Assembly: GCA_020796225.1 (NCBI GenBank)
Contig: CM036755.1
Coordinates: forward strand, 87,055,303-87,119,302
Length of the DNA stretch: 64,000 bases
Direction of reading: 5' to 3'
From: Arion vulgaris
Taxonomy: Eukaryota; Mollusca; Gastropoda; Stylommatophora; Arionidae
Each line of letters opens with the position of its first letter. The stretch's first letter is position 1. The notes under the pieces are model-generated. The model was not told where the DNA came from. It saw only the letters and a list, made by a program, of their open reading frames with translations, and ran no database searches. Both the position numbers and the translations under genes were made by a program. Shown here piece by piece: positions 1 through 64,000 of this stretch.

Positions 1-49
1 AGGTAAATATGAGACTTGTAAAAAAAAAAAAAGTAAAGGAACCCCTTCA

Positions 50-300
50 TACCTCGTGGTATATAGATCAACACAGTGTTAGGCCTGTATTTTTCATTGA
101 CCGCCGGCACACGATGGGTGATGTGGTCAGCATCACGCCAGCCGCCTTACTTTCCCAGAGCATGTCTGGTACCCAGTTGAGGCTGGGTCGACCTGAGAGC
201 CGTCGTGGTCGGGAAAAATTCCATGCGCATTGCGGAGCTGAACCCAGACCACCAGCCTTGAGAAGCGAGTTCACTAACAACTACGCTACTGCGGCTATCA
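50..300 (-). mobile_element. SINE with tRNA-like head (family shared with 62256-62470)
   Basis: On the - strand the sequence starts with a tRNA-like block (TAGCGTAGTTGTTAGTGAAC as A-box region and GGGTTCAGCTCC as B-box region). A second copy at 62256-62470 has the same order of blocks in the same orientation. Assigned as a tRNA-derived SINE by inference; the 3' end is not defined. Confidence 0.55.
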
Positions 301-325
301 GATATGAGACTTGGTGAATAAAAAT

Positions 326-523
326 GATTGTACAGAGAAAGTTTGAATATGGTCTATCTCTGCAGTAACTTTCAATTGTGGTTGTAATATAATTGTACAG
401 AGAAAGTTTGAATATGGTCTATCTCTGTAGTAACTTTCAATTGTGGTTGTAATATGATTGTACAGAGAAAGTTTGAATATGGTCTATCTCTGTAGTAACT
501 TTCAATTGTGGTTGTAATATGAT
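326..523. repeat. Tandem repeat, 65-bp unit, three copies
   Basis: Three nearly identical copies start at 327, 392 and 457 with TTGTACAGAGAAAGTTTGAA. They differ at two or three positions, so the amplification is recent. Confidence 0.9.
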
Positions 524-536
524 TGATATTATCTGT

Positions 537-798
537 GTGTTGCCGGGGTCCTCAAGGGAAGCAAATAATAATACCACTGCGATCTACAAGGCATGTCATA
601 AGTGGCGTCTGATGTAGGACCTAGGGAAGCTATCCTAGTAAATAAAAAGCATTGCAGATATCGGATTCAGATGTACTGATCTACTTGTAGGTGCATAACT
701 GTCACAACGTACAGTCGCTCTTAGACTCAGATCATATATAAACCACACAGAGTGGTTAAAAAGTGGTTGATATGGAGCGTTTGAAGAAGAAGAATATA
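537..798 (+). mobile_element. SINE S3 copy
   Basis: Contains all S3 blocks: GC-rich head, AATAATACCACTGCGATC, ACAAGGCATGTCATAAGTGG core, CTACTTGTAGGTGCATAACT, CACACAGAGTGGTTAA and the GAAGAAGAAG tail. Full-length but diverged. Confidence 0.8.
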
Positions 799-824
799 TG
801 ATTGGTATTGCTATATGTGAAATG

Positions 825-1745
825 AACTGTTTAACTGATTAACTCCTATAAGCTGCTGGGATCAACACTATTTATTTCTTGTTGAACGATCTTAAAAAAA
901 AAAATTCATTTACTTACAAAATGGTATATTACTCATAAAATGGGGACTGCCTGAGTAGTTGATAGTAGCTCGGCCTGCTGCTGTGAGCGCCTCATAGCTC
1001 GGGTTCGAACCTACTGTCCGGCATTTGTTAGAGTCCCTGGTCTTACTCAGGACGATAACATGAGTACCTCTGAAGTCGGAGAAAATCTGCCTGTATGGCG
1101 AGGAATACTAATTACGAGTACATTGAGCACACGGCTGCCAGTGTAAAGTAATTTACAATGTACGCGTTGCTGCCATTGTAAGAAATTGGAAAAACAGATT
1201 TTCACGCAAAATCAGTTTCAGAGATGAAACTTCGTCTGAGTTGAAAGCGGACGAAAGAAAAGAAAAAAGGAAAAAAACATAAAAATCTTTTTTTTTTTTT
1301 TTTTTTTTTTTTTCGTCCGCTTTCAACTCAGACGAAGTTTCATCTCTGAGACTGATTTTTGTGTGAAATCCGTTTTTCCAATTTCTCACAATGGCAGCAG
1401 CGTGCACATTGTAATTTACTTTACACTGGCAGCCGTATGCTCAATGTACTGAATTAGTATTCCTGCCATACAGGCAGATTTTCTCCGACTTCAGAGGTAC
1501 TCACGTTATCGTCCTGAGTAAGACCAGGGACTCAAACAAATGCCGGACAGTAGGTTCGAACCGAGCTATGAGCGTCTCACAGCTAGCAGGCCGAGCTACT
1601 ATCAACTACTCTAGGCAGTCCCCATAAAATCTGTTAATAATTAAGAAAACTGCAGCTGAATTTGTACATACACCTGCAATGGGAAAATAGTACCTAAATT
1701 TAATTCAGCCACAACATGTTTTTCAATTTAGTAGCCAACTGGTTA
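825..1745. repeat. Dispersed repeat interrupted by a palindromic element
   Basis: Flanks 825-941 and 1624-1745 together match, in reverse orientation, the continuous sequence at about 36640-36870 (for example CTGTTAATAATT and CCTATAAGCTGCTGGGA versus their complements there). This repeat therefore existed before the element at 942-1623 inserted. Confidence 0.75.
942..1623. mobile_element. Palindromic fold-back element with 7-bp target-site duplication
   Basis: Two arms of about 330 bp are inverted copies of each other around an A-rich/T-rich centre (about 1250-1315). Outer ends are GGGGACTGCCT and AGGCAGTCCCC. Each arm carries a tRNA-like block with the B-box-like GGGTTCGAACC near its outer end, so it reads as two SINE-like units joined tail to tail. 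The flanks ATAAAAT (935-941 and 1624-1630) are a target-site duplication, and the paralogous site near 36770 has a single copy without the element. In RNA this would form a long hairpin. Confidence 0.85.
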
Positions 1746-1769
1746 AGTAAAGCCGTCAACGTTACAAGA

Positions 1770-2040
1770 CAGGATAGAATGAGAAATGATAACATTAGAA
1801 ATGTTGTTGGAGTCACATGAATCCAACATGTTAGAAAACAAATAAAAAGGTTTGGTCACCTAATGAGAATGAAACCAGATCTACTTCCATCTCACGCCTA
1901 TAACATACGGCAACCAAAATGCAATGTCTGAGGAAGACCAGGAACCCGTTGGATAGATAATATCACAGATATCCTGCGACATCAAAGACTAACTACAGAT
2001 GTAACACACCTGATAGAGGATAGAAAATGAAACTCCCACG
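1770..2040 (+). pseudogene. Non-LTR retrotransposon fragment, end of reverse transcriptase
   Basis: Reads NDNIRNVVGVT, then QIKRFGHLMRMKPDLLP and GRPGTRWIDNI in broken frames. The (I/L)KRFGHxxRM...GRPxxRW pattern is the usual end of non-LTR reverse transcriptases. 5'-truncated and inactive. Confidence 0.7.
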
Positions 2041-2109
2041 ATGTTTCATGGCACATGTGGATAAGATAAGATGACATTACTATTGAGGTATCCAACCTAA
2101 AGATGCTTC

Positions 2110-2420
2110 TGTAGATCTACTGTCGTGGGATACAGGTGTTTGCCACAATCAGAGAGTGGACATGTTTGCATTAACTGCATTGATCACCGATGGGTTAAGG
2201 ATTGATAAGAGGGATGTTCTTCAGCCTCTTGGCAACCGTCTGTTGGATGAGGACATAACAAAAATTGATGTTGAATCAATCCAGTCATTTAAGGAGTTTG
2301 AAGATGGATAAGAAGGATGTTCTTCAGCCTCTTGACGACCGTCTATTGGATGAGAACATAAATATTAATGTTGAATTGATCCTGTGATTTAAGGAGTTTG
2401 AAATCAAACCTTTATTCAAG
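2110..2420 (+). pseudogene. RNase H fragment of a non-LTR retrotransposon, with internal duplication
   Basis: Reads ALTALITDGLRIDKRDVLQP followed by LGNRLLDEDITKIDVESIQS. It matches other RNase H pieces here (48440-48600, 18395-18740). About 100 bp (2200-2300) is repeated at 2305-2405. Confidence 0.65.
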
Positions 2421-2669
2421 TAGAACTGAATGCATGAGAAACAGAGTGAGGAGCTGGTTTAACCAGCGAGCCACCATCAGTATTTAGACCCTTTGATATT
2501 TGCTGGGGGAGACAGAAGTGAAGAAATTCATTTCTTACACGGTACACAACATATAGAATCTTTCATGATTGTTTTTCTGTTTTGTAAAACTACAGTACTT
2601 CGCTTTAATGTGTTTCACCATTATTATTAGTGTCCCCCGCTATACAGGCTTCTCCGTCTTCAGAGGTAA

Positions 2670-3018
2670 CAGTTATGCTGTTGATTCACTCCCACACTTT
2701 GCTATCGATTCACCCCCATCCCCCACCCCCTTGCTGTCCTCCTTTCAGCCCCACATTTTGATGTTGATTCACCCTAACATTCACTTTGTTGATTTACGCT
2801 CACATTTTGCTGTTGATTACCCCCTACCCCCAAATCACATTTTGATGTTGATTCACCCTCACATTTACTGTTGATTCACCCCACATTTCAATGTTGATCC
2901 ACCTCACATACTGTTGATTCACCCTCACATTTTGCTGTTGATTCACCCCCACCACACCTCCATTTTGCTGTTGATTCACCCTCACATTCACGCTGTTGAT
3001 TCACCCTCACATTTACTC
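2670..3018 (+). repeat. CT-rich minisatellite next to the PHD exon acceptor, free of AG
   Basis: Irregular tandem copies of about 23 bp around GTTGATTCACCCTCACATTT. Between the AG at 2747-2748 and the acceptor AG at 3030-3031 the + strand has no AG dinucleotide. Each unit is pyrimidine-rich, so the array works as an extended polypyrimidine tract. Confidence 0.85.
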
Positions 3019-3031
3019 TGGTTATTCTCAG

Positions 3032-3153
3032 ATTTATGATCTGTTGTGACAAATGCGAAGAGTGGTTTCATGGATCTTGTGTGGGTATCAGCACAGCCAG
3101 AGGGAAGGAGATGGAGGACAATGAGGAGGAGTACATCTGTCCAGTTTGTGCAA
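3032..3153 (+). CDS. DIDO1: DIDO1-like exon 1 in window: C-terminal part of PHD finger
   Basis: The exon starts after the acceptor TTATTCTCAG and ends at donor GTAAGT. It encodes 40 residues starting FMICCDKCEEWFHGSC and ending EEEYICPVCA. These supply the CxxC, WFHGxC and CPxC metal ligands of a C4HC3 PHD finger; the first CxC pair must be on an earlier exon not seen here. The Trp of the EEWFHG stretch is part of the aromatic cage that reads H3K4me3 in DIDO1 and PHF3 (family knowledge). It begins in phase 2 and ends in phase 1. The acceptor is preceded by a CT-rich minisatellite. Confidence 0.9.
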
Positions 3154-6100
3154 GTAAGTTCCTGTTGAGCAGTGTTTCTTAAATGTGCTCTTACAGTTGA
3201 TTGATAAGACCATCACCGTTGCACTTTGGTGAGTAACCATGTGTGTTCCGATCTCTGTCTTACAGAGGAAGATCTCAGTGGCACTGCACGAATTCCGTAG
3301 CACTGGTGAGGGTCCCCGATGCAATTTAGAAAATATTTTGTAGGAATTTTATTGTTTAATCTTTCAATGAATTTTGACTGGGAAGTGGCTGTCCAGCCTG
3401 CTCTACTCGATTTTGAACTACAAAGTGTTCTTTTAGTGCTCAATTTGGAAACATCATCTACAGTTTATCATCCGTCTCCGATATGCAGGTAAAGTATCAT
3501 AGGGATTTTTTGTCTGACTATATGTTATGTCTGGCATATAGGAAAGCTGAATTTTTTGCTTCATTTCTATCATTTGCTTGATAAAATCCTTTTGGTCGAA
3601 GCGTCACCGTATCTTATTTTTTTGTGCTGTGTAAAACTATATTACTTTGTTTTGATGTGTTTGTCAAGTAACAGAAAGATGAGTTATCTCCATGATGATC
3701 CACAGTAGCGACCCTATTCTGTCTATAGTTTCATTGACACCAACCCTTTCGCTGCTACATACTTTCTGAAGATGGAGCTAAAAATAGCTACTCTTTGTTT
3801 CTAGGTCAGAAACGTGAACGTACGCCTATAGCAGTGACAGTAGAAATGTATAACGTGTTATAACACGTCTTTAGCCCACAGAGGAGAGATAATAACAGAT
3901 GTGTTAATGTGTCTTTAGCAGTGAATGGGAAAAACATCTATACACATCCTTAGCAGCTAAAGGGTGTGATGATGGGTACATGTTCAATTTCCATTGCTGG
4001 GTATCCATGTCTGTTAGGATTGGTTTGTTCTGACTTCAGTGGAGAGTTGTTGTGGGGTCTTCATTTCCAAGTTCGTTGGTATCCTATCATTACTAGCAAG
4101 GCATCGAAGGTAGGAAGAATGCTTGCTAATTAACTCTTTCCGTACACAGTTATTTCTTCAGTTGTACACGGTTAATTCAAGATAGGCAAAAGCATTTTAA
4201 AAATCTTAGCTACTTGTTAATAAATAAACTTATATATATCGTATTATATACTAATTTGAAGAAAACTGGATAACCTATTAGAATAACAAGGTTAAATTGT
4301 AGTAGATGTAACAAAAAAATAGAAAGACTTGTATAAAGGGAAACAACTTGAATGTTGCAGTGTACAGTGAATGGCGTTCAATGGAATACGCTGTGGTGCA
4401 GTGTGCAGCGATTGGCGTGGAAAGAGTTAATCTTTGCTTCTCATGGAGCATAGAGTCTAAATAGTTGTCCTTCACTTTTTCCCGATATCTGGCTATTCTC
4501 TTTATGGCTACCTAGGATAATCCTGCATCCTTCGATTCCTCAGGTTTGTTGGGGTGTCTCCTTTTCCATTTAACTAGTGGGTTCCACTCAAGTGCTTGTC
4601 TAGGGACACTCGGCTGTATCTTCCGCAGAGTATGCCATTCACCCACCATTTCCTGCTCCTGACCTGGGTCATCAAGAGTTCCTGCCCTGTTCTTATCCAC
4701 TAGTGTATATTTGTCATTCTGTCATACCATTTCAGTCTGAGAATATGCAGAAGACATTTGATGATCAATTCTTTTTAATGCTAATTCCTTGTGGACCAAA
4801 CACCACACTACTTGCCTTTGTGTTTAATGCCTTTTTTACCAGGAGCCACACTAAAGAGTGTTTTTTATTTTAAAAACAATGGCTTGTAAGAACACAGCTT
4901 TTGCCCTGGTTCACTAAGAGGTAACTTGGTGACTTGTCATCATTTTCCGAGTCATACATCAAGACAAGATTTTACATTTGAGTTGAATATTCTGAACTTT
5001 GTTTTAGTTAAGTTTGGACATTCCAGACAGTGTCGTCTTCGTAGTAGAGAGATAAAATATACTAATCAACTTCTCATGGGTATGTCGAGCAAGTAGACTT
5101 TGGGATGATGGCTGCTGCTTCAGAGGACAGAGCATGCATGAAACTGCCCAGTGTGCCATGGTGTCGATCGCGTAACATAACATCGTCTTAGAACAAACTT
5201 TGTTTGGTGCATAGGTCCTACACGCAATAAGTACCTATGAGCCTGGGCGCAATGTGTTCACGATCTTTTGGCAGACCACACAGACCATAAATAATGGTTA
5301 ACTTGGTTGATAAGAGCGAACACAATGAAAAAGAAGGTTAACATACAGATTAAAAATGCCAGTGTGTTGCAGAGGCTTGCAAGGGAGCACAGAATAGTAA
5401 CACTGCGCCCTACAAGGTTTGTCGTAAGAGGTGACTGAGGTAGGGGCTTAGGGAAACTACCCTAGTAAATAAAAAGCATTGCAGAAATCGAATGTGCTGG
5501 GCTATGTGTAGCCGCATAACTGGCACAATGTATAATTGCTCTTAGGCTCAGATCACATACAAATCACAAAGAGTGGTTCAACAAATGGTCGTTGGAGAGC
5601 GTTTGAAGAAGATATAGATAGTAGTACGTAACATTCTGTCACTGATCTGATCTACATATAGATAGATAGTATGTAACATTCTGTCAATGATCTGATCTAC
5701 ATATAGATAGATAGTATGTAACATTATGTCACTGATCTGATCTACATATAGATAGATAGTATGTAACATTCTGTCAATGATCTGATCTACATATAGATAG
5801 ATAGTATGTAACATTCTGTTAATGATCTGATCTACATATAGATAGATAGTATGTAACATTCTGTCAATGATCTGATCCACATATAGATAGTAGTACGTAA
5901 CATTCTGTCACTGATCTGATCTACATATAGATAGATAGTAGTACGTAACATTCTGTCACTGATCTGATCTACATATAGATAGATAGTATGTAACATTCTG
6001 TCAATGATCTGATCTACATATAGATAGATAGTATGTAACATTCTGTTAATGATCTGATCTACATATAGATAGATAGTATGTAACATTCTGTCAATGATCT

Positions 6101-9100
6101 GATCCACATATAGATAGTAGTACGTAACATTCTGTCACTGATCTGATCTACATATAGATAGATAGTAGTACGTAACATTCTGTCACCGATCTGATCTACA
6201 TATAGATAGATAGTATGTAACATTCTGTCAATGATCTGATCTACATATAGATAGATAGTATGTAACATTCTGTTAATGATCTGATCTACATATAGATAGA
6301 TAGTATGTAACATTCTGTCAATGATCTGATCTACATATAGATAACAGTATGTATCATTTTATCAATGATCTGATCCATATATAGATAACAGTATGTATCA
6401 TTTTATCAATGATCTGATCCATATATAGATAACAGTATGTATCATTTTATCAATGATCTGATCCATATATAGATAGACAGGACAGTTTATCATTAGAGAC
6501 GTCGGCTACTCCCTCCAGAACAGCAGAGACGGTAAGACTAACATTCAGCTGTACAATTTGATCAAGTATTTGAAAAATGCTTAATTTGAATGACTGCACT
6601 TGTGGGTCCCTATAGGCTCTCAGTTGATTTAAGCATTAATTGTCAGCAGCAAAGTACCTATCTCTTGCAGGGATTTACAATTAACCTCAGACTTGGAACA
6701 TGATAATTCTGAATTTTCTATCAGTTTAGAAAATTGTGATTCTGAATTAAATTTTTTCTTCAGTGATCTTTTCACTTGTGCTCTTGACCTTTCAGTTAAT
6801 GTCATGTGACCTTTGAGTCAGTACCCTGTGACCTTTGATTTACTGCCAGGTAGACAGTAGCATTGACAAGCTCAGATGCCTGGATTTTTTACCCACTCAG
6901 AACATGAGCCAGAATTTGACTGTTTTAGAAGTAGGAGTTGACTTTTTTTCTGTGCCTCACTATGATACAACAGCTAAGGTAGTAGGGTTCACTGAACTCA
7001 TCCCCCACCACCAGATTGCCTACTATACTCTTCTTCTTCACTCCTAGGGAGTCATAGGTCCGCAACCAAGGTCTTCCAAGCCCTCCTATCCAAAGCCATC
7101 TTTTTTCACATCTCTTCACTCCCCCCATTTTCTTGCATTCCGTCTCCAACTCTCGCCTCTAGGTGTTACTGGATCTTCCATTACCTCTATTACCCTGGGG
7201 CTCCATTGGAGGGCCTGTCTCATGATGCTGTAAGAGGGTCTCCTCAGTGTATGTCCTATTCAGCGCCACCTTCTGCCTCTTTTATCTTGTTCCACCTGCC
7301 GTTATCTCGCTCTATCCCTCACTTCCCTGTTTGTTCTACTATAAACTAGATGTGTCAGAAGGTTCAAGATATTCATCATATCCAGAGTCACTGCACTTTC
7401 TTCTTTTCTTTAATCTTGTTTAGCCTAACACTGTCAGGATAAGAAGAGGTTTATAGAACATGCTGTTGTACGTACTTCATAATCACTGTTTTTCTCTAAT
7501 CTTGTTTAGTCTGACACTGTCAGGATAAGAAGAGGTTTATAGAACATGCTGTTGTACGTACTTCATAATCATTGTTTTTTTTAATCTTGTTTAGCCTGAC
7601 ACTGTCAGGATAAGAAGATGTTTATAGAACATGCTGTTGTACGTACTTCATAATCATTGTTTTTCTCTAATCTTGTTTAGCCTGACACTGTCAGGATAAG
7701 AAGATGTTTATAGAACATGCTGTTGTACGTACTTCATAATCATTGTTTTTCATCGCCTCTTGTTATTTCTGGGGTCCACCTTTTGCATGGACAACCTTGT
7801 GTTTTGTATCCACTGTATCGGAGTAACATTTCTCTTTGAGGCGCACTGTCTGTTGGTAATCTGCTTATGAATTTAGTAATCCATCGATTTAATATGTTGT
7901 TTCTTGAAGTTCAGTACTGTTGTTTTACTGCAGTCTTCCCCCTATTTCGATGTTGTTGTAGTACCCACTTTTTCCCTGCTGTCTTCATTTCTAAACCGGT
8001 CTCTTCTTGTTACACCCAGTATTCTGCGTAGACACTTCATCTCTGTCATGACTTGTTTTCTTTTGTCATTCGATGTCACCGTCCAGGTTTGGCACTGATA
8101 TCATAATGTTGGGAGAAAGATTGGGTTGAACAATACTCTTTTAGTGTTCATGGTGACATGTTTGCATTTCAGATTTGGTGCCATTTGTCCTATCATTTGA
8201 TTTGATTTATTGCATCTGTGTTGGATTTTGTTAGCTATTCTTCCATTTACTGAATTTAAAAAAAATGAATTCATTAACTGACCAACTAAAATAAACATTC
8301 TTTTTTCTAGAGATTAGTATTCTATCTATATACATTCTTCATGTACATTTTGACACATAAGACTTCCACAAGATTTACATTGTTGCTGTTTGTCGCCTTT
8401 CTACCAATTGTTTCCCATTTCTCGCGATCACAGCCCGGACCGATGTACCAGATTTCCCCATAAATTCTATTCATGTAGAAATCTGATTCATGCAGCCTTA
8501 GCATCACATCTTCAGTACCATTTGGAGCTCTGGTGCTTATCCTTCGCGATGTGTCCGGTTTCAACCAGCGTTTACTCGGTTCGCTCTCCGTTCTGTAGCC
8601 ATCTAGTGTTTTTACAATGTGTAGTAGCTAGTCCCATGGCAAACCTCCTTGGTCGCCTCTTACGACATGCATGGCAGGTAACAGTGGTTCTATCCTTTAC
8701 ACCCCAATTTGGACCCGGGAACCACTAGGGCGGTTTCCCATTTCGAGTCACAATCTTTCAACTCTTTTTCCACAGTGTTTTTTTCCGTGCTTCCTTAGAC
8801 ATTCAGACTTTCTTTTTTTATCCACTGTCCATGAGAGAAAATTGTCCCAGTCAATGCTGCTACTGGCATACAACACATATACTCAATTCATCTTCATCCC
8901 AGTCAATGCTGCTACTGGCATACAACACATGCTCAATTCATCTTCATCCCAGTCAATGCTGCTACTGGCATACAACACATATACTCAATTCATCTTCATC
9001 CCAGTCAATGCTGCTACTGGCATACAACACATGCTCAATTCATCTTCATCCCAGTCAATGCTGCTACTGGCATACAACACATATACTCAATTCATCTTCA

Positions 9101-12100
9101 TCCCAGTCAATGCTGCTACTGGCATACAACATATACTCAATTCATCTTCATCCCAGTCAATGCTGCTACTGGCATACAACACATATACTCAATTCATCTT
9201 CATCCCAGTCAATGCTGCTACTGGCATACAACATATACTCAATTCATCTTCATCCCAGTCAATGCTGCTACTGGCATACAACACATGCTCAATTCATCTT
9301 CATCCCAGTCAATGCTGCTACTGGCATACAACATATACTCAATTCATCTTCATCCTAGTCAATGCTGCTACTGGCATACAACACATGCTCAATTCATCTT
9401 CATCCTAGTCAATGCTGCTACTGGCATACAACACATGCTCAATTCATCTTCATCCCAGTCAATGCTGCTACTGGCATACAACACATGCTCAATTCATCTT
9501 CATCTTTTAATAATGGTCTTCGGCGACTCACAGTTTAAGTGATTAATATTATTGCAACTAAACTGTGTTAGAAAATGACTAAAGAAATAGATATTGAAAT
9601 AGATATCTGCTAAAAATAATGAACATAAAATGGGACGAATTCGGAAATGATGAACTCAAAGAAATATCTTGTCAACCACTAGTAACATCTGTTATAAGAT
9701 GGAGATATGTTGGACATACCTTAAGAAGTAATGATCAAAGAATACCAAACCAGGCAGTGAAGTGGGAGATAAAGGGTTCAAGAAAGAGAGGCGCCTAGGA
9801 AACCCTTAAATGAACTTGTTAAGATGATGATGACGCACCTTGATGATGATGTGCTGTTTCTAGTGATTAATATTACTGCTGCTGCTACTACTACTTCTTC
9901 TTCCTAGTTATTTGTGCTACTACTACAACTAAACTTTCTTGCTCACTCTCTTCACCTTTCAGCTCCCAATGGAGCACAGGTCTTCAACAAATTTCTTCCA
10001 GTCCTTCCTCTCTCTTCCCATCCCTTCCAATTCTTTCCACATCTTACTTATCTTTTTCATTGTTCATGATTGTTCATTGTTCATTTGAGAATCATCTTCA
10101 TTGCACATCAGACATGTCCATAATTCTGCCGATCTCCTCCCAAGCTTATATTTCAGTATGTTTAGGCTAACAACTCCCATTCTGTGTTGATTGATGTATC
10201 TACTCAATTTTCTCTTGTTGTTTTCCCATCCTGCCGCACCTATCGGTATGAACAACTTGCGCAACCGAGATAGAGAATACTCTTTATCTTCTTCGTTGAA
10301 ATCTTCAGAGCGTATGTTTTCTCTTAGAGCGTTGATGATGTTGCTTTTGTCCATAAATGACCCATTCTCGATCATAGCATTGGCCGCAAGTGCTTCCGCT
10401 CTCTCATTGCCCTTGACCCAGGCGACCGGGAGAAAGATGAAGGTAAGTGTTTGGATTGTTGCGTTTTGTATTAATTCCATCCACTGTCTTCTTACATGAC
10501 CAGTCTTGATCTTCTGTATCATGCTCATAGAGTCGCTGAGCATGCATGCATGAGTGAATGTATGCGTCTGTATCCACTCCATGGATTTTGTCACCGCCAT
10601 GACCTCCATAGTAATGCTGCTGGTAGTTGTCGCATATGCGCCACTTGCCTCATTGAATACTTTTCCGTTAGCTCTAGCCGTAAAGGCCCCATGCCTTTAA
10701 TCTTTTTAATATCAGTCTCCAGATATCTTCTGCAGGTATTTCTAGGCCTTCCCCTACTCCTCTTTCGCTGCGGGTTCCAAAACAGTGCCTGTCTTGCAAT
10801 ATTTCCATCCAGTCTTCTGATTGTGTGTCCTATCTATAGCCGGAGTCTCTTCCTTAGCTCTTTGTCCAAGGTTATCTGCTTAGTTCTTTCTCCGAGTTCA
10901 TCTTTCGTAATCTTATCATACCATCTCAGTCCCTCTATTCTACGTAAACATCCATTTACATAGGTCTGTAGTTTTCTGGTGGGTTTCTTTTGTTGCTCTC
11001 GATGACTACTGCTACTACCACCGCCACTACTACTACTACTGCTACTACCCATTTACTACAATTTTTACTACTACCACCACTTCTTCTTCCTCCCAGTAAT
11101 TTGTGTTACTAATACTACTACTACTGCTACCACTACTACTACCACCACTACTACTGCTACTACTACTACTACTACTGCTACTGCTACTACCACTACTACT
11201 ACTGCTGCTACCACTACTACTACCACTACTACTGATGCTCTCTGCTACTACTACTACTACTCTGCTGCTACGCTGCTACTACCACTACTACTGCTACTAC
11301 TACTGCCACTACTACTACCACTACTACTACCACTGCTACTACCACTACTACTACTACTACTACCTACTACCACTACTGCTGCTGCCACTACTACTATTGC
11401 TACCACTGCTACTAAACCTCCATGTTTCCAGTGATTAATTGCGATTTCTGTGTCATCTCACAGGCTGTAACCACAAGTAAACTTCTGCAAAAGTGCATTG
11501 GGAGAAAGTGCAACAAGTCTCCTAGACTTGGCTCTGTCTATTGCAGTAATGAATGTATCATGAGCCATGCCCAGGAATCTCTGAAGATAATACGAGAGGA
11601 ACACATGCACAATAAGGTAATTATCAAGTATTTGTACTAGAACATGGGGCCTCTGTGGTGTAGAGACTAAGTGCTTGTCTTTTGTGCCAAAGGTACAAGG
11701 TTCGCTCCCTCGTAGAGCCATCTGGATATTTTTCCAGAGATCACTGATCTCAGTGTAGGTGAGATTGAGTTCCTAGTCCTATCGGAGACGGATGATAATT
11801 GCAGGTCCCGTGTTCAATTTGAGCAGTTAAAAATCATGAAGAGCAGGCTCAAAAGCTGCTGCCCGGTCAAAATAAGGACAGATAACTACAATTAGACAAT
11901 AAATCCCTAACAGCTCAAAAATGTGTTAATTTCTTCCATTCTGGTGTATCCTTTGCTTGATAAAGGAATTTTATTGAAACGTCACGGTGTATTGTTTTTG
12001 TACTTTGTAAAACTATATAACTTTTTTTATGTGTATTCTGCTATATACAGTGTTACAGAAATCATAAAGAATAATAAGCATACAGAGAATGAGAAAACAA

Positions 12101-15100
12101 CAACATACATTCAAGTATATGCCCCATATAACGACAATAAGAACGAAGAAGAACTAAAAGATTTCTTTGAAAGTCTCTCTATCACTTTAAACAACATCAA
12201 AAGCAAAGAAGAGATCTATGTAATGGGAGATTTGAACGGAAGAGTAGGGAAGAAAACATGACCATGAACACTGTTTATGACATTTTGGAGACATCAACAG
12301 AACGAAACAACAATGGGGAGGAGCTAATAAATCTATGTTTAGAACATGGTCTAATAATAACAAACACATTTTATCAACATAGACAGAGCCACATAAAAAC
12401 TTGGTACCGATGGGACAATTTGCTTCAAGCGTCACAGATTGATTACATACTTGTAAGATACAGGCAGAAGGGATATATCACAGACGCCAGAGTTATACCA
12501 AACATTAACATAGATACCGACCATCGACCTGTCGTAGTAACTGAAAGAAGACAATCGCTGAGACCAAAAGCAATATTCACAAGCACATCCTGTTATAAAA
12601 GTGGTTATCAGTGACCTAACTTTGACCTTTGAAATTGACACATGAAGGAGCGTTCGGTCGAATGGATTAGAGCGCAACTCCTATGTGGGAGACCCGTGCT
12701 CAATTCATGGTTAGGCCAAGGATTTTTTCTGTTGTGAGTATAAATGATAAATCCTAACCTGAACAACTTCACAGTGACTGTACTAGCCATGTAGCCATGA
12801 AATTCCTCGGGCTCTCGTCCCACTTGACCTACACTGCCCTAAAAAGCGGTATTACAGGCAGTAACAACATAAAAATGATGAACCAGGTTTTCTGGGCTAG
12901 GGTTAGGTTAATATTCTGCATTCGAAGGGAGGAGGATGTGTAAATGATTCAAGGAATGAGGTAAAATCTGCAACACTAACCAGACTGCAAGAATACCAAA
13001 TCAAATGTGGTGTAGCTAGACAAGACCACTATACTGGAACTCAGAGAAGAATAGTAAATCAACATAGAACCGGTGTTGTTAGTTTCTACACACTGAGAGA
13101 CATACTGAGGAGAAGATCGGAGTACTAATGGACTAATTGGTTCGATGTACAGTGATGATGATCTGACGACTAAACTAAACTGAGAGACATACTGTGGAGA
13201 GGATCGGATTACTAATGGACTAATTGGTTCGATGTACAGTGATGATGATCTGACGACTAAACTAAACTGAGAGACATACTGAGGAGAAGATCGGAGTACT
13301 AATGGACTAATTGGTTCGATGTACAGTGATGATGATCTGACGATTAAACTAAACCATGAAACATACTGAGGATGAGATCGAAGCGCTTATGGACTAATTG
13401 GTTTGATGAACAGGGATGATGATCCGACGAATAAACTAAACTAAACTGAGAGACATACCGAGAAGGAGATCAGAGAGCTTATGGAGGTTCGATGTTCTTC
13501 TTCTAATGCTCCAGACCTACCATTTGTTAAACTACTCTCTGTGATTTGTATGTGATCTGAGCCTAAGAGTGATTGTACCTTGTACTAGTTATGCGCCTAC
13601 AAGTAGACCAGCTCATCAAATTTCTGCACCACTTTTTATTTAGTAGTGTAGCTTCAGTCAAAGAAGAATAGTAAACCAACAAAGAACTGATGGATGTTGT
13701 TAGTCGCCACACACCGAGAGACATACTATGAAGATAGAAGCACTTATGGACTAATTGGTTCAATGTACAGTGATGATGATCTGATGACTAAACTAAAAGT
13801 GATATTCTTTTGTGATTTGTATTCCTCTTCAGATCAAAGAAAAGGAATTGTCTAGCGACAGTAACAAAAGCTCATCATCATCTTCACTACAATCATCATC
13901 ATCATGTGCTGACACGGTTGAGGTCATAGAAAGACAGACGGGTAAGGTCCTCAAGGGATCCAGCGCTCCGACACAGAAAGGATTACATCGGTGGTTGGAG
14001 CAGCATCCAACATTTGAGGTTGTTCAGCCACACAGAGGACACAAGAGACACAGGAGCTCATCTTCTAGTGAGTCAATGTCTGTGTTCTATCCATTACTTT
14101 GTTATGTTGTATCTTTACTTTGTTATGTTGTATCTTTGTTATGTTGTATCCATTACTTTGTTATGTTGTATCTTTGTATGTTGTATCTTTGTTATGTTGT
14201 ATCTTTACTTTGTTATATTATATCTTTACTTTGTTATGTTGTATCTTTGTTATGTTATATCTTTATGTTATATCTTTACTTTGTTATGTTATATCTTTGT
14301 TATGTTATATTTTTGTTATGTTATATCTTTACTTTGTTATGTTATATCTTTACTTTGTTATGTTATATCTTTACTTTGTTATGTTATATCTTTACTTTGT
14401 TATGTTATATCTTTATTATTTTATATCTTTGTTATGTTATATCTTTACTTTGTTATGTTGTATCTTTACTTTGTTATGTTGTATCTTTACTTTGTTATGT
14501 TATATCTTTACTTTGTTATGTTGTATCTTTACTTTGTTATGTTATATCTTTACTTTGTTATGTTATATCTTTATTATTTTATATCTTTGTTATGTTATAT
14601 CTTTACTTTGTTATGTTGTATCTTTACTTTGTTATGTTATATCTTCACTTTGTTATGTTATATCTTTACTTTGTTATGTTATATCTTTATTATTTTATAT
14701 CTTTGTTATGTTATATCTTTACTTTGTTATGTTGTATCTTTACTTTGTTATGTTGTATCTTTACTTTGTTATGTTATATCTTTACTTTGTTATGTTGTAT
14801 CTTTACTTTGTTATGTTATATCTTTACTTTGTTATGTTATATCTTTACTTTGTTATGTTGTATCTTTACTTTGTTATGTTGTATCTTTACTTTGTTATGT
14901 TATATCTTTACTTTGTTATGTTATATCTTTATTATTTTATATCTTTGTTATGTTATATCTTTACTTTGTTATGTTGTATCTTTACTTTGTTATGTTATAT
15001 CTTCACTTTGTTATGTTATATCTTTACTTTGTTATGTTATATCTTTATTATTTTATATCTTTGTTATGTTATATCTTTACTTTGTTATGTTGTATCTTTA

Positions 15101-18100
15101 CTTTGTTATGTTGTATCTTTACTTTGTTATGTTATATCTTTACTTTGTTATGTTGTATCTTTACTTTGTTATGTTATATCTTTACTTTGTTATGTTATAT
15201 CTTTACTTTGTTATGTTATATCTTTACTTTGTTATGTTATATCTTTACTTTGTTATGTTATATCTTTACTTTGTTATGTTATATCTTTATTATTTTATAT
15301 CTTTGTTATGTTATATCTTTACTTTGTTATGTTGTATCTTTACTTTGTTATGTTATATCTTCACTTTGTTATGTTATATCTTTACTTTGTTATGTTATAT
15401 CTTTATTATTTTATATCTTTGTTATGTTATATCTTTACTTTGTTATGTTGTATCTTTACTTTGTTATGTTGTATCTTTACTTTGTTATGTTATATATTTA
15501 CTTTGTTATGTTGTATCTTTACTTTGTTATGTTATATCTTTACTTTGTTATGTTATATCTTTACTTTGTTATGTTGTATCTTTACTTTGTTATGTTGTAT
15601 CTTTACTTTGTTATGTTATATCTTTACTTTGTTATGTTGTATCTTTACTTTGTTATGTTATATCTTTACTTTGTTATGTTATATCTTTATTATTTTATAT
15701 CTTTGTTATGTTATATCTTTACTTTGTTATGTTGTATCTTTACTTTGTTATGTTATATCTTCACTTTGTTATGTTATATCTTTACTTTGTTATGTTATAT
15801 CTTTATTATTTTATATCTTTGTTATGTTATATCTTTACTTTGTTATGTTGTATCTTTACTTTGTTATGTTGTATCTTTACTTTGTTATGTTATATCTTTA
15901 CTTTGTTATGTTGTATCTTTTACTTTGTTATGTTATATCTTTACTTTGTTATGTTATATCTTTACTTTGTTATGTTGTATCTTTACTTTGTTATGTTGTA
16001 TCTTTACTTTGTTATGTTATATCTTTACTTTGTTATGTTGTATCTTTACTTTGTTATGTTGTATCTTTACTTTGTTATGTTATATCTTTACTTTGTTATG
16101 TTATATCTTTATTATTTTATATCTTTGTTATGTTATATCTTTACTTTGTTATGTTGTATCTTTACTTTGTTATGTTGTATCTTTACTTTGTTATGTTGTA
16201 TCTTTACTTTGTTATGTTATATCTTTACTTTATTATTTTATATCTTTGTTATGTTATATCTTTGTTATGTTATATCTTTACTTTGTTATGTTGTATCTTT
16301 ACTTTGTTATGTTGTATCTTTACTTTGTTATGTTATATCTTTACTTTGTTATGTTGTATCTTTACTTTGTTTGTTTGTATCTTTACTTTGTTATGTTGTA
16401 TCTTTACTTTGTTATGTTGTATCTTTACTTTGTTATGTTATATCTTTACTTTGTTATGTTATATCTTTACTTTGTTATGTTGTATCTTTTTATGTTATAT
16501 CTTTGTTATGTTGTATCTTTTACTTTGTTATGTTATATCTTTGTTATGTTGTATCTTTACTTTGTTATGTTATATCTTTGTTATGTTATATATTTGTTAT
16601 GTTATATCTTTGTTATGTTATATATTTGTTATGTTATATATTTGTTATGTTATATCTTCACTTTGTTATGTTATATCTTTACTTTGTTATGTTGCATCTT
16701 TGTTATGTTATATCTTTGTTATGTTATATCTTTACTTTGTTATGTTCTATCTTTACTTTGTTATGTTATATCTTTATTATGTTATATCTTTGTTATGTTG
16801 TATCTTTACTTTGTTATGTTATATCTTTGTTATGTTGTATCTTTACTTTGTTATGTTATATCTTTGTTATGTTATATATTTGTTATGTTATATCTTGTTA
16901 TGTATATATTTGTTATGTTATATATTTGTTATGTTATATCTTCACTTTGTTATGTTATATCTTTACTTTGTTATGTTATATCTTTGTTATGTTATATCTT
17001 TACTTTGTTATGTTGTATCTTTGTTTTGTTATGTTATATCTTTACTTTGTTATGTTGTATCTTTGTTTTGTTATGTTATATCTTACTTGTTATGTTGTAT
17101 CTTGTTTTGTTATGTTATATCTTTACTTTGTTATGTTATATCTTTACTTTGTTATGTTATATCTTTACTTTGTTATGTTGTATCTTTGTTTTGTTATGTT
17201 ATATCTTTGTTTTGTTATGTTATATCTTTACTTTGTTATGTTATATCTTTACTTTGTTATGTTGCATCTTTGTTATATTGTATCTTTACTTTGTTATGTT
17301 GCATCTCCACAGAAGATGACAAACAAAAGAAAAGATTCAAAGTCCAACCAACATTCTAAAACTCCATCAGGCAAAGATACAAAGACATCCACTGACAAAG
17401 ATAAACGGTTGGAACGAGATGACAGATCTCGGCATAGTAGTGCCAGTAGTAAAGATTCCGGAAAGAAGAGTGATAACGATAAACGAGTTTCAAGCTCTCA
17501 GAAACCTGATAGTTCTACAAATAGTTCCAGAACTGAGGAGAGAAGAGATGAAGGCCCAAACCAAATTCGAATCAATGTCCGGACAGCACTTAAAGACTGC
17601 CTTTCTGCTCGGTAAGAAAGTTATGTATTTTACTGTTTAATTGCCGCTGAGATCTTCCTATGTAAGAAAGAGATCACAGCACACATGGTTACTTACCAAA
17701 GTGCAATGATCTTCTTGACGCTCCATATCCACCACTTGTTAACTACTCTGTGTGATTTGTATGTGTTCTGAGTCTAAGAGCTATTGAATGCCATGCCAGT
17801 TATGCGCCCACAAGTAGGCTGTCGCATCCAATTTCTGCTATGTTTTTTTTTTACTTAGCTTCCCTAGGTCCTTCATCAGTTGCCTCTCATGACATGCCTT
17901 GTAGGTCGCAGTGGTACTATTCTTTGCGGGCCCGCACCACATGGGCAAGTGCAATGATGATGGTCCTATCAATCAAGGGTTTAAAAACAAACGATTGACT
18001 TGCACGGGTTTTACCCGTATGGCTCAGTCCTCTCTGCAGAAATGGAATGCCACCTACAGAGAGGAAACATTTCTAAAAAAAATGCACGCTGGAACAGAAA

Positions 18101-21100
18101 GCTGTGATCCAGATTTGAACCCATGTTAACCATACCCTGAGAAGTAATGATCAAAGAATCAGAAAGCAGGCATTGAAATGGGGAGGCAATGGGTTTAAGA
18201 AGGAAAGAATGCCCTAAGGAAACTCTGAAACAAACTTTACTGAGAGAGGCCAGAAATATCGGACTCAATTCCATAGAAGAGATTGTAAGAGAGAAGCAGA
18301 ATATAAGCGGTATGGAGAAATTGCATGTAGGCCCTATGCAGCATATAACGGTAGAAGAGTATGCTTATATATATATATATATATATATTGGTTATTGGTT
18401 ACTGAACTGATGTCACATGCAGAACCACAGGTGCTCAGTCCCTCCCAGCAGATGTTGAAGACTTATGGATACTGATGGTTCCTGTTGCTTGCTGGTTAAA
18501 CACGCTCCTCTCTCAAGCATCCAGTTCTACTTATACAACATGTCATTTCAAACTCCTTAAATTGTTGGATTGATCAACATTGAGTCAATCTTAGTGGCCT
18601 CATTCAATTGTAAGTGGCCAAGAGACCGAAGAACACCAACATTATCTATCTTAAACTCCTGAACAATTAATGCTTTCGATGCAAGCCTGCCGCTCTCTCG
18701 TTGCCGTGAACACCTGCGTGCTGTATTACTGTATGACTTTTTTTCCTCTCTGCTCCTTGTGAAGCATAGGGCCTCAACAGTTGTTAGATCATTTCCCGGT
18801 CTCTGGCTGTTTTCTTTATGGTCTCCCAGGATAGTCAAGCACTCTTCAGTTCCTCAAGAATACTTCGTCTCCAGGTCTGTTTAGGACGTTCTCTTTTCCA
18901 TTTGGGTTCCTCTCAAACGTTTGTCTAATGACACTCGACTGTGTCTCCCATAGGGTATACCCAACCCATTACCATTTTCTCTTCTTAACCTGGGTCATCG
19001 GTTCCTGTTCTGTTCTTATCCACACGTCTGTGTTTGCAACTCTATCATACCATCACAGTCTGAGAATCCGCCGAAGACATCCATTGACAAAGGTTTGAAT
19101 CTTATTTGTATTTAATTTAGTGACTCGCCATGTTTCCAAGCCATACAGCAACACATATTTCACATTTGAGCTGAATGTCCTTAGCTTTCAAGTTTGCATG
19201 TTATATAAATATATATATATATATACAAATAAAAGAAAGTACTTTGTACAAAAAATTGTCTTTCTCCTCTGTTTTGTTCCTTTGCTGGACAACATTTGTT
19301 ATGATCTTTCTTGTTTTTTATTTTCAGAGCTCAGGAAGCAGAAGATATCATGCTCTCCAGTACAGAAATTAAGAATCTCGCTGTCACCATTGAAGAAGAA
19401 CTCTTTTCTCTCTTCAATGACACAGGATTCTAAGTACCGCACCAAATATCGTAGTCTAGTATTTAATATCAAAGATCAGAAAAACAGGGTAAATTTAATT
19501 GTCTTTTTTCCTCATGTGTTGTTGACGATCTCCGAGAGCATCATCAGTCCTTGTTGAACCCAAGGGTTCATAAGGTAGAGGTTAACATTTTTCACTCATT
19601 TCGATCTTGTGCCTTTCTTTCTAACTCAAATTTAGTCCTATACATGACTTTAAGCTCTGTTTCAATAGTTCTCCATGTGCCTTTGAAACGAGAGACGAGC
19701 ATATTACCTACACTCCACAGAGTTCCCACCTTGTGGGTCTGTAGAATACCACCAGGCACTTTGGCAGACAATTCTTCAATGAACAACAGTCATTACTTCC
19801 TGTAGTACTGCTTTTTAGGGCAGTGTAGGACAGGGGTAATCCCATCCTTTTAAAAATTATAATGTTATGGAAACAGCAACAAAGAGTAGTGAAAGCCGAA
19901 AGTTAACTGAGATGGACTCCAGAGGGAAAACATGGAAGACCCAAGACAACCTGGAGAAGAACGATAGAGCAAGAACTGAAAAATGAAACATAGCTGGAAC
20001 ACAATACAGAGGAAGACCATGAATAGAGAAGAATGGTGTGCGTTTGTTGCTGCCCTGCCAAGAGCGTAACATGTTAAAGAGAGAGAGAGAGAGGACAGGG
20101 GGATGTGAACCCGAGGAATTTAATGTCCGCATGGCTAGTGCAGCTGCTGCAGAACTATTCAGATTAGGATTTTTTCTTTGACAGAAAAACACCTTGGCCG
20201 TACCAGAGATTAAACCTGGGTCTCCTGCTTGGGGGTCTACACTCTAATTCATTTGACCAGATGCTCCTCTATGAACAACAAACATAAAAATGTGGCACTG
20301 CAAACCAAAGAAAACCTTGAGAAGAATAGTAAAAACTGAAATGAAAGAGTGTTGGCTGACATGGGATACTCTACGTAGAAATATAACAGTCAGGCAGTGA
20401 TAGGATCAGTTGTGAATGCCTTATTTATATATTAAATGTTTCTAACACGTAATCAGCCTACCATACCAAAAATCTGGATAAGTCCAAATCTACACTACAT
20501 GGCTGTTAAGCTGACCTATTTCATTTCGGGGTGGTTATTACACAATTTTTGTCATGAACTCCAAAAATAGGATAGGTGGTGAGTGATCTAAAGTTCATAC
20601 TGTTTAAGCTGGTCAGTTTAAGGTTAAGTCTTATATTTACTCATTATATACAGTTCGTGTATGAAGCATGTTTAGTGAAATGCTTTTTTTTAAAATTTAA
20701 TACATAATATTCCATAACCTTCTCTACTCTATAATATCAATAATGATCTTCCTTTCCTTTTTTACTCCTTCTTCTACACACATATGGGACATCTTCTGTC
20801 ATGTGACCTTTTCTCTGATTGACAGGGCTTGTTCCGGAAGATTCTAACCTCCAAGATAAAACCAGACAAACTGGTCCAGATGAATACAGAAGAGTTGGCC
20901 TCCAGGGAACTGGCCAAATGGAGGGAACAAGCAAACAAACATGTATGTTTCAACTGTCTTATATGTCTTTCATGTCATTAATGTATGGTATTTTCATCTT
21001 TGAAACTTGTCATTAACTCTTAGTGGACCAGGACAATAGCCATGTTTTTACAAGCCATTTCTCCAGTCCAGAAAATTGCCAGGTCTACAGACCCTACTGT

Positions 21101-24100
21101 CTAAACTATGCAAGCAGCGCATGCTCGTCTTGCAGTGGATACTGTCTTATTATGGAATACCAGGAAATGAAACAGCAGACCGACTGGCCAAGGAAGGTGC
21201 TGCAGAAGAGCAACCGGATGTGCCAGTTACCTACCATCAATAGAAAAGGATGATTACATCAATCAGAAAGCCACACATACCAACACAAGACAACTACTAT
21301 AATATGAGCAAATATAGAACAAGTTGTCATTCTGCACCTCAGAACAGGACACAATCGACTCTGCAGTCATAAAATGTAAGATTGGCAATTCAGCCATGTG
21401 TACATGTGGATAGCCACACCAGACAGCAGAGTACATACTTCAAGACTGTCCCAAATATAATATACTGGGGCAAACTTGCTGGCCTAATGAAACAACACTC
21501 GACATAAAACTACACTGACCTCTGTGTAAGTGATAAAAGACAATGAAGTTTATACAACCGACAATGTTGAATATATCGAAATATTTCAAGCGAACGAAAG
21601 GAAAAGACAATCCATTTGTTTTTAGAATAAAAAACACCATTTAGTGTGGCTCTGGTAAAGGTGTCAACCCAAAGCCACTTAGTGTGGCATTTGGTCTACA
21701 AGGAGTTAACATGTGGTACTTTATCACGTCAGAATAAATTGATTGAACTTCAAATGTGATTTGGATGAAAACAAAACGTGAGTTGACTAGCAAAAATGTG
21801 AGTATATTGAACTCAAAATGTGAATTTGCTCAAGAAAAAATGTGAATTGACTGCACCCAAAATGTGAATTGACTGAAATCAAAATGTGAATTGACTGAAG
21901 TCAAAATGTGAATTGACTGAAATCAAAATGTGAATTGACTGAAATATGTTTTGTTATTTTTGTATCAAGGAACTTGAAATGATTGAGAAGACTGAACAAG
22001 AAGCAATGAAGGAATGTGAGACATCTAAACATGTTAGAAAGAAGACACACAAGGGGGAGGTTGAAGTTGAAGAAGAGGACTTGAGTATTCTTGAGGTATG
22101 TTGGTTTTTACTTTATGTTCTTCATTTGCTCGATATCAATCACTTGTTATAGCATTTTTTGTGGTCTGTATGTGATTTGTGACTTGGAGCATGAGCTCGT
22201 TGCTAGCAGACACACAAGAGAATTAAACTACTTCCACACAAGCTGTATATGCAGAATACTAAAAATAAACCGGCAGGACAAAGTTCCGGATACCGAAGTC
22301 CTCATAAGAGCCAAGATTCCAAGCGTCAACACCCTGTTTCAGAAGGCCCAAGTGAGATGGGCCAGTCACGTTGCTCGGATGCCTGATAAATGCACCCCAA
22401 AACAGCTTGAAGGGGGCAGACGATCAGTTGGAGGGCAGAAAAAACACTTTCAAGACACTCATAAAGTGTCTCTCAAATTCTTCTTCTTTTCTTCTTCGAA
22501 TGCTCCATATCGACCACTTGTCAACCACTCTGTGATTTGTATGTGATCTGAGCCTAAGAGCGATTGTACTGTGTAAGAGCTGTGCCAGTTATGCGCCGCT
22601 TTTTATTTACTAGGTACCATCCCTAGAGCCTACATCAGTCGCCTCTTACGATATGCATTGTAGGTTGCAGGGGTACTATTCTTTGCTTCCTTCGGACCCG
22701 GCACCACACAGGCATCTGAAATGCTTCAATATACACACCACGGGCTGAGAACTGCACAAGATCGCCAAATGTGGCGCTGTAACAACACAAGAGAAACTCG
22801 TATGCTGAGAATCATCATGTTCAGAGATAAACTGTTCTATTTTCCTATTGTTCTTGTCATGTTCAGAAATAACTATTTTTTGTGTCTGCAATGTTGTTTC
22901 CAGGTTCGATTGGAGGAGAGAAAGGACCCAGAACCAGAACCTGAAGAAGAACAGACACAGATCCCGGTCATTGACACAACAGATCAGCACAGAGCACATC
23001 TGTTTGACCTCAATTGTAAAGTGTGTACAGGCAAAGTTGTGCCAGGACTTCAGGAACAGGCTGCTATGGTAGCAGCAGAGAAGGTAGTGTGTATGTGTAG
23101 ACCATATTATGTGTGGTTGTAGTGTTTATTATGGTATATGTTCTGTGAAGAAAACAATCAAAGATTGAATCATTCAAAGATTGAACAACTCAATCAAAGA
23201 TTGAACAAGACTCAATCAAAGATTAATCACAGTTCAATCAAAGATTACGCCTGTGTGTTGTCGAAGCTCGAAAGGGGAGCAAAGAATAGTAACACTGCAA
23301 CCTACAAGGCATGTCATAAGAGGCCACTGAGGTAGTGGCCTGGGGAACCTACACTAGTAAATAAAAAGCGTTGCAGAAATCGGATGTGCTGGCCTACACG
23401 TAGGCACATAACTGGCACAACGTACAATCACTCTTGGGCTCAGATCACATACAAATCACAAAGTGTGATCTAATAAGTGGTTGAAATGGAGCGTTCGAAG
23501 AGGAAGAATCCAAGATTGATCAAATTTCAATCAAAGATTACTCACTATTCTTATTTATTTCTTTAGTTTGGGACAGCAGCGACACAAGAGAGCTCTCATG
23601 TCGATTCAAAGGATATAGAAGATGCAGAGAAAATTGTGAAAGAAGCCATAGAAACTGCACAGAAAATGGAACAATCTTTGTCAAAGGTTGTGTTATCCTC
23701 TCCCAGATCAGAAGAGATGCTTCCCTCTCCAAGTCCTAAACTGGACACAGCACGTCGGGGGTCTACATCGTCTACATCGTCTGCTTCATCATCATCTGTA
23801 AGAAACAAGGTTGTTGTTCGGTAGGTCAAACATTATTGTATATAGTATAATTGTTTGGTTTGATATATATATATATATATACATACACTTTGCCACCCTA
23901 AAAGTCCTTCAGAATTTCTCTCTCTCATAGGTCAGATGCCCGTCTCTGCAGCCATCATGCTCAAACCATCAGTTACATCCTGAATCAGTCTTCTCCATAG
24001 TTCTCTTCTCTGCCGGGATGGCTCCTTCCATGATGGTCTTCTCTAACCCTTCATATGTTCAAAGTACTTCAATTTTCTCATTATTATTTGTAGCATCAGC

Positions 24101-27100
24101 CAGTTTTCTGTTCTTTCGATTTTGAGTTCTTTCTGGGTATATATATTTTACTGTTAGGGTTGTCTAGGCATTTTCTTGGAAGGTAGTCTGCCAATGCTTT
24201 CCATCCTGACAGTGACCACACTGGTCTATGATTGTAGCCATTGTCTCTATTACAGAGATCTATACGCACAGGTATTTCTGATTATGATGGCATCCTGTTT
24301 GTCTCGAGAGAGAGACATTTGGCCTATGAGGGAGATACATTCTGAAGGACTCTTAGAGCTGCCAAAAGCTATTTGATGATTAATAGTAGAGACTTAAGAT
24401 GTGTTTAAAGAGCCTGTGTTTTTTCCTTGGCAACATATGGTTGTGAGACATGGAACATTTACAAAGCTGTGAAGATCATTAATGTCTTTGAATGCAAATG
24501 TTACAGAAGAGTACTTAGAATAACATGGACAGAGAAAAGAACAAATACTTCTGTTCTGCAACAGCTTGATATTAAAGAGTTGGTTATTAAAGAACATAAA
24601 ACAAGGAAAATTAAATATTTCGGACACATCAAACGACATGAGTGCCTAAATACGATAATTTTGGAGGGAATGGTTCCTGGAAGAAGAGCGAGAGGAATAC
24701 CTAGAAGACGATGGGTGCAAGATGTCATTGACGATCTGAGAATGACTGCTGCTGACACTGGGCATCTTGCACAGAATAGAGTTTTTCAGGACTTCTTCCG
24801 TGGGTGCCAAGTTCTGGAAGGAACAAGCTAGTTGATGATGATGATTAGACTTTCAGAATCCTTAGCCTTGATTCTTGCTAAAATGCTTGATGCTTCTATC
24901 TCCAGGTCCCCAGACTCAGCCCTGCAGTCTGGGCTAGAAGCCAAGCCCAAATTTACCCCAACAGGTCCCATGCTATGGAAGGGATTTGTCTCTATGTTGG
25001 ATGTTGCCAAGTTCTTTACTTCTGCTTATCGGATATCAGGCCCTTCTGATAATATTGTGAGTAGTCTTATTCTCTTGACTGCTTCATAGCAGCCTAGGTT
25101 GTCTTGTTGTTTCCGTTTTTTTCTACAGGGTGTTCAAGATAAAAGTAGCCCCGTCGAGTGTGCCAATCTGGCATATGTTTATGAAAATGAGAAGGTTCAA
25201 TTATGACGTAGTATAGGCTAAGTGCAAGACTTTTTGTGATGATGTGTAATTAGTGTGGGAAAGGGGCTATGAGATCAAATGTGACAAAAGGACAAGCTAT
25301 TCAGAATCAGTTTAAATAGTAAATAGACAAAAAGCAATACATACATGGCAACTTTTGATTTGTCAATGGGGCTGCTAATTTTACCTTGAACACCCGTGTA
25401 TAATCCTGTAGGATAAGAAAAGTGTCAGGATAAAAAGAGAAAAACATTGTGAAAAGCACACCAAAGTTCATTCTAGAAATCTCTTATTATGCTAACGAGA
25501 CAAAACAGGATTAGAGACAAGTAAAAAGAAGAAAATTTACTGAGTTGTATTATATCAATATAACACAACACTGAAACAAATTCATCGATTCAAGTATCTG
25601 GGTACATTCCTAACATCAGATGGAAGATGTACAACAGAGATTAGGAGTAGAATAGCTCAAGCGAAAGCAGCTTTTATGAAAATGAAGAACAGACTATACA
25701 TGAATTCACTACCAATGACACTGGAAACAAGTACTCCAGTGCTATATTGAACCAATATTTATGTGTGGCAGGGAATCATGGACAATGAACAAACAATAAA
25801 TAAGAATCATTAGAAGTCACAGAGATGTGGTTTTACAGAAGAATGATGAAAATTCCTTGAAAAAAAAAAAGTTTTAAAACAGGCCTGCATACAAAGAAAC
25901 CTTATCAAAAGAATGAGAATCTGGATAATCAAGGTTCTTTGAGCACATAATGTGAAGAGAAGGTTTAGAATATTTGGTGACAACAGGTCAAATTCAGGGA
26001 AGGAGAGATCGTGGAAGACAGAGGGAGAAGATGTTGGATGGTCTGACATTGTGGTCCTTCTGCTTTGCGTTCGTTCTTTACGACCAACTTTAATCACTCT
26101 TTGTGATATGTTTGATCTTTGCCAAGAACGTGTATACGTTGCACATTGGTTTGGTAGGCCCCTAAAGCGCATAGATTTCTAAACGTTTAGGACACATGCA
26201 TCCGATTTAAGCCAAACCTCCTTAGTCGCCTCTTACTACATGCGTGGCAGGTAACAGTGGCTCTATTCTTTACACCCCAAATTTGGGCCCTGGTAACCAC
26301 TCGGGCGACATTGTGGTTCGACAATAGATTGACGTCAAAACTGATTAACTGATCAAAGGAAAGAGAGTTGTGGAGAGACATGTTCACCTATGCCAGTAGG
26401 CATGGCTCTTGATTGATTTATTGTAGCATGGTGTCAGTTCTGATTGATTATAAGGAAGACCGTCATAGCTAACTCATACTAACAAACTAGATCATCGATT
26501 CTAAAAGTATTTGTTACATGGTTACGTATATCTGATCTTACTTTCCTCAGATAATCCCAGACACCATTCATATTCTAGGGAGAATCTCTCCAGAACATAT
26601 GTGGGACTACTTAACCAAGATGCGACAATCGGGTACTAAGGTAAGTGGATATTTAGAAAGTGTGGATATGTGGCCGTCATGCTCAAACCATCAGTTACAT
26701 CCTGAATCAGTCTTCTCTATGGTTCTCTTCTCTGCCATAATGGTCTTCTCCAACCCTTCATATTATTTTATATGTCCAAAATACTTTAATTTGCTCATTT
26801 TTATTTGTAGCATCAGCCAGTTTTTTTATTTTACGTTCTTTCTGGATAGATCTATTTGTTCTCTTCTCTGTCCATGATATACGGAGGACTCTTCTGTAAC
26901 ACTTATATTGAAAAGCACATATATGTTTTCTGCTGCCTTGTTAAATGTCCATGCTTCACATCCATATGTTGCCAATGTTACAACACTATGTTACGAATGC
27001 CAAATATGGCCAATAACAGCAACTAATTTGTGGAAAATCATAACGACGGAGTTGAGGTGCCTTAGAAGAGCTGCAGGAGTGACAATAAGATACAAAATTA

Positions 27101-30100
27101 TAAATGAAGATATCAGAAGAAGACTGGATGTGAAACCAGTCATGCACTGCATACAAGAACAACAGATTAAATAGTTTGGACACCTGACAAGAATTCCCTG
27201 GTATCGTCTACCACAGAGAGCCACACAGATAAAGTATAACGAGTACAAAGCAAGAGGAAGACCATGCAAAAGATGGAGCGACAGCATCAAGAACAACCAT
27301 AAGAAAATGAATAACAGCTTATAAAGTGTCTTAGAATAAGCACATACATGATCACCACATCTCACCCCTCCTTCCTCCTCCCCCCAACACTTCTATAAAG
27401 AAGTAAGTGATGGAAGAGAAGAAGTATGTGGGGGTAGCGGGATAGAGGTAAACCTCTATCAAAGGAGATGTAAGGCACCTCCTTCCCTCTGCTAGTCTGT
27501 GGGGCACCCATAGACAAGGTGGAGTACCTGTTTAGCTGCTGGCAGGGTAACGTGAGGCATGGGAGCAGGTGGTGGATGAATGCAGGAGCAGCCGACAGAT
27601 TGTGTATGGTTATGGTGTCAAAACATGTGACGGCAGACAAAAGATCTCTGTAATAGAGACAATAGCTATAATCATGGACCAGTATGGACACTGCCATGAA
27701 GGAAAGCAATGGCATACTACGTTGCGAGAAGATGCCTAGATAACCCTAACAGTAATATGGCAAACAACAACGTATGGGTGTGAAGCATGAACATTTATTA
27801 ACAAGGCAGTAGAAAAACATGTGGTTTTGAATATCTTCTTCTTCTGCATTCTTACTAGATTGGGATTTCGGATTCTCTAATAAAGGCAGCCGTCTGCCTC
27901 AGATTATCAGCCACGCCATACAGTTTGTCTTGGACGCTAGTGTAAGTGGGCCACCTCTTTCTTCTCAAGTCCGCATACTAGTGGCAGTTCTGTAGGATAT
28001 AATTTCTATGATTCTGCTTCCCCGTTTGTGCCGACCTCTTCCAGCAGGAAGTTTTGACCACCCTCGTGATGGTAGGTCTGACATTCTTACTGCGTGGCTA
28101 AATCTCCGAGGCAGATTGGCGACCGTAGAATCCGTTATCCCATTCCTCATTGTGAGGAGTCGTTGCACCATGTTATGCTCCTTACGGCCTGGTGCATCCG
28201 CTTTCTGCAAGCATTTGTTTTGGGTTAGCATTCCCTAGCGGACACATGCATCCGATTTCATCCAAACCTCCTTAGTCGCCTCCTATGACATGCGTGGCAG
28301 GTAACAGTGGTTCTATTCTTTACACCCCAAATTTGGGTCCGGTAACCACTCGGACGGGTTTTGAATATAAGTGTTATTGTTTTTGTAATTTGTAAAACTA
28401 CAGTACTATGTTATTATGTGTTTTGCAATATTAGTATCATTTAGAGATCCACTTAGAGTCTTCCTGTGTAACGTAGAGATCTGAGCACATATAGTTATTC
28501 ACACAAGTGCAGTGATGATGGTACCTCTAAAGTTGGAGAAGGTACACCTGTATGGTGGGGGGACACTGATAATAAGAACAAAGGCCTTCATGGAAAAATC
28601 AGTCAGAAGCACTATTCCAGGCATCCAGACTACGCTGATTTCATAGGAAGCCAATGCAGAAAAAGAAAAAGAAGATGGGCCAATCAATCAATCAATTATT
28701 AGTATTATGTTACGTTATAGAATATAACAAATGAGACTTATGTTGTTATATTTTGACTTGAATATATTCCAGGATCTGACAGTTATTCGATTCATACCTG
28801 GAGGAGACGATGAGAAAATGGCATATGTCCATCTCTATTCCTACTTAAACAGCCGAGCCCGTTGTGGGGTGGCTGGTAACCCAAATAAGAAGATTAAAGA
28901 TTTTTACATAGTCCCACTGGCCTCTCACAGCAAAATTCCTCGAACACTTCTTCCTTTTGATGGACCAGGTATTGTTGAATATTGTTTTTTGATTCTTTGT
29001 TTGTCTTCCCTTTTGTTTGCTTTAAGTCTTCTTCTCTGAGTTTGTTTTTATCAACCAAGTTAATCACTTATTTAATAAACTGACAGGATAAAATTCCAGA
29101 TACTAAAGTCCTCACAAGAGCAAAGATCCCAAGCATCAACACCTTGTTACAGAAGGCCCAAGTAAGATGGGCCGGTCACTTTGCTTGGATGCCTGATAAA
29201 CGCATCCCAAAACAGTTGATGTATGGCGAGCTTGAAGGGAGCAGATGTTCTGCTGGTGGGCAGAAAAAAACACTTTATAGACACCACATGCTGGGAATAC
29301 CTGGTGCAAGATAGCCAAATGTGGCGCTGTAACAACACAGGAGGAACTTGCACAGCTGAAGAATCGTCGTGCCATTGAGACACAGAGAAAACCAGCTGCA
29401 TGAAAAAACAGCTCACAACACTCACGTCTAACCTTGATCATGTATGTCCTATCTGTGGTAGGGGAATGTGTTCTACGATTAGACTCTACTGTCATCTTTG
29501 CACACACCAGAGAGGTGCAGCAGCACACGTCTGAGATTGTTGTCATCATCGCTTGCGATGGACGGCTATTATTATTATTAGTAGTGTATATATATATATA
29601 TATTCCTCTTGTACCGTTATACGTTACATAGGGCCTGCAAGTAAATTCTCCATACCGTTCTATCCTGGGCAACATGCTCAATCTCTTCCATGGAATTGAG
29701 CCTGATATTTCTGGTCTATCTCAACAACTTCATTTCAGGGTTTCCCTCGAGTTCCTCTCTTTCTTGAACACTTTGCCTTCCACTTCAATGCCTGCTTTGT
29801 TATTCTTTGATCATTTCTCCACAAGGTATGTCCAACATTTCTCCATCTTCTCCTTCTTTTGACAGTTACTAGTGGTTGACCAGACATTTCTCTGATTTCA
29901 TCACTTCTCCTGAATTGGTCCCATTTTATATTCATTATTTTTCACTGACATCTATTTTCAAATGCATTCAACTTGCTTTCTATATCTTTAGTCATTTTCC
30001 AACTCTGCTGGCATATGTTAGGATTGATACAACATTTGAATTGAAAATTGTAATTTAGTTTTAATACTATATAACTTGCAGTTCCATTTTTATTTAGACT

Positions 30101-33100
30101 TTTTAAAAACTGATGTTGCTTTGACAATTCGTATCATAATTTCTTTTTCAACATTTCCTGTGCAATCAAAATTGCTACCTAAATAGGTGAACTGCTCTGT
30201 TGTTTTTATCATTTTAGATTCCAGTGTGATATTTGCATTACTTGCCATAGGTGTCTTCATGATATTTATCTTGTCATAGCTTATCTGCAGTCTAACTTTT
30301 GTTTGCTATATATTTACACTTAGTAGTGTCTTCTTCTTCACACTTCTAGAGAGGCATAGGTCCGCAAATAAGGCCTGCCAAGCCCACCTTTCCAAGGCCA
30401 TCTTTTCCAGATCTCTCAGTATCTCATTTTCTTGCATTTTTTTCTCCATCTCCAGGTGTTCCGAGTCTTCCCTTACCTCTATTGTCCTGGGGATTCCATC
30501 GGAGAGCCTGTCTGGTGATGCTGTCAGGGGGTTTCCTCAGTGTGTGTCCTATCCATCGCCACCTTCTACTCCTTATCTCTTGTTTCATCTGCCGTTGTCC
30601 TGCACTATCCCACAGTTCCCTGTTTATGGTCCTGTCATACTATCGCAGATGGAGTATCCTACGCAGGCATCTATTGATGAATGTCTACAACTTGTTGGTA
30701 CTCCCCTTATTTGTTCTCCATGTCTCCGCTCCATCCAGAAGGACAACCTTTACTTAGTAGTGTGAGACCTGTTAATTTCTCTTCAAGCAGTTTGAGTAGA
30801 TTTTTTGTGAGAAAAAGGAGTAGACTAAATTGTTTTTGATGTTGATTTGGTTTGCAGGTTTGGAAGAAAATCGTCCGCATATGTTGATAGGGATTATGGT
30901 TCGTCAGCGAGTTAAATATGGGAGTACTACTAATGATTCCAGTGTGACAGACAGTGGGAAGTCAGACAGCAAAAACATCTCAGAAAGTGGGAGATCTGTC
31001 AGTCACAGTGGTACAGGAATTAAGAAGACTGACAGCTATAGCAGTGCAGGAAGTAAGAAGATTCTTACTTATAGCAGTGCAGGCAGTGAGAAAAGTGGCA
31101 GCGCAGTAGCTGGGAAACCTTCCAGCCAGACCATCATTGGAAGTGGCACCAAGCGAGTGGCCTCCGCAGTCAACAGAGATCCACGTTTGGCAAAGCTTGC
31201 AGCAAGAGAAGGAAGCGTAAGTAGATCTTAACACCATTTCTCTTTCCTCAAATTTTCATCCTAACTACTTTATCAGTTATAGGAGACCTATCATCATAGC
31301 ACTCCAGACATGTCCATAGATGCTCTGATCTCTGCTTCAACAAATCCAGCAGCATCCAGTGGCCCAACATGCCAGCTCAATGTTGATTAACTCCTTGTAG
31401 ACAAACGCCACACTATGTGGCTTTGGTATGGCGCCTTTTACAAGCCACACTAAAGGGCGATTGAAATAGAAAAACAAATCACTTGTAAAAACATGGCTTT
31501 TGCCCTGGTCCACTAAGAGTTAATCAATCTCTTTACATATTTGGTATGCTGTTCCTTTTGGGCTGTACCAATATCGACACCCATCTCTCTCAGTTTAGAC
31601 AGTGAGTGGGACAGACAAAACTGAAACTCCTCTGTTCGGAAAGATACTCTCAATGCACTGAGAACTGACACTGTCATTTCAGCTCCCTTTGATAGTGTAG
31701 CCATGCCAGCCAATCTATCAGTTTCTTCATTACCCCTGACTCCTGCATGCTCAGTGACAAAAATAATTTCTCTGTGATTTCTCTGATCCATGTCTGTATC
31801 AGTACCTAAACCAACTACTTTCTGCTTCGAACTCTTCATATCGACCACTTGCTAACCACTCTGTGTGATTTGTATGTAATCTGAGCCTAAGAGTGATTGT
31901 ACGTTGTACCATTTATGCGCCTACAAGTAGGCCAGCACATCCGTTTTCTGTGACGCTTTTTATTTACTAGGGTAGCTTTCCTAGGTTCTACATCAGTTGC
32001 TTCTTACGACATGCCTTGTAGGTCACAGTGGTACTATTCTTTGCTTCCCTTGTGGGCCCTGGCATCACATGGGCAACCGACTACTTTAAAAGTATACAAG
32101 TCTGTGTCTGAAAACATTGGAAGAAGAAGAAGAAAGAGTAGTATAGAATCTTTGAAAACAATGTGCTTCTGAAAAATGTTTAGAACATATTGGACAGAGA
32201 AGAGAAGGAATTATAGACATTCTGCAACAGTTTAACATAGAGGAACATAAGGAAGAGTATCCTGTCTCGGAAACTAATAATTTTGCTCAAAATAAACGGT
32301 ACAGGGGTTTAGAGAGATAAATAATCACGGGTATTGTTCCTGGAAGACAAGGCAGGAGACAACCAAGATAATGATGGCAATATGACAATAATGAAACCTT
32401 TAACGTGACAATGAAAAATTAAAATTGTTATAATTTTCTGATGTTTCTTCTCATTTGCCATTATTTTAATTTTTCTGTTTATTCTTTTTTCCATTGTTTT
32501 TTTTTCTGTCTGTTCTTATTTTCTATTATTCTAATTTTCTGATATTTCTTCTAATTTTCTATTATTCTAATTTTCTGATATTTCTTTTCATTTTCCATTA
32601 TTTTAATTTTCTGATATTTCTTCTAATTTTCTATTATTTTTATTTTTCTAATATTTCTTCTCATTTTCCATTATTTTAATTTTCTGATATTTCTTCTAAT
32701 TTTCTATTATTTTAATTTTTCTAATATTTCTTCTCATTTTCCATTATTTTAATTTTTCTATTTCTTTCCATTGTTCTATTTTTCTGATATTTCTTTCCAT
32801 TGTTCTATTTTTCTGATGTTTATTGTCGTTTTCCATTGTTCAAATTTTTCTCACATTTCTGCTTTTAATGCTATCCATAGCCAAAGATAAGTCCTTCAGA
32901 TAGCATCAACATTGGTACACCAAGTGCCACAGAGACAAAGCCAAAAAGCACAGAAACTAGTGAGGCAGAGTATATCCCTACACCTATTGTACCAAAATGT
33001 GAGTACATGTTATAGTGTCATTTATTCTACAAACAACAAACTCAAATCTTTACTATCTTTGCTCATTAGTAGAAGAAAAACTCTCATTAAAATCTCTTGT

Positions 33101-36100
33101 TACTGCCTGTAATACTGCCTTTTAGGGTGGAGGAGAATAGTGAGGACATGTGCCTGTGGAGTTGAATAGCCGCATAGCTAGTGTAGTTGATGTGAAGCTG
33201 TTCAGGTTCTGATGTTTTTGTTATATCTTATGTTCTTTATGTCTGGATAGTCAATTCATTTAACTTTAACTGATTTCGTACCACGCGTGTCAATATATTT
33301 TATTGTATGGACCACATCAATCAGAAGACGTTTACTATTTCGTTGAGTTTTTATTACTTTTCATTCCGATTAGAGTATTATTTTAACCACACACTACTTG
33401 AAAGTGAAGTACAAACGATAACGAAAACATAGCATCATTGCTTATAATAGTAGACGTGAAACAGAGTTTACCATTCATTCTAGAATACCTTGTGACTGTA
33501 AAAAACGAGATTTTTATGAATGGTCATGATGCTAGTTTGTGAACAGTTAATAAATCATACATTCCTTCACAATTTTCTTAATGTTTGTGTATTCATAAAT
33601 GGATTACATATATAAAGAGAGCAGTTAGACTGAGTTATACAACATATTGTTCATCAAGGCCCTTGAAAAGTTGGATTTTTGTTCTCACAATTTCACTTAG
33701 TTTTTTTAATACATGCTAATATTTTTCGTGCATAGTCAACACATTATTTTTTCGGATACAATAAATATTTGTGAATGTACGTTCATTTATCTTCAATTTG
33801 ATATATAATAAGTTCAACTTTAAATCATATTTAGAAACACTATATTAGTTTTGCTAAAGTATGTGTACAATATTTTTGATCCTAAGAAAATAATTCCATC
33901 CAGAGGCGAAAAAACCTGACAGTGACTCAGTTAAAACCATATATAACATGTCTATTTTCAATGCAAGAAATATATATGGCTGTTTGTAATAGAGCAGGTC
34001 ATTAAAAAAAAAACCTTAAAAACCCATGAACATTTAAGAGTTGAAACTCCACAATATCACAGCATATCAAGCGACTGAGCGTGCACTATCTCAGAAGCCG
34101 ATCATCAGTTAAACATACGACTCCTAACAGCAAAAAAGCAGAGCAGGCTAAAAGAAAGAAAGAAAGTTTAATGCCTTGTCTGCACATGTTTGTTGTGTTG
34201 CAATAACAATTTTCATTGTTATATTTTCTATAATATCAGGTGCTAACAATCCAGTTGCTGAGTATATACCTACTCCAACAGTGAGGAAGAAGGATAGAGA
34301 GAAGGATAAGTCTGATGATAAAAAAAATGAAAGAACATCCTCTACGGATGAATTTTCTGGCAGGGATAACAAGGATGAGAAGGAGAAACATCGGCACCAT
34401 CACAAAGATCATCATCGACATCATCACCGCCATCAGCATCATCATAAAAAACCAGAAAAGGAAAAAGAGTTAGAAGGTAAATATTGGAAAAGTTATCAAA
34501 TGTTTTCAGTTTGGAATATCTTCATTGTACTTCGGACCTGTCCATATGTGCTCCGATCTCCTTTACAATATCTCCAACAGCATCCATTGACTTTCCATAC
34601 CAGTTGGTGGTTGATTGATACAAAAAAAAACCTGTAGTTACTGCCTGTACTACTGCATTTTAATGTGGTATAGGGTATGGGGGTATGAGCTTGTGGAATT
34701 TATTTGCCACATGGCTAGTGCAGTCGCAGTGAAACTGTTCAGGTTAGGATTATTTCCTAAGCCACTACTTATGCTGGCTGCTGTGTAGTTACTGTGCCCC
34801 TTGTGGTAATATATGTTCCAACTATGAGGCAGAGATTATAGCCATAAAGACCGCTGTAGAACTAGTCCACCAGCAGTTTGAACTTGGAGAAAGTATTGTC
34901 CAAGACATGATAGTATTCACTGACTCACAGTCCACACTACAAGCTTTAGAAGAACAGTAGAATCAGTCAAGCGAGATCCAGTCATTGGCATCAGTCATAC
35001 ACAATCTGATTTCCTCCTTTGATATTAATGTCATTCTACAGTGGATCCCTGGTACACAAATATCCCTGGAAATGACAAGGCGTGAGTTCCTATTGTGATT
35101 GTGTCCTGTTCTAAGGAACAGAATGGCAACTTGTTCCAATCTGCTCATATTATAGTAATTGTCTTGTGTTGGTATTTGTGGCTTTCTGATTGATTTAATC
35201 TTCCTTTTCTTTTGATGGTAGGTAACTGGCACATCCGGTTGCTCTCCTGCAGCACCTTTCGTGGCCAGTCGGTCTGCTGTTTAATTTCCTGGTTTTCCAC
35301 AGTGAAACGGTATCCACTGCAAGATGACCTTGCACTGCTTGCATAGTTTAGACAGTAGGGTCTGTAGACATGGCAATTTTTTGCATTGGAGTGCTGATTT
35401 TGCATCTGTAAAAAATACAACAGGTAGTGGATCAAGTGTGGTGTTCAACAGTTTCTCATTAGCCACCTTGATTGCCTGAAGTTCTGACTCTCTAGTATAG
35501 TTATTGATATAAAAACCACTCAGATTATAACTCACGGTAGCCACCTTGATTGCCTGAAGTTCTGACTATCTAGTATATTTATTGATATAAAAACCACTCA
35601 GATTGTAACTCACGGTTAATGGTGAATTTTTCAGATGATTCTGAACCGTATTCCCCTGGAAAGGAAGCAGAACCATATTCTCCAAGTCAAGAAGCTGCGG
35701 CAGATGAGCCCTATGATCCGGCAGATGAGAACTTAATGGATGATTCCGTTCCTCTTGTTGTGACCAACACTGAGACCAGCAGCAGCAGTAGTGGCATCTC
35801 CAGTAATATTAAGCAGATGGTTACAGCAACAGCACCACTAGCTGCTGAGGGTACGGTTGATGCTTCAAACACAAACTTAGAAACTTTTCAAGAAGAACCA
35901 TCTGTTGGGAAAGTTCATAGTGACCCTGCTGCTCCACAGGGAGGTAAGTGTCTATGAATAATCTGTGTAATGGAGATCTTCTTTTGTTATCACACTGTTA
36001 CCAGGTTGTTTCCCAGTACCCCACGTGTTGCCGGGGCCCACAAGGGAGCAAAGAATAGTAACACTACGACCTACAAGACACGTTGTAAGAGGTGACTGAG

Positions 36101-39100
36101 GTAGGAGCCTAGGGAAGCTACCCTAGTAAATAAAAAGCGTAGAATTGGATGTTGTGGCCTACTTATAGGTGCATAACTGGCACAACATAAAATTGCTCCT
36201 ACGCTGAGATCACATACAAATCACACAGAGTGGCTAACAAGTGATCGATAGGGAGCGTTCGAAGAAGAGGAAATGGGTTGATGTTCAAGTTAGGTTGGTT
36301 CAATCTGGAGATAAGGATACAGTACATGGGCGTGTTTGGGGATGTGACCCAAGAAATACATAAGGTCTTACTATATCAAGTATAGTAATACACCTTACTA
36401 TATCAAGTAAATTTAATACAGTTTTCTTTCTTACAAATATATAATAAACAGGAATAACAGATGATAAGGTGAGACAATAAGAAATTATAGAACACTTAGT
36501 TATGCTAACTAAATTATCTAGTATTTAATATCACTTTGATGTGTGTGCTGTTTTTTGCTATGAGCTTAGGGAATGGGTTTTTAAGGTACAGGTGACCAGG
36601 ATTCAAAGGGTTAAGATAGAAGTGGCAAGGGCTCAAAGGGTTAACTAATTAGCTACTGAATTGAAAAACTGGTTGTGGTCAAATTAAATTGATGTACTAT
36701 TATCACATTGTAGGTGTATGTACAAATTCAGCTGTAGTTTTCTGAATTATTAACAGATTTTTATGAGTAATTTAGCATTTTGTAGGTCAATGATTTCAGA
36801 TTGTTCTAAAACAAATAAATAATAGCGCTCCCAGCGGCTTATAGGAATCAATCAGTTACGGTACAAGTTGCCAGGGTTTGAAGGGTTAATCATAAGTCCC
36901 AATCCCTGAAGTCACACTTTTGTGGTTTCTGGGTCAATTTTCACAACGGTAGTGTGATTTTATTCCTACCGTGTGAGTCACAGGTTGACGCAGCCTCAAT
37001 TATGGTATCAGAGAAACACTGGGAAGTAACTGTGTCCGTTGTAATGTTGATACTTCCCTTCTCTTGTGTAGTTTAGTCGTTGGATCATCATTACTGCACA
37101 TCGAACCAGTTAGTCTATAAGTGTTCCAATCTCCTCCTCAGTATGTCTCTTAGTTTAGTCATCAGATCATCATTACTGCACATCGAACCAGTTAGTCTAT
37201 AAGTGTTCCAATCTCCTCCTCAGTATGTCTCTTAGTTTAGTCATCAGATCATCATTACTGCACATCGAACCAGTTAGTCTATAAGTGTTCCAATCTCCTC
37301 CTCAGTATGTCTCTTAGTTTAGTCATCAGATCATCATTACTGCACATTGAACCAATTAGTCTATAAGTGTTCCAATCTCCTCCTCAGTATGTCTCTTAGT
37401 TTAGTCATCAGATCATCATCACTGCATATTGAACCAATTAGTCTATAAGTGCTCTGATCTTCTCAGTATGTCTCTCAGAGTGTGGTGACTAACGAGACTG
37501 GTTCTTTGTTGGTTTGCTATTCTTCTTTGGCTACCAGCATAGTGTTCTTGTTTAGCTACACCAAATTTTACACTTGGTATTCTTGCAGTCTGGTTAGGGT
37601 TGTAGATTCACCACCATTACCGGAATCATTTACACATCCTCTCTCCCGTAGGGAATTTAGAATATCAGCCTGGTCCATTGCTCGCCCACTTTTACAGCAG
37701 CTATACCTGCCAGCCTATCGCAGCATTCATTTCCTCTTACTCCTGCATGTCCTGGAACAAAAATAAAACTGATCTTTGTCAACTTTGACCTCTTAACAAC
37801 TCTAACCATTGTCTCAGAGTAAAGCATGTTTCAATTTTCATGGTCATGGTCATACTCATTGAGTCACTCATTGAGAAAACATGAATAGAAAAAAGTCTGT
37901 GAATCCAGCCAGACCATCACTTTAGTTACTGCTTGATTTCCATAGTGAGACTGATGGTAGTCGCAGCAAAACCACCGCTGTCTTCCTTCACAACATTCCC
38001 TCTGACTTGAGCAATGAAAGCTCTTATCATGTGCCATTGATCTATGAGAAGTTTGGGTCTTACACTGTGTTCCTCAATATGCCACATGGTCTGAAAATGA
38101 TTACTTTTTATTTCACAGATGTAAGTTGTGCGACAAGTGATCTGGTCGAGAAAATGGCATGTAGTAACGATCCTCACGAGATCTCTTCTCTCATGGTGAC
38201 AGCCTTGTCCACGACCAGTTCCTCTCAGGACCAGCAGAAACTCCTTGTGGATCTGACCAAGAAAGTTGAGGAAAGAAAGCTTCAGTTAGCAGAAACAGCC
38301 AGACAGTCTGGGACAACAAACAGCAGAGGCGGTTGCAGCACAGTTGATCAGAAACTCCTTGTGGATCTGACCAAGAAAGTCGAGGAAAGAAAGCTTCAGT
38401 TAGAAGAAACAGCCAGACAGTCTGGGACAACAAATAGCAGAGGCAGCGGCAGCACAGTTGATCAGAACAATAAACTTGAAGAAAATTCGACAAAGTCTTT
38501 ATCAGTTGCTACTGGTGATGAAGCTAATGTGGCTTTAGTGGGCATTGGAGAAGTGTCTTCTGTCTTATCCTTGTTTGATATCTCCACTTCTGTCCAAGAA
38601 GTCATCTCATCAATGCCACCCACTGACAGAAGCGATGGAAATATTCCAGAGAAGGCTGTACCTTCAACTGCACCATTCATGTTCAACTTAATCGGAACTG
38701 GTGATCAGTCGTCTAGTGCATTACCAGGCTTAGATTCTAAAGAAGAAAGCTCAAGCAAAGCATTTCTTACTGACTTATCACTGTTAACTACATCATCAAC
38801 ATCCATCATACCAACATCAACCAATTTATTACCATCAGCTACAGAATCAAAAGACACGGGAGGTATTAAATTCTCGTTCACAAAATCACGGGCAAAAGCT
38901 CAGAAAATTCTAAACACATCTACTGCAGAGGTCTTCTCTTCAGAAACAGCTGAATCCAAACTTAAACTGCCCATTCTGCATGAAGACACAGTGTTTCGGA
39001 AGTCTTTCCATTCAGCTTCTTCCAAGTCTCTTCATACTGGGAAATCTCAGAAAACTGAAGACACTCAGGCTGATAATGCTGGGGACACTAGAAATATTCC

Positions 39101-40409: not shown

Positions 40410-40599
40410 CATACACACTCGTCGTCATAAAAGAACATTTATAGCTGAAGTTACTATCTCTAGTATTTGTATCTTCACGTCATCTAATTACAGCTGGGCA
40501 GATTCCCCGTTACAGCAAAACAAACCCGCATGTGGGACACTGCCAAATATTATAACACCAATTTTGAGATGTTATGTTTCATTGTTATTGTGAAATGGG

Positions 40600-41120
40600 G
40601 GTGTACAAATTTGATTGGTATTTAGTTGACAAGACTGGTTTTTAATGTATGTCCTCTGAACAGACCGATGCTTGCCACAGTTGGCGCAGGTGAAACTGGA
40701 GCTGATACAGAGGATGTTCCCTCTGCGCTCTCTTGTGACAGTGTTTTTTTTTATTTGAGCCACTCGCCATGCTTGCCTGTCTGTAGCCAACCGCCCCCAA
40801 TTTTCTTATCTATGCTGCATGAAGTTATATCATGCTTACAGGTGTCAATGAAGGATAGTAGTGGGTGCCCATGCTGTCTAGTACATGTTGCCAGTTGAAC
40901 ATATAGAATATCATTTGGGATTCTACCATCGCTCATATGGCAAACTTGTCCCATCCATTTTTTATCAACCAAGTTAACCATTTTTGTGATCTGGGGAGTT
41001 TGTGCGGAGAACTCCAATACATTGCGCTCCTATTAGTCCCATACGGCATGCAGGAAAGCACATCAGAGTTTCGGTTAAGATTGATGCCTGACCTGTTGGT
41101 CCCAGGCATCTTTCATTTGT
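40600..41120 (-). pseudogene. Retrotransposon ORF2 end downstream of the DIDO1-like stop codon
   Basis: The - strand reads GQVCHMSDGRIPNDILYVQL, then CTRQHGHPLLSFIDTCKHDI and, in another frame, SFTCANCGKHRSVQRTYIK. This is the GHVxRMxDxRIPKxLLYGxL...GRPxxRYxDxxK pattern with a zinc-finger-like end. It lies in or just after the likely 3' UTR, in antisense orientation. Confidence 0.75.
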
Positions 41121-41214
41121 TCTCTCACTGAATATCACTATCTTTATTGTTTACTTCTCACAGCAGCTTGTATTTGATGTGAGTCTGGGAGCATGAGAAC
41201 ATATTCCTCAGTTT

Positions 41215-41660
41215 CTTGACAACCATCTGTTTAATGATGACACTTGATGTATGGCAAGCTTGAAAGGGGGCAGATGTTTTGCTGATGGACAGAAAAAATG
41301 CTTTAAAGTGTCTCTGAAATGCTTTGATATAGACACCATGTTCTGGGAATCCCTTGCACAAGATTTCCAAATGTGGCGTTGTAACAGCACATGAGGAACC
41401 CGCATTGCTGAGAATCATCTTGCTGTGGATGCACAGAGAAAACGAACTGCGCAAAAAGACAGAACACACAACACCCACATGTCTAACCTTGATCATGTAT
41501 GCCCCACCTGTGGTAGGGGATTGTGTTCTAGGATTGGACTCTACAGTGACCTCCGCACACACCAGAGAGGTGCAGCAGCCCACATCTGAGGCTATTGTCA
41601 TGATCGCTTGTGATGGACGGCTATTATTGATGACACTAAAATTGATATTAAATCTACGTG
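41215..41660 (+). pseudogene. Retrotransposon ORF2 end with C2H2-like finger
   Basis: Reads KISKCGVVTAHEEPALLRII and, in neighbouring frames, LDHVCPTCGRGLCSRIGLYS followed by DLRTHQRGAAAH and IVMIACDGRLLL. It is the same family as 22190-22850 and 29075-29640. C-C-H-H spacing fits a C2H2 finger at the protein end. Confidence 0.8.
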
Positions 41661-42440
41661 ATGTACAAGTAGAGCTGGATGATTGAGGGGCAGATAGAGG
41701 AGTGTGTTTAATCAGCAAGCAATAGGAATCATCAGTATGCATACACTTATACATTGGGGGTGGAGAAGAGATACTGAGTGCCTATTGGTCTGCTAATGCG
41801 TCGATTCAGTAACCAACAACCAATCAACGCAGTCAGTTGAGTAACCAATCAATGCATTTCATTTGTTGAATATGTTCCATAACGTATAACTGAGTATTAT
41901 ATTAACATATCTCACGTACATTTTGCCACAGAATTTCTTCTGTGTTAGGATTCAGTACTTGACATCACATACGTCTTTGTTCAAATTAGCAAAGTGTGTT
42001 TGGGAAAATAAAGTGCTCACACGAAACCTGTGTTCTCAGCACACGACTAAAGGCTCTAAATATTGGCATCAATCCACCGGATATTTACTCCTTATGACTC
42101 AGCCCCTCTCCACAGAAATGGCATGCCACCTGCCGAGAGAGAACTGTGCAAACTCTGGCAACATTAAGGATCTCTGAAAAATATGCGCTTGTGAACAGAA
42201 CCCGCAACCTCCGTAACGCAAAGCAACCGTAATGCAAGGCAACCGTAATGCAAGGCAACTGTAATGCAAGGCAAAGCCACAGAAACCCCCAAATTGTATT
42301 TGGCCAGAAAATTTGTTGGATGCTTCTTATACATTTATTTTGGAATGTCTCCAACTGATGTATGATGTTCTATTGAAAAAAGTCTGAATAGAAAAACTAA
42401 TATCAATGTTTATTATTAGTTGTAGTCATATAGTGAACAT
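41661..42440. other. Intergenic DNA, one short array and a repeat shared with 17990-18100
   Basis: At 42200-42270 a 16-bp unit (GTAATGCAAGGCAACC) repeats about four times. 42095-42205 shares CAGAAATGGCATGCCACCTG-type sequence with 18040-18070 and 63940-63960. Otherwise no feature. Confidence 0.5.
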
Positions 42441-42884
42441 ATGTCCATTTTGGACAGAATGGAATAAGAGAGATGGTTTTATCAAGGTATGATATGGTGA
42501 ACGATATTTTGTGTGACATCAAGTTTTAATTTCCTTGTTACAAAGTGTGTGTGTGTGTATTGATGTCAACTTGATTGATATAACCATCATCATTGCACTT
42601 CATGTGTGTTCCAATCTCTTTCTTACACAGGAAGATCTCAGAGGTAGAGTTTAACTGTTGAGCTCTGGTCGTACTTTATATTGCAATGTATTAGCCAGTC
42701 TCTGTGTTCTGTTAAACAATACTGTGAGTCAGTTTATCGGATCAACAGAGTTACATTAATCTTCGTTCCAGGTCATGTGGGTGTCGATGACAATGAGAGA
42801 GCTGACAGGCTCTGCCACCATATTTTGGGGTCATCCAGACATTCTTAATAATTCATTGTTGATAATTATTTGTAACTGACAGGA

Positions 42885-43230
42885 TTAGCTCAATGCATAT
42901 GATTGTCGAAGTGGACACAAACGGTTTATGTTCATTCCCACACCCGTCCAATAAGTGAGGAAAGAAATTGGCCCTCCTACCTCCTCGGATCTAGAATTGT
43001 GACAGCCACTTCATACCCTAAGATCAGAGTATGCTATAAAATACAAATTTCCCGTAGCCTTTTTAGAACTCAGGGATATGAAGTGACTTTGCATTTCTAG
43101 ACCTTAGTGTGCAGGAGGGCCAATTCCTTCCTTACATGTGGAACGTCAAGTGTGGGATTGAATCCACAATTTCTTGTGTCTTGAGTCGAGAGGCAAACGC
43201 TTATGCATTACGCTAATCCGTCCCCCCTAG
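42885..43230. mobile_element. Palindromic SINE-like dimer, tail to tail
   Basis: The outer right end is, on the - strand, a tRNA-like block (GGATTAGCGTAATGCATAAG, GATTCAATCCCACAC); the left end carries the matching GATTAGCTCAATGCATATG and TTCATTCCCACAC in + orientation. Inner parts pair as AGAAATTGGCCCTCCTACCT versus the complement of CAGGAGGGCCAATTCCTTCC. The arms are about 150 bp with about 75-80 percent identity by eye. Same architecture as 942-1623 but a different SINE. Confidence 0.75.
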
Positions 43231-43700
43231 AGTAGGTTACTGGACATTAAAAAATATGTATATATATATATATAATAGCGAAACAAACTTAAGATTGGGA
43301 ATAAAATATTGCATGAATAACCACTGAGCCACAGGAACAATCAGCATGCATACCCTTTGACATCTACGAAGACTGAGCATATAGGGATCTGCCGGGACTG
43401 ATAGAAAAAATCAGTTAAATACCAAGTGAGCAAAACTTTTAATTAATGAGTTCCCATAAACTAAGATTTATTTGTTGAAATAATGTTATTTGTGTGGGAA
43501 TGTTTTTTTCTGTATTTTGTTATTGGTGTTCATTGTATAAACTTATGCTGAACATAATTAAAATAGACGTTGATTTCACACATTTGTGTGGGTAGTTGGA
43601 GGAGTGTGTTGGTAGTCGGAGTGTGCATCATATGTGTGTTGTAAGTCAGAGTGTGTAGATTGTATGTAGGATGTCGTGTGTCGGTTACAAAATAACAGAT
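43231..43700. other. Intergenic DNA without clear feature
   Basis: TA microsatellite at about 43256-43275 and GTGTGT-rich sequence near 43580-43690. No gene seen. Confidence 0.5.
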
Positions 43701-43945
43701 TCCATAAAACTGTCGTAACTGCCTGTAATACCGCTTTCTGGGTGGTGTAGGACAGGGGGACATGAACCTGTGAAATTTAATGGTTGTATGGTTAGTGCAG
43801 TCACAGAGATACTGTTCAGGTTAGCATGTTTTCTTTATGCCCTTGGCAGAAAAAACTCCTTGGCCGTACCATGGATTGAACTCAGGCCTCCCGCATGGGA
43901 GCACTGCTCTAATCCATTTGGCCAGATGCTCCACACAATCCACTC
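43700..43945 (-). mobile_element. SINE S1 copy
   Basis: The complement reads head GGAGCATCTGGCCAAATGG with B-box region CCTGAGTTCAATCC, down to the tail CCAGAAAGCGGTATTACAGG. Complete. Confidence 0.85.
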
Positions 43946-44389
43946 ACACAAAATGATCACAGATGCCCTCACTCTCCTCCACACTCACACAATCTCCAAC
44001 TCTCTCACAATCCCCCACACAATGAACATCAACAAAATGAAAGATACATAATTTTAATTGGAAGAAATGATTACATTTTAGATCTTATATCTTCATAAAT
44101 TCTACAATAAATTCAAACTTTTTTTGGGGGGTTGAAAATGTCATAGAAATGTCATGCAATCGAGCGTACTGACGAGGTCTGGGCATCGTGAGTAGAACCC
44201 TGACCTTGTCATGATAATGTGAGATGGATCATGTTTTAAAAAAATCAACAATAAAAAAACTCCCAACGTAATGACTTGCTCGTATGGATATAATCAAACT
44301 AGCATATCTGGATAAGTTAGGGAGTCAACTCAGGAAGAAACAATCACTCTACAGGAAAGAAGATAACCTTTACTAAGGTTATTATGAAC

Positions 44390-44900
44390 AACTGGGTGAA
44401 GATATTGGCACAGACAAGGATCAGAGAAATCATCATTTTATTTGCATGATCAGGCAGAAGTCAGTGGTAATGAACCATCTGATAGATTGGCTGGCATGGC
44501 TATGATATCAGAGGGAACTGCAATAGGCCCAAAAGATATTCTTAATGCATTGAGTCTTTCCAAACAGGAGTTTCAGGGTTGTGAATCCGTTGCTGATCAG
44601 ATTGAGAGAGATGGGTGTCGATATTGGTACAGCTAGAAAAGAACAACATATAAAATATACAAAAAAGATTGATTAATCAACATTGAACTGGCATGTTTGA
44701 CCGCTGGATTTATTGCGGCAGAGGTCAGAGCACCTATGCACATGTCCGGAGTGCTATGCTGATATTCCTCATATAACTGATTATAATTATCCATTGTATA
44801 ATGATTCTGTCCCCTTGTAGATGTGTAGACAGGCAGTACAGATGACCAAACATATCCAACAAGACTGTCCAATCTTTACCCAACTGCTAAACGGACACTG
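44390..44900 (+). pseudogene. RNase H fragment
   Basis: Reads HDQAEVSGNEPSDRLAGMAM, ILNALSLSKQEFQGCES and, later, GTMFDRWIYCGRG-type sequence. It is the same family as 31260-31850. SGNEPSDRLAG keeps the RNase H GNExxDRLA motif. The end resembles HVRSAMLIFLI. Confidence 0.75.
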
Positions 44901-44959
44901 GTCTAAGTAGGTGCGTATATACATTCTTCTTCTTCAATGATCCGACGGAGCTTAGGCTT

Positions 44960-45090
44960 CCGGCAAATATCATGTTAATACATATCATTGAAGAACGGGA
45001 ATGAGATGGCAGATCGATCATTGAAGAACGGGAATGAGATGGCAGATCGATCATTGAAGAACGGGAATGAGATGGCAGATCGACAGGACA
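44960..45090. repeat. Minisatellite, about 40-bp unit, three copies
   Basis: Three copies of ATTGAAGAACGGGAATGAGA followed by TGGCAGATCG, identical or almost so. Confidence 0.85.
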
Positions 45091-45094
45091 ATGA

Positions 45095-45465
45095 AAGTGC
45101 TGTAGGACCATTATATTAGTGTGTAACCATGTGTGCTTCGATATCTTCCGTACACAGGAAGATCTCAGCCGCAGTGCACGAACTACATAGCACCAGCGAG
45201 GGTTCCCCAATGTAATTTTAGAAGATGGTAAAAATATTTTGTAGGAATTTTATTTTTTTAAAAACACTTTCTACTGAATTTAGCCCAGGCAGTGGCTTTC
45301 CAGCCAGCTCTTCTCGATTTTGAAATGCCAAATGTTCTTTTACGTGCTCAACTTGAACACAGGACCTATGTTTTATCGTCCATCTCCTATAGGACTAGGA
45401 ACTCGATCTCACATCTCTAGAAAAATATCCTGTTGGCTCCCCAAGGAGTGAACCTAGTACCGTTC
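45095..45465 (-). mobile_element. SINE S2 copy, nearly complete
   Basis: The complement runs from the head (GAACGGTACTAGGTTCACTCC near 45440-45465) through CTAGAGATGTGAGATCGAG and AAAATTCCTACAAAATATTT to the tail (CACTGCGGCTGAGATCTTCC). It shows that the S2 head and tail belong to one element of about 370 bp. Confidence 0.75.
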
Positions 45466-45940
45466 TACTTTAATGCCTGCTTTGATATTCTTTGATAATT
45501 TCTTCTCAGAGTATGCCCAACATATCTCCATCTTCTCCTTCTTATAGCAGTTATTACTAGTGGTTGACCAGACATTTCTCCAATTTCCTCACTTCTCCCA
45601 AAATATATAATAGATACTAAACCTACCTCACATTATTCCTACACAAATATTTAAAATAAAGACATGTCTTGCTCTATGGCATATATGAATATCGGACTCG
45701 AACTACAGACATCTACCAACAGATGTCTCTGCTCTACATACTTCATATCACATAATGTTGTCCATGTATTATTTCTCGGTGACTTATTGAGTATGCTCAG
45801 GAAAATATAGATGAACTAGGCTCGTAGACAATGGTTGGAAGTCAAGGCTGATAAAAATTAGTTTTATTTTTGTGCCTAGGCATGCAGGCGAATGAATGAG
45901 CTGAAAGGCTTGCAGGCATTACTATTTAGAATGTAGAATG
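45466..45940 (-). pseudogene. Retrotransposon scraps: reverse transcriptase end and RNase H end
   Basis: 45470-45600 matches the complement of 29780-29930; 45800-45940 and 46180-46350 are two related pieces containing RHAGE/ERLAGI-like RNase H text on the + strand. The S3 copy at 45950 sits between them. Confidence 0.55.
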
Positions 45941-45949
45941 TGCCCGTAT

Positions 45950-46182
45950 GTTGATGGGGTCTACAAAGGGAGCAAAGAATAGTAACACTGCGATCTACAA
46001 GGCATGTCGTAAGAGGCGACAGGTAGGGGCCTAGGAAGCTACCCTAGTAAATAAAAAGCGTTGCAGAAATCGGATGTGCTGGCCTACTTGTAGGCGCATA
46101 ACTGGCACAATGTATAATCACTCTTAGACTCTGATCACATACAAATCACACAGAGTGGTTAACAAGTGGTTGATATGGAGAA
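45950..46182 (+). mobile_element. SINE S3 copy
   Basis: Starts GCCCGTATGTTGATGGGGTC; carries the core CATGTCGTAAGAGGCGACAG, CTACTTGTAGGCGCATAACT and GTGGTTGATATGGAGAAG. Complete. Confidence 0.88.
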
Positions 46183-46759
46183 GTAGATGGGCTGGGCTCA
46201 AAGACAATTGTGGGAGGTTAATGCTGACAAATATCAGTTTGATTTTTGTGCCATGGTATGCAGAAGTAAGGTGGAATGTACGAGCTGAGAGTTGTGCAAG
46301 CATTATTATTTGGAAAACAGACAAGCAATGGACCAGGCTTATTGTCTCAATGTCCTAAGAATTAAAAAAAAAAAAAAAAAAAAAAGAGGAAGCCTATGGT
46401 CACATGTAGGAAGACCTTTGAAGCAGACCTCAAAAATATACATGGGACTAGGTCTGAGGTAGAAAGAATGGCACAAAATTGAACATTTTATGTCTCTTTC
46501 TTATGTAGCCTGTGATGTTGCTGGTCTGAAGTTTCTTCTCAATGTGAGATTTGAAGTTTAAAAAAAATAGTATAATTTCTTCTCAATGTGATATTTGAAG
46601 TAAACAAAATATTCTAGTTTCTTCTCAAAGTAAGATTTGAAAAAACAGGGGTGAAACTTAATAGCACTATGAAAACATAAGAGACAACTAACATCTTGAT
46701 CCAAAGATACTCCCCTATCTCTAGATATTAATTAGACATAATCTGACACTTTCTGTCTT

Positions 46760-46860
46760 TTCTCTAATCCTGTTTTGTCTAACAGTGCCAGGATAAGATA
46801 CTACATGTCATGTATAACAGTGTCAGGATAAGATACTACATGTCATGTATAACAATCAAA
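46760..46860. repeat. Hairpin repeat around TCCTGTTTTGTCTAACAGTG
   Basis: Contains AATCCTGTTTTGTCTAACAG and CAGGATAAGATACTACATGT, the latter twice. Same family as the core of 7380-7752. Confidence 0.65.
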
Positions 46861-46899
46861 TCTGTAAATAGCTAACACCAGTGAAGGGAACAATCTTGC

Positions 46900-47580
46900 G
46901 GAACTCTTAAACAAATTTCATTTTGACGACTATCAGGCAATCATATCAACAAGAACAGCTACAGCAACACATTAACAGACTCCAGTTAACATGCAATGAA
47001 TACAATACGAGAATAAATATTGACACAACCGAAGTAATGATATTCACTAGAGAAGAAAACACTACCAATATCTTCATCGACAAACATAATTTAAAACAAG
47101 TTTAAAACTTTATATACCTAGGGAGCATTTATTCAGCAAATGGAAGAATAACTAACGAAATTCAACATAAATGCAGTAAAACAAATCATAGGACAAATGG
47201 CACAAATTTTAAAATGCAGACATATCACCATGAACACAAAAAGAGCAGAGTTGAACACAATCTTTCTCCCCACATTATGTTACCAGTGCCAAACCTGGAC
47301 GCTGACATCAAATGATAGAAGAAAGCTAGTCACAACAGAGATGAAGTGTCTACGCAGAGTGCTGGGTGTAACAAGAAGTGGTCGGTTTAGAAATGAAGAC
47401 AGGAAAAAAGTGGGCATAGCATCAATACTGAACTTCATAAAGAAATAACAAATTAAATGGTTCGGCACATAAGCAGATTACCAACAGACAGTGCACCTCA
47501 AAGTAAAATGTTACTCCGATACAATACAAAGCAAAAGGTGGATGTCAGAAATAAGAGGCGGTGAAAAACACTATTTATGA
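46900..47580 (+). pseudogene. Reverse transcriptase fragment, longest in window
   Basis: Frames read HINRLQLTCNEYNTRINID, TEVMIFTREENTTNIFIDKH, QCQTWTLTSNDRRKLVTTEM, KCLRRVLGVTRSGRFRNEDR and KKQQIKWFGHISRLP-like text. This covers the palm end to the C terminus of a non-LTR reverse transcriptase. Several frameshifts. Confidence 0.8.
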
Positions 47581-47589
47581 AGCGCACAC

Positions 47590-47870
47590 AAAAGTCAGTT
47601 CTAAAAATCTCTTCTTATCCTGATGTTGCGAGGCAAAACAGGATTACAGAAGTACATACAAAAGCCAGTTCTAGAAATCTCTTCTTATCCTGATGTTGCG
47701 AGGCAAAACAGGATTACAGAAGCACACACAAAAGCCAGTTCTAGAAATCTCTTCTTATCCTGATGTTGCGAGGCAAAACAGGATTACAGAAGTACATACA
47801 AAAGCCAGTTCTAGAAATCTCTTCTTATCCTGATGCTGTGAGACAAAACAGGGTTGGAGAAAAGACTTAA
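47590..47870. repeat. Tandem hairpin repeat, 59-bp unit, four to five copies, beside the NPC1 stop
   Basis: Each unit has CTTCTTATCCTGATGTTGCG and CAAAACAGGATTACAGAAG, which pair as stem (TATCCTG / CAGGATTA and CTTCT / AGAAG). It lies about 80 bp downstream of the NPC1 stop codon and so probably in its 3' UTR. Confidence 0.85.
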
Positions 47871-47948
47871 TACTTATAATATCACAACTGCATTGAGTTC
47901 TACTATTCATATTTGTGGAAATGACATTTATGAAACCATTTTTCTGTT

Positions 47949-48100
47949 TCATTCAGAACTGACTGTATCATAGGACGGTGGATTATCATAGGCATGCTGG
48001 CTGACACCATTCGATCGAGAGTGTTCTCCAGTTGAAGCTGTATCGGCCATATCTGCTGCTTGTTTGCTATTGTATACTTTTGCCTTGTTGACGGGAGGGC
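47949..48100 (-). CDS. NPC1: NPC1 last coding exon: cytosolic tail with PPSY and YDTV motifs
   Basis: Acceptor TTTTTGTTTGACTTACAG, phase 1 in, stop codon TGA at 47949-47951. It encodes the tail [20 protein letters not shown] ... [21 protein letters not shown] matches the start of the vertebrate tail (GPSVNKAK). Vertebrate NPC1 ends in a dileucine lysosomal signal (LLNF type), which is missing. Instead there is YDTV, fitting the YxxPhi sorting signal, overlapping a PPxY motif (PPSY) of the kind bound by NEDD4 ligases. Both roles are inference from motif only. Confidence 0.92.
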
Positions 48101-51100
48101 CTGTAAGTCAAACAAAAACAATTCAAAATTAGAACTAATTTTTTATTCATAGAATGTGGTTTTTCTGTGTTAAATTTCAGATAAGTGGATACACTGTGAG
48201 GAGTGTCTGGTCAACAGGATTAGAGTGCTGGCTCCCATTCGTGAGACTTGGGTTCAATCCCCCGGTTAAGACCAAGGAGTTTTTTCTGTCAGGGGCATAA
48301 GGAAAATATCCCAACATGACAAAAACATCCTAACCGAAACAGTTTCTCAGTGACTGCACTAGTCATGCGACCAAGAAATTCCTCAAGCTCATGTCCCTCT
48401 GTCCTAAACCGCACAAATAACAGTAACACAGGCAGTAACGACAGTATATACTGTACTGGGCAAGCGGGTGTTTGTGGTAATGAGAGAGCAGACAGGATTG
48501 AATCAACAGCATTGATTGTTGGGGAGTTGAAGATAGATAAGGGGTAAGTACTTCAGCCTCTTGACTGTCATCTGTAGGATGAAGGCATTATAATTGATGT
48601 TGAATCCACCTGTGTGGTGACATTCAAATTTAGAATGCCTTGCTGGTTGTGTTCATAAGGACGCTCGTATTGCTAGGCTAGGCGATGGGTGTCATAGGAA
48701 ATGAGGGTAAGTGGTTCGAATCCTGTGTTTGTCTATTTGTTTTTCGAAAGCTCTTAATACTTGTACACTGTTTTTTGTTGGGATGTTTAACCAGCGAGCC
48801 ACAGAAACCAACTGTACACATACTTAATCCGTTTGGTCGTTGAAAACCAAACCTCCTATCCGTCTTCAACTTCCCACTCATCTTAAGTTGTCCCACTCAT
48901 CCCAAATAGTCCTATTGGTCCCAAGTTCCTTTCTGCTCAGAAGTCAATTTGTCAGTCCCACTGGTCCCAAGTTCCTATCTGCTCCGAAGTCAATTTGTCA
49001 GTCCCACTTGCCCGAAGTTGCCCCACTGGTCCCAAGTTCCTATAGTTATATTATTGAACATGTATGTATATATTTCAGCATCCACATCACCATGGCAACC
49101 AGAGCTTACCTAAATAACTGAGAAACACTGGCAGGAAGACGAGACCATGTGAGGCACCAAACAGAACCATGGCCAGATACATCCGGAAGTAGAACACTTG
49201 AAACAGCTGTGACTTGGAGAAAGCTAGCATGATGATACCAGCCACCTTTGTTAAAGTGATGCCACTCAGAACCTGTTCGATGGATACATGGTTATTCATT
49301 ACGGATATGGATAACAGTGTAGATATATGTGTGTCATGTACGGATATTGGAGGAATGTTTGGCCGAATGGATTAGAGCGTGGCTCCCATGCGGAAGATCT
49401 GTGTTCAATTCATGGTAAGGCCAAGGATTTTTTTCTACTGTGTGCATACAAGAAAAATTATAACTTGAACAGTTATAAGGTGACTGCACCAGCCAGGCAA
49501 CCATTAACTCCTTGTGTACCAAACGTCGCACTAAAGGGCGTCAGCCAGGCGACCATTAACTCCTTGTGGACCAAACGTCGCACTAAAGGGCGTCAGCCAG
49601 GCAACCATTAACTCCTTGTGTACCACCAAACGTTTCACTAAAGGGCGTCAGCCAGGCGACCATTAACTCCTTGTGGACCAAACGTCGCACTAAAGGGCGT
49701 CAGCCAGGCAACCATTAACTCCTTGTGTACCACCAAACGTTTCACTAAAGGGTGTCAGCCAGGCGACCATTAACTCCTTGTGGACCAAACGTTGCACTAA
49801 AGGGCGTCAGCCAGGCGACCATTAACTCCTTGTGGACCAAACGTTGCACTAAAGGGCATCAGCCAGGTGACCATTAACTCCTTGTGGACCAAACGTTGCA
49901 CTAAAGGGCATCAGCCAGTCGACCATTAACTCCTTGTGGACCAAACGTCGCACTAAAGGGCGTCAGCCAGGCAACCATTAACTCCTTGTGGACCAAATTT
50001 CACACTAAAGGGTGTCAGCCAGGCAACCATTAACTCCTTGTGGACCACCAAATGTCGCACTAAAGGGCGTCAGCCAGGCAACCATTAACTCATTGTGGAC
50101 CAAATTTCGCACTAAAGGGCGTTTTTTACTCTAAAAACAAATCTGTCCTGGTCCACTAAAAGTTAAATGCCCTAGGCTCTCATCCCACCTGTCCTACACT
50201 GCCCAAAAAAGCAGAACTACAGGCAGTAATGACAGCTTTTAAAATTGTTTTTATTTTATTACAGATATGGATAACATAGTGGATATATGCATGTCTATTA
50301 TGGATATGGATATATATGCCATATTCTGCTTTTTATTTCTGATCTGTATTTATGATCCGATGTTACCAAGCCTCCGATGTATTTAAATTGATGTACTTGT
50401 CATAACTCTGTCCCATTTGCTGCGATTGTGCATTTTGTTGAGGTGAGGTATGATGAAAAAATAAGTTCATAAACACTGTTTAGCCAAATCTTCTTCTTCA
50501 CCTTTCAACTCCCAACGGAGCACAAGTCTTCAACAAACTTCATCCAGCTCTTCCTCTCTTCTGCCTTCTAATTATTTTCATGTTTTACCTATTCTTTTAA
50601 TATCAGTCTGCAGCTCTCTTCTCTAGGGATGTCTAAGTCTTCTCCTACGGGTTCCAAAACAGTACCTGTCTTGCAATACTTATAGTCGGTCTACTCAATG
50701 TGTGTCCTACCCATCGCCAGCGTCTCTTCCTTAGTTCTTTCTCTGAGTTCCTCGTTTGTAATCTCACCATACCATCTCAGTCTCTCTATTCTACATTTAA
50801 CCAAATATGCAAAACTAAAAATTATTTTAAAACAAAAGATAATGAATATCTTCCTTACCGAGCTGCCCATAAGAGCTAAAGCTTCCTTGGCCCGTTCCTT
50901 GCGTGTGGGTTTAATACTGATAGTGAAGGCTCGAATAATGTGAGAACAAAACTCCACAGATATACCAATAGCCTGTTGATATGGGAGATAATTAAAAACA
51001 TTGGTTAGATATTTGTGTAGAATTAATTCACTTGTACATAGAATAATAAATCATAAACTCCTACCTCCCCTTGAAGAAATTTCCTGAAAATTATGTCCGT

Positions 51101-54100
51101 ACTTACTTCATGCATAATTCCACAAAACATGAATTTCATTGCCACTAACAGACTATGACTTCTCTGCACACAAAACTTGTGTGTTGTCTTCATGTGGGTG
51201 TGCTGCCTTCATGTGGGTGTGCTGCCTTCATGTGGGCGTCTGTAAGCTTAAACAGTAGTCAGCTCAATCATAGCCCATGCGTACCTGGTTCAAACTCTGC
51301 AGCAAGCAGTTCCCATGGTTTTTTTATGAGCTGTAAAAATAGACCCTACAGTTCAGAAAGCAATGACAAACTATTGAACATATACGTGGTGCCTAGAAAA
51401 TCGACGACCCATTTACTGTGGTTGATAGCAACGCCCTGTAAAGGATATGCCACAATTTTCATTTCTCTCCCTTCGTGCATAATTCAACAAAACATTTATT
51501 TCATTCCACCAACAGACTATGACATCCCCCACAAAATGTCTATATCAACTTGACACCGTAACTTACCATAATAAGGTTGACCAGAGACAAAGCATTTAAC
51601 TCGATATCCCAGAGATACATCAACCCCATGATGTTGACCAAGATCATCAAGATTGTGATGACCACGATGATGGAGGCATAGATGTCGAACCCCAGCAGCA
51701 GGAATGTGATGATGAGGATTGCTGCCAGACAGTAGGTGATGTTCAGGATAGCGTTCTCAACGATGTCCAAATACTGCTCATAGAACACATAGAACACACT
51801 GGGGATTTCACATGAAGAATAGAATAAGATAGATATGTAAGAGAACATAGAACATGATGACGATGTAATAGAACATAGAACATGATGATGTAAGAGAACA
51901 TAATGATGATGTAAGAGAACATAGAACATGATGATGATGTAATAGAACATAGAACATGATGATGATGTAATAGAACATAGAACATGATGATGATGTAAGA
52001 GAACATAGAACATGATGATGATGTAAGAGAATATATAACATGATGACGATGTAAGAGAATATAGAACATGATGATGATGACGATGTAAGAGAATATAGAA
52101 TATGATGACGATGTAAGAGAATATAGAACATGATGACGATGTAAGAGAATATAGAACATGATGATGATGTAAGAGAATATAGAACATGATGACGATGTAA
52201 GAGAATATAGAACATGATGACGATGTAAGAGAATATAGAACATGATGACGATGTAAGAGAACATAGAACATGATGACGATGTAAGAGAATATAGAACATG
52301 ATGATGATGTAAGAGAATATAGAACATGATGACGATGTAAGAGAATATAGAACATGATGACGATGTAAGAGAATATAGAACATGATGACGATGTAAGAGA
52401 ACATAGAACATGATGACGATGTAAGAGAATATAGAACATGATGACGATGTAAGAGAATATAGAACATGATGACGATGTAAGAGAACATAGAACATGATGA
52501 TGATGACGATGTAAGAGAATATATAACATGATGACGATGTAAGAGAATATAGAATATGATGATGATGTAAGAGAACATAGAACATGATGACGATGTAAGA
52601 GAATATAGAACATGATGACGATGTAAGAGAATATAGAACATGATGATGATGTAAGAGAATATAGAACATGATGATGATGTAAGAGAATATAGAACATGAT
52701 GATGATGACGATGTAAGAGAATATAGAACATGATGACGATGTAAGAGAATATAGAACATGATGATGATGACGATGTAAGAGAATATAGAACATGATGATG
52801 ATGTAAGAGAATATAGAACATGATGACGATGTAAGAGAACATAGAACATGATGATGATGACGATGTAAGAGAATATAGAACATGATGACGATGTAAGAGA
52901 ACATAGAACATGATGATGATGTAAGAGAACATAGAACATGATGATGATGACGATGTAAGAGAACATAGAACATGATGACGATGTAAGAGAATATAGAATA
53001 TGATGATGATGTAAGAGAACATAGAACATGATGACGATGTAAGAGAACATGATGATGATGTAAGAGAATATAGAACATGATGATGATGATGTAAGAGAAC
53101 ATAGAATATGATGACAATGTAAGAGGCCTAACATGTACGCCACAGTCAGCACAAACCACACAGATTACATTGTTCCTTTGAGGATCATCTTCATCGCACA
53201 TCAGACATGTCCATAATTGCTCAGATCTCCACCCAAGCATGTATTTCAGTGTGTTTAGACTAACAACTCCATTCTGTGTTGGTTGATGTATCTACTCATG
53301 GTTTCCCATCTTGCCGCAGTACTGGTATGCATAACTTGTGCAACCGAGATAGAGAATACCCTTTATCTTCTTTGTTGAAATCTTCAGAGCATTAGTTTCT
53401 CTTAGAGCATTGATGATGTTACTTTTGTCCATAGAAGTGTATTTTGTTGTACACAGATAACAAAGAGTAGTTAACTTGATTGAGAAGAACAAACGCAAGC
53501 AACAAACAACACAATAAATTCGAAAAAGGATGATGATGATGATGTGGGGGTGGTAGTTTTACCTGTATGGGAACACATTGTAATGGATTCCAGTTTCATT
53601 TAAAGTACTAGTGATGTTGGCAGCGATCTCTCGGGCATTTTTCAAAGCTTGAATATAATCATCAGATGTCTTCAATATGCTGTGATACGTCATAAAGTAT
53701 GTGGCTGTGTGAGAGATCAAAGATATAGACATAAAGTATGTGACTGTGTGAGAGATCAAAGATATGGGCATAAAGTATGTGGCTGTGTGAGAGATCAAAG
53801 ATATGGACATACAGTATGTGACTGTGTGAGAGATCACATATGGACATAAAGTATGTGGCTGTGTGAGAGATCAAAGATGTGGGCATAAAGTATGTGGCTG
53901 TGTGAGAGATCAAAGATATGGACATAAAGTATGTGGCTGTGTGAGAGATCAAAGATATGGACATAACATATAATTTGTGAGATACTCATTCACAGAACAA
54001 TAACCCTCCAACTTTCGCTACAAGACACTAACACAACAATAGTCTCCAACGTGACACAAACGCAACAATAGCCCCCAACGAGACACGCAACAATAGCCTC

Positions 54101-57100
54101 CCCCCAACGAGACACTAACACAACAATAGTCTCCAACGTGACACGAACGCAACAATAGCCCCCAACGAGACACGCAACGATAGCCTCCCCCCAACGAGAC
54201 ACTAGCGCAACAATAGCCTCCCCCTAACGAGACACTAACACAACTATAGCCTCCAACGTGACACAAACGCAACAATAACCCCCAACAAGACACTAACACA
54301 ACAATAGCCCCCAACGAGACACTAACGCAACAATAGCCTTCCCCCAACGAGACACTAACGCAACAATAGCCTTCCCCCCAACGAGACACTAACGCAACAA
54401 TAGCCCCCCAATGAAACACTAACGTAACAACAGCCCCAAACCCCCAACTGGCCCTATGAGACACTCACAAAACAGAAAATATTCTCTAGCTGCCCCTTTG
54501 AGAAACACATAACGTAGAGTAACAACCTTCCATTCTACCCAGACAGAGTGAATACACAGAGAATGAGTCCATCAGGGAAATTACCCCCAACATGCATCTG
54601 ATTATGAGTATCATTATACAGTTGCACACCGGATCCATAGGCTGCATGACCTCTAATAAAAATAAAACATTTGTCATGAATCAATGAAAGAGAAAACCAT
54701 GACACTGGGCAACAACCCGGTAGCAGTGTGATGACAAAAGAAGAAGAAGAATGAAACTGATAGCAAAATGAACAACAGTAACAAGAGATGCAAATCATTT
54801 CATTTGTATGTTTTATACAAACTTTCTTATTTCTGGGGGTCTCTGTGGCATAGAGGTTGGGGCCTCCTCTCATGCCAAAGGCACTCGGTTCCCATCCTCA
54901 TGGAGTCATCAGGATATTTTTCCAGAGATCCCTGATCTCAGTGTAGGTGAGATCAAGTTTCTAGTCCTAACAGAGACGGAAGATAAAATGTAAGTTCGTG
55001 TTCGCACATAAAAGAATACTTGGCTGTTGAAAATAGAGAAGAGCAGACTGGAAAGCCGTGGTCGGGTAAAATTAATTAGAAAAAATTCAAAATACACTTC
55101 CTACAAATATCTTCATCATCTTCAAATTATTACGCCCGAGTGGTTACCGGCACGCCAGTGGTTACCGGGCCCAAATTTGGGGTGTCAAGAATAGAACCAT
55201 TGTTACCTGCCACACATGTCGTAAGAGGCGACTAAGGAGGTTTGGATGAAATCGGATGCAGATGTCCTAAATCTGTACAAGTCAATGTATTTAGGGGCCT
55301 ACCAAACCAATGTGCAATGTATACACGGTCTAGGCAAAGATCAAACATATCACAAAGAGTGATTAAATTGGTCGCAAAGAACGAACGCAAAGAAGAAGAT
55401 CTTCAAATGACATCGGAGACCCTCGGCTACGGAGTTTGTGTACTGCAGCTGAGATCTTCCTGTGTAAGAAAGAGATTGGAGCACACATGGTTACTCACCG
55501 AAGTGCAATGATGATGGTCCTATCAATCAATCTGATTTCTAATCCTGTTTGACATCACATCATCAGAATAAGAAGAGACTTCTATACCATGCTACTGTCT
55601 GCGATTGATAAATAGTGTCTTGATTCACTGTCTTAGCCCTGTTAACCGATTCTTGACATTTCTTCACCCAAATTTTGATTATACCACTGTCGGCTTGCTA
55701 GGCATGTCACAGCGGCTTCAAAATTCCCCCAAGATGGGTTATAAAATATACTAGTCTATATCATTCAGGCTAGAATACACAAACTCCATCCAAAGAAAAT
55801 TGAAAATCGGCTTCGGTTAGAGGCCGGCTGAAATACACCTCCAGCGGTGTGCCGCGCCATCGTAACTTGAAGAATAATGCCCTTCAAATGTCTTTGGCAG
55901 ACACATATGATAACTACGGACCAAAGTCCAGATTGGTATGAACCCACCAGCTAACTAATATTCAGTTTGGAATATCTTCATTGCACTCCGGACATGTCCA
56001 TATTTGCTCCTATCTCCTTCGCATTATCTCTAACAGCGTCCAGTGACTGACTGTACCAGTTTGATTCTGATTGACTGTACCAGTTTGATTTTGATTGATG
56101 AGCCTACTCATATATCTGTTGTGCTGCTCTTTTCTGTCCACTTCAATCTTGAATCCAAGCTCTTGAAATCTAGTTTTTGAAGTGGATTGGCTTAGATGAA
56201 AATCCTCTTTGCATTCACCCTCTATGAGTCAGCCAGTTTGTCTGCTGTCTCATTGATATCGACAGACACAGTTTGTCCGCTGTCTCATCGATAACGACAG
56301 ACACAGTTTGTCCGCTGTCTCATTGATATCGACAGACACAGTTTGTCCACTGTCTCATTGATATCGACAGACACCCATGTGCCCGATGGATCAACATATG
56401 TAGCTTACTGTATATGCTGTGGTGCCCTGAGAGGTGGAGCGTCTGGCCAAATGGTTTGGAGTGCAGCTCCCATGCCAGAGACCTGGGTTCAATCCCCGGT
56501 AAGGACAAGGAGTTTTTTTCTGTTTAGGGCATAAATAAAACATCCTAACCTGAACAGTCTTGGCGGCTGCACTAACCATGTGGCGGCCATTAAATTCCAT
56601 AGGCTCATGTCCCTCCTGTCCTATACCGTCTAAATAGCGGTATTACAGGCAGCAAGAAATTTTTTTTACTGTTATGTTATGCGATCGATGTCACGGTACA
56701 TTGGGCATTCCCATTCGTGCTATGTCCTCCGCTGCAGCAGCCATCCCAAAGTCCATTTGCTCACTGTACCCATGAGCAGTTGATTAGTATATCTTCTCTC
56801 TACCACGAAGATGACACTGTCTGGCATGTCCAAACGTAATGCCTAATTCTGGAACTCGTGCCAGTGTCTGAGCACCACATTGATGACATCGGCCCTGTCC
56901 ATGTCTTTGCCCGCCCGTGTTGGGGCACTGTTTGCAAGAAAGTCAGCATGCTCACCACCTTGAACCCCAGCATGTCCAGGTGTGCACAGCCAAGCCATCC
57001 TCCCGAGGTGTGATCTCCGAATGATATCCACCCACTCCACACGCAAACTTCCAGACCCAATCACTTGAAGCATACTCATCGAGTCTGACACGACAATCGC

Positions 57101-60100
57101 ATGTCTTTTATTGACTGTTTTAAAACTGTCTTTGAGACTAGTATTTCATGTCCACATAAAGCAGTTTGTAAAGTGGTCTGGTTATATTTATGTGACAACT
57201 GCACAACTGGGGTACATGTACGAGGTCAAAGTTCAGACTTACTTACCCTTTAGCACATTTGATGCCTGGGTTGTCTTTGAGAAACCAGGGTAAGAACTCA
57301 ATGAATGTGTGAGCGACAGGTCTACCCCTCTCTGTTTGGTTGAGTGGGCAGGTTAAACAGTCGTCGTTGACTTCTGTACAACAGAGGAGAACATGACACA
57401 ACACATCAGATTAGTTCATCAAGTCATACGCTCATCAAGTCATAAGCTCATCAAATCGTATGCTCATCAAGCCATACACTCATCAAACTGTACGCTCATC
57501 GAGTCATATGCTCACCAAGTCGCACTCATCAAGTTATATGCACATCAAGTTATATGCTCATCAAGTCATACACTCATCAAGTCATACGCTCATCAAGTCA
57601 TATGCTCATCACATCATACGCTTCCTCTTTGACCCAGGTCATTCTAGGGTGAAGGGTAATGAGAAAGCAGATGCACTGGCAAGCGATGCTGCAATCAAGA
57701 AAAGGTGTTGTATGGACAAAAGTATCATCAATGCTATAAGAGAAAACATTTGCTCTAAAGATTTCAACGAAGAAGATAAAGGGTAGTCTCTATCTAAGTT
57801 GCGTAAGTTATGAACACCGATAGGGAAGGTAAGACGGGGAAACCATGAGAGAAACCACAGTAGATACATCAATCAACACAGAACAAAAGTTGTTAGTCTA
57901 AACACTGAAAGACATGCTTGGGAGGAGACTTGAGAGATTATGGACACACCCGATAAAGATGATCATCAAATGAACAATGAACCCCAGAAGATACATCATA
58001 GTTCATATGTACGGTTCCAACTTCACTGCAACGAGTCACCCCATAATTGCTCCGCTTCTTGTGCCAATGAAAATCACACAAAATGCTAACAACTGTATTC
58101 TATGTGAACAAATTCCATAATCAAACAGTAGGTACTACCACGAAAAGTAACCTGCACCGCATAAAGCATATGGCCTTGGCTAAAAGTGTAAACACAAAAC
58201 TGTTCATCACTTGAACTGCAATTCATGTCGAAGGGAACACCAATCATGACAAAATCCAGCTTTCTGCACACGCAATATCCACTGCATAAGGCAGATTGAG
58301 TTGGTTCGTCATAACCGTTGTCCACCATTTTCTGAATAGCCACAACAAATGCACGGTTGACACAGCAAAAAGCATTCCATGTAACAGTCATAGCTCACGG
58401 CGTTGCTCAAGCACTAACTCAGTAGCTTGGCAAACAAACCCGGAAAATACCCTACCAAACATGGTGGAAATGTGCTAGCAAAGTCGTCTCCAGAATCAAA
58501 CAATACTGATTCTGAACGGGCCCTCCCGTATTCCGCCATTGCTGGCCAGATTCTTTTGCCAGATCTATTTTAGTATCTTCATCGACCACCTCTGAAATCG
58601 GAGAAGCCTGTCTGGCGGGGGGCACTGATAATAAGGAAATATACATCAATCAACACAGAACTGAAGTTGTTAGTCTAACACACACTAAAATACATGCTTG
58701 GGAGGAGATTGGATCAATTATGGACATGTGCGATGAAGATGATCCTCAAATGAACACAGCCAAGACATACCAGTTGCTGGACAGAAAGCTCCAGTTTTAC
58801 TGTTGTATCTACAACAAGATGAGCTGGTCATCCAGGAAAAGTAGTCATCCAGCCACGAGGACACAGGTTCTGCTATATAGGAACTGAGGGCAAGAAAGAA
58901 AATAAAAAATGTATAAACGTCCATCATGTCATTGTTGGAATTATCCTCTTCTTCTTCTTGCACCACCACCTTCACCAGGTTTTCCTACCAAGTATTCACA
59001 CAAAAGAGTTTCGGTAAAACTCAAACAAAATGCAATATGTACAAGAAAAAAATAGAACCAATTTTCATACCTCGAGGTCTATTGTCTTTCCCCAGGTAGA
59101 TGATGGAATTGGTTGTCCACTTTGCCTTTAGCGTAGGGGTGGGACCTTTAATTTGCATTCCAGGGCCTGATGAGTTGCCCTTGTTGTGTTATATCTGTGT
59201 TAATTAGTGTGGCCTTGATATTGACTATCCATAATTTTCTTGGTCTTCCCGTGGCTCTATTACCTAATCTCTTTTTATCGTATTCTGTTATTGGTGGTTG
59301 GTTTTTTCCTCTCTTTTATCGTATTCTGTTATTGGTGGTTGGTTTTTTTCCATTCTCATTAAATGTCCAAACCATTGAATTTGTTATCTTTCTGATATCT
59401 TTCAATGTATTCAGTTCATGAAGTTATGTCCACTATGCTTCTGATATCTTTCAATGTATTCAGTTCATGAAGTTATGTCCACTATGCTTCTGATATCTTT
59501 CAATGTATTCAGTGCATGAAGTTATGCCCACTATGCTTCTGATATCTTTCAATGTATTCGGTGCATGAAGTTATGCCCACTCTACTTCTGATATCTTTCA
59601 ATGTATTCAGTGCATGAAGTTATGTCCACTATGCTTCTGATATCTTTCAATGTATTCAGTGCATGAAGTTATGTCCACTATGCTTCTGGTATCTTTCAAT
59701 GTATTCGGTGCATGAAGTTATGCCCACTCTACTTCTGATATCTTTCAATGTATTCAGTGCATGAAGTTATGCCCACCATGCTTCTGATATCTTTCAATGT
59801 ATTCAGTGCATGAAGTTATGCCCACCATGCTTCTGATATCTTTCAATGTATTCAGTGCATGAAGTTATGCCCACCATGCTTCTGATATCTTTCAATGTAT
59901 TCAGTACATGAAGTTATGCCCACCATGCTTCTGATATCTTTCAATGTATTCAGTACATGAAGTTATGCCCACCATGCTTCTGATATCTTTCAATGTATTC
60001 AGTGCATGAAGTTATGTCCACTATGCTTCTGATATCTTTCAATGTATTCAGTGCATGAAGTTATGTCCACTATGCTTCTGATATCTTTCAATGTATTCAG

Positions 60101-63100
60101 TGCATGAAGTTATGTCCACTATGCTTCTGATATCTTTCAATGTATTCAGTGCATGAAGTTATGTCCACTATGCTTCTGATATCTTTCAATGTATTCGGTG
60201 CATGAAGTTATGCCCACTCTACTTCTGATATCTTTCAATGTATTCAGTGCATGAAGTTATGCCCACCATGCTTCTGATATCTTTCAATGTATTCAGTGCA
60301 TGAAGTTATGCCCACCATGCTTCTGATATCTTTCAATGTATTCAGTGCATGAAGTTATGCCCACCATGCTTCTGATATCTTTCAATGTATTCAGTACATG
60401 AAGTTATGCCCACCATGCTTCTGATATCTTTCAATGTATTCAGTACATGAAGTTATGCCCACCATGCTTCTGATATCTTTCAATGTATTCAGTACATGAA
60501 GTTATGCCCACCATGCTTCTGATATCTTTCAATGTATTCAGTACATGAAGTTATGCCCACCATGCTTCTGATATCTTTCAATGTATTCGGTACATGAAGT
60601 TATGCCCACTCTACTTCTGATATCTTTCAATGTATTCAGTACATGAAGTTATGCCCACCATGCTTCTGATATCTTTCAATGTATTCGGTGCATGAAGTTA
60701 TGCCCACCATGCTTCTGATATCTTTCAATGTATTCGGTACATGAAGTTATGCCCACTCTACTTCTGATATCTTTCAATGTATTCAGTACATGAAGTTATG
60801 CCCACCATGCTTCTGATATCTTTCAATGTATTCGGTGCATGAAGTTATGCCCACTCTACTTCTGATATCTTTCAATGTATTCGGTGCATGAAGTTATGCC
60901 CACCATGCTTCTGATATCTTTCAATGTATTCAGTGCATGAAGTTATGCCCACTCTACTTCTGATATCTTTCAATGTATTCAGTACATGAAGTTATGCCCA
61001 CTCTACTTCTGATATCTTTCAATGTATTCAGTACATGAAGTTATGCCCACTCTACTTCTGATATCTTTCAATGTATTCGGTGCATGAAGTTATGCCCACC
61101 ATGCTTCTGATATCTTTCAATGTATTCGGTGCATGAAGTTATGCCCACTCTACTTCTGATATCTTTCAATGTATTCGGTGCATGAAGTTATGCCCACTCT
61201 ACTTCTGATATCTTTCAATGTATTCAGTGCATGAAGTTATGCCCACTCTACTTCTGATATCTTTCAATGTATTCAGTTCATGAAGTTATGCCCACTCTAC
61301 TTCTGATATCTTTCAATGTATTCGGTGCATGAAGTTATGCCCCCCATACTTCTGATATCTTTCAATGTATTCGGTGCATGAAGTTATGCCCACCATGCTT
61401 CTGATATCTTTCAATGTATTCGGTGCATGAAGTTATGCCCACTCTACTTCTGATATCTTTCAATGTATTCGGTGCATGAAGTTATGCCCACCATGCTTCT
61501 GATATCTTTCAATGTATTCGGTGCATGAAGTTATGCCCACTCTACTTCTGATATCTTTCAATGTATTCGGTGCATGAAGTTATGCCCACTCTGCTTCTGA
61601 TATCTTTCAATGTATTCAGTTCATGAAGTTATGCCCACTCTACTTCTGATATCTTTCAATGTATTCGGTGCATGAAGTTATGCCCCCCATACTTCTGATA
61701 TCTTTCAATGTATTCGGTGCATGAAGTTATGCCCACCATGCTTCTGATGTCTTTCAATGTATTCGGTGCATGAAGTTATGCCCACCATGCTTCTGATATC
61801 TTTCAATGTATTCGGTGCATGAAGTTATGCCCACCATGCTTCTGATATCTTTCAATGTATTCGGTGCATGAAGTTATGCCCACCATGCTTCTGATGTCTT
61901 TCAATGTATTCGGTGCATGAAGTTATGCCCACCATGCTTCTGATGTCCTCGTTTTGTAGTCTATTTTTCCTGGTGGTCCCCACCGCCTTCCTCAAGCAAT
62001 ATACCTTGAGGTACATTGGGATATACCTTGAGGTATATTGGGATATATACCTTTGAGGTACATTGGGATATACCTTGAGGTATATTGGGATATATACCTT
62101 TGAGGTACATTGGGATATACCTTGAGGTATATTGGGATATATACCTTTGAGGTACATTGGGATATACCTTGAGGTACATTGGGATATACCTTGAGGTACA
62201 TTGGGATATACCTTGAGGTACATTGGGATATACCTTGAGGTATATTGGGTAATACAGTGTTAGGTTTGTATTTTTCATTGACCGTAGGCACACAATGACA
62301 AAAGGTAGACAACATCACGCTTGTCATCTTTACCTTCCAGTGGTACCCAATTGAGGCTGGGTCGACCTGAGAGCTGATACAACCGGAAAACTTCCATGGC
62401 CACAGTGGAATTGAACCCAGACCACTAGCTTAAGATGCCAGTTCACTAACAACTACGCTACTGCAGCTCTCCATGTACAACAGTAGGTTTAAAAAAGAAA
62501 TGTTACTAAAGGAAAAGATGACAAATTTACAAGTGTCTATTATGATGTTGGAAGAATATGATTTCATTTACCTTTTCTCAAAAAGCCTGGGGGTCTCATT
62601 AAGCCTTTACCTTGTGCCCCGAAGGTCGTGGGTTTGAATCCGTTTTGTTCACAAGAGGGTCTCTGTAGCATAGAGGTTAGGCGCGCTCTTGTTTCAAAGG
62701 TACTCGGTTCGATCCCTTGTGGAGCTATATGGATATTTTTCCAGAGTTCCCTGATCTCAGTGTAGGTGAGATTGAGTTCCTAGTCCTACCGATGACCGGC
62801 AAAAAATCTAGGCCCTGTGTTTAATTTGAGCATGTAAAAGAGCTTGGCAGTTCAAAATCGAGAATAGCCGCTGCCCAGGCAAAATTCATTAGAAGAAAAA
62901 AAAAATTGCTACAAAATATCTTCACCATTTTCCCAATTACATCGGGGACCCTCACTGGAGTTTGTGCACTGCAGCTGAGATATTCTGGTGTAAGAAAGAC
63001 ATTGTAGCATATATGGTCACTCACCAAAGTGCAATCAATGAATCAATATTGGCATGTGCCAGCAATGTGGGGAGGGGCCAGCTATATGGGTTAAAACCCA

Positions 63101-63627
63101 GTGCAATGAAGTCAATCCATCTTTAGACACTTTAAATGCCCATGTAGTGTAGGGGCGCAAGGCACAAAGAATAGTACCACTGCGACCTACAAGACATATC
63201 GTAAGAGGCGACTGATGTAGGACCTAGGAAGCTACCTAGTAAATAAAAAGCATCGCAAAAATTGGATGTGCTGGCCTACTTGTAGGAACATAACTGGCAC
63301 AACGTACAATTATTCTGAGGCTCAGATCACATACAAATCACACAGAGTGGTTAACAAGTGGTCGATATGGAGCCTTAGAAGAAGAAGACCCTTTAAAAAG
63401 CACTTTTACCCCCAACTCTCTCTCTCTCTACTTACGAAGATGGTGTTTGTGCTGCTGTGTTGATTTGTTGAACCAGTGAATCCTGCGGACAGCCACTGAC
63501 TCCACAGATTTCATTCTGACCGGGAAAATGTTGAGTAATCGTGACCATCCTCCACCACAAAGTAAACCGGTGCTCCAACGGATAAATACTTGGATAAATT
63601 GTGGAAATAATTCAGTACATACGAATC
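47949..63627 (-). CDS. NPC1: NPC1, last nine exons (gene span within window; 5' end missing)
   Basis: Nine exons on the - strand join in correct phase and encode about 434 residues, equivalent to roughly the last third of human NPC1. NPC1 is a 13-pass late endosomal/lysosomal membrane protein that takes cholesterol from NPC2 and exports it. The window holds the end of the second large luminal loop with its Cys and glycosylation sites, the final membrane bundle (related to RND permeases and Patched) and the cytosolic tail. The N-terminal sterol-binding domain and the sterol-sensing domain lie beyond 64000. The gene converges on the DIDO1-like gene with 7.5 kb between stop codons. Introns hold many tandem arrays. 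Confidence 0.93.
48195..48440 (+). mobile_element. SINE S1 copy
   Basis: Head GGATTAGAGTGCTGGCTCCC, B-box GGGTTCAATCCCCC, tail ACACAGGCAGTAACGACAG. Followed directly by an RNase H scrap (48440-48600, [20 protein letters not shown]). Confidence 0.82.
48890..49050. repeat. Minisatellite, about 46-bp unit, about three copies
   Basis: Copies of CCCACTGGTCCCAAGTTCCT and GAAGTCAATTTGTCAGT, somewhat diverged. Confidence 0.75.
49110..49272 (-). CDS. NPC1: NPC1 exon: last two transmembrane segments
   Basis: Acceptor CATCGAACAG, donor GTAAGC, phase 0 in and 1 out. It encodes [20 protein letters not shown] and [20 protein letters not shown], ending LPVFLSYLG. This matches the SGITLTKxGG...[29 protein letters not shown] region that ends the membrane part of NPC1. 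Confidence 0.95.
49350..50240 (+). mobile_element. SINE S1 split by an amplified TTAA MITE
   Basis: The S1 head is at 49350 (GGCCGAATGGATTAGAGCG); the S1 tail resumes at 50163 (TTAAATGCCCTAGGCTCTCA) and ends GGCAGTAATGACA. The MITE lies between TTAA 49504-49507 and TTAA 50163-50166. An intact S1 at 56430-56665 has ATTAAATTCC at the same place, so the insertion site is exact. Confidence 0.88.
49491..50110. repeat. Tandem array of the SINE/MITE junction, 52-55-bp unit, about 12 copies
   Basis: Each unit joins GTCAGCCAGGCGACCA (from SINE S1) with TTAACTCCTTGTGGACCAAA and CGCACTAAAGGGC (from the MITE). The unit can only have formed after the MITE had inserted in this SINE. Confidence 0.9.
50490..50805 (-). 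pseudogene. Reverse transcriptase 3' end fragment
   Basis: The - strand reads [20 protein letters not shown] and, in another frame, ARQVLFWNP. It is the uninterrupted relative of 9945-10990. It ends 50 bp from NPC1 exon 50859. Confidence 0.75.
50859..50972 (-). CDS. NPC1: NPC1 exon: [14 protein letters not shown] block
   Basis: Thirty-eight codons, phase 0 to 0, acceptor CCCATATCAACAG, donor GTAAGG. It encodes [20 protein letters not shown] and [13 protein letters not shown]. GIxVEFCSHI and ERAxEALAxMGSSV are signature blocks of NPC1 and related permeases, near the conserved charged residues of the membrane core. Confidence 0.95.
51003..51540. other. NPC1 intron without recognisable gene
   Basis: Contains a short tandem (GTGTGCTGCCTTCATGTGGG, twice to three times near 51190-51240) and two similar 60-bp segments (51080-51160 and 51470-51530, both with CTTCATGCATAAT-type text). 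Confidence 0.5.
51567..51798 (-). CDS. NPC1: NPC1 exon: three transmembrane segments of the C-terminal bundle
   Basis: Acceptor GAAATCCCCAG, donor GTAAGT, phase 2 in and 0 out. It encodes [19 protein letters not shown] and then hydrophobic segments ([38 protein letters not shown]) ending [12 protein letters not shown]. These match the YVFYEQYL and SLNAVSLVNLVM blocks of NPC1, part of the permease-like fold. The acceptor lacks a strong pyrimidine tract in its last bases but is preceded by 1.3 kb without AG. Confidence 0.93.
51801..53127 (-). repeat. 1.3-kb minisatellite before an NPC1 acceptor, free of AG
   Basis: About 45 units of 27-30 bp; on the transcribed (-) strand the unit is CTTACATCGTCATCATGTTC plus TATATTCT, with a variable number of CAT/CGT triplets. 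From the acceptor at 51799-51801 up to 53127 the - strand has no AG. AA and GA are also almost absent, so all three - frames are open without being coding. Units resemble the start of the exon (GTGTTCTATGTGTTCTATG). Confidence 0.93.
53130..53480 (-). pseudogene. RNase H C-terminal fragment
   Basis: The complement reads [28 protein letters not shown], AWVEI and [14 protein letters not shown]. It is the same family as 10058-10699 and 57600-58010. Confidence 0.7.
53563..53704 (-). CDS. NPC1: NPC1 exon: [15 protein letters not shown] block, acceptor repeated upstream
   Basis: Acceptor CTCTCACACAG, donor GTAAAA, phase 1 in and 2 out. It encodes [20 protein letters not shown] and [19 protein letters not shown], ending HYNVFPYS across the junction, matching the YFMTYHTVLQTSxDFIxALKxAR stretch of human NPC1; NIT and NET are sequons. 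The acceptor and first 14 exonic bases belong to a 39-bp tandem repeat, so seven near-identical acceptors lie in a row and the true start could vary. Confidence 0.9.
53701..53965 (-). repeat. Seven tandem copies of an NPC1 splice acceptor, 39-bp unit
   Basis: On the - strand each unit reads TTTGATCTCTCACACAG then CCACATACTTTATG, that is pyrimidine tract, acceptor and first exon codons. Acceptor AG positions (as CT on +) are at 53705, 53744, 53783, 53822, 53859, 53898 and 53937. Spacing is 39 bp except one step of 37. The 13 codons per unit are open, so the nearest three upstream acceptors are in frame with the exon. Confidence 0.92.
54015..54435. repeat. Minisatellite in NPC1 intron, about 29-bp unit, about 14 copies
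   Basis: Units contain CGCAACAATAGCC, a C run and CAACGAGACACTAA on the + strand. Length varies with the C run, and two-unit blocks alternate. It contains AG on both strands and is not next to an acceptor. Confidence 0.9.
54585..54652 (-). CDS. NPC1: NPC1 short exon: GHAAYGSGV block
   Basis: Only 68 bp, acceptor TTTTATTTTTATTAG, donor GTAATT. It encodes [21 protein letters not shown], equivalent to the KGGHAAYSSAV segment of human NPC1, with a possible N-glycosylation site (NDT). Both splice phases fit the flanking exons. Confidence 0.9.
54833..55545 (+). mobile_element. SINE S2, full length, split by SINE S4
   Basis: Head GGGGGTCTCTGTGGCATAGA, body to 55127, then S4, then S2 tail from 55399 (ATGACATCGGAGACCCTCG, GCTGAGATCTTCCTGTGTAA) to ATGATGGTCCTATCAATCAA. 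ATCTTCAAAT at 55118-55127 and 55399-55408 is the target-site duplication of S4. Confidence 0.88.
55128..55398 (+). mobile_element. SINE S4 copy with 10-bp target-site duplication
   Basis: Starts near GCCCGAGTGGTTACCGGCAC and has GTCAAGAATAGAACCATTG, the core CATGTCGTAAGAGGCGACTA, a TGTGCAATGTATACACGG block and the tail CGAACGCAAAGAAGAAG. Full length, about 270 bp. Confidence 0.9.
55546..55960. other. NPC1 intron, one hairpin repeat and unassigned sequence
   Basis: 55545-55590 has TCTAATCCTGTTTGACATCA and CAGAATAAGAAGAG, a member of the hairpin family. The rest (55600-55960) shows no recognisable feature. Confidence 0.5.
55961..56230 (-). pseudogene. RNase H terminal fragment
   Basis: The - strand reads [38 protein letters not shown] and [14 protein letters not shown] text, with TGACTGTACCAGTTTGATT duplicated at about 56050-56095. 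Confidence 0.6.
56240..56375. repeat. Tandem repeat, about 37-bp unit, four copies
   Basis: Copies of CGACAGACACAGTTTGTCCG and CTGTCTCATTGATAT with one or two differences. Confidence 0.88.
56432..56665 (+). mobile_element. SINE S1 copy, best preserved
   Basis: Head GGAGCGTCTGGCCAAATGG (A-box TGGCCAAATGG), B-box GGGTTCAATCCCCGG, body with CTAACCTGAACAGTCTTGGC and tail AGCGGTATTACAGGCAGCAA. Useful as the family reference. Confidence 0.9.
56690..57100 (-). pseudogene. RNase H fragment with largely intact frame
   Basis: The - strand reads [40 protein letters not shown] and [23 protein letters not shown], GHAGVxGxExAD and DFLA match the RNase H core, with the GHAGV His and the final Asp kept. 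It contains few breaks, so it may be fairly young. Confidence 0.78.
57247..57373 (-). CDS. NPC1: NPC1 exon: luminal loop, [10 protein letters not shown] block
   Basis: Acceptor CTCTGTTGTACAG, donor GTAAGT, phase 1 in and 0-based remainder 2 out. It encodes [18 protein letters not shown] and [20 protein letters not shown]. It carries CxxC, an N-glycosylation sequon (NQT) and the conserved FLPxFLxDNPxxKC segment of NPC1. Confidence 0.93.
57393..57620. repeat. Minisatellite, about 16-bp unit, about 13 copies
   Basis: Units CATCAAGTCATACGCT with CATATGCT and CATACACT variants. It starts 20 bp upstream of NPC1 exon 57373 on the transcribed strand and contains AG (TGAG) in most units, an exception among acceptor-linked arrays. 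Confidence 0.88.
57600..58010 (+). pseudogene. RNase H fragment
   Basis: Reads [40 protein letters not shown] and [17 protein letters not shown]. It is the + strand relative of 10058-10699, with [15 protein letters not shown] intact. Confidence 0.8.
58086..58391 (-). other. Orphan 101-codon Cys-rich open frame in NPC1 intron
   Basis: The - strand frame starts [20 protein letters not shown] and includes [19 protein letters not shown] and [20 protein letters not shown]. It has nine or more Cys and little low complexity. I do not recognise a family. It is in the same orientation as NPC1, between exons 58771 and 57373 that splice in phase without it. It could be a captured exon, part of a retroelement or chance. 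Confidence 0.25.
58590..58770 (+). repeat. Repeat module and retrotransposon tail next to NPC1 exon
   Basis: 58590-58640 has TCTGAAATCGGAGAAGCCTG and a G run with CACTGATAATAAG, shared with several elements here. 58640-58762 is an RNase H end ([13 protein letters not shown]) that touches the exon donor region. Confidence 0.6.
58771..58883 (-). CDS. NPC1: NPC1 exon: luminal loop, [10 protein letters not shown] block
   Basis: Acceptor TTTCTTGCCCTCAG, donor GTATGT, phase 2 in and 1 out. It encodes [20 protein letters not shown] followed by [16 protein letters not shown]. The SSWxDDYFxW...CCR core is strongly conserved in NPC1, and the vicinal Cys pair takes part in luminal disulfides. Confidence 0.93.
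59065..62000 (-). pseudogene. Reverse transcriptase C-terminal fragment inflated by an internal array
   Basis: The right part (61860-62000) reads, on the -, [20 protein letters not shown] and [13 protein letters not shown]; the left part (59065-59400) continues with [32 protein letters not shown] and an end near 59065. In relatives (26990-27330, 46900-47580) these parts are adjacent. Here 2.5 kb of 49-bp units separates them. Confidence 0.82.
59389..61945. repeat. Large minisatellite, 49-bp unit, about 52 copies
   Basis: Unit TTCTGATATCTTTCAATGTA plus TTCAGTGCATGAAGTTATGC plus CCACCATGC. Variants (CTCTACTTC, TTCGGTGC, TCCACTATGC) are arranged in mixed blocks. On the - strand the unit is the coding sequence for [17 protein letters not shown] of the surrounding reverse transcriptase fragment. 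Confidence 0.95.
62001..62255. repeat. Minisatellite of about 20-23-bp units with hairpin symmetry
   Basis: Units ATACCTTGAGGTACATTGGG and ATATATACCTTTGAGGTACA alternate. TACCTTGAGGTA is itself a short palindrome, so single strands can form hairpins in series. Confidence 0.88.
62256..62470 (-). mobile_element. SINE with tRNA-like head (family shared with 50-300)
   Basis: On the - strand it starts GAGCTGCAGTAGCGTAGTTG, has GGGTTCAATTCCAC as B-box region, GTCGACCCAGCCTCAATTGG and an end near TAACACTGTATT. Same order as 50-300. Confidence 0.7.
62640..63045 (+). mobile_element. SINE S2, full length
   Basis: Head GGGTCTCTGTAGCATAGAGG, B-box GGTTCGATCCC, body TTTTTCCAGAGTTCCCTGAT, junction AATTACATCGGGGACCCTCA and tail TGCAATCAATGAATCAAT. 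An uninterrupted reference copy of about 400 bp. A second head-like block lies just before it (62587-62640). Confidence 0.85.
63140..63390 (+). mobile_element. SINE S3 copy
   Basis: Starts TGCCCATGTAGTGTAGGGGC; has AGAATAGTACCACTGCGACC, the core CATATCGTAAGAGGCGACTG, CTACTTGTAGGAACATAACT and the tail AGAAGAAGA. It ends 40 bp before the NPC1 exon donor at 63435. Confidence 0.85.
63436..63627 (-). CDS. NPC1: NPC1 exon: second luminal loop, [11 protein letters not shown] block (one-base frameshift)
   Basis: Acceptor TTATTATCCAG, donor GTAAGT. It encodes [17 protein letters not shown] in one frame and [20 protein letters not shown] in the next; both match human NPC1 in order. The break lies in the A4 run at 63525-63528 (TTTT on the coding strand). 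With one base fewer the exon is 191 bp and its phase (2 out) fits the next exon. Probably a homopolymer error. Confidence 0.88.
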
Positions 63628-63744
63628 CTGGATAATAACAAAAACATAACAGAGTAAGAGATAAGTAAAACGACAACAAACAGATCAAACTATTAACTTC
63701 TAATTCTTACAGGCTTACAATGGAATAACAAAAACATAAAAAAA

Positions 63745-63925
63745 CTGTTGTTACTGCCTGTAATATCACTTTTTAGTGCGGTGTAGGATGGGGGGGGGAT
63801 ATATATATATATGCATGAAGAATTTAATGGCCGCATGACTAGTTCAGTCGTCGTAAAACTGTTCAGATTAGGTTAGACTAAAACTCCTCGGTTGTACAGG
63901 GCATTGAACCCGGAGTTTGTGCAAT
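63745..63925 (-). mobile_element. SINE S1, tail and body
   Basis: The complement has TTACTGCCTGTAATATCACT and GAATTTAATGGCCGCATGAC. The head is degraded. A G run and TA microsatellite lie at 63790-63812. 63926-64000 holds the repeat shared with 18040 and 42110. Confidence 0.7.
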
Positions 63926-64000
63926 GCTCTCTGCAGATAGAATGCCATCTCTGCCGACAGGGATGGAGCCATATGGGGAAACCTGGAACCCAGAGTTTGT

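Follow-up and report, generated by a model that had tools for sequence, protein, structure and literature searches.

Within the stretch of 64,000 nt from Arion vulgaris analysed here (the window), AG-free runs of 281, 511, 1,327 and 3,238 nt are situated on the sense strand directly upstream of four annotated acceptors, and such runs are placed at acceptors more often than chance would give. Each of the four is associated with a minisatellite array, and the make-up of the repeated units can explain most of the absence of AG. That later AG mutations are missing from the arrays through purging is only weakly indicated by our data.

AG-free runs upstream of four acceptors

Three of the four acceptors belong to a gene with PHD, BRK, TFIIS_M and SPOC domains on the + strand, and one belongs to NPC1 on the - strand.

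2749..3029, + strand: AG-free run before the PHD-finger exon 3032, units of about 24 nt, TRF array 2744-3027
14068..17312, + strand: whole intron consisting of an array of 21-nt units in about 160 copies, AG-free over 14073-17310 (3,238 nt)
32368..32878, + strand: AG-free run before exon 32881, array 32434-32821 with units of about 37 nt
51801..53127, - strand: AG-free run before NPC1 exon 51798, units of about 28 nt

An earlier note on this DNA had described these four runs, and its coordinates and lengths proved to be exact; each run is terminated by the acceptor AG. From the array end to the exon there are 4, 12, 59 and 36 nt for the arrays 2744, 14094, 32434 and 51835, respectively. The last base of the array 2744-3027 is 2 nt away from the acceptor AG and 4 nt from the exon, and the single AG of this array is found within its first five bases. 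All four acceptors are preceded by at least 100 nt without AG if the last 12 nt are ignored, which is the definition of an exclusion zone used here, and ignoring AGs in these last 12 nt leaves the four lengths unchanged. The units of the different arrays had been regarded as unrelated, and a blastn comparison of the four arrays in the two genes (E<=1e-4) indeed gave no mutual similarity.

Exon 3032 encodes a PHD finger (Pfam E 1.9e-10) and exon 51798 is part of NPC1 (E 5.3e-19); the basis for exons 17313 and 32881 is frame and splice signals only. Exon 17313 follows the BRK exon and precedes the exons that match TFIIS_M profile positions 42-113; by order and frame it should be the start of the TFIIS_M region. 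Exon 32881 is located downstream of the SPOC exons. A protein search with the BRK-TFIIS_M junction gave no match, and there were no Rfam hits at gathering scores.

None of the three sense frames of 14073-17310 is interrupted by a stop codon, and the reading frame of each adjoining exon continues across the array. A coding role was rejected, since the protein, whose domains are of chromatin type, would then contain some 1,080 residues of hydrophobic repeat and since the array is flanked by the donor GTGAGT and a good acceptor. Joining 14067 to 17313 results in a frame mismatch (phase 1 at the end of the first exon, phase 0 in the second), which probably goes back to an indel in an A-run.

Position of minisatellites relative to acceptors

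At the other 21 annotated acceptors the AG-free zone comprises 28-148 nt (median 50), and for sense AGs that are not acceptors the median AG-free stretch is 7 nt. Among the five longest AG-free runs of the sense strand, four are ended exactly by an acceptor (P = 2.1e-8). The longest antisense AG-free run amounts to 205 nt, in agreement with the view that the AG-free state is tied to the sense strand. Also as expected in the earlier note, AG-free arrays are not equally common away from acceptors: they account for 5/9 arrays within 60 nt of an acceptor (including 2744-3027 despite its one AG) versus 0/17 elsewhere (P = C(9,5)/C(26,5) = 0.0019). The distant arrays named there do hold AG, namely 58 in 5612-6475, 13 in 8848-9508, 35 in 49491-50110, 19 in 54015-54435 and 200 in 59389-61945. 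In the underlying distance table of 26 arrays, 2744-3027 was entered with 2 nt, its distance to the AG, and all others were measured to the exon, for which the equivalent value would be 4.

Irrespective of their AG content, minisatellite arrays cluster at acceptors, a point absent from the earlier note. Seven of 25 arrays lie within 50 nt of an acceptor versus 0.74 expected, and none of 20,000 permutations reached this number. At donors, one array was found within 50 nt versus 0.72 expected. These counts start from 69 TRF rows, whose overlaps were merged, and 27 arrays lying within the spans of the two genes entered the clustering analysis, leaving out arrays beyond the annotated exon span, two in the last + strand exon and rows inside larger arrays. 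Two of the 27 were omitted from counting: 2744-3027, which lacks an annotated exon upstream, and 31014-31092, which is exonic. Splice sites were assigned manually, with frame, homology and sequence as guides, and exons may be missing, chiefly in the 8.2-kb intron 3306-11463; for four exons the end was guessed (150 nt for 26551, 54652 and 50972, end of the open frame for 38119).

Five further arrays near acceptors have to be considered.

11107..11414, + strand: (TAC)n-type array, AG-free, cut off from exon 11464 by an AG
21737..21945, + strand: 22-nt array with 5 AG, array end 24 nt from exon 21970
35460..35616, + strand: two 78-nt copies with 9 AG, array end 18 nt from exon 35635
53691..53966, - strand: array of 39-nt units that extends across the NPC1 acceptor at 53704, mirage type
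57416..57622, - strand: 16-nt array with 13 AG, array end 42 nt from NPC1 exon 57373

The proposal that arrays are tolerated at acceptors only when they are free of AG does not agree with these data: 4/9 arrays within 60 nt of an acceptor carry AG, all four of them at most 42 nt away and one of them in every unit. The exceptions conceded in the earlier note near 57393-57620 and 21730-21950 contain 13 and 5 AG, as it had supposed; the AG-containing arrays 53691-53966 (-) and 35460-35616 (+) had been missed. Its fifth case, 11097-11429, is AG-free as a run, but an AG intervenes before exon 11464, the acceptor of which is preceded by 30 nt without AG, and we therefore do not count it as an exclusion zone.

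The array 53691-53966 is the only one in which the tandem unit spans the intron-exon boundary, as in the mirages of amphioxus. Every unit contains CACACAG plus the first exon bases, so that the acceptor AG is repeated six times upstream of the real one, which comes last. The protein of a relative (P0011) has its junction at the acceptor 53704 without an insertion. For the distance analysis the exon-side boundary of this array was set to 53705 instead of 53691, so that it coincides with the acceptor; the distance of 0 thus follows from the trimming, and the real AG is among the 7 counted for the array. None of the four AG-free arrays has boundary-spanning units; they end at a distance of 4-59 nt from the exon and do not include the acceptor AG.

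Unit composition and origin of the AG-free state

The earlier note had named base composition as an explanation that would speak against its proposal, and this objection largely applies. The AG-free units consist of 71-78% pyrimidines, and shuffles of the four units are AG-free with a probability of 0.55, 0.64, 0.81 and 0.60. The two longest arrays do not contain any purine-purine step, of which AG is just one. Furthermore, runs of at least 250 nt without GA/TC are about as common (four) as those without AG/CT (five).

The length of an array in bases overstates the evidence, because it reflects few independent mutations: we found 48 distinct substitution types across all four arrays and only 11 in the 3.2-kb array, and 3,238 nt can therefore not be treated as 3,238 independent trials. 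An apparent AG-type change in the array 14094 is an alignment effect, as this array has no AG. The mutation test compared the four acceptor arrays with 12 others, three of which (11107, 21793 and 57416) are themselves no more than 60 nt away from an acceptor; neither the mirage array nor 35460 was included. A created AG was counted only if it stands in the array, whereas neighbouring changes do not enter the expectation, and observed creation counts therefore run low in both groups. In the four arrays there are 0 AG-creating types versus 3.2 expected (P = 0.041), and after scaling by the AG shortfall of the other arrays (8 versus 13.1) P is 0.14. The creation of GA (2 versus 2.6) and AA (3 versus 3.75) is normal. 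However, CT creation is low as well (4 versus 9.3, P 0.045), and GG creation is equally low among the other arrays (8 versus 15.4, P 0.031), and single P values near 0.04 therefore arise without a reason.

These numbers bear on the view that AG is excluded by selection, in which branch points would be usable array-wide, a new AG downstream would be taken as acceptor, AG alleles would be purged and arrays without AG alone would last. The missing AG creation next to normal GA and AA creation leans in this direction, and so does the recurrence of branch-point-like motifs throughout the arrays. There is also a precedent: the available part of one report describes a branch point at -351 in a 381-nt AG-free zone despite a high-scoring candidate at -51 (PMC1431707). 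Nevertheless, given the scaled P value, the CT and GG shortfalls and the AG-carrying arrays close to acceptors, we consider this view possible but not probable. Still somewhat less likely appears its extension to a whole lineage that grows minisatellites from a branch-point/polypyrimidine module, so that dozens of interchangeable branch points and kilobases without AG would result, selection would remove AG-gaining alleles and the acceptor could be reached from branch points kilobases away.

At the other extreme, there might be no link to splicing beyond pyrimidine richness, and the placement at acceptors would be due to chance or detection. AG density does drop as pyrimidine content rises (26 arrays, Spearman -0.67), and GA-free runs are similarly frequent. 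But the exact ending of the longest runs at acceptors and the enrichment of arrays at acceptors and not at donors make this quite improbable, and the sole pyrimidine-rich array away from acceptors, 10853-10903 (71%), contains AG. Small indel errors in the assembly are likely, because the NPC1 coding frame shifts near 63525 at a T-run in addition to the mismatch between 14067 and 17313. It is very improbable, however, that array lengths or the AG-free state result from mis-assembly or read errors, since four unrelated arrays in two genes are concerned, their copies vary in an ordered way and sequencing errors would not take away AG.

On balance we favour, with some reservation, the reading that the minisatellites were seeded in the branch-point/polypyrimidine zone and were AG-free from the start. 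Minisatellites would often arise at intron 3' ends in this genome, and in the four introns the unit would derive from the stretch rich in pyrimidines that separates branch point and acceptor. This stretch is normally AG-free over about 30-150 nt, and tandem copying would have extended the clean zone to 0.3-3.2 kb. The absence of AG would thus be mainly inherited from the founder unit, and purging of later AG mutations may contribute. As the ordinary zones comprise 28-148 nt with a median of 50, a unit of 21-37 nt taken from such a zone should often be free of AG. With offsets set by hand, 21, 18, 8 and 6 of the 21 ordinary acceptors have room for the four units. The value of 6/21 for the 51835 unit speaks against the founder origin, and 32434 fits 8/21 only on the assumption that its decayed copies extend to within about 20 nt of the AG; if the TRF end, at a distance of 57 nt, is used instead, there is room at 2/21.

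In all four introns a yUnAy motif resembling a branch point is present at 13-40 nt from the exon, and a distant branch point is therefore not required. The motif also occurs 31, 134, 26 and 43 times within the four arrays, whose copies carry the pyrimidine tract together with recurring branch-point-like motifs. Splicing probably still proceeds through a branch point near the exon, and the arrays, presumably derived from the native zone, would do no harm.

Relation to known systems

In human exons with distant branch points, AG exclusion zones of up to 400 nt are described, with 381 nt at PTB exon 11 (Gooding et al. 2006, PMC1431707, in the part available). The runs reported here resemble them in being AG-free far past the usual 40 nt and in containing branch-point-like motifs. 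Unlike the zones described there, they reach 3,238 nt, consist of tandem repeats and also have branch-point candidates near the exon. The longest of them, which exceed the human cases of about 400 nt several-fold, are natural test pieces for how distant a branch point can be from its acceptor. Another kilobase-scale pyrimidine-rich intronic repeat is the 2.5-kb polypyrimidine tract in intron 21 of human PKD1, which the accessible text discusses for its DNA structure (PMC11696556); the likeness concerns scale and composition.

Near-identical units at several acceptors also record past mutations, and at whole-genome scale such a record could reveal selection against stray AGs directly. If minisatellites cluster at acceptors and not at donors throughout the genome, this would point to a repeat-forming process tied to intron 3' ends. 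Both are leads that come from two genes only.

No paper among the matches listed joined AG exclusion zones with tandem repeats, and for minisatellites at branch points, splice junctions or in mollusc introns the matches listed (titles and abstract openings) included only two papers, both on amphioxus. The mirages described in the parts available of these papers are tandem repeats of intron-exon boundaries that reportedly leave the mRNA undisturbed (PMC3087553, PMC3902484). The four AG-free arrays differ from them in excluding the boundary and its AG. Common to both systems is the presence of minisatellites at splice junctions, and the NPC1 array 53691-53966 has the mirage layout itself.

AG-free runs in the two genes

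The window holds two animal genes, one per strand. The + strand gene encodes PHD, BRK, TFIIS_M and SPOC domains, a combination that we take to be the domain set of the PHF3/DIDO1/pps family. The - strand carries the C-terminal part of NPC1. Its joined peptide has its best match in the sea slug Plakobranchus ocellatus (64% identity) and reaches 82% over 66% of the query with a lower-ranked protein, which makes a molluscan source probable. The NPC1 coding frame (-) shifts at a T-run at 63525, and the phases do not agree across the splice 14067 to 17313 (+), which in both cases points to one-base indels in assembly homopolymers.

Twenty-five acceptors were placed from homology, frame and splice signals. 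At 21 of them the AG-free zone measures 28-148 nt (median 50), and at the four acceptors named in the earlier note it measures 281, 511, 1,327 and 3,238 nt; the coordinates of these runs (2749-3029, 32368-32878, 51801-53127 on the - strand and 14073-17310) proved exact. When the 2,916 sense-strand AGs of both gene spans are ranked by the length of AG-free sequence before them, four of the top five are acceptors (hypergeometric P = 2.1e-8); the longest among 3,367 antisense runs is 205 nt. The AG-free arrays are a real, unusually large version of a known feature. The run 11097-11429 (+), a supposed fifth case, is closed by an AG that still lies before the exon, not by the acceptor.

The 3.2-kb array essentially is the intron, starting 26 nt after the donor GTGAGT at 14068 and ending 12 nt before the exon, and the NPC1 array occupies 1,291 of 1,764 intron bases. 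Stop-free frames run through both into the next exon (13803-17612 (+), 1,270 codons; 51543-53291 (-), 583 codons), so that either array, if retained, would meet no stop codon. The NPC1 exon start (51779-51798 (-), TGTGTTCTATGTGTTCTATG) is similar to the unit ATGTTCTATGTTCTC of the array directly upstream, which is either chance or the trace of a boundary duplication.

Tandem arrays near and far from acceptors

Nine arrays end at most 60 nt from an acceptor, five AG-free and four with AG.

Arrays ending at most 60 nt from an acceptor
2744-3027, + strand, AG-free except for one AG among its first bases
11107-11414, + strand, AG-free
14094-17300, + strand, AG-free
32434-32821, + strand, AG-free
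51835-53125, - strand, AG-free
21737-21945, + strand, AG-containing
35460-35616, + strand, AG-containing
53705-53966, - strand, AG-containing (mirage array, see the last section)
57416-57622, - strand, AG-containing

None of the 17 arrays farther away is AG-free. The claim that arrays at acceptors are tolerated only when AG-free does not hold here, given four counter-examples among nine. In addition to what had been noted earlier, minisatellites cluster at acceptors without doing so at donors: among 25 intronic arrays (span 3306-63435), an acceptor lies within 50 nt of the array end in seven, including the mirage array, which was manually trimmed to its acceptor, vs 0.74 expected (none of 20,000 random placements reached 7), and a donor in one vs 0.72 expected.

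One 82-87-nt tandem unit recurs at 13092-13475, 13717-13799 and 37069-37475 in opposite orientations, and the first and last of these arrays look like dispersed elements. Whereas units are shared there, each of the four AG-free arrays at the named acceptors has its own, so that arrays near acceptors and far away may differ in origin. Related units in opposite orientations (~66-78% alike) also occur at 7404-7751 and 47563-47863.

Origin of the AG-free units

A special exclusion of AG is mostly not apparent, and four findings speak against it. The units of the four arrays are 71-78% pyrimidine, and 55, 64, 81 and 60% of their random shuffles lack AG. AA, GA and GG are likewise zero in the two longest arrays; against this stand the two shorter ones, where GA and AA are present and AG is absent, with 6 and 3 AG expected from composition. 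Runs of at least 250 nt without a given dinucleotide (complement pooled) number 5 for AG/CT, 4 for GA/TC, 4 for AC/GT, 6 for CA/TG (fragments of one array) and 8 for AA/TT.

The fourth finding is that the arrays are homogenised, with 11, 6, 13 and 18 distinct substitution types. None of these 48 creates AG, where transition and transversion counts predict 3.2 (P = 0.041); creation of GA (2/2.6 expected), AA (3/3.75), GG (1/2.0), AC (2 vs 5.4) and CT (4 vs 9.3, P = 0.045) was also counted, the last being low too. For 12 other arrays the counts are 8 vs 13.1 expected for AG creation and 8 vs 15.4 for GG creation (P = 0.031); scaling by their AG ratio leaves the shortfall of the four arrays at P = 0.14. 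The AG-creation counts lean weakly towards selection. We consider it rather unlikely that selection has kept kilobases AG-free by purging AG-bearing alleles; four arrays within 60 nt of acceptors speak against it by containing AG.

We slightly favour an origin of the units in the native 3' intron zone, AG-free from the start. Native introns are AG-free and pyrimidine-rich from the branch point to the acceptor; a unit derived from this zone would be AG-free and carry the tract and often a branch-point-like motif, and its copying would lengthen the zone. The four arrays contain 31, 134, 26 and 43 yUnAy motifs. Each of the four introns also has one at -13 to -40, so that normal splicing would need no distant branch point; human PTB exon 11, which relies on a branch point at -351 despite an available one at -51 (PMC1431707), advises caution against assuming a near one. 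At most other acceptors, however, the AG-free zone is too short for unit plus offset of two of the arrays: those of the NPC1 array would find room at only 6 of 21, and those of array 32434 at 8 of 21 with decayed copies counted or at 2 of 21 with the TRF end. This poor fit made us lower the probability of a native origin a little and raise that of selection a little.

A mirage-type array at an NPC1 acceptor

At 53691-53966 (-) the 39-nt unit consists of TCTTTGATCTCTCACACAG then CCACATACTTTATG, i.e. acceptor plus first exon bases, and places six copies of the 3' splice site before the real NPC1 acceptor 53704. The unit is open over 13 codons, and splicing at an upstream copy would therefore insert residues without shifting the frame; in a relative, the protein P0011 shows the plain junction with no insertion. 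The layout is the same as that of the amphioxus 'mirage' in the excerpts of PMC3087553 and PMC3902484, which report mRNA undisturbed by the duplicated splice sites. In the predicted Plakobranchus NPC1 (P0001), AYGPGVDLVNDGHQEQRVG is repeated in frame directly before ATYFM, the junction of the mirage array in Arion vulgaris.
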